A stretch of DNA of 64,000 nucleotides from Gammaproteobacteria bacterium (GTDB lineage: Bacteria > Pseudomonadota > Gammaproteobacteria > Steroidobacterales > Steroidobacteraceae): assembly GCA_027452045.1 (NCBI GenBank), contig DAIDHH010000031.1, forward strand, positions 1-64,000, written 5' to 3'. A program made the translations under genes and the position numbers. Position 1 is the first letter of the stretch, and the number at the start of each line of letters is the position of its first letter. The notes under the pieces are model-generated. The model searched no databases and was not told the origin of the DNA. It saw only the letters and a list, made by a program, of their open reading frames with translations. Positions 1-64,000 of this stretch are shown here, piece after piece.

Positions 1-1
1 G

Positions 2-52
2 GACCCGGCGGATCTGCTGCGCCACATCGATGAGATCGGCGGCCGGCCCTGA
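2..52 (+). CDS. C-terminal fragment of an upstream CDS (...DPADLLRHIDEIGGRP*)
   Basis: Open frame 2 from the window edge to TGA at 50-52; too short for family assignment. Confidence 0.3.
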   Translation, partial: DPADLLRHIDEIGGRP

Positions 53-142
53 GCCGCAGGGCAGCGCGCTGCGGGCCCTCCGCGACATTCGCGGCGCGCT
101 GGCCAGGCAGCGCCCCGTCCTCCTGTCGCGTCGCGCCCTGAC

Positions 143-610
143 CTACGCCCGCTCGATCCGGGCGGCGTAACACCCCGGCTTGGCATAGTGCGCATGGATG
201 TACGCGGTGCGCGGATGACCGAGCAGCCGCTCGATGAGACTCTCCGCCGCCGTTCCCGGCGTGAGGTCGGCCTCACGGAGCATGTCGTGGCGATCGAAGG
301 CCCTCAGGGAGAGCACCCTCGGACCAAACACCCCGGGCAGCTCGTTGACCCGATCGTACCGGCTTTGGCTGCCCTCGAGAACGTACACCGCGTAGCAGGA
401 TCGGTACGGACCCTGCACGGGCAGGTGGGCGAAGTTGACGAGCAATACGCTCTCCCCGGGCTCGGCATCGCGCAGCCCGATCCGATCGGGATATCCGGGC
501 TTCTCATCGACCAGCACGCGCGCCGCGCCATGCCACGCGAGCTCGACATCCGAAAGCCCATAAAACGGCTCGAAGAGCTCTGGGGACAGCCCCGTGATGC
601 GGTAATCCAT
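143..610 (-). CDS. DUF1203 domain-containing protein
   Basis: 155 aa ORF; pattern MDYRITGLSPELFEPFYGLSDVEL...RAFDRHDMLREADL...AYIHAHYAKPGCYAARI matches recalled DUF1203 proteins. Confidence 0.75.
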   Translation of the reverse strand: MDYRITGLSPELFEPFYGLSDVELAWHGAARVLVDEKPGYPDRIGLRDAEPGESVLLVNFAHLPVQGPYRSCYAVYVLEGSQSRYDRVNELPGVFGPRVLSLRAFDRHDMLREADLTPGTAAESLIERLLGHPRTAYIHAHYAKPGCYAARIERA

Positions 611-757
611 GGCACCCTCCTCTTTTGAAACGGGAGGGGCAGCGTACGGTGAACGCCGTGGCGCGACTCGCCGGATCGAGACCTGAACTCGATGTGCGCG
701 CCGGTCCTCAACTCAACCCGTCCCAGCGCCGCGGCGGGCGGCGCCCGGGCAATGCCG

Positions 758-2233
758 CTAGAGATAATCGACCTCCGTCACCATGCCATCCATCATGTGC
801 ACGGCGTTGTGGCAGTGCAGCAGCCAGCGCCCCGGGGGCGAGTCGGCGAGAAAGCGCCACGTGGCCGAGCCCCCCGCGGGCACGAGTGCCGTGTCCTTGG
901 GCAGGGGATAGCGCAGGCGCTGACCGTTGATTCCAACCAGCTCGAACACGTGACCGTGCAGGTGCATGGGATGCGTCATGCCTGTCGAGTTCCTGAAATG
1001 GATGAGCACCCGATCACCACGGCGAACACTGATCTTCGGCGTGTGGGGCCAGACCTTCCCATCGATGCTCCAGTGCGGATCACCTCTCGCGCCGCCCCCG
1101 AGCTCCAACGCCGCACGCACATCGGCCGGACCGAACGGCTCGGGCCCATGGGGCTCGGGCGTACCCTCCCCGGCACGCGCATAGGTCAACATCACCGCAC
1201 CCTCGAGCGAGGCGGCGGGTGACTCGGGCTCGAGGCGCGCCGCATCGGCGGTCCGGATGAGCACCGACTGACGCTCGTCGCGCGTATCGGCCATGAGACT
1301 CTCGAGCAGCCATGCCCCGGGCCGAGTCACCTCGAACCAGGCGTCATAGCGCTCGGCCACCCCGATCCTGAGCGCATCCACCGTGAGCGCGCGTGCGAGC
1401 GGATTACCGTCACTGTGGGTCACGCGCAGTCTGTGGCCCGCGAGGCGCAGATAGTGCGTGAGCGTCGGACTGGCATTGAGGATGCGCAGCCGTACGGTCT
1501 GCCCGACTTTGACGATGATCGGCCGCGTGTGCGGATACGCGGCGCCGCTCACGCAGTGGGCCAGATACCTGACCTCATCGCCCATCGCCATGGTGTGCCT
1601 CGCCGCGCGAGCACCCATACCGGCCATGCCGGCCATGCCAGGCATCGCCCCCACCCCCGGCGGCACGTTCATCGACGCCGTGCTCTTGCCGGCAGCCGCG
1701 GCCCGGAAACTGCGCATGTCGGGCACATCGTGCAGCACGAGAACGACTTCAACGTCCGCGCGCTCCTCGCTCGGGTCTTCGACCACGAATGCTCCGAACA
1801 ATCCGAGCGCGGTCTGCGGCTCGACGTGCGAGTGATACCAGCGAAGGCCCGGCGGACCGGGCCTGAAGGTGTACGTGAACTCGCCCCCATCGGGGATCGG
1901 CGGCTGCGTGACGCCCGGCACCCCGTCCATGTCGTTCGGCAGGATCATGCCGTGCCAATGGATCGTGCTGGGGCTGCCCGTGCGGTTGAGATAGCGGGCC
2001 CTGAGGGTCTGTCCGTGACGCACGCGCAGCAAAGGCCCCGGGAGCTGCCCGTTGTAGGCAAGTCCGAGGAAATCCGCGCCCGTCCTGGCCGGATAGCGAA
2101 ACGGGCGTCCCTCCAGGGTGACTTCGATGACATCCCGCCCGGCCGCCCGCGCCGGCATCGGCGGCAGCAGGCCGAAACTCATCGCCGCGGCGCCGAGCGA
2201 GACGGAATGGTGCAGAAAATCGCGGCGTCGCAT
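758..2233 (-). CDS. Multicopper oxidase (CopA/laccase-like), Tat-exported
   Basis: Twin-Arg N-term MRRRDFLHHSVSLG; copper motifs HWHGMILP, WYHSHVEPQ, HPMHLHGHVFEL, LLHCHNAVHM; Met-rich insert GMAGMAGMGARAARHTMAMGD. Confidence 0.92.
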   Translation of the reverse strand: MRRRDFLHHSVSLGAAAMSFGLLPPMPARAAGRDVIEVTLEGRPFRYPARTGADFLGLAYNGQLPGPLLRVRHGQTLRARYLNRTGSPSTIHWHGMILPNDMDGVPGVTQPPIPDGGEFTYTFRPGPPGLRWYHSHVEPQTALGLFGAFVVEDPSEERADVEVVLVLHDVPDMRSFRAAAAGKSTASMNVPPGVGAMPGMAGMAGMGARAARHTMAMGDEVRYLAHCVSGAAYPHTRPIIVKVGQTVRLRILNASPTLTHYLRLAGHRLRVTHSDGNPLARALTVDALRIGVAERYDAWFEVTRPGAWLLESLMADTRDERQSVLIRTADAARLEPESPAASLEGAVMLTYARAGEGTPEPHGPEPFGPADVRAALELGGGARGDPHWSIDGKVWPHTPKISVRRGDRVLIHFRNSTGMTHPMHLHGHVFELVGINGQRLRYPLPKDTALVPAGGSATWRFLADSPPGRWLLHCHNAVHMMDGMVTEVDYL

Positions 2234-2330
2234 CAGAGGCTCTCCGGTCCCGTGGGTCGAAAGAGCCTAGTCTAGCCCGAGCGGTCCCACCCTCAGGCAC
2301 TCGACGCGCGGGTCGCACTGCGCGGCGCGG

Positions 2331-3833
2331 TTACTCGATGATCTGCGCCCCGCTCAGGCGAGCGTTCTTCAGCTCGCCATGCCAGAGTTCCTGGATCGAC
2401 TCGAGCGAGCGTCCCTTGGTCTCGGGCACGAAGCGCACCACGAACAGCGCCGCGAGAATCGCCCCCGCCCCGTACAGCCAGTACGCGAAACCGTGGTTGA
2501 AGTAGCGATTGAGGTAGGCGCTGCCGTCCAGCATCGGGAAGGTCAGCGACACGATGAAATTCATGATCCACTGCGCCGCGACCGCGATCGACATCGCCTT
2601 GCCCCGGATGGAATTCGGGAAGATCTCGGCCAGCATCACCCACACGACCGGCCCCCAGGAAAACGAGAAGCCGATGATGTAGACCACCACCGCCGCAATG
2701 GCGAGGTAGGACGCGCCGCTCGCCGCAGCGCCTTGCTCGACCGTCGCGCTGACCAGGTGCCGATCGAAGAGGCTCCCGAGCACGATCATCGCCACTGCCA
2801 TGATCAGTGCGCCGGCGACGAGCAGCGGCTTGCGGCCGAGCCGGTCCACGGTGAAGGTCGCCCCCAGCGTAAATGCCGTCATCGTCACACCGACGAAAGT
2901 GGCCGATTCCCAGTACGCCTGGTTGGTCGATGCGCCCATGTTCTCGAACATGTGCGGCGCGTAGTAGAGCACCGCGTTGATGCCGACGACCTGCTGAAAC
3001 ACCGAGAGCAGCACGCCCACGACGAGCACGAGCGCACCGAAGGACAGGAGCGGTCGCGTGTGCTCGATGAGCGTGCCCTTGATCTCCTGCAGCGTCTTCG
3101 CGGCATCGGCGCCGACCAGCCGCTTGAGGAGCGCGAGCGCCTCCGCATCGCGGTCCTTCAGCACCAGAAAGCGCGGCGTCTCGGGCACGATCAGCATGCA
3201 CACGATGAGCAGCGCCGCCGGGATCGCGGCCGAGGCGAGCATGTGACGCCAGGCGGTACTCATCAGGTAGGCGCGGCTGTGGCCCGCCTGGATCAGCCAG
3301 TTGACGAAATAGACGAGGTTGATGCCCACCACGATCGCGATCTGCTGGAACGTCACCAACATTCCGCGTGTGGAGGGCGGCGCCACCTCCGCGATGTACA
3401 TCGGCGCGAGCATCGAGGCCATGCCGATCGCGGTTCCGCCCAATACCCGATAGAAGAGGAAGGCGGGAAGCGCGTGGTAGCCCACCGCGCCAAAGAGGCT
3501 CCAGAAGAACTCCGGATATCCCGCCCCGAGCGAGGAGACGAAAAAGAGGACGCCGGCGATCAGCAGCCCCGCCTTGCGCCCGATCCGCGTGGACAGCGGG
3601 CCGGCGATCGCCGCCCCGATCACGCAGCCGAGCAATGCGATGGCGATCGCGAGCCCGGAGAGAAAATTCGCGCCGCTTTCGGTCAGATGACGCGGCGTGA
3701 CGAAATTGTGCGTGATGGCGCTGGTGACGCCGGAGATCACCGCCGTGTCATATCCGAACAGCAATCCACCCAGGGTCGCGGCGATCGTCAGTGCGATCAC
3801 GAGCCCATGACTGCTCTTGCTCATCGTGTTCAA
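2331..3833 (-). CDS. Sugar porter family MFS transporter (XylE-like; likely pentose/xylose symporter)
   Basis: GYDTAVISG, PMYIAEVAPPSTRG, QQVVGINAVLYYAP, VPETKGRSLE sugar-porter signatures; TTG start preceded by GGGGGG; operator upstream. Confidence 0.92.
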   Translation of the reverse strand: MNTMSKSSHGLVIALTIAATLGGLLFGYDTAVISGVTSAITHNFVTPRHLTESGANFLSGLAIAIALLGCVIGAAIAGPLSTRIGRKAGLLIAGVLFFVSSLGAGYPEFFWSLFGAVGYHALPAFLFYRVLGGTAIGMASMLAPMYIAEVAPPSTRGMLVTFQQIAIVVGINLVYFVNWLIQAGHSRAYLMSTAWRHMLASAAIPAALLIVCMLIVPETPRFLVLKDRDAEALALLKRLVGADAAKTLQEIKGTLIEHTRPLLSFGALVLVVGVLLSVFQQVVGINAVLYYAPHMFENMGASTNQAYWESATFVGVTMTAFTLGATFTVDRLGRKPLLVAGALIMAVAMIVLGSLFDRHLVSATVEQGAAASGASYLAIAAVVVYIIGFSFSWGPVVWVMLAEIFPNSIRGKAMSIAVAAQWIMNFIVSLTFPMLDGSAYLNRYFNHGFAYWLYGAGAILAALFVVRFVPETKGRSLESIQELWHGELKNARLSGAQIIE

Positions 3834-3849
3834 GTCTTGCCCCCCGTCT

Positions 3850-3863
3850 TGGTATCGCTACCA
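3850..3863. promoter_or_regulatory. xyl-box-like operator TGGTATCGCTACCA
   Basis: Perfect 5-bp arms; upstream of sugar porter. Confidence 0.8.
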
Positions 3864-3910
3864 TCCTCCCGGGGGTGGGGTTTGTCAAGCTTGGGCGGCG
3901 GTGACGCGGA

Positions 3911-4978
3911 TCAGTCGGCGGCGCCCTTCGGCCGGGCCGCCGACTCACGCGCGATCAGCTCGTGGGCGACCAGCCGGTGCGGCGCCTCGCCGGCGGCGCC
4001 ACGCTTGCCGCCCCGCACCGCCGTGACCAACATGTCCACGGCCTCTCCGGCCATCTGCGCGATGGGCTGATGGATGGTGCTGAGCCCGGGCCAGATGGTC
4101 GAGGCGATCAGACTGTCATCGAACCCGACCACCGTCAGGTCGTGCGGCACCTCGAGGACGCGCCGATGCGCCTCGGCCATGACGGCCGCGGCCATGTCAT
4201 CGTTGCTCGCGAAGATCGCAGTCGGCGCCGGCTCCGTGGCGAGGAGCTTGCGCGCGGCGTCCAATCCCGAGCGGAAGGTGAAGAACCCCTGCTCGACGCG
4301 CGGCGCAGGCAGGCGGCCGTGCTCCTCCACCGCCGAAACGAATCCGCGCCAGCGTTCCTCGCTCGCGGTCTGATTGGGATGGCCCTTGATGAAGCCGAGG
4401 CGCTCGTGACCGAGCGCGAGCAGATACCGGGTCATCTCTCGCGCCGCCGCGAAGTCATCGATCCGCACGCACATGAGGTCCGCGGGCGGGCGGCCGGCGG
4501 CCACGGCCACGATCTGCATGCGCGCCGCCTGCAGCTCGGCGCGGATGACGGCCGACTCGCACAGCGGCGGCGGCAGCACCACGCCCACCACTCCGCCGGC
4601 AACCAGCCTGCGCACCGCGCGGCGGGAAGCCGCCGGGGTGAGCTCGCACTTCTCCAGCACGAGCTGCACTCCGTGGCGCGTGGCGGCATCGAGCGCCCCG
4701 ACGAGGAACTCGCTCAGGTAGGAGGCGCTCGGGTTGCCGTAGAGCAGACCCATGCGCTCCCCCCGGGCGCTCGCCAGGTTGCGCGCGGCGATGTTCGGCG
4801 AGTAGCCGAGCTGGCGGACCGCCTGCAGCACCGTCTGGCGCGTGGCATCGCTCACATACTGGCTGCCATTGACGACCCGCGACACGGTCATGGGCGACAC
4901 ACCGGCATAGCGGGCGACGTCCTTGATGGTGATGCTTCCGCGGGCCCCGCTTCTGGATTTGCGCGCCGGCTTGTTCAT
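3911..4978 (-). CDS. LacI-family transcriptional regulator (candidate XylR-like master regulator)
   Basis: N-terminal HTH ITIKDVARYAGVSPMTVSRVVNGSQYVSDATR and periplasmic-binding-like effector domain; start chosen at ATG 4978 (MNKPARKS), not the upstream ORF start. Confidence 0.94.
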   Translation of the reverse strand: MNKPARKSRSGARGSITIKDVARYAGVSPMTVSRVVNGSQYVSDATRQTVLQAVRQLGYSPNIAARNLASARGERMGLLYGNPSASYLSEFLVGALDAATRHGVQLVLEKCELTPAASRRAVRRLVAGGVVGVVLPPPLCESAVIRAELQAARMQIVAVAAGRPPADLMCVRIDDFAAAREMTRYLLALGHERLGFIKGHPNQTASEERWRGFVSAVEEHGRLPAPRVEQGFFTFRSGLDAARKLLATEPAPTAIFASNDDMAAAVMAEAHRRVLEVPHDLTVVGFDDSLIASTIWPGLSTIHQPIAQMAGEAVDMLVTAVRGGKRGAAGEAPHRLVAHELIARESAARPKGAAD

Positions 4979-5104
4979 CTGCTTTTTGTGCTTCTCCACG
5001 TTGTGCACCGACAACGCACGATGTTGGACATTATCACATGCCCCGCGCCCGGCGGCACGGCGTTCGCCAACTCGCCGCTGGCTTTTGCTCCCGGGAACGT
5101 CGTA

Positions 5105-5118
5105 TGATACCGCTATCA
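5105..5118. promoter_or_regulatory. xyl-box-like operator TGATACCGCTATCA
   Basis: Perfect 5-bp arms; between divergent LacI regulator and GH3. Confidence 0.8.
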
Positions 5119-5143
5119 TTCCACCGGACTTGCTGCGTCCATC

Positions 5144-7690
5144 ATGAATAGATCAGATCGAGCCCTCCACGCTGACGGGGTCATACGGCGGGCTGCATGG
5201 GCGGGCCTCGCGGCGTTGTGGGCGCTCGGGCCTCGGGCGCTTGCGGGGCACGCGAAGGCGGTGGTGCATCCGGAGCTCTGGCCGAGCGTGCCGGCGGCGC
5301 TCGCGCCCGATCCTGCCCTCGAGCGGCGTCTCGATCGGCTGATGAGCTGCCTCACGCTGCGCCAGAAGGTCGGCCAGCTCATCCAGGCGGACATCAGCGC
5401 CATCCGTCCCTCGGACCTGCGCCGCTACCCGCTCGGCACGATCCTGAACGGCGGCAACTCCAAGCCCGGTGACAAACTGCTGGCCGCGCCCGCCGCCTGG
5501 TTGTCACTCGCCGAGCGCTTCTATCAGGCCTCGCTCCATCCGGATGATGCGCGCTGTGCGGTGCCCGAGATGTGGGGCATGGATGCGGTGCACGGGGCGA
5601 ACGATATTTACGGGGCGACGATCTATCCGCAGAACATCGCCCTCGGGGCGGCGAACGATCCGGGGCTGCTGCGGGCGATCGGGCGCGCCACCGCCGAGGA
5701 GGTGCGTGCGGTGGGGCTCGACTGGACCTTCGGGCCGACGATTGCGGTGGTCTCGGACGATCGCTGGGGCCGCACCTACGAGAGCTACTCGCAGGACCCG
5801 AGGCGGGTGGCCCGCGATGGCCGCTCGCTCGTGCTCGGGCTGCAGGGGGCGCCGGGCACGGCGGGCTTTCTGGATGCCGATCATGTGATTGCCACCCCGA
5901 AGCACTACTTGGGCGATGGGGGGACGCGCGGCGTTGACCAGGGAAACAACCCCGAGAGCGAGACGGTGCTGCGCGAGCGCGATGCGGCCGGCTACCCCGC
6001 GGTGCTCGGGGCTGGGGCGCAGGTGATCATGGCGAGCTTCTCGAGCTGGCAGGGCGAGAAGATGCTCGCCAACCAGGGGCTGCTGACCCAGGTGCTGAAG
6101 AAGCGCTGGCACTTCGATGGGTTCGTGATCGGGGACTGGAACGCCCAGGGGGAGGTGCCGGGGTGCAGCGATGTGAGCTGCCCGCGGGCGCTGAACGCGG
6201 GGCTCGATGTGTTCATGGCCCCCGATGGCTGGAAGCGGCTGTTCGAGAACACCCTCGAGCAGGTGCGCTCGGGGCAGATCCCCAGGAGCCGCCTGGAGGA
6301 TGCGGTGCGGCGGGTGCTGCGGGTGAAGCTGCGTGATCACCTCTTTACCGAGGGCCCTCCGGCCTCGCGTCCCCTCGCCGGGCACTTTGCGCTCCTCGGG
6401 GATGCGGCGCACCGCGCGCTTGCGCGGCGCGCGGTGCGCGAGTCGCTGGTGCTGCTGAAGAACGCGCATCACCTGCTGCCGTTGTCCCCGCACGAGCGGG
6501 TGCTGGTGGCGGGGGTCGGGGCGAACAACATCCCGATGCAGTGCGGGGGCTGGACGCTCTCCTGGCAGGGCACCGGCACCACCAATGCCGACTTCCCGCA
6601 CGGGCAGTCGATCTGGCAGGGGATCGAAGCGGCGGTGAGGGCCGCCGGGGGCACCGCAGAGCTGAGCGTCACGGGCGCCTACACCCACAAGCCCGATGTG
6701 GCGATCGTGGTCTATGGCGAGCACCCGTACGCGGAGTTCGAGGGCGATGTGCCGAACCTCGAGTTCAGCCCCGCGAACGATGCGCCGCTGAAGCTCCTGC
6801 GGCGCCTGCGCGCCGCGCACATCCCGGTGGTCTCGGTGTTTCTCTCCGGCCGCCCGCTGTGGGTCAACCCGGAGTTGAATGCCTCCACCGCCTTCGTGGC
6901 CGCCTGGCTCCCGGGCTCCGAGGGCGAGGGGGTGGCGGATGTGCTGTTTCGCGCCCCGAACGGGGCCATCCGCTATGACTTCCACGGCACGCTGCCCTTT
7001 GCCTGGCCGCGCACGCCCCTGCAGTTCGGCCTCGACTCCCCGGGCACGCCGCTGTTCCCCGTCGGCTACGGGCTCACCGATGCCCGCAACGGCGCTCTGG
7101 CGCGCTTGAGCGAGCGCACCGGGCTCCCCCCGATGCCCAGCGTCGATCCGAACCTGTACTTCACCGCCGGCAAGCCCGGCCCGGGCTGGCATTGGGCGGT
7201 GGCCGAGGATGCCGCCGCACAGCCCCTGGCACGCGGCATCGGCCACACCCCGCTCGGGCGCCTCACCCTTCGCCCCGTCGACAAGGCGCGCCAGGAGGAC
7301 GCCCGCGAGCTCTCCTGGTCGGGCGCGGGCGCGGCCACCGCCGAGCTCACCGGCCCCACGCCCATCGACCTCACGCGTCAGGCCAATGGCCAGATGGCTC
7401 TCGCCTTCGACTATCGCGTCGATGAGGCTCCCACCGCCGCCGTCACCCTCGCCATGGGCTGCGGAGCCGGCTGCACCGGCGCGCTGCCGATCACCCGGGT
7501 GCTGCGCCATGCGCCCCGCGGCCAGTGGCGCCATCTCGCGATCCCGCTGCAGTGCTTCGCGAAGGCCGGCGCGCAACTGAAGCACATCATCACACCGTTC
7601 GCCCTCTCGGGCACGGGACGGCTCGCGGTGAGCCTCGCCAACATCCGGCTGGACTCCCAGACCGCCCGGGCGCCTTCCTGTCCCGACTAG
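5144..7690 (+). CDS. Glycoside hydrolase family 3 exo-beta-glucosidase/xylosidase, secreted, with extra C-terminal domain
   Basis: GH3 motifs PEMWGMDAVHGANDIYGATIYPQNIALG, ATPKHYLGDGGT, FVIGDWNAQGEV; 848 aa. Confidence 0.93.
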   Translation: MNRSDRALHADGVIRRAAWAGLAALWALGPRALAGHAKAVVHPELWPSVPAALAPDPALERRLDRLMSCLTLRQKVGQLIQADISAIRPSDLRRYPLGTILNGGNSKPGDKLLAAPAAWLSLAERFYQASLHPDDARCAVPEMWGMDAVHGANDIYGATIYPQNIALGAANDPGLLRAIGRATAEEVRAVGLDWTFGPTIAVVSDDRWGRTYESYSQDPRRVARDGRSLVLGLQGAPGTAGFLDADHVIATPKHYLGDGGTRGVDQGNNPESETVLRERDAAGYPAVLGAGAQVIMASFSSWQGEKMLANQGLLTQVLKKRWHFDGFVIGDWNAQGEVPGCSDVSCPRALNAGLDVFMAPDGWKRLFENTLEQVRSGQIPRSRLEDAVRRVLRVKLRDHLFTEGPPASRPLAGHFALLGDAAHRALARRAVRESLVLLKNAHHLLPLSPHERVLVAGVGANNIPMQCGGWTLSWQGTGTTNADFPHGQSIWQGIEAAVRAAGGTAELSVTGAYTHKPDVAIVVYGEHPYAEFEGDVPNLEFSPANDAPLKLLRRLRAAHIPVVSVFLSGRPLWVNPELNASTAFVAAWLPGSEGEGVADVLFRAPNGAIRYDFHGTLPFAWPRTPLQFGLDSPGTPLFPVGYGLTDARNGALARLSERTGLPPMPSVDPNLYFTAGKPGPGWHWAVAEDAAAQPLARGIGHTPLGRLTLRPVDKARQEDARELSWSGAGAATAELTGPTPIDLTRQANGQMALAFDYRVDEAPTAAVTLAMGCGAGCTGALPITRVLRHAPRGQWRHLAIPLQCFAKAGAQLKHIITPFALSGTGRLAVSLANIRLDSQTARAPSCPD

Positions 7691-7763
7691 CGGACGGCGC
7701 CGGCGCGGGGGCGGGCAGACCTCAAGGGGCGAGGTTTCCCCGCCCCGCGCTACACTGCGCACC

Positions 7764-8636
7764 GTGATGAAACAGCCCTCTCTCACCCGCACCCTGCCCT
7801 CGGGCCGCAAGGTGCAGCTCCAGGGCCTGCCGCGGCGGCGCTGGCGGGATCTGTATCACGTGTTCATGACCACGAGCTGGCCGAGACTCTTTGCCCGCTT
7901 CGCCGCCTTCTTCGTGCTGAGCAATCTGCTGTTCGCCCTGGCCTACTCGCTGCAGCCGAACGGCATCACCCATCTCGATCCACCGGGGTTCTGGGGCCGG
8001 TTCTTCTTCAGCGTCGAGACCCTCGCCACCGTCGGCTATGGCGACATGCACCCGCGGACGGTGTACACGCACATCGTTGCCTCACTGGAGATCTTCACCG
8101 GCATGATGAGCCTCGGTGTGATCGCGGGCATGATGTTCGCGCGCTTCTCCAGGCCCACCGCCCGGTTCCTGTTCGCCCGGCACGCGGTCATCCGGCCCCT
8201 CGATGGCAAGCTCACGTTGGTTTTGCGCGCCGCCAACGAGCGGCAGAACGTGGTCATGGAAGCCCGCGCGCAGCTGCGTCTGATCCGCGATGAGCGAACC
8301 GTCGAAGGCCACCACCTGCGCCGGATCCACGATCTGCGCCTGCGCCGCAGCGAGCAACCCATTTTTCTGTTCGGCTGGACGCTGATGCACACCATCGATG
8401 AGACGAGTCCCCTCGCCGGTGTCTCGGCCGAATCGCTCGAGGCCTCGGACGCCTTGCTGCTGCTCACCTTGAGCGGCGTCGACGAAGCCACCAAGCAGAC
8501 GCTGATCGCGCAACAGGAGTACCCGATGTCGATGCTGCGCTGGCAGCATAAGTTCGCCGACATCCTGACGCCGGGCGAGGACGGCATCGACCGGTTCGAT
8601 TACACGAAGTTTCACGACGTCGAGCCGCTCGGCTGA
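7764..8636 (+). CDS. Inward-rectifier potassium channel (KirBac-type)
   Basis: Two-TM pore with selectivity filter TVGYGDMHP, followed by IRK-type cytoplasmic domain (LTLVLRAANERQNVVMEARAQLRL...WTLMHTIDETSPL). Confidence 0.9.
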   Translation: MMKQPSLTRTLPSGRKVQLQGLPRRRWRDLYHVFMTTSWPRLFARFAAFFVLSNLLFALAYSLQPNGITHLDPPGFWGRFFFSVETLATVGYGDMHPRTVYTHIVASLEIFTGMMSLGVIAGMMFARFSRPTARFLFARHAVIRPLDGKLTLVLRAANERQNVVMEARAQLRLIRDERTVEGHHLRRIHDLRLRRSEQPIFLFGWTLMHTIDETSPLAGVSAESLEASDALLLLTLSGVDEATKQTLIAQQEYPMSMLRWQHKFADILTPGEDGIDRFDYTKFHDVEPLG

Positions 8637-9598
8637 GCGGGCAGTGGCGGAAACGCCAGCCCTTCGCGTGGAGCGGAGCCGCGCTGTCCGACGATGACCG
8701 CGGCAACCTGGTTCGCGTAGGCGGCAGCCTCGGCGCGTGCGCACCCTCCGATCCGCGCGGCCAGATAGCCCGCGAGATGTGAATCTCCGGCACCGGCCGT
8801 ATCGAGCGCGCGCACCGGCAGCGTGGGAACGTGCTGCCAGCGATTCGCCGCGCCCACCCAACATCCCGCCGCACCCCCCCGGATCACACACTCGCCCCGG
8901 TGAGCACCGAGGCGGCGCGCGATCGCCGCCTCGTCCGCGCAGCCCCAGAGGGCCTTCTCGTCCTCGGTCCCCGTTGCGATCACCTCAGCGAGCGCCTCGA
9001 GCGTGCCGATGCGCTCCCGGGCAAGGCTCTCGCTCTGCCAGAGACGCGCGCGGTAGTTGACGTCGAATACGATGCGGCATCGGAGGCGATGCCGCTCGAT
9101 CCATTGGCACAGATGCCGAAAGCTCGCCGCCGAGCACAGTGCGAGCGTGATCCCGGTCACCAGCAGAACATCCGGATCCCCCAGCAGCATCTCGAGCTGG
9201 CGCGGGTCGGGCGAGCGCAGGAACTCGCTCGCCGCCGATGCCGAGCGCCAGTACGAGAACCCGGGCCGGTGCCGCGGATCGAGCGGCAGTCCGTAAAGGC
9301 CCGGCTCGCCCGCGAGCGGCGGCTCGCCAAGGTTGATGCCCTCACGCCGCAGCCGCTCCCTCAGCCACTCGGAGTAGCCACTGTCCCCGAGGGCGCTCAC
9401 GAGCGAGAGCTGCGGACCGCCCGCCCCGAGTATCCGGGCGAGACACACCAGGCAGTTCGCGACGTCGCCGCCGAATGCCAGACGGATCTCGTCTTCGGCC
9501 GGCTGCAGCTCGAGCAGCGGCTCCCCGAGCGCGGCGATCCGGCCAACCCTCATCCAGCGTGCTGTCTCGCTATCGGCATCGGCGTGCATGGCGGGCAT
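8612..9598 (-). CDS. PfkB-family carbohydrate kinase (likely 2-keto-3-deoxygluconate kinase by context)
   Basis: LDTAGAGDSHLAGYLAARIGG PfkB signature 2; divergent from GH67; ManD and ExuT-like genes nearby. Confidence 0.85.
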   Translation of the reverse strand: MPAMHADADSETARWMRVGRIAALGEPLLELQPAEDEIRLAFGGDVANCLVCLARILGAGGPQLSLVSALGDSGYSEWLRERLRREGINLGEPPLAGEPGLYGLPLDPRHRPGFSYWRSASAASEFLRSPDPRQLEMLLGDPDVLLVTGITLALCSAASFRHLCQWIERHRLRCRIVFDVNYRARLWQSESLARERIGTLEALAEVIATGTEDEKALWGCADEAAIARRLGAHRGECVIRGGAAGCWVGAANRWQHVPTLPVRALDTAGAGDSHLAGYLAARIGGCARAEAAAYANQVAAVIVGQRGSAPREGLAFPPLPAQPSGSTS

Positions 9599-9706
9599 CC
9601 TCTGGCATTGCGGCCCTGCGGTTCAACTCGTTCACACTCGCGCCTCGCAACGGCGCCGCAGGGTCCGCATCGGCCCGCTGCGCGCCGCTCATTGTGATCA
9701 CTCTCG

Positions 9707-9720
9707 TGGTAACGCTATCA
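9707..9720. promoter_or_regulatory. xyl-box-like operator TGGTAACGCTATCA
   Basis: Between divergent PfkB kinase and GH67. Confidence 0.78.
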
Positions 9721-9753
9721 TGCCGCAGCCACGCAGCAGCGCAAGGGGGCGTC

Positions 9754-12048
9754 ATGCCGAGCCATCTGCCACCACCAACCGGCGCCGGCCGCCGCGAATT
9801 CCGGGCGACGCTGCTCCTTGCCCTGGCGTTTGCCTGCGTGAACGCACCGGGTGCCCGCGCCGGCGACGGCCATCGCCTGTGGCTGCGTTATGTGCCGGTA
9901 CATGGTGTATGGCGGGCGCGCTACCGGCGCGCCGCGACGGAGCTGATCTCGCAGAACGGCGCTCCCGGGACGCGCGCGGCGCACCGACTGCGGTCCCGCG
10001 CCCCATCGGCGACCCTGCGCGCCGCGCAGTCGGAGCTGCTGCGGGGCCTTACCGGCCTCCTCGGCCGCCCACCGCGGCTCAGCCCTCGAGTCACCACGAA
10101 CGGGGCGATTCTCATCGGCACGCCCCGCTCCTCCGCCCTGATCCGCTCGCTCCCGCTCGATCTTGCGCCCACGGGAACGCAGGGCTACCTCATTCGCACA
10201 CTTCAGGTGCACGGCCACCGCACGATCGTCATCGCCGCCCGGCGCGACATCGGCGTGCTCTATGGGGCGTTCGCCTTCTTGCGCCTCATCCAGACCCGAA
10301 GACCCATAGAACACCTGGACATGGTCTCGCGCCCGAAGATCCGCCACCGGGTACTTGATTTCTGGGACAACCTCGATGGCACGGTGGAGCGCGGCTATGC
10401 GGGAGACTCGCTCTGGAAGTGGGGTGAGCTGCCGGAGTACCTCTCGCCGCGCTACACCGACTTTGCCCGCGCCTGCGCCTCGATCGGCATCAACGGCGTC
10501 GTCCTCGACAACGTCAACGCCAGTCCGGTCATTCTCGAGCCGCTATACCTCGAGAAGGTTGCCGCGCTCGCGCAAGTCCTGCGCCCCTACGGCATCCGCG
10601 TCTACCTGTCGGTCCCCTTCAGCGAGCCCATCGCCCTCGGCAAGCTCAAGAGCGCCGATCCGCTCGATCCGGCCGTGCAGGGCTGGTGGGCGCGCAAGGT
10701 GAGCGAGATCTACCGCGACATTCCGGACTTCGGCGGCTTTCTGATGAAGGCCAACTCGGAAGGCCAGCCGGGACCGTCCGATTACGGCCGCACGCAGGCC
10801 GAAGGGGCCAACCTCCTCGCCCGCGCCCTCGCCCCTCACCACGGCATCGTCATGTGGCGCACCTTCCTCTACTCGACGAGCCCGGGAGCCGAAGACCGCA
10901 TCAGGCAGGCCTACGATGTGTTCAAGCCCCTCGACGGCAAGTTCCAGGACAACGTGATCCTGCAGGTGAAGAACGGTCCGCTCGACTTCCAGCCCCGGGA
11001 GCCCTTCCACCCGCTCTTTGGCGCCATGCCGAGAACGAACCTCATGCTCGAGCTCGAGATCACCAAGGAGTATCTCGGGCACCAGACGAGCTTCACCTAC
11101 CTCGGGCCGCTCTACCAGGAGGTGCTGCGCTCGGACACCTGGGCGGCGGGCCCGGGCTCGACGGTGGCCCGGATCATCGACGGCTCGCTCTATGGGGAGC
11201 GCGAGACCGCCATCGCCGGCGTCGCCAACATCGGCTCGGATCGCAACTGGTGCGGCTCGATCTTCAACCAGGCGAACTGGTATGTGTTCGGCCGCATGGC
11301 GTGGGATCCCACGGCCTCCGCCAGAGCCATCGCGCAGGAATGGGTGCGCATGACCTTCACCAACCAGGCGGCGTTCGTGCGGCCCGTGGTGAGGATGATG
11401 ATGCGCTCGCGCGAGGCGGCGGTCGATTACATGGACCCGCTCGGGCTCGCGAGCCAGATGGCCGCGGGCACGCACTTCGGCCCCGGTCCCTGGGTGCACC
11501 CGGGCAAGGGATTTCCGTCCGAGTGGTCGAGCACCTACTACAGCCGCGCCGATGCGCAGGGGATCGGATTCGATCGCACGGCGACCGGGAGCGACGCCGT
11601 TGCCCAGTACTCCCCGCACGTCGCGGCGGAATTTGCCAGCCTCGCCCACTGCCCGACGGACTTGCTCCTCTGGTTCCACCACCTGCCCTGGAACTACCGC
11701 ATGCGCTCGGGCCGGACACTCTGGGACTCCCTGGTGAGCCACTATGACCGCGGCGTCACGGCGGTGAAGCGCATGCGCACGACCTGGAGCCGCCTCGCGC
11801 GGTACGTCGATCCTCAACGCTATCGGCTCACGGCGGACTTTCTCACCATACAGGTGAGAGATGCCGAGTGGTGGCGCGATGCGAGCATCGCCTACTTCCG
11901 CTCGATCTCGCACCGGCCCCTGCCACCGGGAGCGGCCCCGCCACCGGAGCCGCTGAAGACCTACGAGGCGTTCTGCATCCCGTACGTGGAGGGCACTCCG
12001 GGCACAGGTCCCGCCTGCCCGCCCGCCGATATCCCGGTCCCTCGGTGA
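9754..12048 (+). CDS. aguA: GH67 alpha-glucuronidase, secreted
   Basis: DFWDNLDGTVERGYAGDSLW, GGFLMKANSEGQPGPSDYGRTQAEGANLLA, MVWRTFLYS are GH67-type; ATG 9754 with AGGGGG SD; operator at 9707. Confidence 0.95.
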   Translation: MPSHLPPPTGAGRREFRATLLLALAFACVNAPGARAGDGHRLWLRYVPVHGVWRARYRRAATELISQNGAPGTRAAHRLRSRAPSATLRAAQSELLRGLTGLLGRPPRLSPRVTTNGAILIGTPRSSALIRSLPLDLAPTGTQGYLIRTLQVHGHRTIVIAARRDIGVLYGAFAFLRLIQTRRPIEHLDMVSRPKIRHRVLDFWDNLDGTVERGYAGDSLWKWGELPEYLSPRYTDFARACASIGINGVVLDNVNASPVILEPLYLEKVAALAQVLRPYGIRVYLSVPFSEPIALGKLKSADPLDPAVQGWWARKVSEIYRDIPDFGGFLMKANSEGQPGPSDYGRTQAEGANLLARALAPHHGIVMWRTFLYSTSPGAEDRIRQAYDVFKPLDGKFQDNVILQVKNGPLDFQPREPFHPLFGAMPRTNLMLELEITKEYLGHQTSFTYLGPLYQEVLRSDTWAAGPGSTVARIIDGSLYGERETAIAGVANIGSDRNWCGSIFNQANWYVFGRMAWDPTASARAIAQEWVRMTFTNQAAFVRPVVRMMMRSREAAVDYMDPLGLASQMAAGTHFGPGPWVHPGKGFPSEWSSTYYSRADAQGIGFDRTATGSDAVAQYSPHVAAEFASLAHCPTDLLLWFHHLPWNYRMRSGRTLWDSLVSHYDRGVTAVKRMRTTWSRLARYVDPQRYRLTADFLTIQVRDAEWWRDASIAYFRSISHRPLPPGAAPPPEPLKTYEAFCIPYVEGTPGTGPACPPADIPVPR

Positions 12049-12084
12049 CCTCGAACGGCGCTCAAGGGGTGAGAAGCCGTTCAG

Positions 12085-12399
12085 TTACTTGTCGCCCACG
12101 AAATCCGCCACCGCGCCAGCGGGGCCTGAGGGCTCCACCGTCTCACTCGAGGCGAGCAAAGTGCTCCCGTTGAGCGAGACGATCGCCCCATTGCCGCTTG
12201 CGGCTGCGCCGCAACTGACGGTGTCGGCCATCGGGGTCAGCACGTGGCTGAACGTTCCGAACACGAATCCCGGGCCGGCCGAAAGAGGCAGGATGGCGTT
12301 GCCGTCATTCGCCAGCGCGAACCCGCATGCATACTGGGTATCGATCGCGGTGGCGCCGAGCAGTAGACCGTACGCGCGCCTGCGGCTTCTAGTTCTCAT
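12085..12399 (-). CDS. Small hypothetical protein (about 104 aa)
   Basis: ATG at 12399 preceded by a GGGGG SD-like tract like neighbouring genes; no family recognised. Confidence 0.4.
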   Translation of the reverse strand: MRTRSRRRAYGLLLGATAIDTQYACGFALANDGNAILPLSAGPGFVFGTFSHVLTPMADTVSCGAAASGNGAIVSLNGSTLLASSETVEPSGPAGAVADFVGDK

Positions 12400-12479
12400 T
12401 GTTCCCCCTGTTGTTCTCGGCCAGGCTGCGATCGGCACTGGCCGCATCTTTTACGAATCAGCTCATACGATGCCGCCGC

Positions 12480-13772
12480 TCACCAATCCGACATCGTGCC
12501 GTCCTCGAGGCGGGCGATCGGCAGTTGCCTTGGTGTATAGGGGAAGCGCGCGGCGAGCTTCTCGTCGATGCCGACGCCATGACCCGGACTCTCACCGCAG
12601 TGCAGCCGCCCGTCGCGGAAGGTGTAATCGTTGGGGAAGACTTCGAGCGTCTGCGCAGTGTGGTGCATGTATTCCTGGATGCCGAAGTTCGGCACCCACG
12701 TGTCGAAGTGCAGCGCCGCCCCCAGGGTCACGGGCGAAAGGTCGGTGGCGCCATGGAAGCCCGTTCGCACCTGATGCAGCGCGGCGAGATCGGCGATGCG
12801 GCGCACGTGCGTGATGCCGCCCGCGTGCACGAGGGTCGTGCGGATGAAGTCTATGAGCTGGCCCTCGATGAGGCGCCTGCAGTCGTAGATCGAGTTGAAC
12901 ACCTCGCCCACCGCGAGCGCGGTCACCGAGTGTCGCCGGATGAGCTCGAAGCCTTCGGGATTGTCCGCCGGCGTCGCATCTTCCAGCCAGAAGAGCCGGT
13001 GAGGCTCGAGATCGCGGGCGAGTCGCGCCGCCTCGATCGGCCTCAGGCGATGATGGGCATCGTGCAGGAGCTCGAGCTGCGTGCCGTGATCGGCGCGCAG
13101 CCGCTCGAAGAGCTTGGGAACGATCTCGAGGTAGGCCGGCGTCGACCAAACCGTCTCGGCCGGCAGTTCGCTTTCGGCCGGCTCGTACGCGTTCTTCTCG
13201 CGGGTGACGCCGTACGGCTTCTTCAGCCCCGGCACCCCGCATTGCGCCCGCACCGCCCGATATCCCATCGACACGAACCGCGCCACCTCGGCGCTCGTCT
13301 CCTCGACATCCCGCCCACTCGCATGGCCGTATACCAGCACGCCCTCGCGCGAGCGGCCGCCGAGCAGCCGATAGAGCGGCAGCCCCGCCATCTTGCCGAG
13401 GATGTCCCACAGCGCCACATCGACCGCGGCGATCGCGGTCATGGTGACCGGACCCCGCCGCCAGTACGCGCCCCGATAGAGGAACTGCCAGGTGTCCTCG
13501 ATACGCCCCGCGTCGCGCCCGATCAGGTTCGGGATCACATGGTGCTCGAGGTAGGCGGCCACGGCGAGCTCGCGACCATTGAGCGTCGCGTCCCCGAGAC
13601 CAAACACTCCGGAGCGCGTCTCGATCTTGAGTGTCACGAAGTTGCGCCCGGGACAGGTGACGATGACGCGCGCGGCGACGATCTCCCTATCCCGCGCAGC
13701 GCCGCTGAGATCCGCGCTCCCGAGCGGTGGCCCGCCGGGAGACTCCTGTGGGCCGCTCGAAACGTTGCTCAT
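12480..13772 (-). CDS. manD: D-mannonate dehydratase, enolase superfamily (ManD/RspA type)
   Basis: [41 protein letters not shown]...[15 protein letters not shown]...[17 protein letters not shown] 13772 with GGAG SD. Confidence 0.9.
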
Positions 13773-13812
13773 ACACCCACTCCGCTCATACATCCACTCC
13801 CCGAAGGTTGTC

Positions 13813-15084
13813 TCACCCGACACCCGAGCCCCGAACCGCCGTCCACCGCGGCGCCAGCACGTGCATCAGGGCGAGCGCCAGAAGATACATGCCTCCGGCG
13901 ATCCCAAACAGCACGGTATAGCTGCCGGTCGCCTGCAGAACGAACCCCACCGCCGTCGCCACCAGGGCCCCGGACACCGCTCCGGCGAATCCGCCGAATC
14001 CGACCACCGAGGCCACCGCCGCGCTCGGATAGAGGTCCGAGGCGGCGGTGAAGAGGTTGGCCGACCAGCCCTGATGAGCCGCCGCCGCAAGACCGATCAG
14101 CGCCACCGCGCCCCAAAGATGCGCCATCCAGGGCGCAAAGACGATTGGCACCACGGCGAGGGCGCAGACGAGCATGGCGCCCTTGCGCGCCGCGTTGAGG
14201 CTCCAGCCGAGCCTCATGAGCCGCCCGGCGAGCCAGCCGCCGGCGATGCTGCCGGCGTCGGCCATCACGTACACCGCCACGAGCGGCGCGCCGAGTTCGG
14301 TGAGGTCGAGCCCATAGCGGTGACTGAAGAACTTCGGCAGCCAGAAGAGAAGGAACCACCACACCGGGTCGGTGAGAAACTTGCCGGTCACGAATGCCCA
14401 GGCCTGGCGGTGATGCAGCAGGTGCCTCCAGGGAAGGCTGCCGGCCGAGCCCGTGTCCCCGTCACTGCGAATGTATTGGAGCTCGAGCTGCGACAGGCGC
14501 GGGTGGCGCTGCGGCGCGCGGTACACGGTGAGCCACGTCGCAAGCCATAACAGGCTGAGCACGCTCGTCACGAGAAAGCCCGAGCGCAGCCCCCACAGCT
14601 CGGCCACCCACGGTACGGCAAGCGGCGCGAGCACCGCACCCACGTTGGATCCGGCGTTGAACAGACCCGTGGCAAAGGCCCGCTCGCGGCGCGGAAACCA
14701 CTCAGAGACGGTCTTTACGGCCGCGGGCAAATTGCCCGACTCGCCAAGCCCCAGCATGAAACGCGCGGCGGCGAACGCGAGCACCGTGCGTGCGAGCGCA
14801 TGGCTTGCCGCCGCGAGCGCCCACACGGAAATCGCAAGCGCATAGCCCACGCGCGTGCCGAGCCTGTCGATGAGCGGACCGGAAAACATGAGTCCGATGG
14901 CATAGGCGAGCTGGAAGGCCGCGACGATGTAGCCGTAGTCGAGCTGCGTCCAGCCGAGCGCGTGGCCCAATGTGGGCGCGAGGACCCCGAGCACCTGGCG
15001 GTCGAAGTAGTTGAGCGTCGTCGCCCAGAAGAGCAGCGCGCAGACGCCCCAGCGGACCCGCCCTGCCCGCTCGGTGCTCGACAC
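13813..15084 (-). CDS. MFS hexuronate/glucarate transporter (ExuT-like, ACS family)
   Basis: [44 protein letters not shown]...[29 protein letters not shown]. Confidence 0.9.
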
Positions 15085-15111
15085 TGCGCTGAGATCACTC
15101 GAGACGATCGC

Positions 15112-17619
15112 TCACTCCCGCTTCGACTGCGGCCGGGTGAGCGCCTCGTTCGGCACGAACCGTCCCCCGTGCGCGAGCGTGGCGAGGACCGCCTCGGAAC
15201 GCTCGAGCCAGGCGTCCTGCTTGTCCGGGGTGATGTTGTTGTGATCGGAGTCGATCAAGGGCACCGCCTCCTTCGGCCCCGGTATCTCGTTGAGTGCCGT
15301 CCAGATGCCCGCCGGCGGCGCCGTCGTATCGATGAATCCCATCGCGGCGAGGACCGCGGCGGTGATGTGCGGCGCAAAGTTCACGGGGTCGAAATAGCGC
15401 GCGGTCGCGAGCAGCTTCGCATCGGTCGTGTCGTAGTACGGGTACCCGGGATTGCGGCCGTGCGCCAGGCCATTCATGTCGGTGCCGGCGGGCTCATCGA
15501 CCAGCACGGCGGTCACCTTTCCGGGGTTGAGTCCCGCGGTGACGAGGCTCTGCTGACCGCCCATGCTGGTGCCGAGGAACACCACCGTCTTGCCGTCCCA
15601 AGCGGGGCTGCGGCGGATGTACTGCAGCGCCCGGGTGTCACGCAGGTACATGTCGAGGAAGTATGAGGTCCGGCGGCTGTGATCGCCGATCGCCTGATAG
15701 TCCTGCGGCACGCCGCTGCCCTCACTCGGGGCGATGTCGTGCGAGTCGACATCGAGGGTGAGCCAGCCCTGCGCGGCGCGATTGGTGGCCCAGGAGGTAT
15801 CGAGCGGATACACCCCCGCCCATTGATAGAGAATGAGCGCCGGGAACCTGCGGCCTTTGGCGGGCATCGCGAGGTAACCGCGTACGTGAGAGCCGACGCT
15901 GTCGAGTCTCACCCTGTAGAGCTTCACGCCCGGTTGCGCGGTTGGCATCGGCGTCAACACCGGGTCCATCGGCACCTTGCCGAGCCTCGCGAGCTGGCGT
16001 TTCCAGAAGGACCAGAAATCCGCAGGCGCAGGCTCCGCAGGCCTGAGCAATGTCGGCGCCACGGCGGCACCGAACGTTGCGACGCGCTGCGCATGGTAGT
16101 CAACCGCGACGTAGACCATCGCAGGCTCATCTAGCCGCGTCGTGATCCTCACCGGTCCCGAGGACAGCGTGAATCGGCCGGTCTTGCGGACATCGAGATC
16201 GTTGGTCTTGATCGTGTAGCGGAACGAACCCGCGGGCGGGCTCTGCCCCGGCGCGAGGCTCACCGTCCAGCCGACCTTCTGACCCAGAGCGTAAATGCCG
16301 TCGGCATGAAACGGAACGCCGGTGAGCTTCGGGGCGGCGGCCCGCGCGGCCGCTGCGCTCGGGGCGAAGAATGCGAGGGGAACGGCATCGGCCATCGCGC
16401 GATAGCCGGCCGGGTTCGGATGCAGGTGGTCGCCGGAATCGTACGCGGGGCGCAGGCGATGCGGGTCCGCCGGATCGCGCACGGCCGCATCGAAATCGGC
16501 CACCGCGTCGAAATGCCCCGGCGTGCGTATCCAGGCGTTGATCTTCTCGCGGTCGGCTTCCGTTGCGGCGGATGGGTGATAGTAGGTCGAGCCGGTGAAC
16601 GGGGTGATCGTCCCGCCCATCACGCGTATACCCTCGGCGTGCGCCCGGAGAATGATCTGTCGGTAGGCGCCGATGATGTGGCGCACGAGTGCCGCGTGCT
16701 GCGCGGGCGGGATCCTTCCGTGCATGGTCGCGGTGCCGAGATCGTTGACCCCTTCGAGCACGATGAGATAACGCACGCCGCTCTGCGCGAGCACATCGCC
16801 ATCGAAGCGCGCCAGCGCATCGGGACCGAGCCCGTAGCGCAGCAGCCGGTTGCCGCCGGTGCCCACATTGACCACGCCGAGGTCGCGGGTCGCCGGCGAG
16901 GACTGCAGGCGTCTCGCGAGGTCATCGGGCCAGCGGGTATCGCTGTTGTCGGGCGTGGCGTGTCCGTCGGTGATCGAATCCCCTAGCGCGACGATGGCCG
17001 CGCCCTGGCGGCGCTCGAGCACATCGACCCCGGAGAGAAAGAACCAGTGCGCAAATCGCCTGGCCCCGGGCAGGCGGGCGGCCGCGACATGATCACCGGG
17101 GGCGAGGAAGGAGGTCTCACGGGCACCGGGATGGCTGGTCTCACCCTCGGGCGGCGCCTGCAGATGCATCGTGATCGCCAGATTCGACAGCGGCGGCGCA
17201 TCGAAAGCGACGGGGTCCGAGTAATAGACCGCCCCCGCCGGAATGATGACGCCCCGACGGCCATTGAACGTGAGCACCGTGTTGGTCGCGGGGTCGATGG
17301 TGCCGCTCGCGAGCGAGACCGGGCGGGCGATCTCGACCGAGGTGATGTAGAGGGCGCGGGTGCCGAAGGCATTCGACAGGCGCACCCGCAGCCGCCTTGC
17401 GCCCAGGGACAGATGCACGATCTGACGGAGCGTCGCGTTGGCGAACTTCGCGGCCGGCAGCGCGTTCGCCGGCTCCGGAATCTGCTGAGAGGAGGCCCAC
17501 GTGCCCACCCAATGCGCCACGGGCGATCCCCGCGCGCGCACCCCGGACCCGGCCATGCCCGCCGCGCAGGCGAGTAACGCCCACGCCAACACCGTGCGGA
17601 TCGGCGGCCGGGCGCTCAT
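15112..17619 (-). CDS. Two-domain esterase: N-terminal SGNH/GDSL hydrolase plus C-terminal CE7-like acetylxylan esterase
   Basis: SGNH blocks GDSITDG, GTGGNRLL, LEGVNDLG, DHLHP; C-term FWSFWKRQL...FLGTSMGGQQSLVTAGL...IDTTAPPAG...DSDHNN; signal peptide; ATGA overlap with the preceding gene. Confidence 0.88.
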   Translation of the reverse strand: MSARPPIRTVLAWALLACAAGMAGSGVRARGSPVAHWVGTWASSQQIPEPANALPAAKFANATLRQIVHLSLGARRLRVRLSNAFGTRALYITSVEIARPVSLASGTIDPATNTVLTFNGRRGVIIPAGAVYYSDPVAFDAPPLSNLAITMHLQAPPEGETSHPGARETSFLAPGDHVAAARLPGARRFAHWFFLSGVDVLERRQGAAIVALGDSITDGHATPDNSDTRWPDDLARRLQSSPATRDLGVVNVGTGGNRLLRYGLGPDALARFDGDVLAQSGVRYLIVLEGVNDLGTATMHGRIPPAQHAALVRHIIGAYRQIILRAHAEGIRVMGGTITPFTGSTYYHPSAATEADREKINAWIRTPGHFDAVADFDAAVRDPADPHRLRPAYDSGDHLHPNPAGYRAMADAVPLAFFAPSAAAARAAAPKLTGVPFHADGIYALGQKVGWTVSLAPGQSPPAGSFRYTIKTNDLDVRKTGRFTLSSGPVRITTRLDEPAMVYVAVDYHAQRVATFGAAVAPTLLRPAEPAPADFWSFWKRQLARLGKVPMDPVLTPMPTAQPGVKLYRVRLDSVGSHVRGYLAMPAKGRRFPALILYQWAGVYPLDTSWATNRAAQGWLTLDVDSHDIAPSEGSGVPQDYQAIGDHSRRTSYFLDMYLRDTRALQYIRRSPAWDGKTVVFLGTSMGGQQSLVTAGLNPGKVTAVLVDEPAGTDMNGLAHGRNPGYPYYDTTDAKLLATARYFDPVNFAPHITAAVLAAMGFIDTTAPPAGIWTALNEIPGPKEAVPLIDSDHNNITPDKQDAWLERSEAVLATLAHGGRFVPNEALTRPQSKRE

Positions 17620-19520
17620 GGCCGCTCCCGCAAGGCCACGAGACTATGCGGCTCCACCCGCAGCTCGTAGCCGTACTGCCGCGGCGCGGCTCTTGCGCCC
17701 CCGCCGGGGGGCGACCCGACCGAGGCCAGCGGCTCACCCTCGAGGACCGTGCCGCTCGAGAGGTCCTCGAGATGGGCCGACCCGTCGATGAGGCGGACCG
17801 CGACGGGCTGGTCGAGGTAGGACTCCACCACCCGAGCGCCATTGGCGTAGTCGAAGAGGCTCACCTGCGCGGGCCCCTCGAGCCTCGGCAGGCCCGGCGT
17901 GAGCAAGCGGCGCAGCGCATCGAGCACCGGCGGCGGGAGTGAGGCGAGATCGTTCTGCTCCTCCGGCACATCGAGCACGTACAGCTCGCCTTTCCCGTAA
18001 TGATCCATCAGGAGCAGCGGCACGCCGCCCGCATCGTCCAGACCTCTCAGCACGGCCCAATCCTCGTTCGTGTAGAAATGGATCAAGGGAAAGAGGATCG
18101 GCCGGCTCTTGCCGAGCACCGTGCCGGCGCCAAAGCCGAATCCCTCCACGTAACGGGTGGGAGCCACGATGCGGTGCGTGAGGCGCATATCGGTGACTCG
18201 ATCGAAGCCGCGGTGTTGCAGCACACGCAACAGGCCCGAGGTGATGATCACGCGATCGCCGGCGCGCAGATGCGACTCGATTTCCGTCACGATCCGCGGA
18301 TCGTGCGCCGCCGCTTGCGTGAGGAGCACCGAGTGGGCGTTCGGCCACCGCGGATACATCTCGACCGGAATGCCGATCATGCCGAGCATCTCGGGCAGGA
18401 AGTCCTCGCCGCTCGAATCGAGCGGCCGATACACCGCAAGCCCGCGAGGCTCCCCGAGGCCTCCTGCGATCCGATCGACCTGACGGAGCGAGTACGCTAC
18501 CGCATCGGCGAGGCGGGGATGGCGGGCCGCGGGAGCCCCGGGCGTTGCGCAGCACTCCAGCACCATGCGCCGGTAGTTGAATGTGGTGGGCAGGTGCTGC
18601 CAGGGGGCGCGGTTCTTCGGATCGGCGATCCTCAAGAGGTCGGTGTACTCGAACAGGTTGATCGCGGGCGCCTTGGCGAGAATCGTGTCCCAGAGCTGCT
18701 CGGCGTAGCGGTCGAGATCGTGCATGGCGATCGGGTCCACCCAGCCGCCGCCGTTGCGCCCGGGCGCGATGTTCTCGAAATACCTGAAGATCTCGTAACT
18801 CTCGTACGGCAGCAGTTCCTGATCGGTGGTGGGCGCATAGCGCGTCTCATCGCCCGTCCAGATCTCGGGAAAGATCTTCGGCTCATGCACGAGATCGAAC
18901 CCCATGCCCTGGAACGAGGGGTAGAAGTTCGGGAACTTGATGATGATGCGAACCTTGGGGTTGGCGGCCCTGGCGGGGCCGAGGATCAGATCCCGCGAGA
19001 CCTCGTCCATCGTTCGCATGCGATACTCGGCCCAGCTGCGCCCGCCCTTGGCCGCGATGTCCGCATCGCTCTTGGTATTGAAGAAATAAAGATCATCGAG
19101 CACGAACTCATTGAAGTGACGCGCCGTGAGCGCCGACATGCGCCGCGCGAGCGCGCGGTCGGCCGGCAACGCGTAATCGAGGGTGTTGAACTGCCCGCCG
19201 CGGCCCGGACCGAGCATGGCCATGCCCCCGGCCACCGCGACGCCGCGCGACTCGAAGAAATGCTTGACGCGATCGAGCTGCGCGCCATCGGCGCTCACTC
19301 CGGCGCGGTAGCTCTCGATGAACACCTGGTCGACGTGCAGTGCCGAGCCGATCTCCTTCCAGCTCGAGCGCATCCAGGCCGGATCGCGCGCCATGCGCTT
19401 CACCACCCGCACGGGTATGTAGACCGTGACCTTGAAGTTCTGGTAGGACCGCGGCGCGGTCCAGCCCGTGGCGCTCACCAGCAACAGAGCGAGCGCTCCC
19501 AGCCAATGTCCAGCTTTCAA
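17616..19520 (-). CDS. Uncharacterised putative secreted glycoside hydrolase (TIM-barrel-like plus C-terminal domains); paralog of 45130-47061
   Basis: Shares VYIPV, HFNEFVLDDLYFFNTKSDADIAAKG, WTGDETR, GGWVDP, LILFPLIHFYTNEDW...VPLLLM...GELYVLDVP with 45130-47061; TTG 19520 start with GGGGG SD, downstream of the operator. Confidence 0.75.
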   Translation of the reverse strand: MKAGHWLGALALLLVSATGWTAPRSYQNFKVTVYIPVRVVKRMARDPAWMRSSWKEIGSALHVDQVFIESYRAGVSADGAQLDRVKHFFESRGVAVAGGMAMLGPGRGGQFNTLDYALPADRALARRMSALTARHFNEFVLDDLYFFNTKSDADIAAKGGRSWAEYRMRTMDEVSRDLILGPARAANPKVRIIIKFPNFYPSFQGMGFDLVHEPKIFPEIWTGDETRYAPTTDQELLPYESYEIFRYFENIAPGRNGGGWVDPIAMHDLDRYAEQLWDTILAKAPAINLFEYTDLLRIADPKNRAPWQHLPTTFNYRRMVLECCATPGAPAARHPRLADAVAYSLRQVDRIAGGLGEPRGLAVYRPLDSSGEDFLPEMLGMIGIPVEMYPRWPNAHSVLLTQAAAHDPRIVTEIESHLRAGDRVIITSGLLRVLQHRGFDRVTDMRLTHRIVAPTRYVEGFGFGAGTVLGKSRPILFPLIHFYTNEDWAVLRGLDDAGGVPLLLMDHYGKGELYVLDVPEEQNDLASLPPPVLDALRRLLTPGLPRLEGPAQVSLFDYANGARVVESYLDQPVAVRLIDGSAHLEDLSSGTVLEGEPLASVGSPPGGGARAAPRQYGYELRVEPHSLVALRERP

Positions 19521-19587
19521 CCTGGCCCCCTTCTGCACGATCGGCCGCGATGGCGCCTGGAGCCGGAGCGCAGCCCGTGATTTTTCA

Positions 19588-19601
19588 TGATAGCGCTCAC
19601 A
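19588..19601. promoter_or_regulatory. xyl-box-like operator TGATAGCGCTCACA
   Basis: Upstream of 17616-19520; one arm imperfect. Confidence 0.65.
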
Positions 19602-19675
19602 TTCCGGCTTGGCAATTTCGAATCGAGCCAAGCGCTACGCAGCGATGGCCCTATACCGGCCGACTGATTTGGTTA

Positions 19676-19689
19676 TGATATCGGTATCA
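19676..19689. promoter_or_regulatory. xyl-box-like operator TGATATCGGTATCA
   Basis: Perfect 5-bp arms; upstream of GH3 (19718). Confidence 0.75.
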
Positions 19690-19717
19690 CATGACATCGA
19701 CGGCAAGGGGGGAGATC

Positions 19718-22084
19718 GTGTCGCTTTTCCGCATATCACGCATGGGCGCGCCCTGCGCGCTCGCCTTGGCCGCGCTCCTCGCTCCGGGGCTCGCCCCTCG
19801 CGCCGCGAGCGCCACCACACAGCCGCTCTACAAGAACCCGAACGCCCCGATCGACGCCCGTGTCGATGACCTGCTCGCAAGGATGACCCTCGAGGAGAAG
19901 ATCGCCCAGATCAGCGGCATCTGGCAGCGCAAGCCCGGGATCGAGGATGCGCGCGGGAACTTCGACCCCGCCAAGGCGGCGCGACTCTTTCCCGAAGGCA
20001 TCGGGCAGGTGGCCCGTCCGGAGGACATCAACGGCCAGCCCGGCGGGTTCCGCAGCCTTCGCCGCACCGTCGAACTGGTCAATGCCATTCAGCGCTACGA
20101 CATCAAAGACACCCGTCTCGGGATTCCCGCGCTGTTTCACAGCGAGGGGCTGCATGGCTACATGGCCGTGGGTGCCACCAGCTTTCCGCAGGCGATCGCA
20201 CTGGCAAGCTCATGGGATCCATCGCTGGTCAGTCGCGTATTTGCCGTCGTTGCCCGCGAGGCGCGGGCTCGGGGAGTGCAATTGCTGCTCACGCCAGTCA
20301 TCAACCTCGGGCGCGACCCTCGATGGGGGCGCATCGAGGAGACCTTCGGGGAGGACCCCTATCTGGTCAGCCGGATGGGGGTCGCCGAGGTGCGAGGCCT
20401 GCAGGGAAACACGCTTCCCCTCGGTCCCGGGCGGGTGTTCGCGACTCTCAAGCACTTCGCCGGATACGGTGTCCCGGAGGCGGGCACGAACGTCGGGCCT
20501 GCCGAGATCACGCGCCGTACCTTGCGCCAGATGTACTTCGAGCCCTACCAGGCGGCCATCGACCATGCGCACGCCCAGATCGTCATGGCCTCCTACAACG
20601 AGATCGGCGGGATCCCCTCGCATGCCAATCGCTGGCTGCTCACCGACGTGCTGCGCAAGGAGTGGGGCTTCAAGGGGCTGGTGGTGAGCGACTACGACGG
20701 CATCGAGCAACTGATGACGCTGCACCACGTCGTCGCCAACCTGACCGATGCCGCGGTTCGCTCGCTCCACGCCGGGGTCGATGTCGACTACCCCGACGGC
20801 GAGGCGTTCTCCCACCTTCCCCAGGCGCTCGCCGCCGGCAAGGTGACGATGCCGCAGATCGACTCGGCGGTGCGGGGCGTACTGCGCCTGAAGTTCGAGG
20901 CGGGCCTGTTCGATCATCCGTATGTGAGCGCCCGCTACGCCGAGAAGATCACCGCTGACGCACAGGCGCGCGCACTCGCGCTCGAGGCGGCGCAGAACGC
21001 CATCGTGCTGCTGAAGAACGACGGCACCCTGCCCCTGGACGTGCAGCGCATCAAGACCCTGGCGGTCATCGGCCCCAATGCGAGGCCGGTGCGGCTCGGA
21101 GGGTACTCCGGCATCCCGACTGATCCGGTCGGCATCCTCGAGGGCATCCGCCGTTATGTCGGCAAGCGCGTGCGCGTCGTCTATGCCAAGGGCGTGCACC
21201 TGGTTGCCCCTGGCGACAACTACTATACCGACCACGTTTCGCTCGCCCCGGCGGCGGAAAATCGCGCCCTCATCCAACAGGCGACACGCGTGGCCCGGCA
21301 CGCGGATGCGATCGTGCTCGTTCTCGGCACGCGTGGCGCACTGTGCCGCGAGGGATGGGCGCAGACGCATCTCGGCGACCGCGACAGCCTGAGGCTCGTC
21401 GCGCAGCAGAATGAGCTCGCGCGCGCGATCTTCGCCCTCGGCAAGCCCGTGGTCACCGTGCTGATCAACGGGTGTCCGGTCACCGTCAATCGCATCCTCG
21501 GCCGGACCAACGCCCTGATCGAGGGCTGGTACCTCGGTCAGGAAGGCGGCACGGCGATGGCGGACGTTCTATTCGGCAAGACCGATCCGGGCGGCAAGCT
21601 CCCGCTCACCATCCCGCGCTCGGTGGGCCAGGTGCCCTACAACTACGACGAGAAGCCAAGCTCGCATCGCGGCTACCTGTTTGCCCGCAACAGCCCGCTG
21701 TTCCCCTTCGGCTACGGGCTCTCCTACACCACCTTCGATATCGGCCGGCCGGTGCTCTCGGCGAGCCGTATCCCGGCTCACGGCACGCAGACCGTGACGG
21801 TGAACGTGCGCAATACGGGCAAGGTCGCCGGGAGCGAGGTCGTGCAGCTCTACCTGCACGAGCGGGTCACTTCGGTGACCGAGGCGGTGAAGGCGCTGAA
21901 GGGCTTCAAGCGAGTGTGGCTGGCCCCCGGGGCCTCGACGCGGGTGACCTTCAAGCTCGGCTGGAAGGACTTCGCGATCTGGAACGAGGACATGCGCCAC
22001 GTGGTCGAGCCGGGCACCTTCCGCGTGATGGTCGGACCGGACTCGGTGAGCCTGAAGTCCGCGACCTTCCAGGTCACATCCTGA
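19718..22084 (+). CDS. GH3 beta-xylosidase/beta-glucosidase with FnIII-like C-terminal domain, secreted
   Basis: YKNPNAPIDARVDDLLARMTLEEKIAQISG, LKHFAGYGVPEAGTN, LVVSDYDGI, FPFGYGLSYTTF, VTVNVRNTGKVAGSEVVQLYL; GTG 19718 with GGGGGG SD. Confidence 0.93.
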   Translation: MSLFRISRMGAPCALALAALLAPGLAPRAASATTQPLYKNPNAPIDARVDDLLARMTLEEKIAQISGIWQRKPGIEDARGNFDPAKAARLFPEGIGQVARPEDINGQPGGFRSLRRTVELVNAIQRYDIKDTRLGIPALFHSEGLHGYMAVGATSFPQAIALASSWDPSLVSRVFAVVAREARARGVQLLLTPVINLGRDPRWGRIEETFGEDPYLVSRMGVAEVRGLQGNTLPLGPGRVFATLKHFAGYGVPEAGTNVGPAEITRRTLRQMYFEPYQAAIDHAHAQIVMASYNEIGGIPSHANRWLLTDVLRKEWGFKGLVVSDYDGIEQLMTLHHVVANLTDAAVRSLHAGVDVDYPDGEAFSHLPQALAAGKVTMPQIDSAVRGVLRLKFEAGLFDHPYVSARYAEKITADAQARALALEAAQNAIVLLKNDGTLPLDVQRIKTLAVIGPNARPVRLGGYSGIPTDPVGILEGIRRYVGKRVRVVYAKGVHLVAPGDNYYTDHVSLAPAAENRALIQQATRVARHADAIVLVLGTRGALCREGWAQTHLGDRDSLRLVAQQNELARAIFALGKPVVTVLINGCPVTVNRILGRTNALIEGWYLGQEGGTAMADVLFGKTDPGGKLPLTIPRSVGQVPYNYDEKPSSHRGYLFARNSPLFPFGYGLSYTTFDIGRPVLSASRIPAHGTQTVTVNVRNTGKVAGSEVVQLYLHERVTSVTEAVKALKGFKRVWLAPGASTRVTFKLGWKDFAIWNEDMRHVVEPGTFRVMVGPDSVSLKSATFQVTS

Positions 22085-22108
22085 ATCGGGATACGCCGTC
22101 GGCGGGCG

Positions 22109-22993
22109 TCATGGCCGGGCGTTGTGGGCCGCGGATCCGGTCCCGACGCCCGCCGCGGGCGCGAGCCATAGCTTTCCGTGAGCCAGGTCCACGGTGATCA
22201 CCCAGCGGCGCAGCACCGGCTCGCCGATGTCACCGTCGATGACGAGGTCCGTCAGGCGAGCCGGCGCCTGCAGCCGAAGGCCCCTTGCGATCGGGGCGGT
22301 CATCGGTTGCGGCCGGCTGTCGCGCGGATCCAGGCCGAGCGCGTGCGCCAGGGGCCTGTTGACGATCACCTCGCCGTCGCTTCCCGAATCGATTTCCATC
22401 CACAGGCGCCCCTTCGGCGTGTCGATGCCAAGCAGAGGCACCACGGAGGCGCCATTTATCTCGCGCTCGAACCGCACGGGCGCCGCGACCGCGTGCTCGC
22501 GGCGCAGGCGCGCCGCAAGGCTTGAGCGGGTCTCGATGATGAGTCGCCGCTTCGCCAGGTCGAGCGTCACGGCGCGGTGGGCGAACGCATCGAGCGCGAT
22601 CGAGCCGGCGAGTGGTGGCGCATTCTTCGGCAGCGCCGTCCCGAAGTCCCACACCCCGGCCTCGGACAGGTGCACGCGCCGGCCTTCGACACTGAGCGTC
22701 ACCCGGTCGCAGCGGCGCATGTCCACCCGATCGCCCCGCATACGAAAGCCCGTGAGCCGTCCCCAGGGATGACAGCCGATCGCGGCAGCGGTCGCGGGGG
22801 TCACCACGGTGAGGCCACCGCCGGTGTCGAGCAGCATGGTGTGTTCGCCTCCGGCGAACCGGACCTCGAGCGAAGGCAGAACACCGAGATACAGCTCGAG
22901 CGGAATGACTGTCGGGCGCGTCCGGGCCGCGGCCGGGTCGGTGACGAGCACACTCGTGAGCGCGGCAAACATGACCTGCTGCAATCGACGCAT
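22109..22993 (-). CDS. Retropepsin-like aspartyl protease, secreted
   Basis: Two D(T/S)G motifs: HTMLLDTGGGLTVVTPATA and LWMEIDSGSDGEVIVNRPLA; signal peptide. Confidence 0.8.
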   Translation of the reverse strand: MRRLQQVMFAALTSVLVTDPAAARTRPTVIPLELYLGVLPSLEVRFAGGEHTMLLDTGGGLTVVTPATAAAIGCHPWGRLTGFRMRGDRVDMRRCDRVTLSVEGRRVHLSEAGVWDFGTALPKNAPPLAGSIALDAFAHRAVTLDLAKRRLIIETRSSLAARLRREHAVAAPVRFEREINGASVVPLLGIDTPKGRLWMEIDSGSDGEVIVNRPLAHALGLDPRDSRPQPMTAPIARGLRLQAPARLTDLVIDGDIGEPVLRRWVITVDLAHGKLWLAPAAGVGTGSAAHNARP

Positions 22994-23360
22994 ACGTGAA
23001 GCTCCCATCCCCGCCACCACGCCCAGCGGTACGCCGGCATCCATCCTCGCACGAACACCACGCAATGGCGATCCGGGGCCCGACAGGGGTGGACGGATCA
23101 GTGCGGTTCGCAGTCGCGACGCGCGCCCGACCTGACAGACTGCAACTCCCTCGATAGGCTGCCATCGATGATTGCAGTGCGTAGCGCATCATACAGCCGG
23201 CGCAGCAGCGTCGCCCCCTGGGCCGCGGCCCCAGCTCCGGCGCAACATCGGTTTGCGTTCGGGTGGCGGCGCAAACCTGGCGCCCGAGGGCTGTGCCGGC
23301 CTTTCCGCCGGCCGAGCGGGGCTCGCCGTCCGCCGAGAGATGATCGGGCCCCTCACACGC

Positions 23361-24401
23361 TCAGCCGAGCCCCGAGTCGGCCTGCGCGAGCTCCATCGGA
23401 GCGGTTGCCGCGCTCGGAATCTGGAAAAGCACGTCCTTGCGGGCGTAGTCGATCGCTACGCTCGAGAACGCGCGCAGGCAATTCATGCCGATGAGGATCG
23501 CCGGCTTGTGTTTGAGCCCCCACAATGCGAACACCCGCAGGTCGGCGATGACCACGGGGGTCACGGTGAGGGACAGTCCGGGCAGCCGGATGGTGTCGAT
23601 CTCGGTCACCGAGCCGACGATCGTCCCGCCGGTGACCCCCGAAAGCTGCACGGTGGCGAAGGACATTGGAGGCGACTTGCGGTGCTGCAACTGCGCAAAG
23701 AGCGGCGGATTGCACACCGAGACCTGAGCACCGCTGTCGATGAAGGCGGTCGCCCTGACTCCGTCGACGTAGCAGTCGGTCGACCGCAAGCGACCCGACT
23801 CGCCTTGCGCGGGAACGCGGATCTGGTTGTCGTGGCCCCACAGCGCCGAGAAGAACCCTTGTGGCTTCTCGATCCTCAACGCATGCCGCCTGAAATCAAA
23901 GACCACGCGGTGTCCGTTGAGAACGTCGAGTCCGAGATAGCCGTCCGCCTCGAGCATCGCGCCGGGCAGGATCGGCACTCGCAGATCCGTGCAGGTGAGG
24001 CGCCCCGTTTCGAGCTGCGCGACCTCTACCTCCAGCGTCTTCTGCGCCAGAATGATGCCCTGCAGCAACACCGGAGGGCAGTGCGGGAGATCCAGACGCG
24101 AAGCGAGTTCTGCCGCAAGGACCGAGCGCTCGGCGCCGGTATCGACCAGAAAGTGGTAAGGCCCGTGACCGTTCACGTAGACCGGTGTCGTCAATCGCGC
24201 CGCCCGCTCCTTCCCCGAGGGTCCCGCGCGGCCTGCCGCCGCAGAAGCGTCGTGTGCGTCAGGGCGCGCCGATGAGGGAGGCGCGAGGGTGGCCGTCAGC
24301 GCCCGCGACAGGCTGGGCACGAGGAGCACGGGCAGCAGGCCGTTCGCGATGAAGCGTCGTCGCGACCAGGCTGCCCCCGGTATCTGAATGTCGACCCCCA
24401 T
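23361..24401 (-). CDS. Retropepsin-like aspartyl protease, Tat signal
   Basis: SRRRFIANG twin-Arg; YHFLVDTGAERSVLAAELASRL and ATAFIDSGAQVSVCNPPLFAQL. Confidence 0.82.
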   Translation of the reverse strand: MGVDIQIPGAAWSRRRFIANGLLPVLLVPSLSRALTATLAPPSSARPDAHDASAAAGRAGPSGKERAARLTTPVYVNGHGPYHFLVDTGAERSVLAAELASRLDLPHCPPVLLQGIILAQKTLEVEVAQLETGRLTCTDLRVPILPGAMLEADGYLGLDVLNGHRVVFDFRRHALRIEKPQGFFSALWGHDNQIRVPAQGESGRLRSTDCYVDGVRATAFIDSGAQVSVCNPPLFAQLQHRKSPPMSFATVQLSGVTGGTIVGSVTEIDTIRLPGLSLTVTPVVIADLRVFALWGLKHKPAILIGMNCLRAFSSVAIDYARKDVLFQIPSAATAPMELAQADSGLG

Positions 24402-24594
24402 GGCACCTCCGGCGCGCATCGAGCGCATCCGGACGAAGACAGCTTACGCCTCCCGCGCATGGACGAGCTGACCCATTATCGAGGGGCCCGCGGATCGATG
24501 AGCGATGGGAGCGCCCGGCGCTCCCGGGCGCGGCACCGGGGCCGTGGACGTAAGCGCCACAGCGGATCGAGCGGTGATATCCTGCTACGGAACC

Positions 24595-26826
24595 ATGTCG
24601 GCACACATCGAGCGGCTGTTTGCGATTGCGATGACGCATCACAGGGCGGGCAGGCTCGATGAGGCCGAACGCGCCTATCGGCAGATCCTCGACCTCGAGC
24701 CGCGTCACGCCGATGCCCTGCACCTGCTCGGGGTCCTCGCTCACCAGAGCGGCCGCCACGCACTCGCTTGCGATCTCATTCGCGAGGCCATCGCTCGCAA
24801 CTCGAGCACGCCCTCCTTTCACAACAATCTCGGCAACGCCCTGAAAGCCCGGGGCGCACTCGCGGAGGCGGCCGACGCGTATCGCCAGGCGCTCGCGATC
24901 AAACCCGACTATCCCGAGGCGCACTACAATCTCGGCGTCACGCTTCACGCCAAAGGCGATGTGGAGGAAGCGGTCGAGTCCTTTCGGCGCGCGCTGTCAT
25001 TGCGGGCCAACCATCCGCAGTCGCACTACGCCCTGGCCAATGCGCTCGCCTCGCGAGGTGCACTCGAAGAGGCGATCGCCTGCTACCAGCGCGCACTCGG
25101 GCTGCGGCCGGGATACGTCGACGCGTGGACCAACCTCGGCAACGCCCTGCAGGCCGCGGGCCGCCTCGAGGAGGCCGTGGACGCCTACGGCCATGCGCTC
25201 ACGGTCAAGCCCGGCCTCGCCGAGGCACACCACAATCTCGGCATCGCCATGCTGCGCCTTGGCCGCCCCGCCGAGGCGCTCGCCTCATGCCGCCAAGCCG
25301 TGCAATCGAGGCCCGACTATGCCCAGGCACACTGCAGTCTCGGCCACGCACTGCGCGAAAACGGCGACTCTGAGGCGGCCCTCGCCTCATACCGGCGCGC
25401 TCTCGAACTCGACTCGGATTGCGCCGAGGCGAGACTCGGACTCACGGTCGCCGCCATCCCCATCATCTGCGACACCGTCGGGCAGAGCGAGAGCGCGGCC
25501 GGGGAGTTCATGCGCTCGCTCGATGAGTTGGCGGCCTGGAGTCAGTCCCATCCCGGAAGGTTGGGCCCGCTGATCGGGGTGGTGCAACCGTTTCATCTGC
25601 CGTATGGGCACCGGGACGTCACCACGGCGCTCAGCCGTTACGGAACCCTCGCCTGCCGCGAGATCGCGGGCTGCTGCCCGCAGATCGATCTGCTGCGCGC
25701 CGCAGCGCCGGATCGCAAGCGCATTCGCATGGTGGTGGTGAGCGGCCACGTGCGCGAGCACCCGGTCTGGCGGGTGATCTCGCGAGGCCTCCTGGCGAAC
25801 ATCGACCGCGGACGCCTCGAAACGATCGTTTATCACACGGGCGCCCTCGCGGACGAGCAGACCGCATGGGCGGCAAGGCACGCCGATCGCTTCGTGCAGG
25901 GACCGAAGCCGCTCGCGAGCTGGCTGCAGGAGCTCGCGCGGGACCGTCCCGATGTGATCTTCTATCCGGAAGTCGGCATGGACCCGCTCACCTGTGCGCT
26001 GGCGGCCCTGCGTCTGGCCCCGGTGCAGGTTGCCGCCTGGGGTCACCCGGTCACGACCGGGATGCCGAGCATCGATCTGTTCGTCTCCGGCGAGCTGCTG
26101 GAGCCTCCCGGGGCCGAGCAACACTACTGCGAGACGCTCGTGCGTCTTCCCGGGACAGGCGTATTCACGGAGGCGAGCGACACGCCGGCTCGCCACTGGG
26201 ACGGTCCCGGGCGCCGTGCTGGCGTCGTGCGCTTCGCGCTCTGCCAACAGCCGATCAAGCTCGATCCTGCCGACGATGCGCTACTGGCGCGGATCGCCAG
26301 GACCGCCTCGCCGTGCGAGCTGTGGCTCGCGGCGCCGAAGAACCTGCCCTGGGCGATGTCCCGGGTGCGTGAGCGGCTCTCGGGTGCCCTGCGGCGCGAG
26401 GGGCTCGACCCCGGGCAGTGTCTGAAAGTGACGGACTGGCTGCCTCGCGAGCGGTTCCTGAGCTTTCTCGAGGCAATGGACGTCTCACTCGACTCCCCGG
26501 CGTTCTCCGGCTACACGACAGCCTGGGAAGCGGTTCATCGGGGGCTGCCCGTCCTCACTCTCGCCGGTCCCTTCCTGCGCCAGCGCCTCGCGGCGGGCCT
26601 GCTCGCGCAGATCGGCCTGACCGAGGGGATCGCGCACTCCCCCGCGCAATACCTCGGGACCGCCGTGCGTTGGGCGCAGGAAGCCCGCAGCGCACGGTGG
26701 CCAGTACGCCGCGAGGCGCTGCGGCGCGCCGCGCCGCTTGCAGATGGCAATCGCCTCGCCGTCAGGGCATTCGAGGATGCGCTCGCCGAGGCCGTGAGCG
26801 CCGCCGCGAGGAAGGATCGAGCCTAA
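24595..26826 (+). CDS. TPR-repeat protein with O-GlcNAc transferase (SPINDLY/GT41)-like C-terminal domain
   Basis: About 8 tandem 34-aa TPRs, then GHVREHPVWRVISRGLL...YPEVGMDPLTCALAALRLAPVQVAAWGHPVTTGMPSIDLFVSGELLEPPGAEQHY. Confidence 0.88.
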   Translation: MSAHIERLFAIAMTHHRAGRLDEAERAYRQILDLEPRHADALHLLGVLAHQSGRHALACDLIREAIARNSSTPSFHNNLGNALKARGALAEAADAYRQALAIKPDYPEAHYNLGVTLHAKGDVEEAVESFRRALSLRANHPQSHYALANALASRGALEEAIACYQRALGLRPGYVDAWTNLGNALQAAGRLEEAVDAYGHALTVKPGLAEAHHNLGIAMLRLGRPAEALASCRQAVQSRPDYAQAHCSLGHALRENGDSEAALASYRRALELDSDCAEARLGLTVAAIPIICDTVGQSESAAGEFMRSLDELAAWSQSHPGRLGPLIGVVQPFHLPYGHRDVTTALSRYGTLACREIAGCCPQIDLLRAAAPDRKRIRMVVVSGHVREHPVWRVISRGLLANIDRGRLETIVYHTGALADEQTAWAARHADRFVQGPKPLASWLQELARDRPDVIFYPEVGMDPLTCALAALRLAPVQVAAWGHPVTTGMPSIDLFVSGELLEPPGAEQHYCETLVRLPGTGVFTEASDTPARHWDGPGRRAGVVRFALCQQPIKLDPADDALLARIARTASPCELWLAAPKNLPWAMSRVRERLSGALRREGLDPGQCLKVTDWLPRERFLSFLEAMDVSLDSPAFSGYTTAWEAVHRGLPVLTLAGPFLRQRLAAGLLAQIGLTEGIAHSPAQYLGTAVRWAQEARSARWPVRREALRRAAPLADGNRLAVRAFEDALAEAVSAAARKDRA

Positions 26827-27881
26827 CCGGCGCGCAGCCGCTGGATGATGCGCGCGCGAATGCGGGCGTAGTTGTCGGGCTTCAAGGGTCCGAGCAGCCC
26901 GTGCAGCTGCGGCGGCAGGTGCCGCAGCGGATGCCCATCGGTGCGGAACACGAAATGATCGAAGAACGCCTTCCAGGCGCGCCGCTCGGCGGGGGGACGC
27001 TCGGCTATGGTGATCATGGCGAGCAGGAGGCTCGTGTAGGGGGCATCGGGCCCGGCGCTGAAGGCGTCCCACCAGAAGTTGACGAGCCCGTTGAAGGGCG
27101 CGGTGGACTCGACCTGGTGCCACCAGAGCTTCGGCAGATACAACGCGTCACCGGGCCCGAGCTCGGCGAGGAGCGCCTGGTCGCGAATCTGCGCGAACAG
27201 CGGAAATTGCCCCTCGCTCCCGGCTGGCGCCGCGGCGGCGAGGCTGACGGGTGGCCCCGACAGGGTGTTGTCGATCGGCCCCATGTAGAGGCGGCCGATC
27301 AGCTCGGGCGGATAGAGCGTGAAGCGCCGCCGGCCCGCGATCACGCAGGCAAGATTGTCGAAAGTATCGTAGTGGCTCGAGATATCGGCGGCGTGTCCCA
27401 GCCAGATGCGGCCCTTGACGTCGGCAGGCAGCCACGGCATCGGGTTCTCGCTCGCGAAGCCCGGCAGGCACTCGGCAAGTGGCACCGATCCGATGTATAC
27501 CGATCGGGCAAGCGGCTCCTCGGGCCTCTCCACGGCGAGCTCGAGCGCCTCGAGGATCTTCATGGTGCGCCGCTCGAAGTTGATCCCCTCGAGCTGCGGA
27601 CCATCGTAGTAATACTTGCCACGGATCGCGGGGTCCCCGAAAAAAACCTCGGCGCGCGCCCCGACATCGAACGCGGACAGGTAACCCTTCAGATCCCGCG
27701 CCGTGCCGCGGCCGGCGCGCACCGCCGGCCACTCCCCGACCAGGCCGCGCAGCACCACCGGAACGCATTGCTCGAGAATCTCCCGGAAATGCTCCGGCCC
27801 GCGAAGATCCCCGCCGGCGATCTCGGTCAGCCGGGGGGAGATCGGGTGGCTTGCGAGATCGCCGGTGGGAAAAGCGTTCAT
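26823..27881 (-). CDS. Cupin-like (cupin_8/JmjC) protein
   Basis: PVVLRGLVGEWPAVRAG...LGHAADISSHYDTFDNLACVIAGRRRFTLYPPELIGRLYMGP...ALYLPKLWWHQVES. Confidence 0.87.
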   Translation of the reverse strand: MNAFPTGDLASHPISPRLTEIAGGDLRGPEHFREILEQCVPVVLRGLVGEWPAVRAGRGTARDLKGYLSAFDVGARAEVFFGDPAIRGKYYYDGPQLEGINFERRTMKILEALELAVERPEEPLARSVYIGSVPLAECLPGFASENPMPWLPADVKGRIWLGHAADISSHYDTFDNLACVIAGRRRFTLYPPELIGRLYMGPIDNTLSGPPVSLAAAAPAGSEGQFPLFAQIRDQALLAELGPGDALYLPKLWWHQVESTAPFNGLVNFWWDAFSAGPDAPYTSLLLAMITIAERPPAERRAWKAFFDHFVFRTDGHPLRHLPPQLHGLLGPLKPDNYARIRARIIQRLRAG

Positions 27882-28612
27882 GCGGCCGGCATCCGCGCGC
27901 CGGCCTCCAGGGTCTCGGTCGCCTGCAGAAGGCGCATGTTCTTCATACGCGCCATCAGCGGAATCTGCTTGAGCGAGGCGATCATGAGGTCGATCAGGCG
28001 CAGGTACCCGCGGCGGAACAACTCCACGACCACCGCATCGGTGAGCCGGCTGAGGACCTCCTGGTTGATGGTGTACAGGCCGGAGCAGTTGCGCATCGTG
28101 CCGTCATCGAACTCCGCCTCGATGTCGAGCGGCTCGATGAGATCGAGCTCGAGCAGGCGTTCGATGAAGATCCGGGTTGTCTCGAGTCCGGGCTTCAGGT
28201 CCTGGAACGCCCAGATGATGCTCTGCAGATAGCGGGTCGGCTGACCGGCTTCATTGAACAGCGGCTTGCCACCCTCGGCGCCGACGCGCGGGTCATCGAG
28301 GTCGATGGCAAGCTCGCTCCCGTGCGTATAGAAGGGTGCGCGCTGCAGTGCGAGCGGCCGATAGAACTCGCGTTCGGTCCACTCCCCGAGGAACAGGTTC
28401 TCCCCCTCGTCGAAGCCGAGCATCGCCCCGCAATAGAAGCGGCCGGTGGCGGCATCCTTGGACAAGAGGATGGGATAGCGCACGAGCAGCTGCGGGAACT
28501 CGGTGACGATCACCTGCACGAAGCGTTGGCTGTCGCCATAGGCGGCCGAGGCCCGTCCGTCGACGAGGAGCGAGCGATGAATGTCTTTGTTCAGGGGAAC
28601 GATCTGCGTCAT
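27878..28612 (-). CDS. SapC family protein
   Basis: MTQIVPLNKDIHRSLLVDG...FVQVIVTEFPQLLVRYPILLSKDAATGRFYCGAMLGFDEGENLFL; ATGA overlap with the cupin gene. Confidence 0.88.
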   Translation of the reverse strand: MTQIVPLNKDIHRSLLVDGRASAAYGDSQRFVQVIVTEFPQLLVRYPILLSKDAATGRFYCGAMLGFDEGENLFLGEWTEREFYRPLALQRAPFYTHGSELAIDLDDPRVGAEGGKPLFNEAGQPTRYLQSIIWAFQDLKPGLETTRIFIERLLELDLIEPLDIEAEFDDGTMRNCSGLYTINQEVLSRLTDAVVVELFRRGYLRLIDLMIASLKQIPLMARMKNMRLLQATETLEAGARMPAA

Positions 28613-28629
28613 GTCGTGCTCGATGAGGG

Positions 28630-30177
28630 TCAGACAGGCTGCAAGCCGTGCTCGCGGATGCTTTGCAACAGCTCGCGATTCTTCGGCAGCCGGGCGAGCA
28701 TCTGTTGCGTGACCTGATCCTTCTCCCGCAGCAGCCGCGATGCGAGGGGCGCGCTCTGGGCGGTGTCCTCGAGGCTGACCTCGGTGCGAAACCCCATGCC
28801 ATAGAGCACGTACTGGTAACTCGCCGCCGGAAAGACCTCCTCCAGGCGATCGAACTCGTCGAAGAACCACGGTGACTGGTATTGCCACAGGGTCAGAAGC
28901 TCCTGCAGCCGCTGTGGAACGGTCGCCGGATCGACGTTATCGCGCCAGAACGCCGTGTCGGTGCGCCGCGTGAGCACGTAGTGGAGCTTCAGGAAATCGA
29001 CGATCCGTCCCCAGCGGTAGTGGGTCACCTCGTTGAAGCGCCGGGCGATCAGATCCATCACCTCGCGACACGCGGGCATCTGCTCCGCCAGCAGCTTAGC
29101 TGAGAGCTCCACCAGGACGATCGCCGAGGACTCGAGCGGCTCGAGAAAGCCGGCGGCGAGTCCGACGGCGACGCAGTTGCCCTTCCAGAAGGTCTGGCGA
29201 TGGCCCGAACGGATCGGGATCTTGCGCACAGGCAGTTCCTTGTGCCGCTCGCCGACGTAACGCGCGAGCGTCTCGCGGGCCGCCTCCTCGCTCGAGTGGC
29301 GACTCGAGTACACGTAACCGATGCCGCGCCGCGAAGGCAGCGCGATATCCCAGATCCACCCCGCCTCCTGAGCGGTCGAGAGGGTCTGAGAGGCCATCGG
29401 GGCATCGGATGTGTCATAGGGAACCTGCGTCGCGAGGGCCGTGTCGCAAAATAGAATGTCGCTCAGGTCCTTGAAGCCCACCCCGAGGGTCTCACCGAGC
29501 AGCAGCGCCGAGAAGCCGCTGCAATCGATGAAGAGGTCTCCCGAGAGTTCCCCGGCCTGGGCGGTGCGCAGGCTGGTGATGTCGCCGTTCTCGCCTTGAT
29601 TCACCGCGATCACATCCGCCAGGACGTGGCGGACCCCGAGCCTTGCCGCGCAGTGCCGGGCGAGGAACGGGGCGAATTTACCCGCATCGAGGTGATAGGC
29701 ATAGTTCGCGAGCCCGCGGTACTCGGCGTTGACGATGGTCTTGGGCGCCAGGCCCTCATCGCACAGCTGGCCCTGCGGGGTGACGAAGTCGCAGAAGCTC
29801 CTCCCGCCGCGCTCCTTGAGCCAATGCGGCACGAGATTGAGCACCGAGAAGCCCTGGGGGGCCATCAGCGGGTGGTAGTAGGCGTCATCGGGCTCACCGG
29901 TCGTCCACCCGGCGAACCGGCCTCCCTGCTTGAACGCGGCGTCACACTGCCGGAACAGCTCCGTCTCCGACACCCCCATCTTTTCCAAAGACGAGCGCAT
30001 CGTCGGCCACGTCCCCTCCCCGACGCCGATGATCCGGATGTCCGGAGACTCGACCAGCGTCACGGAGAAGCCGCCCGCCTTCATCCGAGCTTGATGGCGG
30101 GCGGCGATGATCCCCGCGGTGAGCCATCCGGCGGTTCCTCCGCCGACGATGACCACCGCCTTTACGGGCTGATTCAC
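28630..30177 (-). CDS. Tryptophan halogenase family flavoprotein (WxWxIP motif degenerate)
   Basis: VIVGGGTAGWLTAGIIA FAD motif; AGWIWDIALPSRRGIGYVYSS; GLAAGFLEPLESSAI. Confidence 0.9.
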   Translation of the reverse strand: MNQPVKAVVIVGGGTAGWLTAGIIAARHQARMKAGGFSVTLVESPDIRIIGVGEGTWPTMRSSLEKMGVSETELFRQCDAAFKQGGRFAGWTTGEPDDAYYHPLMAPQGFSVLNLVPHWLKERGGRSFCDFVTPQGQLCDEGLAPKTIVNAEYRGLANYAYHLDAGKFAPFLARHCAARLGVRHVLADVIAVNQGENGDITSLRTAQAGELSGDLFIDCSGFSALLLGETLGVGFKDLSDILFCDTALATQVPYDTSDAPMASQTLSTAQEAGWIWDIALPSRRGIGYVYSSRHSSEEAARETLARYVGERHKELPVRKIPIRSGHRQTFWKGNCVAVGLAAGFLEPLESSAIVLVELSAKLLAEQMPACREVMDLIARRFNEVTHYRWGRIVDFLKLHYVLTRRTDTAFWRDNVDPATVPQRLQELLTLWQYQSPWFFDEFDRLEEVFPAASYQYVLYGMGFRTEVSLEDTAQSAPLASRLLREKDQVTQQMLARLPKNRELLQSIREHGLQPV

Positions 30178-30178
30178 G

Positions 30179-33100
30179 TCACATCTGTGCGCGCAGACCC
30201 ACGGTGAATGTGCGACCGTAATCTATCACGTCGAGGATCTGATTGTCGAAGCGTCCATGGGTAACGTACTGTCCATCGTTCAGGTTCAGTGCCTCGAAGA
30301 ACACGCTCAGGTGCTTGTTGATGTTGTAACTGGTGCTGAAGTCCACTTCCGTCACGGCATCGAGGTACGTCGGCTCCGTCCCGGTGGCCGAATTGTTCTG
30401 CTGCTGGCCGAACTGCATGAACTGCGAAGCCTGCCAGTTCACCGCCACACGCGCCTGGAAGCCGTGCCGCTGGTAGAAGCCGATGAAGTTCACCGAATCC
30501 CCGACTCCCGGCAGCGCGAACTGGTTCGTGTAGACGTACGGGTTGAATGTCTTGTTCGTATGGATGACGTTGCCGTTCACCATGTAACCGAAGCCGAGCG
30601 GCAGCATCTGCTGCCAGGTTACCTCCACCCCGTCCACGTTGGCCGAAGGCCCGTTCACATACGCGGTTTCGGTGAAGTTGGCGAGATTCCCAGTCGTAGG
30701 ATCGATTACTCCGTTGACGTGGAAGTTATTGAAGGTCTCGAGCTCCGGGAACTGGCTGACGTGCTTGAAGTACCCGTCGACCGCCAGGTAATCGTTCGCC
30801 GCGTAGTACCACTCCGCGCCCAGGTGGAAGTTGTTCGACAGGTACGGCAGCAGATCCGGGTTCTGCGCCGTCGCGGTGAGCGCGCCCACGCGTCCGTTCT
30901 CGGTGGTCGTCGGGCTGATGTCGCCCAGGGGCGGCTGGGTGAGGGTGCGCGAGGCGTCGAATCGCAGCTTCAGGTTATGCATGACCATGAGGTTCAGGTC
31001 GAGGCTCGGCAGGAAGTAATTGTAGGCGTTGCTGTTGGAGATCGGCTGCATCGGACCGTAGTTGAACACGAACGCGGTATGGTCCGAGGACTCGACCGTG
31101 AGCGACTGCAGCTGCTCCCCGAGTCCGACCGATTCGAGCGTGGTGCGCTGGTCCCTCAGGGCGATGCGCGCGTTCAACGGCATGTCGCCGAGATCGAACC
31201 GGTGCTCGAGGCTAAGGAAGGGCGACCATGTCCTTTGCTGCGTGTAGGCGTATGAGCCCGGGTTGAACGCGAGCGGTACCGCGCCTCCGGTGTACGGGGG
31301 ATACGCGGAATTGATCGTGTTCGGATTGGCCCCGGATGGCCCGAGGCCGATCAGGTAGTTGAGCACCGCATACGGGTTGTACTCGAGGATCGCGGGCAGA
31401 TTCCCGTTGCCCGACCATCCGGGAATGAAGCTGGACGTGCTGATGCCGCCTGCGAACAGCGACGGCGGCAGCGCCTGACCGTGCCCGGTGCCGTTTCCGG
31501 AGAGCGGACCGTACCCGGCCCAGAGCTGCCAGGCGTTGTTCTGGAAGGTATCGGACTCGGTGGCGTTGCGCGAGTCCTGGACGAACTGCGCGCCGAAGTT
31601 GACCCGGGTGCTGCCCCTGTGCCAGGTCGCATCGAGCTTCACCTGGTCGATGATGTCGCTCGTGGTCGGCTGCTGGATGGGCAGCACGTGCGAGCCGAGG
31701 ATGTACGGATTCAGGCCGAGGATGTTCGACTTGTTGTCGTTCGGACCGAAATTCGAGGGGTACGGCAGGGTGTTGCCGCCCGGGACCACGATGCCGCCGA
31801 TGTAGGCATTCGTGCTGCCGCCCGTCGAGGGTCCGTAGCCCACGTCCATGTCGATGTTGCTCAGCTGCCCGCCCGGATTGAGATCCGAGGTGGATTGGTC
31901 GGCATCGAGCTCGGTCGTCCAGGCATCGCCCACGTCCCAGAGCACATTCAGCCCGAGCTCGTTGTTCTTGATGTAGCTGCCGTTGTAATCGGCGTCGAAA
32001 TCGGTGGGCGCTGGACCGTAGTCGAAGTTGGTCACGGTGCCGTTCGGGTCGGTCTGCACGTTGTACAGCTGGGTGCCGTTGAACCACGTGCTGTACTCGG
32101 ACCGGTAGGAGAGCAGCCGATCATCGGAGTAATCATCGTTCAGGGTGACCATCACCGCATCCGTCGGATGCCATTGGATGACGGCCCGGCCGGTCTTGCG
32201 GCGATCGTCCGTGCGGTCGTTGTAGAGCGCGTAGTCCTGGATGAACCAGCTCGGCTTGGTGTTTGGCGGCGTGACGGTGGAGTCTCCACTGGCGTCGACG
32301 TTGGCGCCGAGGGGCAGCGGTTGCCCGGAGGCATTGACGCAGGTCGGGCCGCCGGCCATCTGGCAGGAGTTGAGAGTCGTCCCTTCCCAGCCGGCGAGAC
32401 TCAGGTGGTGTTCGTCGGTCTTCTGGTCGCTGTACTCCCCATCGAGAAGGATGCCGAACTTGCGGTGGTCGAAGGTATCGCTCCACAGGGCGCCGAACGC
32501 GGGGGTCGGCTGACCGTCATTCGGGGAGTCGCTCTCGGAGACCATGCCCTTCAGGTGCATGCCCGGGTTCTCGAACGGGGTCGGCAGCTTGATGTTGACC
32601 GTGCCGCCGATGTTGCCGGAAGACAGGCTGAAGTCCGGGGTCTTGTGCACGTCGATCTCGCCGACGAAGTCCGCCGCCAGCGAGGCGTAGTCGAACTGCC
32701 GGTCATTGGTCGCGGCGGAGGCCATCGGCCGTCCATCGACCAGGGTTTCGACGAAATCCCCGCCGAAGCCATCAATGGTCACCTGGGAGGCCTGGCCCGT
32801 GGAGATCGGCGCGCCGCCGGTGCCCGAGACCGCCGAGCGGTTCACGGTGATGCCCGGAACACGCTGCAGGGCGGCTCCAAGGCTCGCGTCCGGGAAGTGG
32901 CCGATGCTCTCGGCCGAGATCGCATCGACGACACCGATCGCGTTCTTCTTGATCTGCAGCGATCGCATGAGCGATCCGCGGATACCGGTGACCACGATCT
33001 CCTGAAGCGCCGAGGCGCTCGAGCTGGCGGCGCCCGGTGCGGGACCTGCGGCCTGAGCGATCAGCCCGGCGCCGCCGGCGGGGAGCCCGGCGCTCGAGGC

Positions 33101-33355
33101 CATCTGCATCGCGCGATGCCCGCGCTGCCGGGCCTGAGTGCCCTTCTGGGCGGCATTGGCGGGACTCGCGGCGTTCGCGCCGGCGCTCACCGGAGCGTCC
33201 TTGGCCTGGATGAGTGCGCTCACCGCCATGGCGATGGAGCCGACCGCAAGCCCGGAGAGACCCAACTTGGAACGCGTTAACTGCTCTCTCTCATTGGATC
33301 GCGCGCATTTCTTGGACGCGTTTTTGGACGCATGACGCAATGTCTTCCGGCTCAT
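30179..33355 (-). CDS. TonB-dependent receptor
   Basis: Plug LQEIVVTGIRGSLMRSLQIKKNAIGVVDAISAESIGHFPDASLGAALQRVPGITV; C-terminal GRTFTVGLRAQM; ATG 33355 with GGGGG SD. Confidence 0.95.
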   Translation of the reverse strand: MSRKTLRHASKNASKKCARSNEREQLTRSKLGLSGLAVGSIAMAVSALIQAKDAPVSAGANAASPANAAQKGTQARQRGHRAMQMASSAGLPAGGAGLIAQAAGPAPGAASSSASALQEIVVTGIRGSLMRSLQIKKNAIGVVDAISAESIGHFPDASLGAALQRVPGITVNRSAVSGTGGAPISTGQASQVTIDGFGGDFVETLVDGRPMASAATNDRQFDYASLAADFVGEIDVHKTPDFSLSSGNIGGTVNIKLPTPFENPGMHLKGMVSESDSPNDGQPTPAFGALWSDTFDHRKFGILLDGEYSDQKTDEHHLSLAGWEGTTLNSCQMAGGPTCVNASGQPLPLGANVDASGDSTVTPPNTKPSWFIQDYALYNDRTDDRRKTGRAVIQWHPTDAVMVTLNDDYSDDRLLSYRSEYSTWFNGTQLYNVQTDPNGTVTNFDYGPAPTDFDADYNGSYIKNNELGLNVLWDVGDAWTTELDADQSTSDLNPGGQLSNIDMDVGYGPSTGGSTNAYIGGIVVPGGNTLPYPSNFGPNDNKSNILGLNPYILGSHVLPIQQPTTSDIIDQVKLDATWHRGSTRVNFGAQFVQDSRNATESDTFQNNAWQLWAGYGPLSGNGTGHGQALPPSLFAGGISTSSFIPGWSGNGNLPAILEYNPYAVLNYLIGLGPSGANPNTINSAYPPYTGGAVPLAFNPGSYAYTQQRTWSPFLSLEHRFDLGDMPLNARIALRDQRTTLESVGLGEQLQSLTVESSDHTAFVFNYGPMQPISNSNAYNYFLPSLDLNLMVMHNLKLRFDASRTLTQPPLGDISPTTTENGRVGALTATAQNPDLLPYLSNNFHLGAEWYYAANDYLAVDGYFKHVSQFPELETFNNFHVNGVIDPTTGNLANFTETAYVNGPSANVDGVEVTWQQMLPLGFGYMVNGNVIHTNKTFNPYVYTNQFALPGVGDSVNFIGFYQRHGFQARVAVNWQASQFMQFGQQQNNSATGTEPTYLDAVTEVDFSTSYNINKHLSVFFEALNLNDGQYVTHGRFDNQILDVIDYGRTFTVGLRAQM

Positions 33356-33494
33356 TGAGACCCCCTCACGTAAAAACCAGGATGTTGCAATAGAACAACA
33401 GACGCGCCCCAAGGCGTGGCGCGGATTCAATAATGGCTCAGGATCGTCCGGTACCCCTTCTTGTTTGTGCCCGCCGATCGCTCCAGATTGTCTC

Positions 33495-33508
33495 TGGTAG
33501 CGCTACCT
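33495..33508. promoter_or_regulatory. xyl-box-like operator TGGTAGCGCTACCT
   Basis: Contains perfect palindrome GGTAGCGCTACC; upstream of TBDR 30179-33355. Confidence 0.78.
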
Positions 33509-33708
33509 TATGTGCTGCCGAGTATGCTCTCGGAGGAACTCCAGTGTCAACTGGGGACACAAACCTTGCCTCGACGCCCCTGCGTGAAACCGGCCGAAGG
33601 CTTGCTCTAAGCGTCAGGACGACCTTCCCTTTCCCCCGGGAGCGAGCCCACCGGCCTTGCCGTCCTTGAGCACGATCGCAGCCAATTGGCGACACTGTAC
33701 AACGACCA

Positions 33709-33722
33709 TGTTAGCGCCATCA
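33709..33722. promoter_or_regulatory. Degenerate xyl-box-like site TGTTAGCGCCATCA
   Basis: Weak match in the 33.4-34.1 kb gap. Confidence 0.25.
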
Positions 33723-34060
33723 CGGTCGCCAGGGGGGGACCGGGACCAGCAGTCACGCCACCCTTCGCCCCTGCCCATCACGCCGCGTCGAGGCCGGCCC
33801 TCGGTTGTCTCGTTGGCCTCGTGCCACAGATTGGGTCGCCGATCACGGTGTCATGACAACGCTGACATTCCCGCAGGTATATCACTCGCCTGAGCTCGGT
33901 TGACCGCGCACCGGCATCGCCTTGATCTTGGGTCGCTCGCCACACCGAGCGCAGTCCTCCGCGTGCACGGCATCGGTCGAGGCGGCACGCGTCGCGGAGC
34001 AAATCCATCTCATCGCGGCATTTCGCTCCGGGATCCTGCTGAGCGAACCAACACTTGTAC

Positions 34061-34066
34061 TATAAT
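34061..34066 (+). promoter_or_regulatory. Candidate -10 box TATAAT for GH127
   Basis: Consensus TATAAT 37 nt upstream of ATG 34103; overlaps inverted repeat ATAAT-ACG-ATTAT (34062-34074). Confidence 0.4.
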
Positions 34067-34102
34067 ACGATTATTCCATGCCTGAGGCGGAGGTGACCCC
34101 GT

Positions 34103-36088
34103 ATGAGCGGACACGATCCCGATCGACGCCAGTTCGTGCTGTCGGCAGCCGCGAGCGCCGCCGCGCTTGCCGCCCCTGGAGCGACCGCGCTCGTGCCAGA
34201 CCGCGACCGGCTATCCCGGGAGTCCGCCCCGCAGGCGTGCAGCCCGTTCGATGCCGCAGATGTGACGCTGCTCCCGGGCCCGTTCCGCGACAACATGGTG
34301 CGGGACCTCGATTATCTGCTCGCCTTCGATTGCGACCGACTGCTCGCGCCGTTCGAGAAGCTCGCCGGGCTGCCCACTCGGGCGCCTAACCTGGGCGGCT
34401 GGGAGAGCGGCGGCCTCGCCAGCCACTATTGCGGGCACTTCCTGTCCGCCGCGTCGATGATGCATGCGCAGACTCGCGATGCGCGCCTTGCCGCCAAGAT
34501 CGACTACCTGCTGCCGCGCCTGGCGCAGTGCCAGGAGGCGAACGGGCGCGCCGATGCGCGCTTTCGCGGCTACTGCACCGGCATTCCCGCCAGCAAGCCC
34601 GCCTTCAGGCGGGCACTCGATGGGCACATCGATGTCGGCGATCCTCACGCGTTGTATTCGTTCAACCTCAATGGCATGTGGTCGCCGTGGTACACGGTGC
34701 ACAAGATCATGGCCGGACTGCGCGATGTCCACCGGCACCTCGGACGCGAGCAGGCGAAGCAGATTCTCATCGGCATGAGCGACTGGGCCGCCCAGTTCCC
34801 ACAGCGGCTCGATGCGGCCAGCATGCAAACCATGCTGATCAGCGAACAGGGTGGAATGAATGAGGTGCTGGCGGATGTGGCGGCGATCACCGGCGAGCAG
34901 CGCTATCTCACCCTCGCCGCGCAATTCAACCAGAACGCCCAGCTCGAGCCGCTGATGCGCCGGCAGGACATCCTGACGGGCGTGCATTCCAACCAGTACA
35001 TCCCGCGGGTCATCGGACTGGCGAGGCAGTATGAGCTCTCCGGTAGGCCCGATTACCGCACCGCGGCGGAGTTCTTCTGGCGCAACGTCGCCCGGCACCG
35101 CAGCTATGTATCCGGCGGCAACGGCGATCACGAGCACTTCTTCCCCCGCGGGGACACCTGGCAGCACCTGTCGGTCGGCTCCGCCGAGAGCTGCTGCACC
35201 TACAACATCCTCAAGCTGACCGATCACTATTTCAGCTGGAACGCCACCATGGAGGCGGCAGACTTCTACGAGCGGGGCCTCATCAACCACATCCTCGGCT
35301 CGCAGGATCCCGCAACCGGCATGATGACCTACTACCTGTCCATGCGGCCCGGACACTTCAAGACCTATTGCACCCCATGGGATTCGTGCTGGTGCTGCGC
35401 GGGCACGGGAATGGAGAACCACGCGAGGTACATCCGGGGAATCTACTATCATCACGGCGATACGCTGTGGATCAATCAGTTTCTCGCCTCCGAATTGCGC
35501 TGGAAGGCCGCCGGGCTCACACTCCGTCAGCGCACCCTGTTTCCCAACGGCAATGACGTGCGGATCGAGATCGGCGCACAGCAGCCGGTGCGCGCGACCA
35601 TCCGTCTGCGTCACCCCCACTGGTCGACGCCCGGGATGACGGTAAGGCTCAACGGGCGCGCGGTTCGCGCGGGCCGGCCCGGAGCCTACGTGGACCTGAC
35701 CCGGCGCTGGCGCGACGGCGATATCATCGAGATAGGTTTGCGCACGCCGCTTCGGATCGAGCGTCTGGCGCATCATCCTTCCAAGTTCGCGATCCTCGCA
35801 GGCCCCACGGTACTTGCGGCAACGCTGGTCGATGCCCTGATGAAGGCTCCAATCCCTTACGCGGGCACTGACCAGTACGAATGGCAGAGCCTGCCGGATC
35901 CGGTCGTCGTACCGCTACTCGACACAGGGGGCGAGCCGGTGCAGCGATGGGTGAAGCCGGACCCGACTGAACCGCTGCTCTGGCGGACACAGGGCGTGGG
36001 TCGTCCCGAGGATGTGACGCTCGCACCGTTGCACCGCATCGCGCACGAGCGCTATACCGTCTACTTCGATGATCTCCACCTGGGCTGA
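34103..36088 (+). CDS. GH127/GH146-like beta-L-arabinofuranosidase (DUF1680), Tat signal
   Basis: DRRQFVLSAAASAAALAA; LLPGPFRDNMVRDLDYLLAFDCDRLLAPF...NLGGWESGGLASHYCGHFLSA; CWCCAGTGMENHARY Cys motif. Confidence 0.93.
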   Translation: MSGHDPDRRQFVLSAAASAAALAAPGATALVPDRDRLSRESAPQACSPFDAADVTLLPGPFRDNMVRDLDYLLAFDCDRLLAPFEKLAGLPTRAPNLGGWESGGLASHYCGHFLSAASMMHAQTRDARLAAKIDYLLPRLAQCQEANGRADARFRGYCTGIPASKPAFRRALDGHIDVGDPHALYSFNLNGMWSPWYTVHKIMAGLRDVHRHLGREQAKQILIGMSDWAAQFPQRLDAASMQTMLISEQGGMNEVLADVAAITGEQRYLTLAAQFNQNAQLEPLMRRQDILTGVHSNQYIPRVIGLARQYELSGRPDYRTAAEFFWRNVARHRSYVSGGNGDHEHFFPRGDTWQHLSVGSAESCCTYNILKLTDHYFSWNATMEAADFYERGLINHILGSQDPATGMMTYYLSMRPGHFKTYCTPWDSCWCCAGTGMENHARYIRGIYYHHGDTLWINQFLASELRWKAAGLTLRQRTLFPNGNDVRIEIGAQQPVRATIRLRHPHWSTPGMTVRLNGRAVRAGRPGAYVDLTRRWRDGDIIEIGLRTPLRIERLAHHPSKFAILAGPTVLAATLVDALMKAPIPYAGTDQYEWQSLPDPVVVPLLDTGGEPVQRWVKPDPTEPLLWRTQGVGRPEDVTLAPLHRIAHERYTVYFDDLHLG

Positions 36089-36189
36089 GTCACGAATTCG
36101 CCGGCGCTCCGTGCGCTCGCCCCGCCAGGTCAGCCGGTGACAGTCCGAGGTGCGTGTGGCCCAAGAAGCCGCGGCATGATCGCGGTATA

Positions 36190-38430
36190 TCAGTGCACCG
36201 CAGGCTCGCCGTAGAGGATGCCTCGGCCGTCGGTCCCGACGTACACGCGTCCGAATACTCGTGGATCACCGGCGATGCAGCGGAACCGCTGGCCATAGAC
36301 GTGCCTCGCATCATTGATGCGCCGCCAGGTGCGGCCGCGGTCCTCCGATCGCCAGACCGCGTACATGCGCGCCACTCGCCCGAGCGCATAGAGCGTCGGA
36401 TAGCGGTGAGCGGGTGCGGCCATTCCGAAGCCGAGCGCGCTCACCCGCACTCTGCTGCTCACACGCGCGAATGTTCGCCCACCGTTTGCGGAGTGAAACA
36501 GTCCCTGATGGGACACCAGCCACAGGTCCCCTCGCCTGCCCGGCGTTGCGATGAGCGGCCACTGGCGCTCGGGTGAGTGCGGCTGATCCGCCTCGAGGTC
36601 CGCCGGCAGACCGCGGGTCGCACGGGTATGAAACGTGGCGCCGCCGTCGCTGCTGACGAACAGCTGCGCGCGTTCGAAATCCAGCGCGTAAAAAGTCTGC
36701 GCGAGCACGCGGTCTGCGAGGGGATGCGCGCCGGCCGGCAATCCGATTGCCGGCCGCCACGTTCGCCCCCGATCGCGCGTCACCTCCGGCAGTCGCGACA
36801 TCGCGATGAACGAACGGCCGTCGGCCGAGACGACGATCGCGGAGGCCGGTGCGGGAGGCCGCAGGGGCCGCCACGAACGGCCATAGTCGAGCGAGTACGC
36901 GAGCGTCGGCGCGCCCGGCGCGGAGCGCGGAGCGCGCGTGCCGCCGCGTACCACGATGTTCGGCGACAGCGCCGCGTCATCTATGGTGTCCGTATTGGCA
37001 AACACCGGATGGGTAAACTGCTCCGTCGGGGATCGCCTCAGGCGCTCGTGGACGAAGCCGCTCAGGTCCCCGAAGCCGCTGAGCAGGTGCGGGCCCTTCG
37101 GAGGACTCACGAGTGTCAGCACCGCCGTCTGCTCGACTCCCCGGACCCACGGCTTCCAGAGCAGCGCCCGTCCGGGAGCGCGGCTCAGCAGATCGTGCGT
37201 GGCGTACACGGTCGCCCCGGTGCTGTAGGCGGCGTGCTCGGGGTCAAAGGGATCGATGGCGACACCGGTGATCCACCAGCCGAAATCCGCCTGGGCGTGG
37301 CCCCACAAGAGAAACGGGGTCGCGGAGACGTCCCGGCGGCTGCGCGCGCGCAGGTTGCGCCAGGTTCGCCCGCCATCGGTCGAGCGCCACAGGACATCCC
37401 CCGGATGCCAGCGGTCGACAGACGCCACGAGAAGCGTTCCGGGGCGGCCCGCATCGACCGCAAGTCCCATGTAACCTCCCGACACGCGCAAGCCGTCCGC
37501 CCCGGGTGTGATATTGGTCCACCGTCCAGTCTGTGTGTCAAAGCGGTATACGGCGCCCTCGGTGATGCCGTTGGGTCCGGTCCCGTTGCTGTAGGTCACG
37601 TAGAGGGTGCCATGGGCATCGAGCCCGGCCTGCACCGGCAGCAGGTCGGGCGCCGGCTGTCCGGGAACGGCGTTCCAGGTTCTGCCGGCATCCTCGCTGT
37701 AGAAGAGGTGCTGCGCGCCAGGCAGAGTCAACCCGACGTAGATGCGCCGTGACGGGCCTGAAGGGCGGCCCCCCTGCGGGTCGATGACCACGAAGCTGAT
37801 ACCGGTCTGCATCCGGGGCGAGTCGCGCCAGCCGGTGCCACGCCAGGCAAAGGAGTCCATCCGGCTCCAGGTCCGCCCCCCATCGAGACTGCGCTGCAGC
37901 CCATCGTATCGCGTGCCGAAATACAGAATGGAGCGGTCATTGGGATCGATCGCAAGCCGCTCGCCGACACCGCGCCCAGGCATGTTGCCGCCCATGCGAA
38001 AGGGTGTCGGGAATATTTGCCAGGTGTTGCCGCGGTCGTGGGAGCGAAAGATGGCCGCGGGCTGGTTCGGATACATGCCAGCGGCGAGATAGACGACTTC
38101 TGGATCCACCGGGTCCGCAGCGATACTCTCGATCCCGAAGTAGCTCGACTGGGCGATGCCATCCTCGAGGGGTATCCATTCGTGCCGCGAGGCGCTCCAC
38201 CGGTAAGCCCCGCCCATGTCGGTGCGCAAATAGGCCAGTCCGCGCTCGGCCGGGCTGAAGACGATAGCGGGTGCGAAACCGCCGCCACCCACGGCCACAT
38301 TGCGCCAGACATAGCGCACCGCGTGCCGCGTCGGCGCCGAAGCCGACGCTGGAGCCGCGATGCCCAGCCCGAGGATGGCGGCCGCAAGCGTGAACGCCGA
38401 GACGCCGTGACTCCACCGCCGCACGCTCAC
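36190..38430 (-). CDS. GH74 xyloglucanase, secreted
   Basis: WRNVAVGGGGFAPAIVFSPAERGLAYLRTDMGGAYRW and repeated beta-propeller SxDGGRTW motifs. Confidence 0.92.
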   Translation of the reverse strand: MSVRRWSHGVSAFTLAAAILGLGIAAPASASAPTRHAVRYVWRNVAVGGGGFAPAIVFSPAERGLAYLRTDMGGAYRWSASRHEWIPLEDGIAQSSYFGIESIAADPVDPEVVYLAAGMYPNQPAAIFRSHDRGNTWQIFPTPFRMGGNMPGRGVGERLAIDPNDRSILYFGTRYDGLQRSLDGGRTWSRMDSFAWRGTGWRDSPRMQTGISFVVIDPQGGRPSGPSRRIYVGLTLPGAQHLFYSEDAGRTWNAVPGQPAPDLLPVQAGLDAHGTLYVTYSNGTGPNGITEGAVYRFDTQTGRWTNITPGADGLRVSGGYMGLAVDAGRPGTLLVASVDRWHPGDVLWRSTDGGRTWRNLRARSRRDVSATPFLLWGHAQADFGWWITGVAIDPFDPEHAAYSTGATVYATHDLLSRAPGRALLWKPWVRGVEQTAVLTLVSPPKGPHLLSGFGDLSGFVHERLRRSPTEQFTHPVFANTDTIDDAALSPNIVVRGGTRAPRSAPGAPTLAYSLDYGRSWRPLRPPAPASAIVVSADGRSFIAMSRLPEVTRDRGRTWRPAIGLPAGAHPLADRVLAQTFYALDFERAQLFVSSDGGATFHTRATRGLPADLEADQPHSPERQWPLIATPGRRGDLWLVSHQGLFHSANGGRTFARVSSRVRVSALGFGMAAPAHRYPTLYALGRVARMYAVWRSEDRGRTWRRINDARHVYGQRFRCIAGDPRVFGRVYVGTDGRGILYGEPAVH

Positions 38431-38446
38431 CTCGCCCTCGCGGCCA

Positions 38447-39322
38447 TCACGTTGCGCTATCCAAGGGTACCGCGGTCAATCGCACGCGGGCGGCCAGAGT
38501 CTCACCGGGCGCGAGTGTCCTGCGCCCGGTAACGTCCGGGGACTCGGGACGATTCACGGCATCGGGCATGTGACTCACGGGCTCGATGCAGAAGAAGCTC
38601 TCTGCGGGCGGGGCATACAGGTGCAGCCAGCGCAGCGGCTGCGAGGCGCTGAGCCGCAGGCACAGCATTTCCTCCGGCCACTCGATTTCCGCCGTGCCGG
38701 TCCAGCCCGAGTAGCAGTGATCGATCAGCGCATTCGGCAGCCGGCCTCCTCGGCCCCAATCCCCGAAGTGAGCGCCTTCGGCCCGTCCCGTGGGCAGACA
38801 TTGCGCGTCCGTCAGCCAAACGTCCTCCACATGTGCGCGCAGCCGAAGTCGGGGGGAGCGGCGAAAATAGGGATGCCAGCCGAGGCCGATGGGCATCGGC
38901 CGCTCGCCGCGGTTCTCGACCGACAGAGCGACCTCGAGCCCCTGCTCATCCAAGGAGAATTCCTGGCGCGCCGCATAGTCCCAGGGCCACTCGCCGGCGC
39001 GGTGCTCGAAGCTCAATGCGATGCGGTCGGATTGCCTCGCCTGCACCCGCCAGGGCTGCCGCCAGCCCTGTCCGTGCAGCGGATGAGGCTGCCCGGGCGC
39101 GTTCTCCTTGAGCCTCACCGTCGCTCCATCCAATTCGAACCTGCCGTGCGCGATGCGGTTGGCGAAGGGTATGAGAGGGAATGCGGCCGACTCGAGCGGA
39201 TCGGTCGCCTGCGGCGATGTCGGACGCAATATGTCGACGCCGCGAAACCGAAGCGCACCGAGCGCGCCGCCCAACTCCGGCAGCGCATCGAGGGAGTAGT
39301 CCCCGCGCGAGATGGATATCAC
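38447..39322 (-). CDS. Aldose 1-epimerase
   Basis: FPLIPFANRIAHGRFELDG...HPLHGQGWRQPW...GLGWHPYFRR...FFCIEPVSHMPDAVNRP; GTG 39322 overlaps the GH31 stop (GTGA). Confidence 0.88.
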   Translation of the reverse strand: MISISRGDYSLDALPELGGALGALRFRGVDILRPTSPQATDPLESAAFPLIPFANRIAHGRFELDGATVRLKENAPGQPHPLHGQGWRQPWRVQARQSDRIALSFEHRAGEWPWDYAARQEFSLDEQGLEVALSVENRGERPMPIGLGWHPYFRRSPRLRLRAHVEDVWLTDAQCLPTGRAEGAHFGDWGRGGRLPNALIDHCYSGWTGTAEIEWPEEMLCLRLSASQPLRWLHLYAPPAESFFCIEPVSHMPDAVNRPESPDVTGRRTLAPGETLAARVRLTAVPLDSAT

Positions 39323-41766
39323 TGCTTCCTCGAAGATCGGATGGGGCCATCGATCACCTGCACCAAAGCGCTGTCCGGCACCGACCATGCCGCCGCGCCG
39401 GTATGCGAGAAGTGCCGTGTCCTGTCGTTCCAATGCAGCACCGTGACCTTGCCGCCCGTCTTCCCGTGACGGTACGTCGCGCCATCGTCGCGATACAGAT
39501 CAAAGGTGGCATCCGCTCCCGCATAGATGCGGATTCGTTTCAACCCCTGGTGCTGGTCCATGTCCTCCACCGGGGTGCCGAGAGGCAAGATGGAGCCCGC
39601 GCGGACGAACAACGGAATGACGCTGATGGGCGCGCGCGCGAGGATCCACTGCCCGCCGCGATACTTGCGGTTCGTCCAGTAATCGTACCAGTCGGCTCCC
39701 GCCGGCAGATACACCTTGCGCCGGGTCTGCCCCTGGCGCGTCACGGGGGCCACCAGAAAATCCGGCCCGAACATGTACTCGTTCGTGAGCGCATCCACCT
39801 TCGGATCGTTCGGAAAGTCCATGAACAGGGCCCGCATGTAGGGCGCGCCGGTCTCGTAGGTGTGATGGGCGAGGGAATAGATATAGGGAATGAGCGCATA
39901 CCGCAGGCGCAGATATTTCTCGAGGATGGGAGTCGCCTGCCTTCCGTAGGACCACACCGTGTTGAAACGGCGCATGCCATGCGTGCGCAGAATCGGCATG
40001 AACACGCCGTATACGAACCAGCGCACGTACAGCTCAGGATAATCGGCATCGCCCCCGACGTTGCTGCGCGCACCCGCCGCGCTGATCAGCGGCGCGTGTG
40101 CGGGATGATGCACGGCGGGCAGGCTCCAGAACCCGCCCACATCATCGGTCCAGTACGGCAGTCCCGAGGCCGTCACATCGAGCCCGGCCGGGACCTGGCG
40201 CCGCAGCGTGTCCCAGGTGGGCGAGATGTCCGAGGACCAGAAGATCGTCGCGTTGCGCTGCGCGCCGGTGAAGGCCGCGCGGGCGAGGATCATCGGCCGC
40301 TCCTTCAAGTCGCGGCGCATGCCGCGATACACGGCGGAGGTCTCGAAAAGGGGATAGACGTTGAAGTCTTGCGTCCCTGGGCCGATGTGATAGTAGCTGC
40401 CATTCGGTGGGATGTCCGGCTCCGTCTCGTCCGTCCAGATGGCATCGAAACCCTTGCTGATGAGATGCCGGTCGATCCTCCGCCAGAACCAGCGCGCCGC
40501 GGCAGGGTTGGTCATGTCGAGGTTCGAGCCCGTCTGGTTTCCCGGCAACTCGTTGGTCGTCGTCGGCTGGCCGTCGGCGAGGTGATACAGCCATCCCTTC
40601 TTCAGCAGCATGCTGTAATAGCGCGACCCGGGGGCGAAGCGCGGCCACACGCTGATCATGGTGTGAAATCCCATCCGATGCAGCGCCGCATTCATCTTGG
40701 CAGGGTCCGGCCAGTCCTTCGGCACGAAATCGAACTGCCCCATCTTCGGGTAGTAGAAGAAGTCGACGACCAGGTAATCGCACGGCAGGTGGCGCTTGCG
40801 ATAACCGCGCGCCACCGCCATGACCTGCGCCTGGGTGGCGTAGCGCTCCTTCGACTGGATGAACCCGTAGGCGCCCTTCGGCAGGAGCGGCGCGGGCCCG
40901 GTGAGCAGGCGATACCCCTGGTACAGGGCATCGGTGCTCTTGCCGGCGATCAGGAAGAACGAGACCCGCTGCCCGACCTGCGAGACCCATGTCGTGCGGT
41001 CGTTGAAATGCGGCTCGACGGTGGTCTTTGAGGGATTGTCCCAGAGCACCGCGTAGTGCCGGTTGGTGACCAGGAACGGCACGCAGAAGCGTTCCCCGCC
41101 TCCCGCCCAGTAATTGCTCCAGCACCGCACGGTCTGGTCACGATGATCGAGGCGGCCCTGCTGATTCTCACCGAGCCCGTAATAGTGCTCGCCGGGGGAG
41201 GCGCTGAAGGTCGCGCCCACCCGGTAGAAAGGTGGGTCCGCGGGACGTCGGTCCTGAAGAATCTCCGTATCCCCCGCACCGTAGCTCGGACGATCCATGG
41301 ACCACTGCTCGAGACTCACGAGCTTCTGGCCATCGGCCAGGCGGAACCGGAGCCGCACATTCGCGTAATGGACCGAACCGTCGGAGCCGAAGAACGCCCC
41401 GATCGACCGCTGTCCCGAGAGATTCGGGCTGTGATGCCTCGGCGCGCCGAGAATCGTGACGGCGAGTGCCGCGGAGCGATACGTCTCTCCATTGGCCGAG
41501 CGCTGCAGGCGCCAGCCCGCGCCATCCGGTCGAGCGATGACCCCGTAGCCCGGGGGAGCGAGCGCATAGGACTTCAGCCGGCTGATGCTCACGCGAATGA
41601 TGTTCGGCGCATATGGTTCGAGCATGAGCGTGGTGAGTCCCTTGGTCATCACCACCCGGCCGTTGTGCACCGCGAGAGTCTGCGGCCCGGGACCCCGCGA
41701 ACCTTGCCCCGCGTGCGCCACGCACGGCAGGAGACCGAGCGCGCCAATCAGGATGTGTTTCACCAT
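39319..41766 (-). CDS. GH31 family alpha-glycosidase (probable alpha-xylosidase), secreted
   Basis: YYGLGENQQGRLDHRDQTVRCW; LVVDFFYYPKMGQFDF; nucleophile region IWTDETEPD; start at ATG 41766 (MVKHILIGALG). Confidence 0.92.
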   Translation of the reverse strand: MVKHILIGALGLLPCVAHAGQGSRGPGPQTLAVHNGRVVMTKGLTTLMLEPYAPNIIRVSISRLKSYALAPPGYGVIARPDGAGWRLQRSANGETYRSAALAVTILGAPRHHSPNLSGQRSIGAFFGSDGSVHYANVRLRFRLADGQKLVSLEQWSMDRPSYGAGDTEILQDRRPADPPFYRVGATFSASPGEHYYGLGENQQGRLDHRDQTVRCWSNYWAGGGERFCVPFLVTNRHYAVLWDNPSKTTVEPHFNDRTTWVSQVGQRVSFFLIAGKSTDALYQGYRLLTGPAPLLPKGAYGFIQSKERYATQAQVMAVARGYRKRHLPCDYLVVDFFYYPKMGQFDFVPKDWPDPAKMNAALHRMGFHTMISVWPRFAPGSRYYSMLLKKGWLYHLADGQPTTTNELPGNQTGSNLDMTNPAAARWFWRRIDRHLISKGFDAIWTDETEPDIPPNGSYYHIGPGTQDFNVYPLFETSAVYRGMRRDLKERPMILARAAFTGAQRNATIFWSSDISPTWDTLRRQVPAGLDVTASGLPYWTDDVGGFWSLPAVHHPAHAPLISAAGARSNVGGDADYPELYVRWFVYGVFMPILRTHGMRRFNTVWSYGRQATPILEKYLRLRYALIPYIYSLAHHTYETGAPYMRALFMDFPNDPKVDALTNEYMFGPDFLVAPVTRQGQTRRKVYLPAGADWYDYWTNRKYRGGQWILARAPISVIPLFVRAGSILPLGTPVEDMDQHQGLKRIRIYAGADATFDLYRDDGATYRHGKTGGKVTVLHWNDRTRHFSHTGAAAWSVPDSALVQVIDGPIRSSRKQ

Positions 41767-41818
41767 TGCACGAATTCTCCAAATCACAGGTGAGGACGCG
41801 GTGAACGGCCACCCTCGC

Positions 41819-43651
41819 TCACGAGGCGAGCTCGATGCGCAGCGCCGCCGCATAGTCCGCGGCCGGCGTGACCTGCGGCAGCTCGATGCGCAAGCCCTCG
41901 GGCCTCTGCCGCCAATGCGGCCGCGCCTCGCTCCCGAGCAGCTCGACCCGCCGCACTCGGCCGGGCACGGTCGAGGCGGCAGTGCCGAGGGAGCGGATGA
42001 GCATGACCTCGCTCGGCCAGCCGAGCGCGATCGCGTAGAGCACCGTCCCCGCCTTGTTGCGGGTGAAGCGGATGTCCTGGGCGGAGAGCTTTCCAACGCT
42101 CTTGCCTTGTAAAGAGCCCGCGCGGATGACGCTCGGGCCCTCGCCATACACCTTCCAGGGCCGTGTCGCGTAGATCGCCTCGCCGTTCACCGCGAGCCAG
42201 GTGCCGATCCTTTCCAGGATCAGCCGCTCCTTGCTGTCGATCGTGCCGTCGGGCTTGCCCGGGATGTTGAGAATGAACGTGCCGTTCTTGCTCACCGTGT
42301 CGATGAGCCAGTGAAGCGCCTCGCGCGGATGCATGTAGCCGCCGAACTCACCCGGCTGCTCGTAGAGCGTGCGCAGGTAGTGCCAGTTGCCGATGCAGGT
42401 TTCCGACTGCCAGGGATGAGGCTCGATGTCCCCGCTCAAGCCCCGCTCGATGTCGGCTACGACCGACTTCTGCAGCCGCTGCGGCACCTTCTTCACCGTG
42501 ATGACGCCGTCCACCTTGCCTGCGTGCCGGGCGAGACTGCGATTGTAGAAATACGCCCCGAGGCACATGCCTCCCCAGCCGAGAGGCAGCAACGGGTTAT
42601 CGAAATACAGCAGATCCGGATCGTGCTGATCGATGAGATCGCGCGTGCGGTCGTAGAAGTTCTTCACGTAGGAGCCATCGGGCAGCGCATCGAATGGATG
42701 CTTCGGTCCGTATAGCTGCTGCGGATCATAGCCTTCCCACCACTGACCCTTGCCCTCGGCAAGCGTCAGACGGCCGTCATAGGGCACACCGGCATAGGGG
42801 CCGGTCTTGTCGGCGCCATGCGCCGCCTGAAACCACCACCAGTTGCGGGCCTGGTGCACCGTGACACCGAATCGAAGTCCCTTGCCGCGCGCCGCCTTCG
42901 TCCAGGTGCCGATCACATCCCGGTGCGGGCCGATGTTCCGGGCGTTCCACGGATGATGCTTCGAATTCCAGGTGTCGAAGCCATCATGATGGTTGGCCAG
43001 CGCCAGGAAGAGCTTGGCCCCCGCGCGCACGTACAGGTCCATCAGCGCCTCGGGCTGCCAGTTGAGGAGCGTCCATTGCGGGCAGAGATCCTTGTAGCCG
43101 AAGCGTGAGGGATGGCCGTAGTGCGCGAGCTGATAGTCGTATTGCTCGATCTGACCGCTGTAGGCCGGCGCCCCCTGGACGTACATGTTGCGCCCATACC
43201 AGTCACCGTCCTCGGGAACACACTGCGGGCTCCAGTGGTTCCAGATGCCGAACTTCGCGTCCCGGTACCACTCCGGGCACTCGTACTGCAGCAGCGAATC
43301 CCAGCTCGGCTCGTAGGGTCCCGTGCCGGCCAGATGCGGCACGGGCGGCTCCATCGGCACCCCGTCCCAGGACCCGCCCGGCACCGGCAACGCCGGCGGA
43401 TAGCCCCATTCCGTCGGGCGCCAGGTGGCCTCGTTCAGCCGCTGCGGAACGATCGTCTTGCCGCGCAGTGCGTAAAAGACGCGCGCTCGCTCGGGCGTGG
43501 CGCAGAAGCGGGCGTAGGTCTGCTCAAGCCGATCGAAGGCCGGTGGCATGCCCGAAACCTCGGTCTCGGCGAATGCCTGGCGCGCCGCGCCCGGCAGCGC
43601 GGCGGCCGCCGCCGTGCCCGCCATCAACTTGAACAGGCTTCTTCGTCTCAT
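41819..43651 (-). CDS. GH29 alpha-L-fucosidase, secreted
   Basis: WYRDAKFGIWNHWSPQCVPEDGDWYGRNMY; AKLFLALANHHDGFDTWNSKHHPWNARNIGPHRDVIGTW; LLYFDNPLLPLG. Confidence 0.92.
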   Translation of the reverse strand: MRRRSLFKLMAGTAAAAALPGAARQAFAETEVSGMPPAFDRLEQTYARFCATPERARVFYALRGKTIVPQRLNEATWRPTEWGYPPALPVPGGSWDGVPMEPPVPHLAGTGPYEPSWDSLLQYECPEWYRDAKFGIWNHWSPQCVPEDGDWYGRNMYVQGAPAYSGQIEQYDYQLAHYGHPSRFGYKDLCPQWTLLNWQPEALMDLYVRAGAKLFLALANHHDGFDTWNSKHHPWNARNIGPHRDVIGTWTKAARGKGLRFGVTVHQARNWWWFQAAHGADKTGPYAGVPYDGRLTLAEGKGQWWEGYDPQQLYGPKHPFDALPDGSYVKNFYDRTRDLIDQHDPDLLYFDNPLLPLGWGGMCLGAYFYNRSLARHAGKVDGVITVKKVPQRLQKSVVADIERGLSGDIEPHPWQSETCIGNWHYLRTLYEQPGEFGGYMHPREALHWLIDTVSKNGTFILNIPGKPDGTIDSKERLILERIGTWLAVNGEAIYATRPWKVYGEGPSVIRAGSLQGKSVGKLSAQDIRFTRNKAGTVLYAIALGWPSEVMLIRSLGTAASTVPGRVRRVELLGSEARPHWRQRPEGLRIELPQVTPAADYAAALRIELAS

Positions 43652-43678
43652 CGATGCGGCGCTCCCGGGAAATCCGTG

Positions 43679-45103
43679 CTAAGGGTGTTTGAATCCGGAC
43701 ACTCCGTTTGGGCCGATGTCCACGCGATAGAGCGCCGAGCCATGCGCATCCAGCCGGATATGCAAGGTCGTTGGCGCACCGAGACGCCGGTGTGTCCACA
43801 GATCCCGCACCGAGTAGCGCGAACCGGGCAACGAGACATCTTTCCAGCTCACCGCCAGCGTCCGCGGATGCGGCGCGAGGTTGAACGCCGCGAGATACCA
43901 CCCGCCGCCCCGTGCCGGACGCGAAGTCCAGACGATGAAGCCATTGCGGGAGTAAACCTGCCGGGCGTCCTCGGCATGCTGATCGACGGCGATGACCTCA
44001 GGATTATCGAGCAGCGATAGAGTCCAAGCGTTCATGCGGGTGAGATTGCCGCCAAGCATCAGCGGAGAGCGGGCAATGCACCAAAGGGTCATGTAGGTGC
44101 GCTGCTCGGCGTGCGTCAAGCGGCTCCAGCGCGGCGATCCCCACCCAGGGGCGGGCGCGAGATCCCCGATCGCCAGCATGTCGGCATCCGGCCAGTGCCC
44201 TGGACGCGCCAGGGGCGCCCAGCGGGCCAGACGGGCAAACTGGTCGCCGACGCCTTGCGGATAGGGCTTGGTGCTGTGCCAGAGATCCCACACGTCGTTG
44301 GAGATCCGCCACAAGTTCGCGTTACGACGCAGTTGGCTGAGCTTGGCGAGCGGAGCGGGCCCCGGCGAGAGACTGAGCACCATCGGCCGCCCGCTGGCGC
44401 GCAACGCATTGGAAAGCATGCGGATTTCCGCGCCCGCGTAGGGATGGCTCGCGATGCAATCCGCCTTGATGTAATCCAGATGCCAGGCAGCGTAGAGGCG
44501 CGCGATGGAGTCGTAATACGCCTGACCCGCGGGACTTGCGCGCACCCCATCGTTGTCGGGATTCCAGGGACAGGGGGCATTGCGAGCCGCGGCCTCGGCG
44601 GCGCGGAAGGCGGAGCCGGCGATTGGCGAGTTCTCCCGCACCGCCTGCCGCGGGATGCCGCGCAGGATGTGGATCCCGAACTTCAACCCCAGTGAATGTA
44701 CGTAATGCGCAAGGGGCGCGAACCCCGCGCCATGAGCGGCAGAGGGAAATCGGTTGGGCGCGGGCACATAGCGACCGAACCGATCCAGGGTGAGGACATC
44801 CCCGGGCGAGCCCCCCGAGGGCGTGGGATTGCGCACGAACCATCCCTCGTCGATCACCGCATAACGCCATCCGTAGCGGCGCAGGTGCTGGCTCATCCAC
44901 AGCACATTGGCGCGGAACTGCTTCTCGGTGATCGTGGTGCCGTAGGCGTCGTAGCTGTTCCACCCCATGGGAGGGGTGGCTGCGAGCACGGCCGTGGATG
45001 AAGCAGCCCTCCCCATGACCGGTATTGCCGCCAGCACCCCGGCAGCCGTTGCCGCGACCCATCGCAGATGCCTCGAGCGAAGCGATACGCATTGCATCTT
45101 CAT
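43679..45103 (-). CDS. GH27 family glycosidase (alpha-galactosidase-like), secreted
   Basis: LAATPPMGWNSYDAYGTTITEKQFRAN; YAVIDEGWF; LDYIKADCIA; MTLWCIARSPLMLGGNL. Confidence 0.93.
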   Translation of the reverse strand: MKMQCVSLRSRHLRWVAATAAGVLAAIPVMGRAASSTAVLAATPPMGWNSYDAYGTTITEKQFRANVLWMSQHLRRYGWRYAVIDEGWFVRNPTPSGGSPGDVLTLDRFGRYVPAPNRFPSAAHGAGFAPLAHYVHSLGLKFGIHILRGIPRQAVRENSPIAGSAFRAAEAAARNAPCPWNPDNDGVRASPAGQAYYDSIARLYAAWHLDYIKADCIASHPYAGAEIRMLSNALRASGRPMVLSLSPGPAPLAKLSQLRRNANLWRISNDVWDLWHSTKPYPQGVGDQFARLARWAPLARPGHWPDADMLAIGDLAPAPGWGSPRWSRLTHAEQRTYMTLWCIARSPLMLGGNLTRMNAWTLSLLDNPEVIAVDQHAEDARQVYSRNGFIVWTSRPARGGGWYLAAFNLAPHPRTLAVSWKDVSLPGSRYSVRDLWTHRRLGAPTTLHIRLDAHGSALYRVDIGPNGVSGFKHP

Positions 45104-45129
45104 TTCAGAGTTCTCCCGCCTAGTGCGCT

Positions 45130-47061
45130 TCAATGCACCGCGAACACGCGATAGGAGTGCGGCGCGAGCCGCACCACGAAGCTCGTTTCCCCGAGATCAC
45201 CTGGCGTGGGACTCGGCGTGATCTCAGGCGCTTGCGAAACGGTCTCTCCGGAGACCAGGTCATCGAGTCCGCGGCCCCTGCCGGGCACGAAGATCCGCAC
45301 CGTCGTGGGACTTGCCCGGTAGGACTCGATGATGAAGGTGTGATTGTCATACGCGAACAGGCTCACGTGCGCCGGGGCGTTGATGCGCACCGGGAAATGG
45401 TCCAGCACGAATCCCCTGATGGCGTTCAGCACCGGCTCGGGAAGCTCGTAGAGATCGCCCATGTTGGAGGGAACATTGAGCACGAACAGCTCGCCCCGCG
45501 CAAAGCCGGTCATGAGCAGGATCGGCACCCCATGGTCTGCGGCCTCGCCGCGGATCACCGGCCAGGTGTCGTTGGTGTAGAAGCGGATCCCGGGAAAGAT
45601 CACCCGCGGCGCCCTCTCGCCTGGCACGTTCAGCCTCTCGCCCGTGCCCGCGCCGAAACTGCCGAAGTAGCGCCGCACCGCCATCGGCCGGCCCGTGTAG
45701 GTGATTTCCGCGATGTTGCGAAAGCCCTTGTGCGCGCGCTCGAGTGTGTGCAGCAGGCCCGAGGTGATGATGACCTCACCACCCGCATCGAGCCGCGATT
45801 CGATTTCCTGCACCAGGTGTAGGTCGTATGAAGCCTCCGCCGTGAGCAGGACGACCGGCGCGTTGGCCGGGAAATGCGGCGAGAGCTCGATCGGGATGCC
45901 GATGTTCCCGAGATAGTTCTGCAGGAAGTCCTCGCCGCTCGACTGGAAGGGTTTGTAGCTGGCGATCCCGATGGGCTGGCCCAGCTTGCCGAGGAAGCGA
46001 TCGACCTGACCCAGGGAATAGCCCGCGACGCTCGCCCAGCCCGGCACCGCCTCGGGTGTGTCCGCCGGAGCCTTGAAGGCATGCAGCATCGCATTCCAGT
46101 CGAAGCTCGTCCGATCGCTCGCCCAGGCGGAGCGGTCTCCGGCCACGGCGGGCTCGGGCGCTGCCATGGCTCCCCAGCTGAACAACGTGATCTCCGGCGC
46201 CTTGGCGAACAACGTGTCCCACAGCTCCTCGGCGTAGCGGTCGGCATAGCGGATGCTGAAGGTGTCCACCCAGCCGCCGAGGTCCGCGCCCGGACGGATG
46301 TTGCTGTAGTAGCGGTAGATGAGATAGCTCTCGTACTGTTGCAGGTTCTGGTCGGTATCTGTCGGATCACGGGTCTCGGTGCCCGTGTAGATGTAGTCGA
46401 ACGCCTTGGCTTCCCGGTCGAGGTCGTAGCCGAGGCCCTGGAAATGCTCGTACCAGTTGGGGTACTTGATGATCATCTTCACCCGCGGGTTGACCTTGCG
46501 CGCGGTTGCGAGCACCAGGTGCTCGGCCACCCAGCGCATCTTGCGCAACCGGTATTGCGTCCAGCTGAGCGCCCCCTTGGCACGGATGTCGGCCGGAGTG
46601 CGGGTGTTGTAGAAGAAAAAATCATCCAGGATGATCGTATTGAAGTGCCGCGCCGCCATCCTGACGGCCCGTTCACATTCGGCCACGTTCTGCGGGTTCT
46701 CGTAATCGAAGGTGCCGAACTGTCCCGCGCGGCCGCCTTTGGCGAGCGTGATTCCCCCATCGACGGTGATGCCGCGGTGCCGGAAGAAGCGCTTGATGCG
46801 CTCGAGCGAGCCCGGGTCGGCGAATACGCCGCCTCGATAGACCTCGAGGTACACCTTGTCGAAGTGGACCTGGCTCCACACCCGCTCGAACTGACGCCGC
46901 AGCGTCGCCGGGTCGGCGAGCTGGCGGGTCGCGTACACCGGGATGTAGATCGCCACGCTGAAGTTGCGATACGGCCGCTGCGCGGGCGCCGTGGCGGAAC
47001 TCGCCACGGACGCCCCGAAGCCCAGGATCAGGCAAGTGAAGGCGAGGAGCCTGCGCATCAC
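45130..47061 (-). CDS. Uncharacterised putative secreted glycoside hydrolase; paralog of 17616-19520
   Basis: YRNFSVAIYIPV, HFNTIILDDFFFYNTRTPADIRAKGALSW, YTGTETR, GGWVDT, VIFPGIRFYTNDTWPVIRG; ATGA overlap with GH31-PA14. Confidence 0.75.
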   Translation of the reverse strand: MMRRLLAFTCLILGFGASVASSATAPAQRPYRNFSVAIYIPVYATRQLADPATLRRQFERVWSQVHFDKVYLEVYRGGVFADPGSLERIKRFFRHRGITVDGGITLAKGGRAGQFGTFDYENPQNVAECERAVRMAARHFNTIILDDFFFYNTRTPADIRAKGALSWTQYRLRKMRWVAEHLVLATARKVNPRVKMIIKYPNWYEHFQGLGYDLDREAKAFDYIYTGTETRDPTDTDQNLQQYESYLIYRYYSNIRPGADLGGWVDTFSIRYADRYAEELWDTLFAKAPEITLFSWGAMAAPEPAVAGDRSAWASDRTSFDWNAMLHAFKAPADTPEAVPGWASVAGYSLGQVDRFLGKLGQPIGIASYKPFQSSGEDFLQNYLGNIGIPIELSPHFPANAPVVLLTAEASYDLHLVQEIESRLDAGGEVIITSGLLHTLERAHKGFRNIAEITYTGRPMAVRRYFGSFGAGTGERLNVPGERAPRVIFPGIRFYTNDTWPVIRGEAADHGVPILLMTGFARGELFVLNVPSNMGDLYELPEPVLNAIRGFVLDHFPVRINAPAHVSLFAYDNHTFIIESYRASPTTVRIFVPGRGRGLDDLVSGETVSQAPEITPSPTPGDLGETSFVVRLAPHSYRVFAVH

Positions 47062-49964
47062 GGCCGCTTCGTTCCGCGGCTGCAGGACTTGCAGCTCACG
47101 TGAACCGCGGCACCGGAGTACTCGACCCGCGTATCGGCCGGCGCCTTGAAATCATCTCCCGCGGGGGCCCCCGGACGGATCCAGCGGATGTTGAACACGC
47201 GCCTCGCCGCCATGCCCGGGAACGAACCCGAGCGCCGGCCGATGGTCAGTGTGCCGCTCGCGCGATCGTACGAGAGCCGGATGAGCGAGTACTCACCGTG
47301 CCGGTAGCCCTGGCTCGTGCCCTGATCTTCGTAGAGCGTGAACGCGCCGCTGCGTCCCGTGTAGACGAGGAGCGTCACCGGCGCATCCGGCTTCTCTCCG
47401 GTGTACTCAATCGACGGCCCCACCGGCACGATGGAGCCTGCCCGCACGAACAGCGGCATGCGCGCAAGCGGCGCCGAGACGGTCACGGTCCGGCCACCCG
47501 GGTACTCCTTGTTGGTGAAGAAGTCGTACCAGGTGGCTCCGGAGGGCAGATAGACACGCCAGCTGCGGGCCCGGTATCGATACACCGGGCTCACGAGGAA
47601 GGCCGGCCCGAACATGTACTCGGTGGCGAGGCCGCGCACGCGCGGATCGCCGGGGAAGTCCATCTCGAGCGCGCGCATGATGGTGCCGTTGTGCAGCCAG
47701 GTGTCCCCGGCCAGCGTGTAGATGTACGGCATCAGCCGGTAGCGCAGCTTGTCGTAGGCGACCAGCGTGTCGTAGATCTTCGATCCCGGCGGCGAGACAT
47801 GGTAGATCTCGCGATCGGGCGCCTGGCCGTGGGAGCGGAAGATCGGGCAGAAGGCGCCGAACTCGAACCAGCGGGCATAGCGCTCACGCCACTGCGCAAG
47901 CTCGGCCGCGGTCGGATGCAGGTAGCGCGCCTGCGGCTGATAGCCGCCGATGTCCATGGTCCAGTTGGGCAGTCCCGAGAGCGAGAAGCCGACGCCCGCG
48001 GCGATCTGATTCTTCATGTCCGACCAGCGCGGCGCGATGTCGCCGCTCCAGACGGCCGCGCCGCAGCGCTGCAGGCCGGCGTACCCCGAGCGGGACAGGA
48101 TGAACGGCCGCCGATCGGGCCTGAAGCGCAGGTTCCCGTGATAGACACCGCAGACGTGCTCGAGCGCGTAGGCGTTGAAGAGCGCTGCGCCCGGGCCGAG
48201 CGGCGTCGGAGTCATGAACGCCTCGCGCTCGGCAATCGAAGTATTGGACACCATGTCCGGCTCGTCGGCATCCAGCCACCAGGCGTCGACCCCGAGGACC
48301 CCGAGACTCTGCTCGATCTGCTTCCAATAGAGGTGGCGTGCCCCGGCGGAGAACGGATCATAGAAGCCGAAGGTGTAGCCGGGTCCGACCCAATCCTTGA
48401 TGCCGAGCTTCACCGGAAGAGTGAACATGTCCCCGCGCGCGGCCAGCTGCTTGTAGTGCTCGGTGCTCGGATAGAATTTCGGCCACACCGAGATCATGAA
48501 GTGCGCGTGCAGCGCATGGATCTGCGCGATCATGGCGCGTGGATCGGGATAGCGCGAGGGATCGAAGCGGTGCGAGCCCCAGGCATCGTCCTTCCAATAC
48601 CGCCAGTCCTGCACGATGTTGTCGAGCGGAATGCCGAGCTTGCGGTACCTTTGCACGACGCCAAGCAGTTGCGCCTGCGTGTGGTAGTGATCCCGGCTCT
48701 GCCAGAAGCCGTATGCCCAGCGGGGCAGCAGCACGGCCCGGCCAGTGAGCCTGCGATAGCCGGCAACCACCTGATCGAGGCTCGCGCCGGCGACGAAGTA
48801 ATAGTCGACGGCATGCCCGACCTGGGAGTAGAGCGACAGGCGCTCGCGCACCGCCGCCGGACGCGGCGGCCGGTGCAGCAGCGCGATATAGCCGCCCTCG
48901 CGCTTCCACACGAGGCGGATGGGTAGCGGCTTACCCGGCTCCATGTGCACGCTGAAGTCGCGGAACCAGGGGTTCCAGTTCTGTCGCCAGGCGTGGATCA
49001 CCTCCTTGCCGCCGATCCAGAGCCTCTGATAGTCGCTGCCGTAAAGCGTGAAGGTCTGCAATCCCGCGCGCTTCGCCTCGATCTTGCCGCTCCACACCAC
49101 CTTCACGTGCGCCAGCTTGGCGAGCGCCTTGGGGAAGGCCGGCGGGTAATGGCCGTGCCAGGTGAGGTACTGGTAATCGATATCGCGTTCCGTACGCGTC
49201 AGAACCAGCTTGCCGTTGACGTAGTAGCTCGCCGTCAATCCGCCGCGCCGACCCACGGCGTCGTACAGAGTCAGACTCTTGGAGAGCTGCTGCCACGGCC
49301 TGGGATTGCCGAAGCGCGTGATGGAATTGTTGTCCCACAGGATGCCGTAGTCGCGGCTCGAGACCACGAACGGCACCACGACATTCATGTTGTGCTGCGC
49401 CAGCGTGAGGCTCCTGCCCTTGTAGTCGATGATCCCTGTCTGATGCTGACCAAGGCCGTACAGCGCCTCACCGGGGGTCGACTGGAACTGCTGGCGGATG
49501 GCGTAAAAGTGCTGCCCATCGATCGTCACCGGCCGGAAAGAGCGGCCGCCGGGCAATTCACGGGTGATCACCCTTCCCTGTGCATTCTCGAAGACGACCT
49601 GGCCGTCGGCGTAAGACACCGCCGCAATGAGCTTCCCGGTCGAGAGCGACACGCCGCTCGTCGTGGATCGAACCGTGAACGGCGCGTGTTCGCTCGCGCC
49701 GTGCGCCACCATGAGACTGGCCGGCAGCGTCAGGCTTTTGCCCGGGTATGCCGTGACCCGGATGATCTCGGGCGTCACGACCGCAAGGCGCACCCGCTTG
49801 GCCGCACCGCCGGCTGGTGTGACGAGGATGCCGTCCGGAATTTTCAGGTAGGAGCCGCGAGAGGCCGAGGCGGCCGAGCGGGAACACGACGCGAGCGTCA
49901 GGGCGCCAAGGGCGACGCAGAGGATCGCGAACGGCCTCGTGGCCTCGATGGGATTCGATCGCAT
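47058..49964 (-). CDS. GH31 alpha-xylosidase with inserted PA14 domain, probable lipoprotein (Cellvibrio Xyl31A-like)
   Basis: Lipobox LTLASCSRS; YGLGQHQTGIIDYKG; PA14-like GGLTASYYVNGKLVLTRTERDIDYQYLTW...FTLYGSDYQRLWIGGKEVI; nucleophile AWWLDADEPDM. Confidence 0.92.
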   Translation of the reverse strand: MRSNPIEATRPFAILCVALGALTLASCSRSAASASRGSYLKIPDGILVTPAGGAAKRVRLAVVTPEIIRVTAYPGKSLTLPASLMVAHGASEHAPFTVRSTTSGVSLSTGKLIAAVSYADGQVVFENAQGRVITRELPGGRSFRPVTIDGQHFYAIRQQFQSTPGEALYGLGQHQTGIIDYKGRSLTLAQHNMNVVVPFVVSSRDYGILWDNNSITRFGNPRPWQQLSKSLTLYDAVGRRGGLTASYYVNGKLVLTRTERDIDYQYLTWHGHYPPAFPKALAKLAHVKVVWSGKIEAKRAGLQTFTLYGSDYQRLWIGGKEVIHAWRQNWNPWFRDFSVHMEPGKPLPIRLVWKREGGYIALLHRPPRPAAVRERLSLYSQVGHAVDYYFVAGASLDQVVAGYRRLTGRAVLLPRWAYGFWQSRDHYHTQAQLLGVVQRYRKLGIPLDNIVQDWRYWKDDAWGSHRFDPSRYPDPRAMIAQIHALHAHFMISVWPKFYPSTEHYKQLAARGDMFTLPVKLGIKDWVGPGYTFGFYDPFSAGARHLYWKQIEQSLGVLGVDAWWLDADEPDMVSNTSIAEREAFMTPTPLGPGAALFNAYALEHVCGVYHGNLRFRPDRRPFILSRSGYAGLQRCGAAVWSGDIAPRWSDMKNQIAAGVGFSLSGLPNWTMDIGGYQPQARYLHPTAAELAQWRERYARWFEFGAFCPIFRSHGQAPDREIYHVSPPGSKIYDTLVAYDKLRYRLMPYIYTLAGDTWLHNGTIMRALEMDFPGDPRVRGLATEYMFGPAFLVSPVYRYRARSWRVYLPSGATWYDFFTNKEYPGGRTVTVSAPLARMPLFVRAGSIVPVGPSIEYTGEKPDAPVTLLVYTGRSGAFTLYEDQGTSQGYRHGEYSLIRLSYDRASGTLTIGRRSGSFPGMAARRVFNIRWIRPGAPAGDDFKAPADTRVEYSGAAVHVSCKSCSRGTKRP

Positions 49965-49981
49965 GCCAACTCCGTATAAAG

Positions 49982-51604
49982 TCAGTAGGTCGCCAGGTGC
50001 ACGTGCAGCACCTGGGGAATCGAGGTGAAATTCAGGCCCCAGTCCGTCTGGTCTCCGTTCCACACCCTGAGGAAGTTCCAGACTCCCTGTTCGTAGACCC
50101 CCTGCGTCACGCGCGCGTACTGCACCTGACGCCCGCCGGGATGCGCAAGCTCGAACGACACCCGCGCATGGACCCCGGTAACCAGAAACGAGGCGGGACC
50201 CAGCCGGGCGATGAGCACCCCACCCTCGGCAACGGGATTGCCAGGCGGGGTTCCGTTGCCAAACAGCGGCAGACCGTAGGAAACGACCGCCTTCCAGCGT
50301 CCCAGGGGAATCGTCTGGGTGTGAACGCTCTCGGGCTCGGAAACCCCGTGCACCCGGCCCTCGAAGCTCAGGCGCGCGATGACCGGGGCCATCGGTCCGA
50401 TCAGCCGATACGCGAGCGCGAACGGTGCGAGGGTCTTCGCATCGACGGTTCGTGCCCCGAGGGGGTAATTGCTGTAGCCCGTGAAGTCGATCCCGAAAGG
50501 CGAGAAGCCTATGCCCTGATCGCCGAGGACTGCGAACAGGTAGCGGGCATAGGGCTCGGCACTTGCTGTCTCGGCGACGAACAGCGCGTTGTCCGGGCGG
50601 TGATAGAGATCCAGCACACGCGTGTAGCGCGCGTAATCCGGCATGTAGATGTCCGGACCGATCAGGTCGATGGAGGGGGCGGCGGCCTTCCAGACTCCGA
50701 GCGCATCATCGGTCGGTCCCCCGCTCTCGTACGTGATGGGGGGGCCGGGATGGATCGGATCACGCAGCGCCACATTCACGTACAGGGGCAACGGATAGAC
50801 GGCCTTGCCCGCCGCCGCAACCTGCTGCACGAAGCGAGCGATGCTCCAGGCATGGAAGAACTCTCCCGCGTGCGGGCCGAAGACCTGCCGCCAGGTGCCA
50901 TGCCGAGTGTGCAGCGCGCGGATGAGGCGCTGCGGAACGGGTCCGTGGAACAAGCGGTTCGCGCGCGGCGAGTAGTCCCGTACGCTGCCGTAAGTGCCGG
51001 TCTCGTTCTCCACCTGCACCATGATCACGGTGTGCTCGGGGTCCACCGCTTTCAGGTGACGCATCAGCGCCACGAAGGCGGTGCGATCGGCATCGAGAGT
51101 CGATCGGGCGAGCGGTGAGAGCGATGGCATCCGCTTGCCCTGCCGATCGACTACCCGAGGGAATCGGGCGTTGTCGAGCTTGACCCACGACGGCGTGTAT
51201 CCGGGGCTGCTGTTCTTCCACGTGCCGAACCACAGGAGGATGGCGTGAACATGATGCTGGCGCGCCTGCGCGAGGAACACGTCGAGGAAGGAGAAGTCGA
51301 AATGCCCCTCGGTGGGCTCGATCTGCTCCCAGGCGATCGGCATGGCCACCGTATTGGCATGCATCATGCGGATGGCGGGCCAGACCTCCGGGAGCATGGC
51401 CGGGTAGTTGCTGGAATTGTTGACCTGCGCGCCGAGGATCAGGTACGGCTTGCCATCGACCTCGAGCTCGTAGCGACCGTGGGAACGGAGGATCCGCGGC
51501 ATGGGCACGGCGGCGGCCGCTACCGGCCCGCAATGGGCGAGCAAGGTGATAAGGACGGCAGTCAGAGCGGGGGCGAGCGAGCGCGGCAGGCAGATTCGAT
51601 TCAA
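49982..51604 (-). CDS. GH35 beta-galactosidase (DUF5597-like C-term), secreted
   Basis: LEVDGKPYLILGAQVNNSSNYP; NTVAMPIAWEQIEPTEGHFDFSFLD; VIMVQVENETGTYG; TTG 51604 with GGGGGG SD; operator at 51637. Confidence 0.92.
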   Translation of the reverse strand: MNRICLPRSLAPALTAVLITLLAHCGPVAAAAVPMPRILRSHGRYELEVDGKPYLILGAQVNNSSNYPAMLPEVWPAIRMMHANTVAMPIAWEQIEPTEGHFDFSFLDVFLAQARQHHVHAILLWFGTWKNSSPGYTPSWVKLDNARFPRVVDRQGKRMPSLSPLARSTLDADRTAFVALMRHLKAVDPEHTVIMVQVENETGTYGSVRDYSPRANRLFHGPVPQRLIRALHTRHGTWRQVFGPHAGEFFHAWSIARFVQQVAAAGKAVYPLPLYVNVALRDPIHPGPPITYESGGPTDDALGVWKAAAPSIDLIGPDIYMPDYARYTRVLDLYHRPDNALFVAETASAEPYARYLFAVLGDQGIGFSPFGIDFTGYSNYPLGARTVDAKTLAPFALAYRLIGPMAPVIARLSFEGRVHGVSEPESVHTQTIPLGRWKAVVSYGLPLFGNGTPPGNPVAEGGVLIARLGPASFLVTGVHARVSFELAHPGGRQVQYARVTQGVYEQGVWNFLRVWNGDQTDWGLNFTSIPQVLHVHLATY

Positions 51605-51636
51605 GATTCCCCCCTCACAATCAGTTGTCAGCCACA

Positions 51637-51650
51637 TGGTACCGCTACCA
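51637..51650. promoter_or_regulatory. xyl-box-like operator TGGTACCGCTACCA
   Basis: Perfect 5-bp arms; upstream of the GH35-led xyloglucan operon. Confidence 0.8.
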
Positions 51651-51690
51651 CGTCATCCGCGCCACCCCTGACGTCGGAGCATGGTGATGC

Positions 51691-53247
51691 TCAGGCAAGC
51701 TTGGTGACCTCCCCGATGTGGGTCGCGTACGCCGGAAGCATCTCGACGGCGCTACGAATGGCGCCGCGCATGGCTTCATGGCGAGCGATCAGTTCGGTCG
51801 AAGCGAATATGTCGACTACCGGCTCGTGGCGCTCGGGCCAGATGCCAAGGCCGGTGTAGAGTGCGAGCCAGCTTGACGGCTGAAAAGTCTCTTCCTCCAG
51901 CAGTGCTATCCGGCTGGTCCTCGTAAACAGTTCCCGCTTGTACGCCAATGTCTCAGGGACAGTCATCGCGCGGCAATGGCGCCAGAACGGTGTATCGTCC
52001 CTGTTCGAGGCGGCGTAATGCAGGATGAGGAAATCGCGCGCGCGCTCATACTCGAGCGCGGTCAAGCGATTGTATTCGCCACTGACGGCCGGATCGAAGT
52101 TACGGTCGGGGAACAGGGAGAAAAGGCGCGCGAGGCCGGTCTGGACGAAGTGAATGCTGGTGGATTCCAGCGGTTCGAGAAAGCCCGCGGCGAGCCCGAG
52201 CGCCAGACAGTTGCCGACCCATGCGCTGCGCCTGCGTCCGGCTCTGAATCGCAGGAGCCGCGGCTCGGAAAGCATCGCGCCCTCCAGAGTCTCGGTGAGC
52301 TTCTCGATCGCGGCCCCATCCTCGAGATACGCGCTGCAATATACATAGCCATTGCCGATGCGATGCTGCAATGGGATGCGCCACTGCCAGCCCGCTTCCC
52401 GCGCCGTCGAGCGGGTCAAGGGCGCCGGATCACCGGCGCTCCTGCACTGCGCGGCCACGGCGCGGTCACAGGGAAGCCAGTGCGCCCAGTCCTCGTAGCC
52501 AGTCTTGAGCGTCTTTTCAATGAGAAACGCTTGAAAGCCGGAGCAGTCGATGAAGAAGTCCCCGCTGACAGCGCGACCATCCCGTAGCCGCAGCGCCTCG
52601 ATCAGCCCCTGTTCGTCGACCTCCGCGTCGATGACCATACCCTCGATGCGACGCACGCCATGCTTCTCGGCATAGGCTTGCAGAAAGCGCGCATAGAGAG
52701 ACGCATCCAGGTGGTAAGCGTAAGACAAGTGCCGCTCAGCGACCGAACTCACCGATGGTCTGCTGGCGAACCGCCCCAGCCTCGCCGCCATTGCCGTCAC
52801 CGACCACTCCTCGAGCGAGGAGGGTCGCCCCTCCTGCCGGCGCTTGAGCCAATAGGCCTGAAACAGCTCGTGATTCGCGTCTATCCCGTAGGGGCCGAAC
52901 GGGTGAAGAAAGCCTTCCCGGATCCTGCTCCAGTCGCGGAACTCTATTCCCAATTTGATGGTCGCGTGCGTGGCGTTCACGAACTCGCGTTCATCTACAC
53001 CGAGCAGGCCATGAAACGCAGGGAGGCTCGGGATCGTCGCCTCCCCGACCCCCACGGTACCGATGGCTTCCGATTCCACGAGGGTGATCTCGATGGGTAA
53101 ACCGTTGAGCACTCTCGTCAACGCCGCAGCCGCCATCCATCCCGCCGTGCCACCGCCCATAACAACCAGGCTTCGCAAGCCGCGCACCGAGGGTTGACCA
53201 ATCCTGCTCAATCGACCGCCCGACAATACTTTTCGATGAAGGCCCAT
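51691..53247 (-). CDS. Tryptophan halogenase family flavoprotein
   Basis: VVMGGGTAGWMAAAALTRVL; AGWQWRIPLQHRIGNGYVYCS (WxWxIP intact); LGLAAGFLEPLESTSIHF; start uncertain (overlaps upstream gene by 40 nt). Confidence 0.92.
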   Translation of the reverse strand: MGLHRKVLSGGRLSRIGQPSVRGLRSLVVMGGGTAGWMAAAALTRVLNGLPIEITLVESEAIGTVGVGEATIPSLPAFHGLLGVDEREFVNATHATIKLGIEFRDWSRIREGFLHPFGPYGIDANHELFQAYWLKRRQEGRPSSLEEWSVTAMAARLGRFASRPSVSSVAERHLSYAYHLDASLYARFLQAYAEKHGVRRIEGMVIDAEVDEQGLIEALRLRDGRAVSGDFFIDCSGFQAFLIEKTLKTGYEDWAHWLPCDRAVAAQCRSAGDPAPLTRSTAREAGWQWRIPLQHRIGNGYVYCSAYLEDGAAIEKLTETLEGAMLSEPRLLRFRAGRRRSAWVGNCLALGLAAGFLEPLESTSIHFVQTGLARLFSLFPDRNFDPAVSGEYNRLTALEYERARDFLILHYAASNRDDTPFWRHCRAMTVPETLAYKRELFTRTSRIALLEEETFQPSSWLALYTGLGIWPERHEPVVDIFASTELIARHEAMRGAIRSAVEMLPAYATHIGEVTKLA

Positions 53248-54710
53248 TGCCGCGGCAGGGACTGTGCCGCGCCGGCCACGAGTCGCGCACGGCGCTGCAA
53301 TTCTCGGCCCAACCGTATCTCTTCGAGACAGTCCGCCATCGGGTCGTGACGGCGGGGAAGCACCCCCAGACCGAGATAGATCGAGACCCAGCTCGCCTCG
53401 GCAAAAGATCCCCGGTCATGAAGGGCGACCACTCCGGCTGCCTTGAACAGCTCGATCTGATGGCGCAGTCCCTCGGGGATTGGCATGTTCCGGCAATAAT
53501 CCCAGAACGCCCCCTCGTGTGCGCTCGCGTGGTAATGCAGGATGATGAAGTCGCGGATCGACTCGTAGCTGCGGATCATCAGACGGTTGTACTCTTCGGC
53601 AAGCTTCGGCTCGAATCCCTGGTCGGGGAAGAGCTCGATCAGCCTGCCGATCCCTGACTCGATGAGGTGGATGCTGGTGGACTCGAGCGGTTCGAGGAAG
53701 CCGCCGGCAAGACCTAACGCCACGCAATTGCGCTTCCATGCCTCACGCCTGCGTCCCGCGGTGAACTTGATCAGCTTAGGCCCCCCCAATGCTTCCCCGT
53801 CGAGGTTGGCGAGCAATGTCGTGGCGGCCTCGTCCTCGCCGATGTAGCTGCTGCAAAAGACATGACCATTGCCGGTACGATGTTGCAGGGGAATCCACCA
53901 TTGCCAACCCGCGCGATGTGCGGTCGAGCGGGTGAATGGAGCCGGCTCGCTGGCACGGGCACACGGTACCGCGAGAGCACGATCACAGGGGAGCCACTTA
54001 GACCAATCCTCGAACCCCGTCCGAAGGGCTTGCTCGATGAGCAGCGCCGAGAAGCCACTGCAATCGATGAAAAGATCCCCGCCCACCGCGCGCCCGTCCT
54101 CGAGGAGCACGTCTTGGATGAATCCGTCACTCGGCCTCAGGCGCACCTCGACGATTCGCCCCTCGATGCGCTTTACGCCGCGTCGTTCGGCAAATCCACG
54201 CAGGTACTGAGCGTAGGAGGCGGCATCGAACTGAAAGGCGTACGAATACGAGCCCAGAACGGACGCCCGATTGGGCACCGGCGGCGCGAATCGTCCGAGC
54301 TTCGCGGCCACCGTGGCGATGGAGAAGGTCTCATAGGACTGCTCATCCCCAGGCACGCGCATCTTGAGCCAAAGGTGGTGGGCCGAGACCCCTTGCGCGT
54401 CCGGCCCGAAATCGCCGAACCCGTGGAAGAATGGCCGGGAGGGGTTCCATCCTCGAAATTCGATGCCCAGTTTGAAGGTGGCCTGGGTCTTCCTGATGAA
54501 CTCGATCTCATCCAGGCCGAGGGTTGCGTTGAAGGCCCTCAGGGTGGGCAAGGTCGCCTCTCCGACCCCGACCGTCCCGATCTGCGAAGACTCGACCAGA
54601 GCGATCTCATCCACCCGCCGGCCCACAGTCGCGGCAAGCGCCGCAGCCGCCATCCAGCCCGCGCTGCCGCCGCCCACGATCACGATTCTGCGAATGGCCG
54701 AACCAGGCAT
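53208..54710 (-). CDS. Tryptophan halogenase family flavoprotein
   Basis: IVIVGGGSAGWMAAAALAA; AGWQWWIPLQHRTGNGHVFCS; LGLAGGFLEPLESTSIHLI. Confidence 0.93.
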   Translation of the reverse strand: MPGSAIRRIVIVGGGSAGWMAAAALAATVGRRVDEIALVESSQIGTVGVGEATLPTLRAFNATLGLDEIEFIRKTQATFKLGIEFRGWNPSRPFFHGFGDFGPDAQGVSAHHLWLKMRVPGDEQSYETFSIATVAAKLGRFAPPVPNRASVLGSYSYAFQFDAASYAQYLRGFAERRGVKRIEGRIVEVRLRPSDGFIQDVLLEDGRAVGGDLFIDCSGFSALLIEQALRTGFEDWSKWLPCDRALAVPCARASEPAPFTRSTAHRAGWQWWIPLQHRTGNGHVFCSSYIGEDEAATTLLANLDGEALGGPKLIKFTAGRRREAWKRNCVALGLAGGFLEPLESTSIHLIESGIGRLIELFPDQGFEPKLAEEYNRLMIRSYESIRDFIILHYHASAHEGAFWDYCRNMPIPEGLRHQIELFKAAGVVALHDRGSFAEASWVSIYLGLGVLPRRHDPMADCLEEIRLGRELQRRARLVAGAAQSLPRQWAFIEKYCRAVD

Positions 54711-54777
54711 ACCCCTTCTTCTGCCGGAATCCGCAAAGAGTCAGAGGGCGCCGGGACCGGCACCCTCTGCCGCCGTC

Positions 54778-57700
54778 TCAGAACGTTACCCGCACCTCCG
54801 CCGTGTACGTCCGTCCGCTGTCGTACCAGGCGTGCGTCATCATACCAATATGCTGCTGCGTCAGCTCCTTGTACGTCGAGTTCGTCACGTTCAGTGCCGT
54901 AAAGCCAAGCGTGACGTGAGGATCGATTTTGTAGAAGAGCGACGCATCAAGCTCACCGTAAGCCGCCCCATAGATGGGCAGACCCCAGGCGACGTTCTCC
55001 TGGCCGAGGTTGGGGCTGCTCGGGTCGGTATTGTAGCCATTGGTGCCGTTGGCCGAATTGACATTCACCCCCATCAGATACTTGCTGCGCCAGCTGTACG
55101 CAAGACGCGCCGACACCGGCCCCCGGTCGTACAGCAGCGCAGCGTTGAACAAGTATTTCGACAGGTTCACCAACGGCAGATTGCCGAATGACTGCCCATT
55201 GGTGTCGCATCCGTTCAGATTGAGGGAGAGATTTGCCGCGCCGCCATTGCTCGAATCGCAGTATGCCCCGGTGACCGGGCTGTTGAGCGTCTGCGAACTG
55301 TCGACGTAGGTGAAGTTCACCTGCGTGCCGAAGCCCTTGAGGAAGCCGGGCAGGAAGTCATAGTACTGCTGATAGGCGAGCTCCAGGCCCTTGATGTCGC
55401 CCGTCGCGCCGTTGACCGGCCCCGTCACGGTAAAAGAGTACGGATTTCCTGCCGTGTCCGTGGCCGTTGTGGTGAGGACCTGATTGATTACGACGTCCGT
55501 CAGATGCTTGTAGAACACGTCGGCGGTCAGCGACCCGGTCGGGGCGAAATACCATTCCAGAGTACCGTCCACCTGAGTCGCCTTGGTCGGCTTCAGATCC
55601 GGGTTACCGTTGGCGGAGCCAGTCAGACTCTCCACACCGTTGCTGATGCCGGCGCTCAGGGTGCTGAAAGCCTGCAGTTGAGCGAAGCTCGGCCTCGACA
55701 TGCCCTCGGACACCGCCAGGTGCGACTGCAGATCGTGCCGCCAGTGGAATACCATGTTGAGGCTCGGCAGAACGTCGGTGTAGTCGTTCTTGGCGGTCAG
55801 CGGCATGACGAACCCGGGGAACGCCACATACTCGCTCAGCGAGTGTCCGGTTGGCGCTATTAGGGGAATCTGGAACGCGCTCATCACGAGGTTGCCGTTT
55901 GCCGTACCGACGGTACGCACGACACGAACACCCACGTTGCCGTCGACAGGCAGATTACCCATGTGGGTGCCGAAGGGAACCATGAGGTACGCGGCGTAGG
56001 TGTGCTCCGCCTGAGTGTTTACCCCGCCGGTCGGGGCAGCCCCTGGCGCCGGGTAGAGTGACGCCTGAGTCCAGGAGTAGTTGCAGGAGGGGTTAAGCTC
56101 CTTGCAAAGCACAGTCTGATAGGACTGTAGCGTCGCAAAGGTGCTCGGCCATCCGTTCGTGATCGAAGTCGCCGGGAACACCACCGGGGAAGGCGCCGGA
56201 ACCCCGCCGTTATAGAAGTTCGGAAAGTCATAGGTCATGTAGGGCGACTGAAACTGGTTGAGGTAAGCCAGGGTCGGGATGTCCCAACCCAGCTGCCAGG
56301 TCTGGCTGACCGCCTGCCAGTTGTAGCCGCTGCCCGGCTCCGAGACGCGCGTCAGCAGGCTGCGGTCGACCACCCGTACGCCCGCGCGAATCGATTTGAA
56401 GAAGCCATGGCCCAGGCTGTAATCGGCATCCTCGCTCCAGGCCCATTCCGTGCCATGGGCCCGGCTGAGACCGTCCATGGTGAACGCCCAGTAGTAATTG
56501 GCGGGGTTCTGCATGTAGGCCTGGGGGACCGATACGGATGGGGGTCCACTGCTATTGATATTGATCGTCTGCCAGGGAATATTGACGCCGGTCGCGGCGG
56601 TGAAGTCGTCGCCGCGGGTATAGCTGCGCACGTATTGCCCATTGGTCGTCAGTGTCAGCTTGTCGGTGACATCCCAGAGCAGATTCCACCTGAAGTCGTT
56701 CGTGGCATCGTTCTTGTCCGCGGAGCGTGTATCGTCATTGTATGGCACGCCGTTGTCGGTTGGATCGCTGAACGTGCCGGAGGTAAACACCCCGGCGGAA
56801 TTGAACGCGAAACTGGTTCCCGCCGCCGGCTCTATGTTGTAGGGGTTGAACGACTGGAATATCGCGTTCTCGTCCCAGTGGAACTTGTAGAATGACCCGA
56901 AATACGTGAGTGAGGTCTCGAGATTGTCGGTGGGTCGCCACTGCAACGCCACGTATGCGCCCTTGCGCGTGCGCTTGTATCGCAATGTACGCCAGGACAC
57001 CCCTTCCGGAATCCACTCCGTCGTGCCGGCCGGAACCCAGGAACTGGCCGCACCCTGGGCCGCAGTGCGCGGAAAGAAGGGATACAGCTCGATGCCATCC
57101 GTACGGTCCCTTGCCTTGGAATAGGCGATGTCGACGAGCGCGCCGATGTCGCCGATTCCCGTATGCCAGCGGTCGCTCATCAGCAGCGAGGCCGACGGCT
57201 GCAGGGGGCCGCGGCTGAGATCGCCCCACCCCCCCTGCACCGTGCCAGTGATGCGCGAACCGCTGAAATCAAACGGTTTGGCGGTACGCAGATTCACCAC
57301 GCCGCCGATTCCCCCTTCGATCTGCGAGGCGTCGGGGTTCTTATACACATCGACACCGGCGAGGAGCTCTGGCGGCACGTCATCGAAATTGAGCGAGCGC
57401 GAGCCATTGGCGGTGAAGGCGTCACCGCCATTGACCTCCGAGCGCACGTAGGTCAATCCGCGGATCGAGACCCCTGCCCCCTCGACCTGGAAATGCTCCG
57501 GGTCCACATGGCCGGCAATGTCCCGATAGGTATGATCGATGGCGATGCCGGGAATTCGCTGCAGGACCTCGGTAACGGAACGATCGGGCAATTTGCCGAT
57601 ATCGGCGGCGACGACGGAGTCGACGACCTGGACGGACATCTGCTTGATGCGCTGCGCCGTCATGATCGCCTGACGTTCGCCTGATACGACGACCTCCTGA

Positions 57701-57909
57701 AGGATCTTCTGGGTCTTCTTCGATGAGCTTTTGGCCGCGCCCGTCGGAGCCGGGGCGGGAGAGGCGTCCTGCGCAGGCGCCCCCTGGGCGTGCGCCGGTG
57801 ACATCGCGAGCACCAATGTCAGCGCTGTCGAAACAGCCGGCAAGCGAAGCGGCAGAGCGAACTTGCCGGCGGCGTGGGCGCGGCGGTAATGATTTGCAAG
57901 ACTGACCAC
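54778..57909 (-). CDS. TonB-dependent receptor
   Basis: Plug LQEVVVSGERQAIMTAQRIKQMSVQVVDSVVAADIGKLPDRSVTEVLQRIPGIAI; C-term YDSGRTYTAEVRVTF; GTG 57909 preceded by GGGGGG. Confidence 0.94.
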   Translation of the reverse strand: MVSLANHYRRAHAAGKFALPLRLPAVSTALTLVLAMSPAHAQGAPAQDASPAPAPTGAAKSSSKKTQKILQEVVVSGERQAIMTAQRIKQMSVQVVDSVVAADIGKLPDRSVTEVLQRIPGIAIDHTYRDIAGHVDPEHFQVEGAGVSIRGLTYVRSEVNGGDAFTANGSRSLNFDDVPPELLAGVDVYKNPDASQIEGGIGGVVNLRTAKPFDFSGSRITGTVQGGWGDLSRGPLQPSASLLMSDRWHTGIGDIGALVDIAYSKARDRTDGIELYPFFPRTAAQGAASSWVPAGTTEWIPEGVSWRTLRYKRTRKGAYVALQWRPTDNLETSLTYFGSFYKFHWDENAIFQSFNPYNIEPAAGTSFAFNSAGVFTSGTFSDPTDNGVPYNDDTRSADKNDATNDFRWNLLWDVTDKLTLTTNGQYVRSYTRGDDFTAATGVNIPWQTININSSGPPSVSVPQAYMQNPANYYWAFTMDGLSRAHGTEWAWSEDADYSLGHGFFKSIRAGVRVVDRSLLTRVSEPGSGYNWQAVSQTWQLGWDIPTLAYLNQFQSPYMTYDFPNFYNGGVPAPSPVVFPATSITNGWPSTFATLQSYQTVLCKELNPSCNYSWTQASLYPAPGAAPTGGVNTQAEHTYAAYLMVPFGTHMGNLPVDGNVGVRVVRTVGTANGNLVMSAFQIPLIAPTGHSLSEYVAFPGFVMPLTAKNDYTDVLPSLNMVFHWRHDLQSHLAVSEGMSRPSFAQLQAFSTLSAGISNGVESLTGSANGNPDLKPTKATQVDGTLEWYFAPTGSLTADVFYKHLTDVVINQVLTTTATDTAGNPYSFTVTGPVNGATGDIKGLELAYQQYYDFLPGFLKGFGTQVNFTYVDSSQTLNSPVTGAYCDSSNGGAANLSLNLNGCDTNGQSFGNLPLVNLSKYLFNAALLYDRGPVSARLAYSWRSKYLMGVNVNSANGTNGYNTDPSSPNLGQENVAWGLPIYGAAYGELDASLFYKIDPHVTLGFTALNVTNSTYKELTQQHIGMMTHAWYDSGRTYTAEVRVTF

Positions 57910-58007
57910 GTTCTGTACCCCCCTCGAGTGCAGATTGAATTCGGTAGATTCGGTTTCGGCCGTCGCTCGTCCTGGCGCCGGCTTCCATGCTAGGTTAACG
58001 CCGTCAT

Positions 58008-58021
58008 TGTTTGCGCTACCA
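58008..58021. promoter_or_regulatory. xyl-box-like operator TGTTTGCGCTACCA
   Basis: Imperfect copy between divergent TBDR (57909) and LysR (58095). Confidence 0.55.
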
Positions 58022-58094
58022 ATCCGAAGTATGATATCAACTATACGAATTATTGAATATCCACAACCCCAGGGGCGAGCCATTTAGGAGGGGT

Positions 58095-59087
58095 ATGGCG
58101 CTCAACGCAAGAATGCGCGCATTTCTCAAGCGGCGGCTCAATATCCGCCAGCTGGCGCTCATCGCCCAGATGGACGAGTCGCGCTCGGTGGTCCGCGCTG
58201 CCGAGATGACGGGTATGTCGCAACCTGCGGCCTCGACGCTCCTCAGGATATTCGAAGAATCTTTCGAGGTACCGTTGTTCGAGCGTCACGCGCGTGGCAT
58301 CACCCCCACCCCCTTCGGGGAGATCCTCGCGCGGCACGCCCGGGCGATCCTCGCGGAAATCGAGCAGATCCAGGACGAGATCGACACGCTGAAGACCGGT
58401 CTTTCCGGGCAGACCGCCCTTGGCGCCATCCTGACGCCGGGCATGCATCTGGTGCCCGAAGCCATCCGGATGCTCAAACAGCAGCACCCGGGGCTGCTGG
58501 TCAGCGTCGAACTCGACAGCAGCCGGCCACTCATCGAGAAGCTGCAGGCGGGTCGCCTCGACCTCGTGATCGCCCGCTTTCTCGATTTCTGCGACCCGGC
58601 GGCCCTGCAGTTCGAGCCGCTCGGCAAGGAGTCCCATGCCGTGATCGCCTCGGGCACCCACCCGCTGGCCTCCGTCTCCAAGCCGCAGCTGAAGGAGCTC
58701 CTGGGGCAACCCTGGGTGCTGCCTCCCTCGGGCAGCGTGCTGCGCGAGCAGCTGAGCGCGCTCTTTCAGCGCAGGGGCCTCGCCATCCCGCGCAACATCC
58801 TTCAGACCCAATCCCTCTCGGCCGCGCTCGGATTGTTGCGGCACTGCAATGCGGTCACACCGCTGCCGAAGGCCGCGGTGCAGCCGCTCATCGAATCCGG
58901 CTTTCTGCGCGTACTGATCGATGACGTCGGTATCGACATGGGACCGTTCGGCCTCGTGACCCGCCGCACCCACCGTCTCTCCCCGGGCGCACAGGTGCTG
59001 GCCGATGCGCTGCGGCTCACCGCCGGCGTCTTGCCGCCCCCCGTTCCGAGGCTCGCCGTCGGCTCCGATGCGGCTTTCGATACTTGA
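58095..59087 (+). CDS. LysR-family transcriptional regulator (GbpR-like)
   Basis: N-term HTH LNIRQLALIAQMDESRSVVRAAEMTGMSQPAASTLLRIFEESFEVPLFERHARGITPTPFGE; ATG 58095 with AGGAGG SD. Confidence 0.92.
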   Translation: MALNARMRAFLKRRLNIRQLALIAQMDESRSVVRAAEMTGMSQPAASTLLRIFEESFEVPLFERHARGITPTPFGEILARHARAILAEIEQIQDEIDTLKTGLSGQTALGAILTPGMHLVPEAIRMLKQQHPGLLVSVELDSSRPLIEKLQAGRLDLVIARFLDFCDPAALQFEPLGKESHAVIASGTHPLASVSKPQLKELLGQPWVLPPSGSVLREQLSALFQRRGLAIPRNILQTQSLSAALGLLRHCNAVTPLPKAAVQPLIESGFLRVLIDDVGIDMGPFGLVTRRTHRLSPGAQVLADALRLTAGVLPPPVPRLAVGSDAAFDT

Positions 59088-59126
59088 TTGCGCAGGTGGC
59101 GTTTGCAGTCGTTGACACCCCGGAGA

Positions 59127-59140
59127 TGATAACGCTACCA
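59127..59140. promoter_or_regulatory. xyl-box-like operator TGATAACGCTACCA
   Basis: Upstream of xylBA; lies 9 nt downstream of TTGACA (59112-59117), so likely overlaps the -10 region. Confidence 0.78.
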
Positions 59141-59174
59141 TATTGAGATTCACCAAACGTCCAGGAGCACGGCA

Positions 59175-60632
59175 CTGTATCTCGGCATCGATATCGGCAC
59201 CTCCGGCGTCAAGGCGGTGCTTCTCGAGGAGTCCGGCGGCATCACCGCCCAGGCCTCTTGCGCGCTCGAGGTGAGTCGTCCCTCGCCCGGCTTTTCGGAA
59301 CAGGACCCGCAAGCGTGGTGGCAGGCCACACAGCGCGCCGTGGCGGCGCTCCCTAAGGATGCCCGCGCCGCGGTGCGCGCCGTGGGACTCTCTGGACAGA
59401 TGCACGGCGCGACACTGCTCGATGCCGAGGACCGGCCGTTGCGGCCCGCCATCCTCTGGAATGACGGCCGATCGGCGCAGGAGTGCCTGGAGCTCGAGCG
59501 CCGCGAGCCGGCCTCGCGCGCCATCACGGGCAACATCATGATGCCCGGCTTCACCGCGCCGAAGCTGCTGTGGGTGGCCCGGCACGAGCCGGAGGTCTTC
59601 CGTCGCACCGCTCATGTGCTGCTGCCGAAGGACTACGTGCGCCTGCGGCTGACCGGTGAGAAGGTGAGCGACATGTCCGATGCCGCCGGCACGGGGTGGC
59701 TCGATGTCGGCCGGCGCGAATGGTCCGATGCCATGCTGGCGGCGACCGATCTCACTCGCGGCCACATGCCGCACCTGGTCGAGGGCTCGAGCGCCTCCGG
59801 GACGCTCACCGCCCGGGCGGCCGGGGAGCTCGGCCTGCCGCGCGCCATCGTGGCCGGTGGCGGCGGCGATAACGCTGCGAGCGCCGTAGGTCTTGGGGTC
59901 GTACGCCCGGGTCAGGCCTTCCTGTCGCTCGGCACTTCCGGCGTTCTGTTCGTGGTGACGGAGCGGTTCCGGCCGAACCCCGAGCGCGCCGCGCACGCCT
60001 TCTGCCACTGTCTGCCGGAACGCTGGCACCAGATGTCCGTCATGTTGAGTGCGGCGAGCACCCTCGACTGGGTTGCGCAACTGGTGGGCTCCACCAATCT
60101 CCCCGGGATCGTGGAGCGCGCCGAAGCACACGGCCTCAGCCGTCACTCGCCCCTCTTCCTGCCCTACCTCACCGGCGAGCGCACCCCGCACAACGATCCG
60201 CACGCCCGGGGCGTTTTCTTCGGACTGCGTCCGGACTCGGGCACGGACGAGCTGGTCGGCGCGGTGCTCGAGGGTGTGGCCCTGGCATTCGCGGACGGCC
60301 TCGAGGTGCTCACGGAAAAAGGCGATCCGGTGGGCGAGATCAGCGTCACCGGAGGCGGCGCACGTCTGCCGTACTGGGGCAAGCTCATCGCCGCGGCGCT
60401 GCGACGGCCGCTCACCTACCGCTCGGGCGGCGAGGTTGGCGCCGCCCTCGGTGCCGCCCGGCTCGCGCACCTGGCCGCCGGGGGATCGGAGCAAGACGTG
60501 TGCCCCGCCCCGCGCATCGAGCGCGTGATCGAACCCGACGCCGCGCTGTCCTCGCTCCTCGCGAGCCGGCGCCGCACTTTCCAACGCCTGTATCAGGATC
60601 TGAAGACCGCTTTCGTGGAGTTCTGCTCATGA
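59175..60632 (+). CDS. xylB: Xylulokinase, predicted CTG start
   Basis: FGGY N-term (L)YLGIDIGTSGVKAVLLEESGG; GLSGQMHGATLLDAEDRPLRPAILWNDGRS; no in-frame ATG/GTG/TTG between stop TAA (59130) and 59217; AGGAG 7 nt before CTG 59175. Confidence 0.93.
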   Translation: MYLGIDIGTSGVKAVLLEESGGITAQASCALEVSRPSPGFSEQDPQAWWQATQRAVAALPKDARAAVRAVGLSGQMHGATLLDAEDRPLRPAILWNDGRSAQECLELERREPASRAITGNIMMPGFTAPKLLWVARHEPEVFRRTAHVLLPKDYVRLRLTGEKVSDMSDAAGTGWLDVGRREWSDAMLAATDLTRGHMPHLVEGSSASGTLTARAAGELGLPRAIVAGGGGDNAASAVGLGVVRPGQAFLSLGTSGVLFVVTERFRPNPERAAHAFCHCLPERWHQMSVMLSAASTLDWVAQLVGSTNLPGIVERAEAHGLSRHSPLFLPYLTGERTPHNDPHARGVFFGLRPDSGTDELVGAVLEGVALAFADGLEVLTEKGDPVGEISVTGGGARLPYWGKLIAAALRRPLTYRSGGEVGAALGAARLAHLAAGGSEQDVCPAPRIERVIEPDAALSSLLASRRRTFQRLYQDLKTAFVEFCS

Positions 60633-61945
60633 GCCTTTTTTCCGACATCCAGCCGATCCGCTTCGAGGGGCCTGAGACCTCGAACGAGTACGCTTTCCGC
60701 GTCTACGACAAGGACCGCAAGGTGCTCGGCAAGCCCATGCGGGAGTGGCTGCGCTGCGCCGTGTGCTACTGGCACTCGTTCAACTGGCCGGGCCAGGACA
60801 TCTTCGGGGCCGGCACACTGCCGAGGCCGTGGCTCGGCGCCACGATCACCCAGGCCATGGCGGAAGAGAAGCTCGATGCCGCTTTCGACTTTCTCTCGCG
60901 GCTCGGCGTGCCCTACTTCACCTTCCACGACGTCGATGCCATGGCCAGCGCCGCGACGCTCAAGGAGCACGATCGCAATCTCAAGGCGATCGAGGAACGG
61001 ATGCACAAGAAGATGTCCGCCACGGGCATGAAGCTCCTGTGGGGCACGGCGAACCTGTTCAGCCACCCCCGCTATGCGGGAGGCGGCCCGACGAGCGCCG
61101 ATCCCGAGGTATTCGCCTGGGCGGCCGCGCAGGTGCGCTACTGTCTCGAGGCCACCCATCGTCTCGGCGGCGAGAACTACGTGCTCTGGGGCGGCCGCGA
61201 AGGCTATGACTCGCTGCTCAACACCGACTTGAAGCGCGAGCTCGATCACTACGGCCGATTCCTCTCGATGGTGGTCGAGCACAAGCATCGCATCGGCTTC
61301 CAGGGCACCATCCTCGTCGAGCCCAAGCCCTTCGAGCCGACCAAGCACCAGTACGACCGCGACGTCGCCTCGGTGTACGCCTTCCTGCAGCGCTATGGCC
61401 TCGAGAAAGAGGTGCGGGTCAACATCGAAGTCAATCATGCGACTCTCGCCGGTCTCGATTTCGAGCATGAAGTCGCCGCCGCGCACACCTACGGCATATT
61501 CGGCTCGATCGACATCAACCGCGGCGACCCGCGCAACGGCTGGGACACCGATCAGTTCCCGAACAACGCGCAGGAGCTGGTGCCGGCGTTTCTGCCGCTC
61601 ATCGAGGGTGGCGGCTTCAGCACCGGCGGATTCAATTTCGATGCGAAGCTGCGCCGCCAGTCGGTGGACCCGCACGATCTGTACGTGGCGCACATCGGCG
61701 GCATCGACACTCTGGCGCGTGCGCTGCTCGCCGCCGCCGACATCGTCACCGAGCGCAAGCTCGCGAAGATCAAGGAGGAGCGCTACCAGGGCTGGAATGG
61801 CGAGCTCGGCAAGCGCATCGAGAGCGGCGCGCTCGATCTTGCGGGGCTAGCCGATCTTGCCACGGCGAGCAACTTCCAGCCCTCGCCCCGCTCGGGCCGC
61901 CAGGAGCTCGCCGAGAGCGTGGTGGCGCGTCACTGCAAGTACTGA
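60629..61945 (+). CDS. xylA: Xylose isomerase
   Basis: AVCYWHSFNWPGQDIFGAGT; FTFHDVDAMA; YVLWGGREGYDSLLNTD; ILVEPKPFEPTKHQYDRDV; ATGA overlap with xylB stop. Confidence 0.97.
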   Translation: MSLFSDIQPIRFEGPETSNEYAFRVYDKDRKVLGKPMREWLRCAVCYWHSFNWPGQDIFGAGTLPRPWLGATITQAMAEEKLDAAFDFLSRLGVPYFTFHDVDAMASAATLKEHDRNLKAIEERMHKKMSATGMKLLWGTANLFSHPRYAGGGPTSADPEVFAWAAAQVRYCLEATHRLGGENYVLWGGREGYDSLLNTDLKRELDHYGRFLSMVVEHKHRIGFQGTILVEPKPFEPTKHQYDRDVASVYAFLQRYGLEKEVRVNIEVNHATLAGLDFEHEVAAAHTYGIFGSIDINRGDPRNGWDTDQFPNNAQELVPAFLPLIEGGGFSTGGFNFDAKLRRQSVDPHDLYVAHIGGIDTLARALLAAADIVTERKLAKIKEERYQGWNGELGKRIESGALDLAGLADLATASNFQPSPRSGRQELAESVVARHCKY

Positions 61946-61997
61946 GTCGCTGCGCCCGATCGGGGACGCCGCGATCGGAACAAGGCAGCGAGCGCAT

Positions 61998-62043
61998 TCC
62001 CCCGGGATGCCCTCACGGGCGTTCCGTGCGGCTTCCCGGGGGA
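61998..62043. repeat. Inverted repeat TCCCCCGGGA...TCCCGGGGGA with nested GCCCTCACGGGC hairpin
   Basis: 10-nt exact complementary arms flanking a 26-nt loop between xylA stop and GH51 start. Confidence 0.5.
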
Positions 62044-62135
62044 TTCGCGCCTGACAATTGGGGGTGGGGGCGCGATCCGCTGCGCGAGCGCGTTCGCACG
62101 CCCCCCGGGGACAGAACGCGAGGAGCACTCCGTTG

Positions 62136-64000
62136 ATGCACCGCTCGAAATCACCGGTCGGATTGACGGTGGCGCTCCTTGCCGCCTCTGTCACAGCCCT
62201 CGCAACGCCCACCCGGGCGATCGCCGAGGCGGCGCTCACGATCCATTACGACGAGCCACTGCACGCGGTCAGCCCGACGCTCTACGGCCTGATGACCGAG
62301 GAGATCAATCACGCCTACGACGGTGGACTTTACGCGGAGTTGATCCGCGATCGGGCGTTCTTCCGCAGGGAGCATCACGAGTTCGTGAAGATCTGGTCCT
62401 TGGATCAGAATGCCGAGGACGGTATTTCCTTCTCGATCGACGATAAGACGGGACCGAGCCGCGCCCTGCCCTACAGCCTTCGACTCACCGCCGCCAAGGC
62501 GAGCGCGAACGACCCGGGCGGACTCGACAACCCCGGCTACTGGGGCGTGCCGGTGCGACCGCACACGACCTATCGCGCGTCCATCTATCTCAAGGCCGGC
62601 AAGGAGAACGCCGGGCCTGTCACCATGGCCATCGTGAACGCGGCGAGCGGCAAGGTGATGGCGAGCGCGCGGTTTCCGGCCGCGGGCGCGCATTGGAAGA
62701 AGTACACGGCGACGATGCGCACCGGCGAGGTGCGCGCCTCGCAGAACAACTTCGTGCGCATCACGGTGAGCCATCCCGGGACCGTGCTGCTCAACCTTCC
62801 CTCGCTCTTTCCGCCCACCTACCACGGACGGAAAAACGGCTTGCGCATCGACCTCATGGACAAGCTGAGCGCCCTGCATCCGACGTTTCTGCGCTTTCCG
62901 GGCGGCAACTTCCTCGAGGGCAACACGCTCGCCGACTGGTACGACTGGAAGCTCACGATCGGGCCGCTCGTGGACCGGCCGACCCATCCGAGTCCCTGGG
63001 GGTATGAATCCTCCGATGGTCTCGGGCTGCTCGAATTCCTCGAGTGGTGCAAGGACCTCGACATGCAGCCGGTGCTCGCCGTCTACGCCGGCTACGCGCT
63101 CGATCAGCAGCACATCAAGCCCGGTCCGCAGCTCGAGCCCTACGTGAAGGATGCGCTCGAGGAGATCCAGTACGTGACCGGCGGCGCCTCGACGAAATGG
63201 GGCGCGGTGCGGGCACGCGACGGACATCCCGCGCCTTTCCCCCTGAAGTACGTCGAAATCGGCAACGAGGACTTCTTCGATCACTCGGGCAGCTACAGCG
63301 GCTCGCACGGCCGGTTCGCCCAGTTCGCCCGGGCGATCCGCAAGGCCTACCCCGGCCTCGAGCTGATCGCCACCATGCCCGTCAAGGGCGACGTGCAGCC
63401 CGATGTCATCGACGACCACTTCTACGAGACGCCCGCGGCGCTCATGAAGGACTCCCACCACTTCGATACGATGAGCCGCAAGGGCCCCCGGATCTTCGTC
63501 GGGGAATGGGCAAGCATGGAAGGCACCCCGACGCCGGATTTCGGCGCGGCGCTGAGCGATGCGGCGTGGATGACCGGCCTCGAGCGCAACAGCGACCTGG
63601 TGGTCATGGCGAGCTACGCGCCGCTGCTCGTCAACGTCAACCCTCTCGCTGCTCAGTGGGGCACCAACCTCATCGGCTACGATGCCAAGCAGAGCTTCGG
63701 CTCCCCGAGCTACTACGCGCAGTCGATGTTCAGCGGTTATCTCGGCAACCAGGTGGTCGCCTCGAAGCTCACGGGCGCAGGCCCCCTGTGCTTCGAGTCC
63801 GTCACCCGTGATGCCGCAACCCACACGCTCTACGTGAAAATCGTAAACGGCACTCCGAAGCCGCTGCCGCTCGCGCTGCAACTCGAGGGTGTGACCTCCG
63901 TGGCGCGCCGTGGAGCCCTGGTGACCCTGTCAGCCGGGAGCACGCATGCCGCCAACACGCTGGCCGATCCGCGGCGCGTCGTGCCCCATACCGAGAAGGT
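62136..64000 (+). CDS. GH51 alpha-L-arabinofuranosidase, secreted (3'-truncated by window end)
   Basis: Manual translation MHRSKSPVGLTVALLAASVTALA...SPTLYGLMTEEINHAYDGGLYAELIRDRAFF...FLRFPGGNFLEGNT...YVEIGNEDFF...IFVGEWAS; not in the ORF track. Confidence 0.92.
   Translation, partial: MHRSKSPVGLTVALLAASVTALATPTRAIAEAALTIHYDEPLHAVSPTLYGLMTEEINHAYDGGLYAELIRDRAFFRREHHEFVKIWSLDQNAEDGISFSIDDKTGPSRALPYSLRLTAAKASANDPGGLDNPGYWGVPVRPHTTYRASIYLKAGKENAGPVTMAIVNAASGKVMASARFPAAGAHWKKYTATMRTGEVRASQNNFVRITVSHPGTVLLNLPSLFPPTYHGRKNGLRIDLMDKLSALHPTFLRFPGGNFLEGNTLADWYDWKLTIGPLVDRPTHPSPWGYESSDGLGLLEFLEWCKDLDMQPVLAVYAGYALDQQHIKPGPQLEPYVKDALEEIQYVTGGASTKWGAVRARDGHPAPFPLKYVEIGNEDFFDHSGSYSGSHGRFAQFARAIRKAYPGLELIATMPVKGDVQPDVIDDHFYETPAALMKDSHHFDTMSRKGPRIFVGEWASMEGTPTPDFGAALSDAAWMTGLERNSDLVVMASYAPLLVNVNPLAAQWGTNLIGYDAKQSFGSPSYYAQSMFSGYLGNQVVASKLTGAGPLCFESVTRDAATHTLYVKIVNGTPKPLPLALQLEGVTSVARRGALVTLSAGSTHAANTLADPRRVVPHTEK

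Follow-up and report, generated by a model that had tools for sequence, protein, structure and literature searches.

The described proteins closest to those analyzed here are the GH164 beta-mannosidase Bs164 (6t5o) and the GH42 beta-galactosidases (5e9a and 3tts), which have three domains of similar size arranged in the same order. In GH164, catalysis relies on Glu160 of strand 4 and Glu297 of strand 7 (PMC7105311). The GHL10 protein Cwp19 of Clostridium difficile (5oq3), for which a glycoside hydrolase activity was reported, carries Asp195-Asp196 near the end of strand 4 and a glycine where other enzymes have the strand 7 acid (PMC5765458), and the functional region solved for this protein consists of one barrel. 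A catalytic Asp followed by a Glu is found in the GH114/GH191 enzymes (PMC12054363), and the endo-alpha-galactosaminidases of GH114, GH191, GH135, and GH166 possibly share this kind of pair, with the Glu further along, with the family described below. Additionally, Op5Man5, a GH5 exo-mannosidase of the Opitutaceae with a Glu156/Glu281 catalytic pair, is an independent case of another barrel joined to a GH42-type trimerisation domain. Both xyloglucan and glucuronoxylan rank among the major polymers of plants, and the inventory of systems that degrade them is regarded as good. A clear gap in this inventory is marked by a conserved, predicted secreted protein that recurs in Pseudomonadota, Verrucomicrobiota, and Myxococcota, three phyla in all, beside GH74, GH31, GH35, or GH43 genes.

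Two genes for such proteins, P1 and P2, were found in the window analyzed in this study, a stretch of 64,000 nucleotides from a gammaproteobacterium of the family Steroidobacteraceae. Both open reading frames were present at the position and strand given in an earlier note on this DNA (Table 1). They were homologous over their full length (BLASTP, 498 bits, E = 4e-174, 285/632 identities or 45%), and all motif blocks previously listed as shared by the two were recovered in this alignment. The loci differed in gene content. According to Pfam, the P1 locus encodes a GH67 protein, a ManD-type dehydratase, an MFS transporter, a GDSL-AXE1 esterase, P1, and a GH3 protein, while the glycosidase part of the P2 locus encodes a BNR-repeat protein (taken as GH74), GH31, GH29, and GH27 proteins, P2, a GH31-PA14 protein, and a GH35-type protein. 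The neighbors were as named earlier, with Pfam giving GH31 with PA14, GH27, GH29, GH31, ManD-type enolase, MFS, and GDSL with AXE1. In line with the reported coupling, both copies showed 4-base overlaps, between the end of the GH31-PA14 gene (47058) and the start of P2 (47061), and between the end of P1 (17616) and the start of the esterase gene (17619). A further 4-base overlap, read from the coordinates, joins the end of P2 (45130) to the start of the GH27 gene (45133).

The P2 locus also includes tryptophan-halogenase-like proteins and a TonB-dependent receptor. In the window, such halogenase-like proteins adjoin TonB-dependent receptors at 28630-30177(-), 51691-53247(-), and 53208-54710(-), where the first matched PF04820 and the other two were assigned by their look-alike sequence. 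Similar genes were carried by Sphingomonas loci, one of them with a cupin-like protein. Two open reading frames, 58050-60584(-) and 60593-61693(-), were considered as conserved neighbors and rejected, as neither matched a family and both looked like antisense shadow frames.

Table 1. Coordinates of P1, P2, their neighbors, and the predicted domains, residues, and palindromes in the window.
Feature	Coordinates	Strand	Basis or remark
P1, family member, subfamily confined to the genus of the window; predicted secreted TIM-barrel protein	17616..19520	-	45% identity to P2, invariant residues, tree
P2, family member, 643 aa; predicted secreted three-domain protein	45130..47061	-	AlphaFold2, Foldseek to GH42/GH164
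P2 residues 31-358, (beta/alpha)8 barrel, putative catalytic domain	45988..46971	-	Separate model, pLDDT 88.3
P2 residues 359-553, trimerisation/amidotransferase-like domain, approximate boundary	45403..45987	-	Secondary structure of model, GH42/GH164 alignment
P2 residues 554-643, C-terminal beta-sandwich, approximate boundary	45133..45402	-	Secondary structure of model, Foldseek
Glu73 codon, strand 2 end	46843..46845	-	Invariant
Asp146-Asp147 codons, strand 4 end (ILDD motif), candidate catalytic Asp	46621..46626	-	37/37 members and distant relatives
Glu229 codon (TGxETR), strand 6 end, candidate acid/base	46375..46377	-	Invariant
Asp266 codon (GGWVD), strand 7 end	46264..46266	-	Invariant
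GH67 alpha-glucuronidase	9475..12048	+	Pfam
ManD-type enolase-superfamily dehydratase	12480..13823	-	Pfam MR_MLE; ManD name inferred
MFS (ExuT-like) transporter	13813..15084	-	Pfam MFS_1; ExuT name inferred
GDSL and AXE1 double esterase	15112..17619	-	Pfam; 4-base overlap with P1
BNR-repeat protein, taken as GH74-type xyloglucanase	36190..38430	-	Pfam BNR repeats; GH74 inferred from length, repeats, context
GH29-type alpha-L-fucosidase	41819..43651	-	Pfam
GH27 (alpha-galactosidase-like)	43679..45133	-	Pfam; 4-base overlap with P2
GH31 with PA14 insert	47058..50063	-	Pfam; 4-base overlap with P2
GH35-type protein with DUF5597 domain	49982..51637	-	Pfam
Operator-like palindrome upstream of P1 and GH3	19588..19601		TGATAGCGCTATCA with 2 mismatches
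Operator-like palindrome, head of P2 operon	51637..51650		TGATAGCGCTATCA with 3 mismatches

Neither P1 nor P2 had a match in Pfam or NCBIfam, nor did any of the 37 sequences in an alignment of the family match Pfam meaningfully. Specifically, the GH42 models PF02449, PF08532, and PF08533 matched none of the 37 members at E<=1, while PF02638 (GHL10/Cwp19) and PF03537 (the GH114/GH191 group) were unmatched in the Pfam scan of the alignment members. Among PDB sequences, no credible chain was retrieved with a single sequence and none at E<=10 with the 37-member profile. The earlier failure to place the two proteins in a known GH family was thus repeated in all libraries searched (Pfam, NCBIfam, and PDB sequences). 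A profile-profile comparison with proteins that contain a GH42-type trimerisation domain was not significant (hhalign probability 3.7%), and the relation to GH42 is thus visible in structure only. Searches for GHL6 and GHL10 proteins (150 genomes each) did not return enough relatives to compare profiles, and a search of a plasmid collection returned nothing.

The family was found in 278 related stretches among GTDB representatives, including Proteobacteria, Acidobacteria, Verrucomicrobia, and others, and the best 80 of these were retrieved. Named isolates that carry it included Massilia, Sphingomonas, Caulobacter, and Nitrospirillum. Profile searches of two other phyla (about 195 genomes each) identified the family in about 2-5% of the genomes, together with a few very distant relatives. 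Most of the members inspected by eye had N-termini that resemble signal peptides. In a tree built by a quick method, in which long branches were flagged and the exact joining point is unsure, the P1 clade was confined to the genus of the window and joined sequences of Acidobacteria, while P2 fell into a gammaproteobacterial clade. The description of P1 and P2 as paralogs is to be corrected in that they are not recent ones. A recent duplication was rejected, since the tree placed them in old, deep, and separate subfamilies.

An AlphaFold2 model of P2, built from the 37-row alignment, reached a pLDDT of 88.8 and a pTM of 0.89. Compared with the PDB by Foldseek, it gave full-length matches to GH42 and GH164 structures with E of about 1e-18, TM of about 0.6, and 10-12% identity, among them GH42 5e9a (E 4e-19) and GH164 6t5o (E 5e-19, TM 0.60) at 10-11% identity. 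The GH42 architecture of barrel, trimerisation domain, and beta-sandwich was present in the model, as was the three-domain fold of GH164 (6t5o), in support of the same layout guessed earlier for these proteins (a TIM barrel, an amidotransferase-like/trimerisation part, and a beta-sandwich). When the P2 barrel was modeled alone, Cwp19 (GHL10) became the first match (TM 0.59, 11% identity), followed by GH164, GH20, and GH35.

Residues invariant in all 37 members included E73, R76, D146, D147, R171, K199, Y204, E229, R231, and D266 (P2 numbering), and they stayed invariant after a barrel-only relative (24-30% identity) and two divergent Verrucomicrobia proteins were added. In the P2 model, E73, D146/D147, E229, and D266 lie on strands 2, 4, 6, and 7, respectively, each at the C-terminal end. 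The conservation previously noticed for the acids of the LDD and TGxETR motifs was therefore complete in the alignment, and the model sets them at the C-terminal ends of barrel strands. The family signatures, namely Asp-Asp on strand 4, Glu-Thr-Arg on strand 6, Trp-x-Asp on strand 7, and Glu on strand 2, were held even in very distant relatives. Among the latter was a barrel-only protein of 386 aa (L151, 1237-2397(-)) with the same invariant acids and a Cys-x2-Cys after strand 4; its gene adjoins an open reading frame that by eye resembles a GH78-type rhamnosidase.

The catalytic Glu residues of GH42 on strands 4 and 7 were not kept, the invariant acids there being Asp146-Asp147 and Asp266, and equivalents of Glu160 and Glu297 of GH164 were absent from the family alignment. 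While Bs164 and the GH42 enzymes share the architecture, the family has no profile match to them, and it carries an additional Glu on strand 6. Cwp19 has the Asp-Asp near the end of strand 4 in common with the family, but not the acid on strand 7. The GH114, GH191, GH135, and GH166 enzymes act on another substrate and were absent from the top 50 fold matches of the P2 barrel. The features tested thus place the family outside GH42, GH164, and GHL10.

Gene context outside the window, where 20 neighboring proteins were scanned with Pfam, linked homologs to glycosidase genes in unrelated bacteria. Predicted operons in Verrucomicrobia read GH31, GH2, GH74, and the family gene in one case and GH3, GH74, and the family gene in another, while in two other members of this phylum the family gene stood between GH31 and GH39 genes. 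Predicted operons also linked the family gene to GH74 in Massilia, to GH3, GH35, and GH31 in Sphingomonas, and to GH43 in a myxobacterium. Eight sampled genomes had a single GH74-type gene, and in five of them it lay no more than 15 kb from the family gene (simple binomial, about 2e-9, which ignores shared ancestry); three of these loci were known to have GH74 nearby before the genomes were chosen. Within the genus of the window, GH67 was present in 16 of 17 genomes with the family and in 6 of 20 without it (p = 1e-4), and GH74 in 6 of the 17 and none of the 20 (p = 0.005), although variable MAG completeness may inflate both differences. The usual operon in this genus was ExuT, ManD, and the family gene. 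Accordingly, the division into a xyloglucan copy and a xylan copy held in the genome of the window but not as a rule, since the P2-type gene occurred with ExuT, ManD, and GH67 in most sister genomes. In this genus, the P2 gene appears to have moved between operons, as it lies in a xyloglucan-type operon in the window and with ExuT and ManD in most sisters (L031-L046). Many homologs, for example in Caulobacter, Nitrospirillum, and several Acidobacteria, were solitary among housekeeping genes, and the evidence from context is therefore partial. In a genome of the Limisphaerales, a family member adjoins a protein of 952 aa that had no Pfam match at E<=1e-5 (L094, 12070-14925(+)).

From the observed homology, fold matches, invariant residues, and gene context, we infer that P1 and P2 are probably secreted glycoside hydrolases of a GH42/GH164-like architecture, which belong to a family without a profile in the libraries searched and act on hemicellulose oligosaccharides. 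The TIM barrel would hold the active site, with a trimerisation-type domain and a small beta-sandwich completing each protein, and both would probably act outside the cytoplasm as trimers. Their substrates may be short oligosaccharides, from xyloglucan at one locus and (glucurono)xylan at the other. In the putative catalytic center, the invariant Asp147 of strand 4 would be paired with either Glu229 of strand 6 or Asp266 of strand 7, and Glu73, Arg76, Lys199, and Arg231 would line the pocket. If the pair is an Asp on strand 4 and a Glu on strand 6, the analogy to GH114/GH191 would suggest, as a guess, a retaining enzyme for alpha-linkages. The conserved basic residues and the ExuT and ManD neighbors would, equally as a guess, suit a side chain that bears a uronic acid. 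Side chains, for instance of arabinofuranose or uronic acid, may be conjectured as targets common to both contexts. It speaks against the main explanation that the window already encodes GH27, GH29, GH31, GH35, and GH67 proteins for the obvious side chains. A further-reaching proposal, which we hold tentatively and with somewhat less than even confidence, is a new GH family, possibly with a clan of its own, that combines a GH42-type trimeric scaffold and an Asp-Asp/Glu/Asp site for the predicted removal of a hemicellulose side chain, possibly alpha-linked uronic acid or arabinose, that is not covered by present enzyme inventories.

One sub-case of the main explanation, with a different catalytic pair and stereochemistry, would be a retaining beta-glycosidase of clan GH-A type whose two catalytic Glu residues have turned into Asp (D147 on strand 4 and D266 on strand 7). 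The top full-length fold matches belong to clan GH-A and carry their catalytic residues on strands 4 and 7, and a weak, non-significant profile alignment matches the Asn-Glu pair of GH42-type proteins with D146-D147. However, clan GH-A enzymes have Glu at both catalytic places, and the invariant Glu229 of strand 6 would be left unexplained, so that this reading appears somewhat unlikely. A different concern bears on novelty and not on mechanism, as the family could already be in CAZy, or in the course of description, and merely be missing from the copy of Pfam, NCBIfam, and PDB searched. It is large and easily found, and some recent GH families lack a Pfam model. With no Pfam or NCBIfam match in the members scanned, no PDB relative by profile, and no matching family in the open-access literature, where text searches are blind to sequence, we regard this as unlikely. 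Both readings are compatible with a hydrolase, and the confidences placed in them therefore overlap with that in the main explanation.

A catalytically dead GH-like scaffold, which would bind hemicellulose oligosaccharides as a binding, sensing, or spacer protein, would account for the loss of the GH42/GH164 catalytic Glu pair, and GH-like domains with proposed non-enzymatic roles occur in PULs (DUF1735). Several acids and basic residues at the C-terminal face of the barrel are nevertheless strictly conserved across phyla and up to very distant relatives, which is typical of catalysis and makes this scaffold quite improbable.

The proposal of a common operator for both operons was consistent with an operator-like palindrome ahead of each, and the excess of this motif was real at the level of the window. 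With up to three mismatches, TGATAGCGCTATCA occurred 11 times, compared to 1.55 expected, and none of 100 shuffles reached 11. The occurrences lie at 3850, 5105, 9707, 19588, 19676, 33495, 33709, 51637, 52566, 58008, and 59127. A LacI-type regulator encoded at 3911-5119 is a possible owner of these palindromes.
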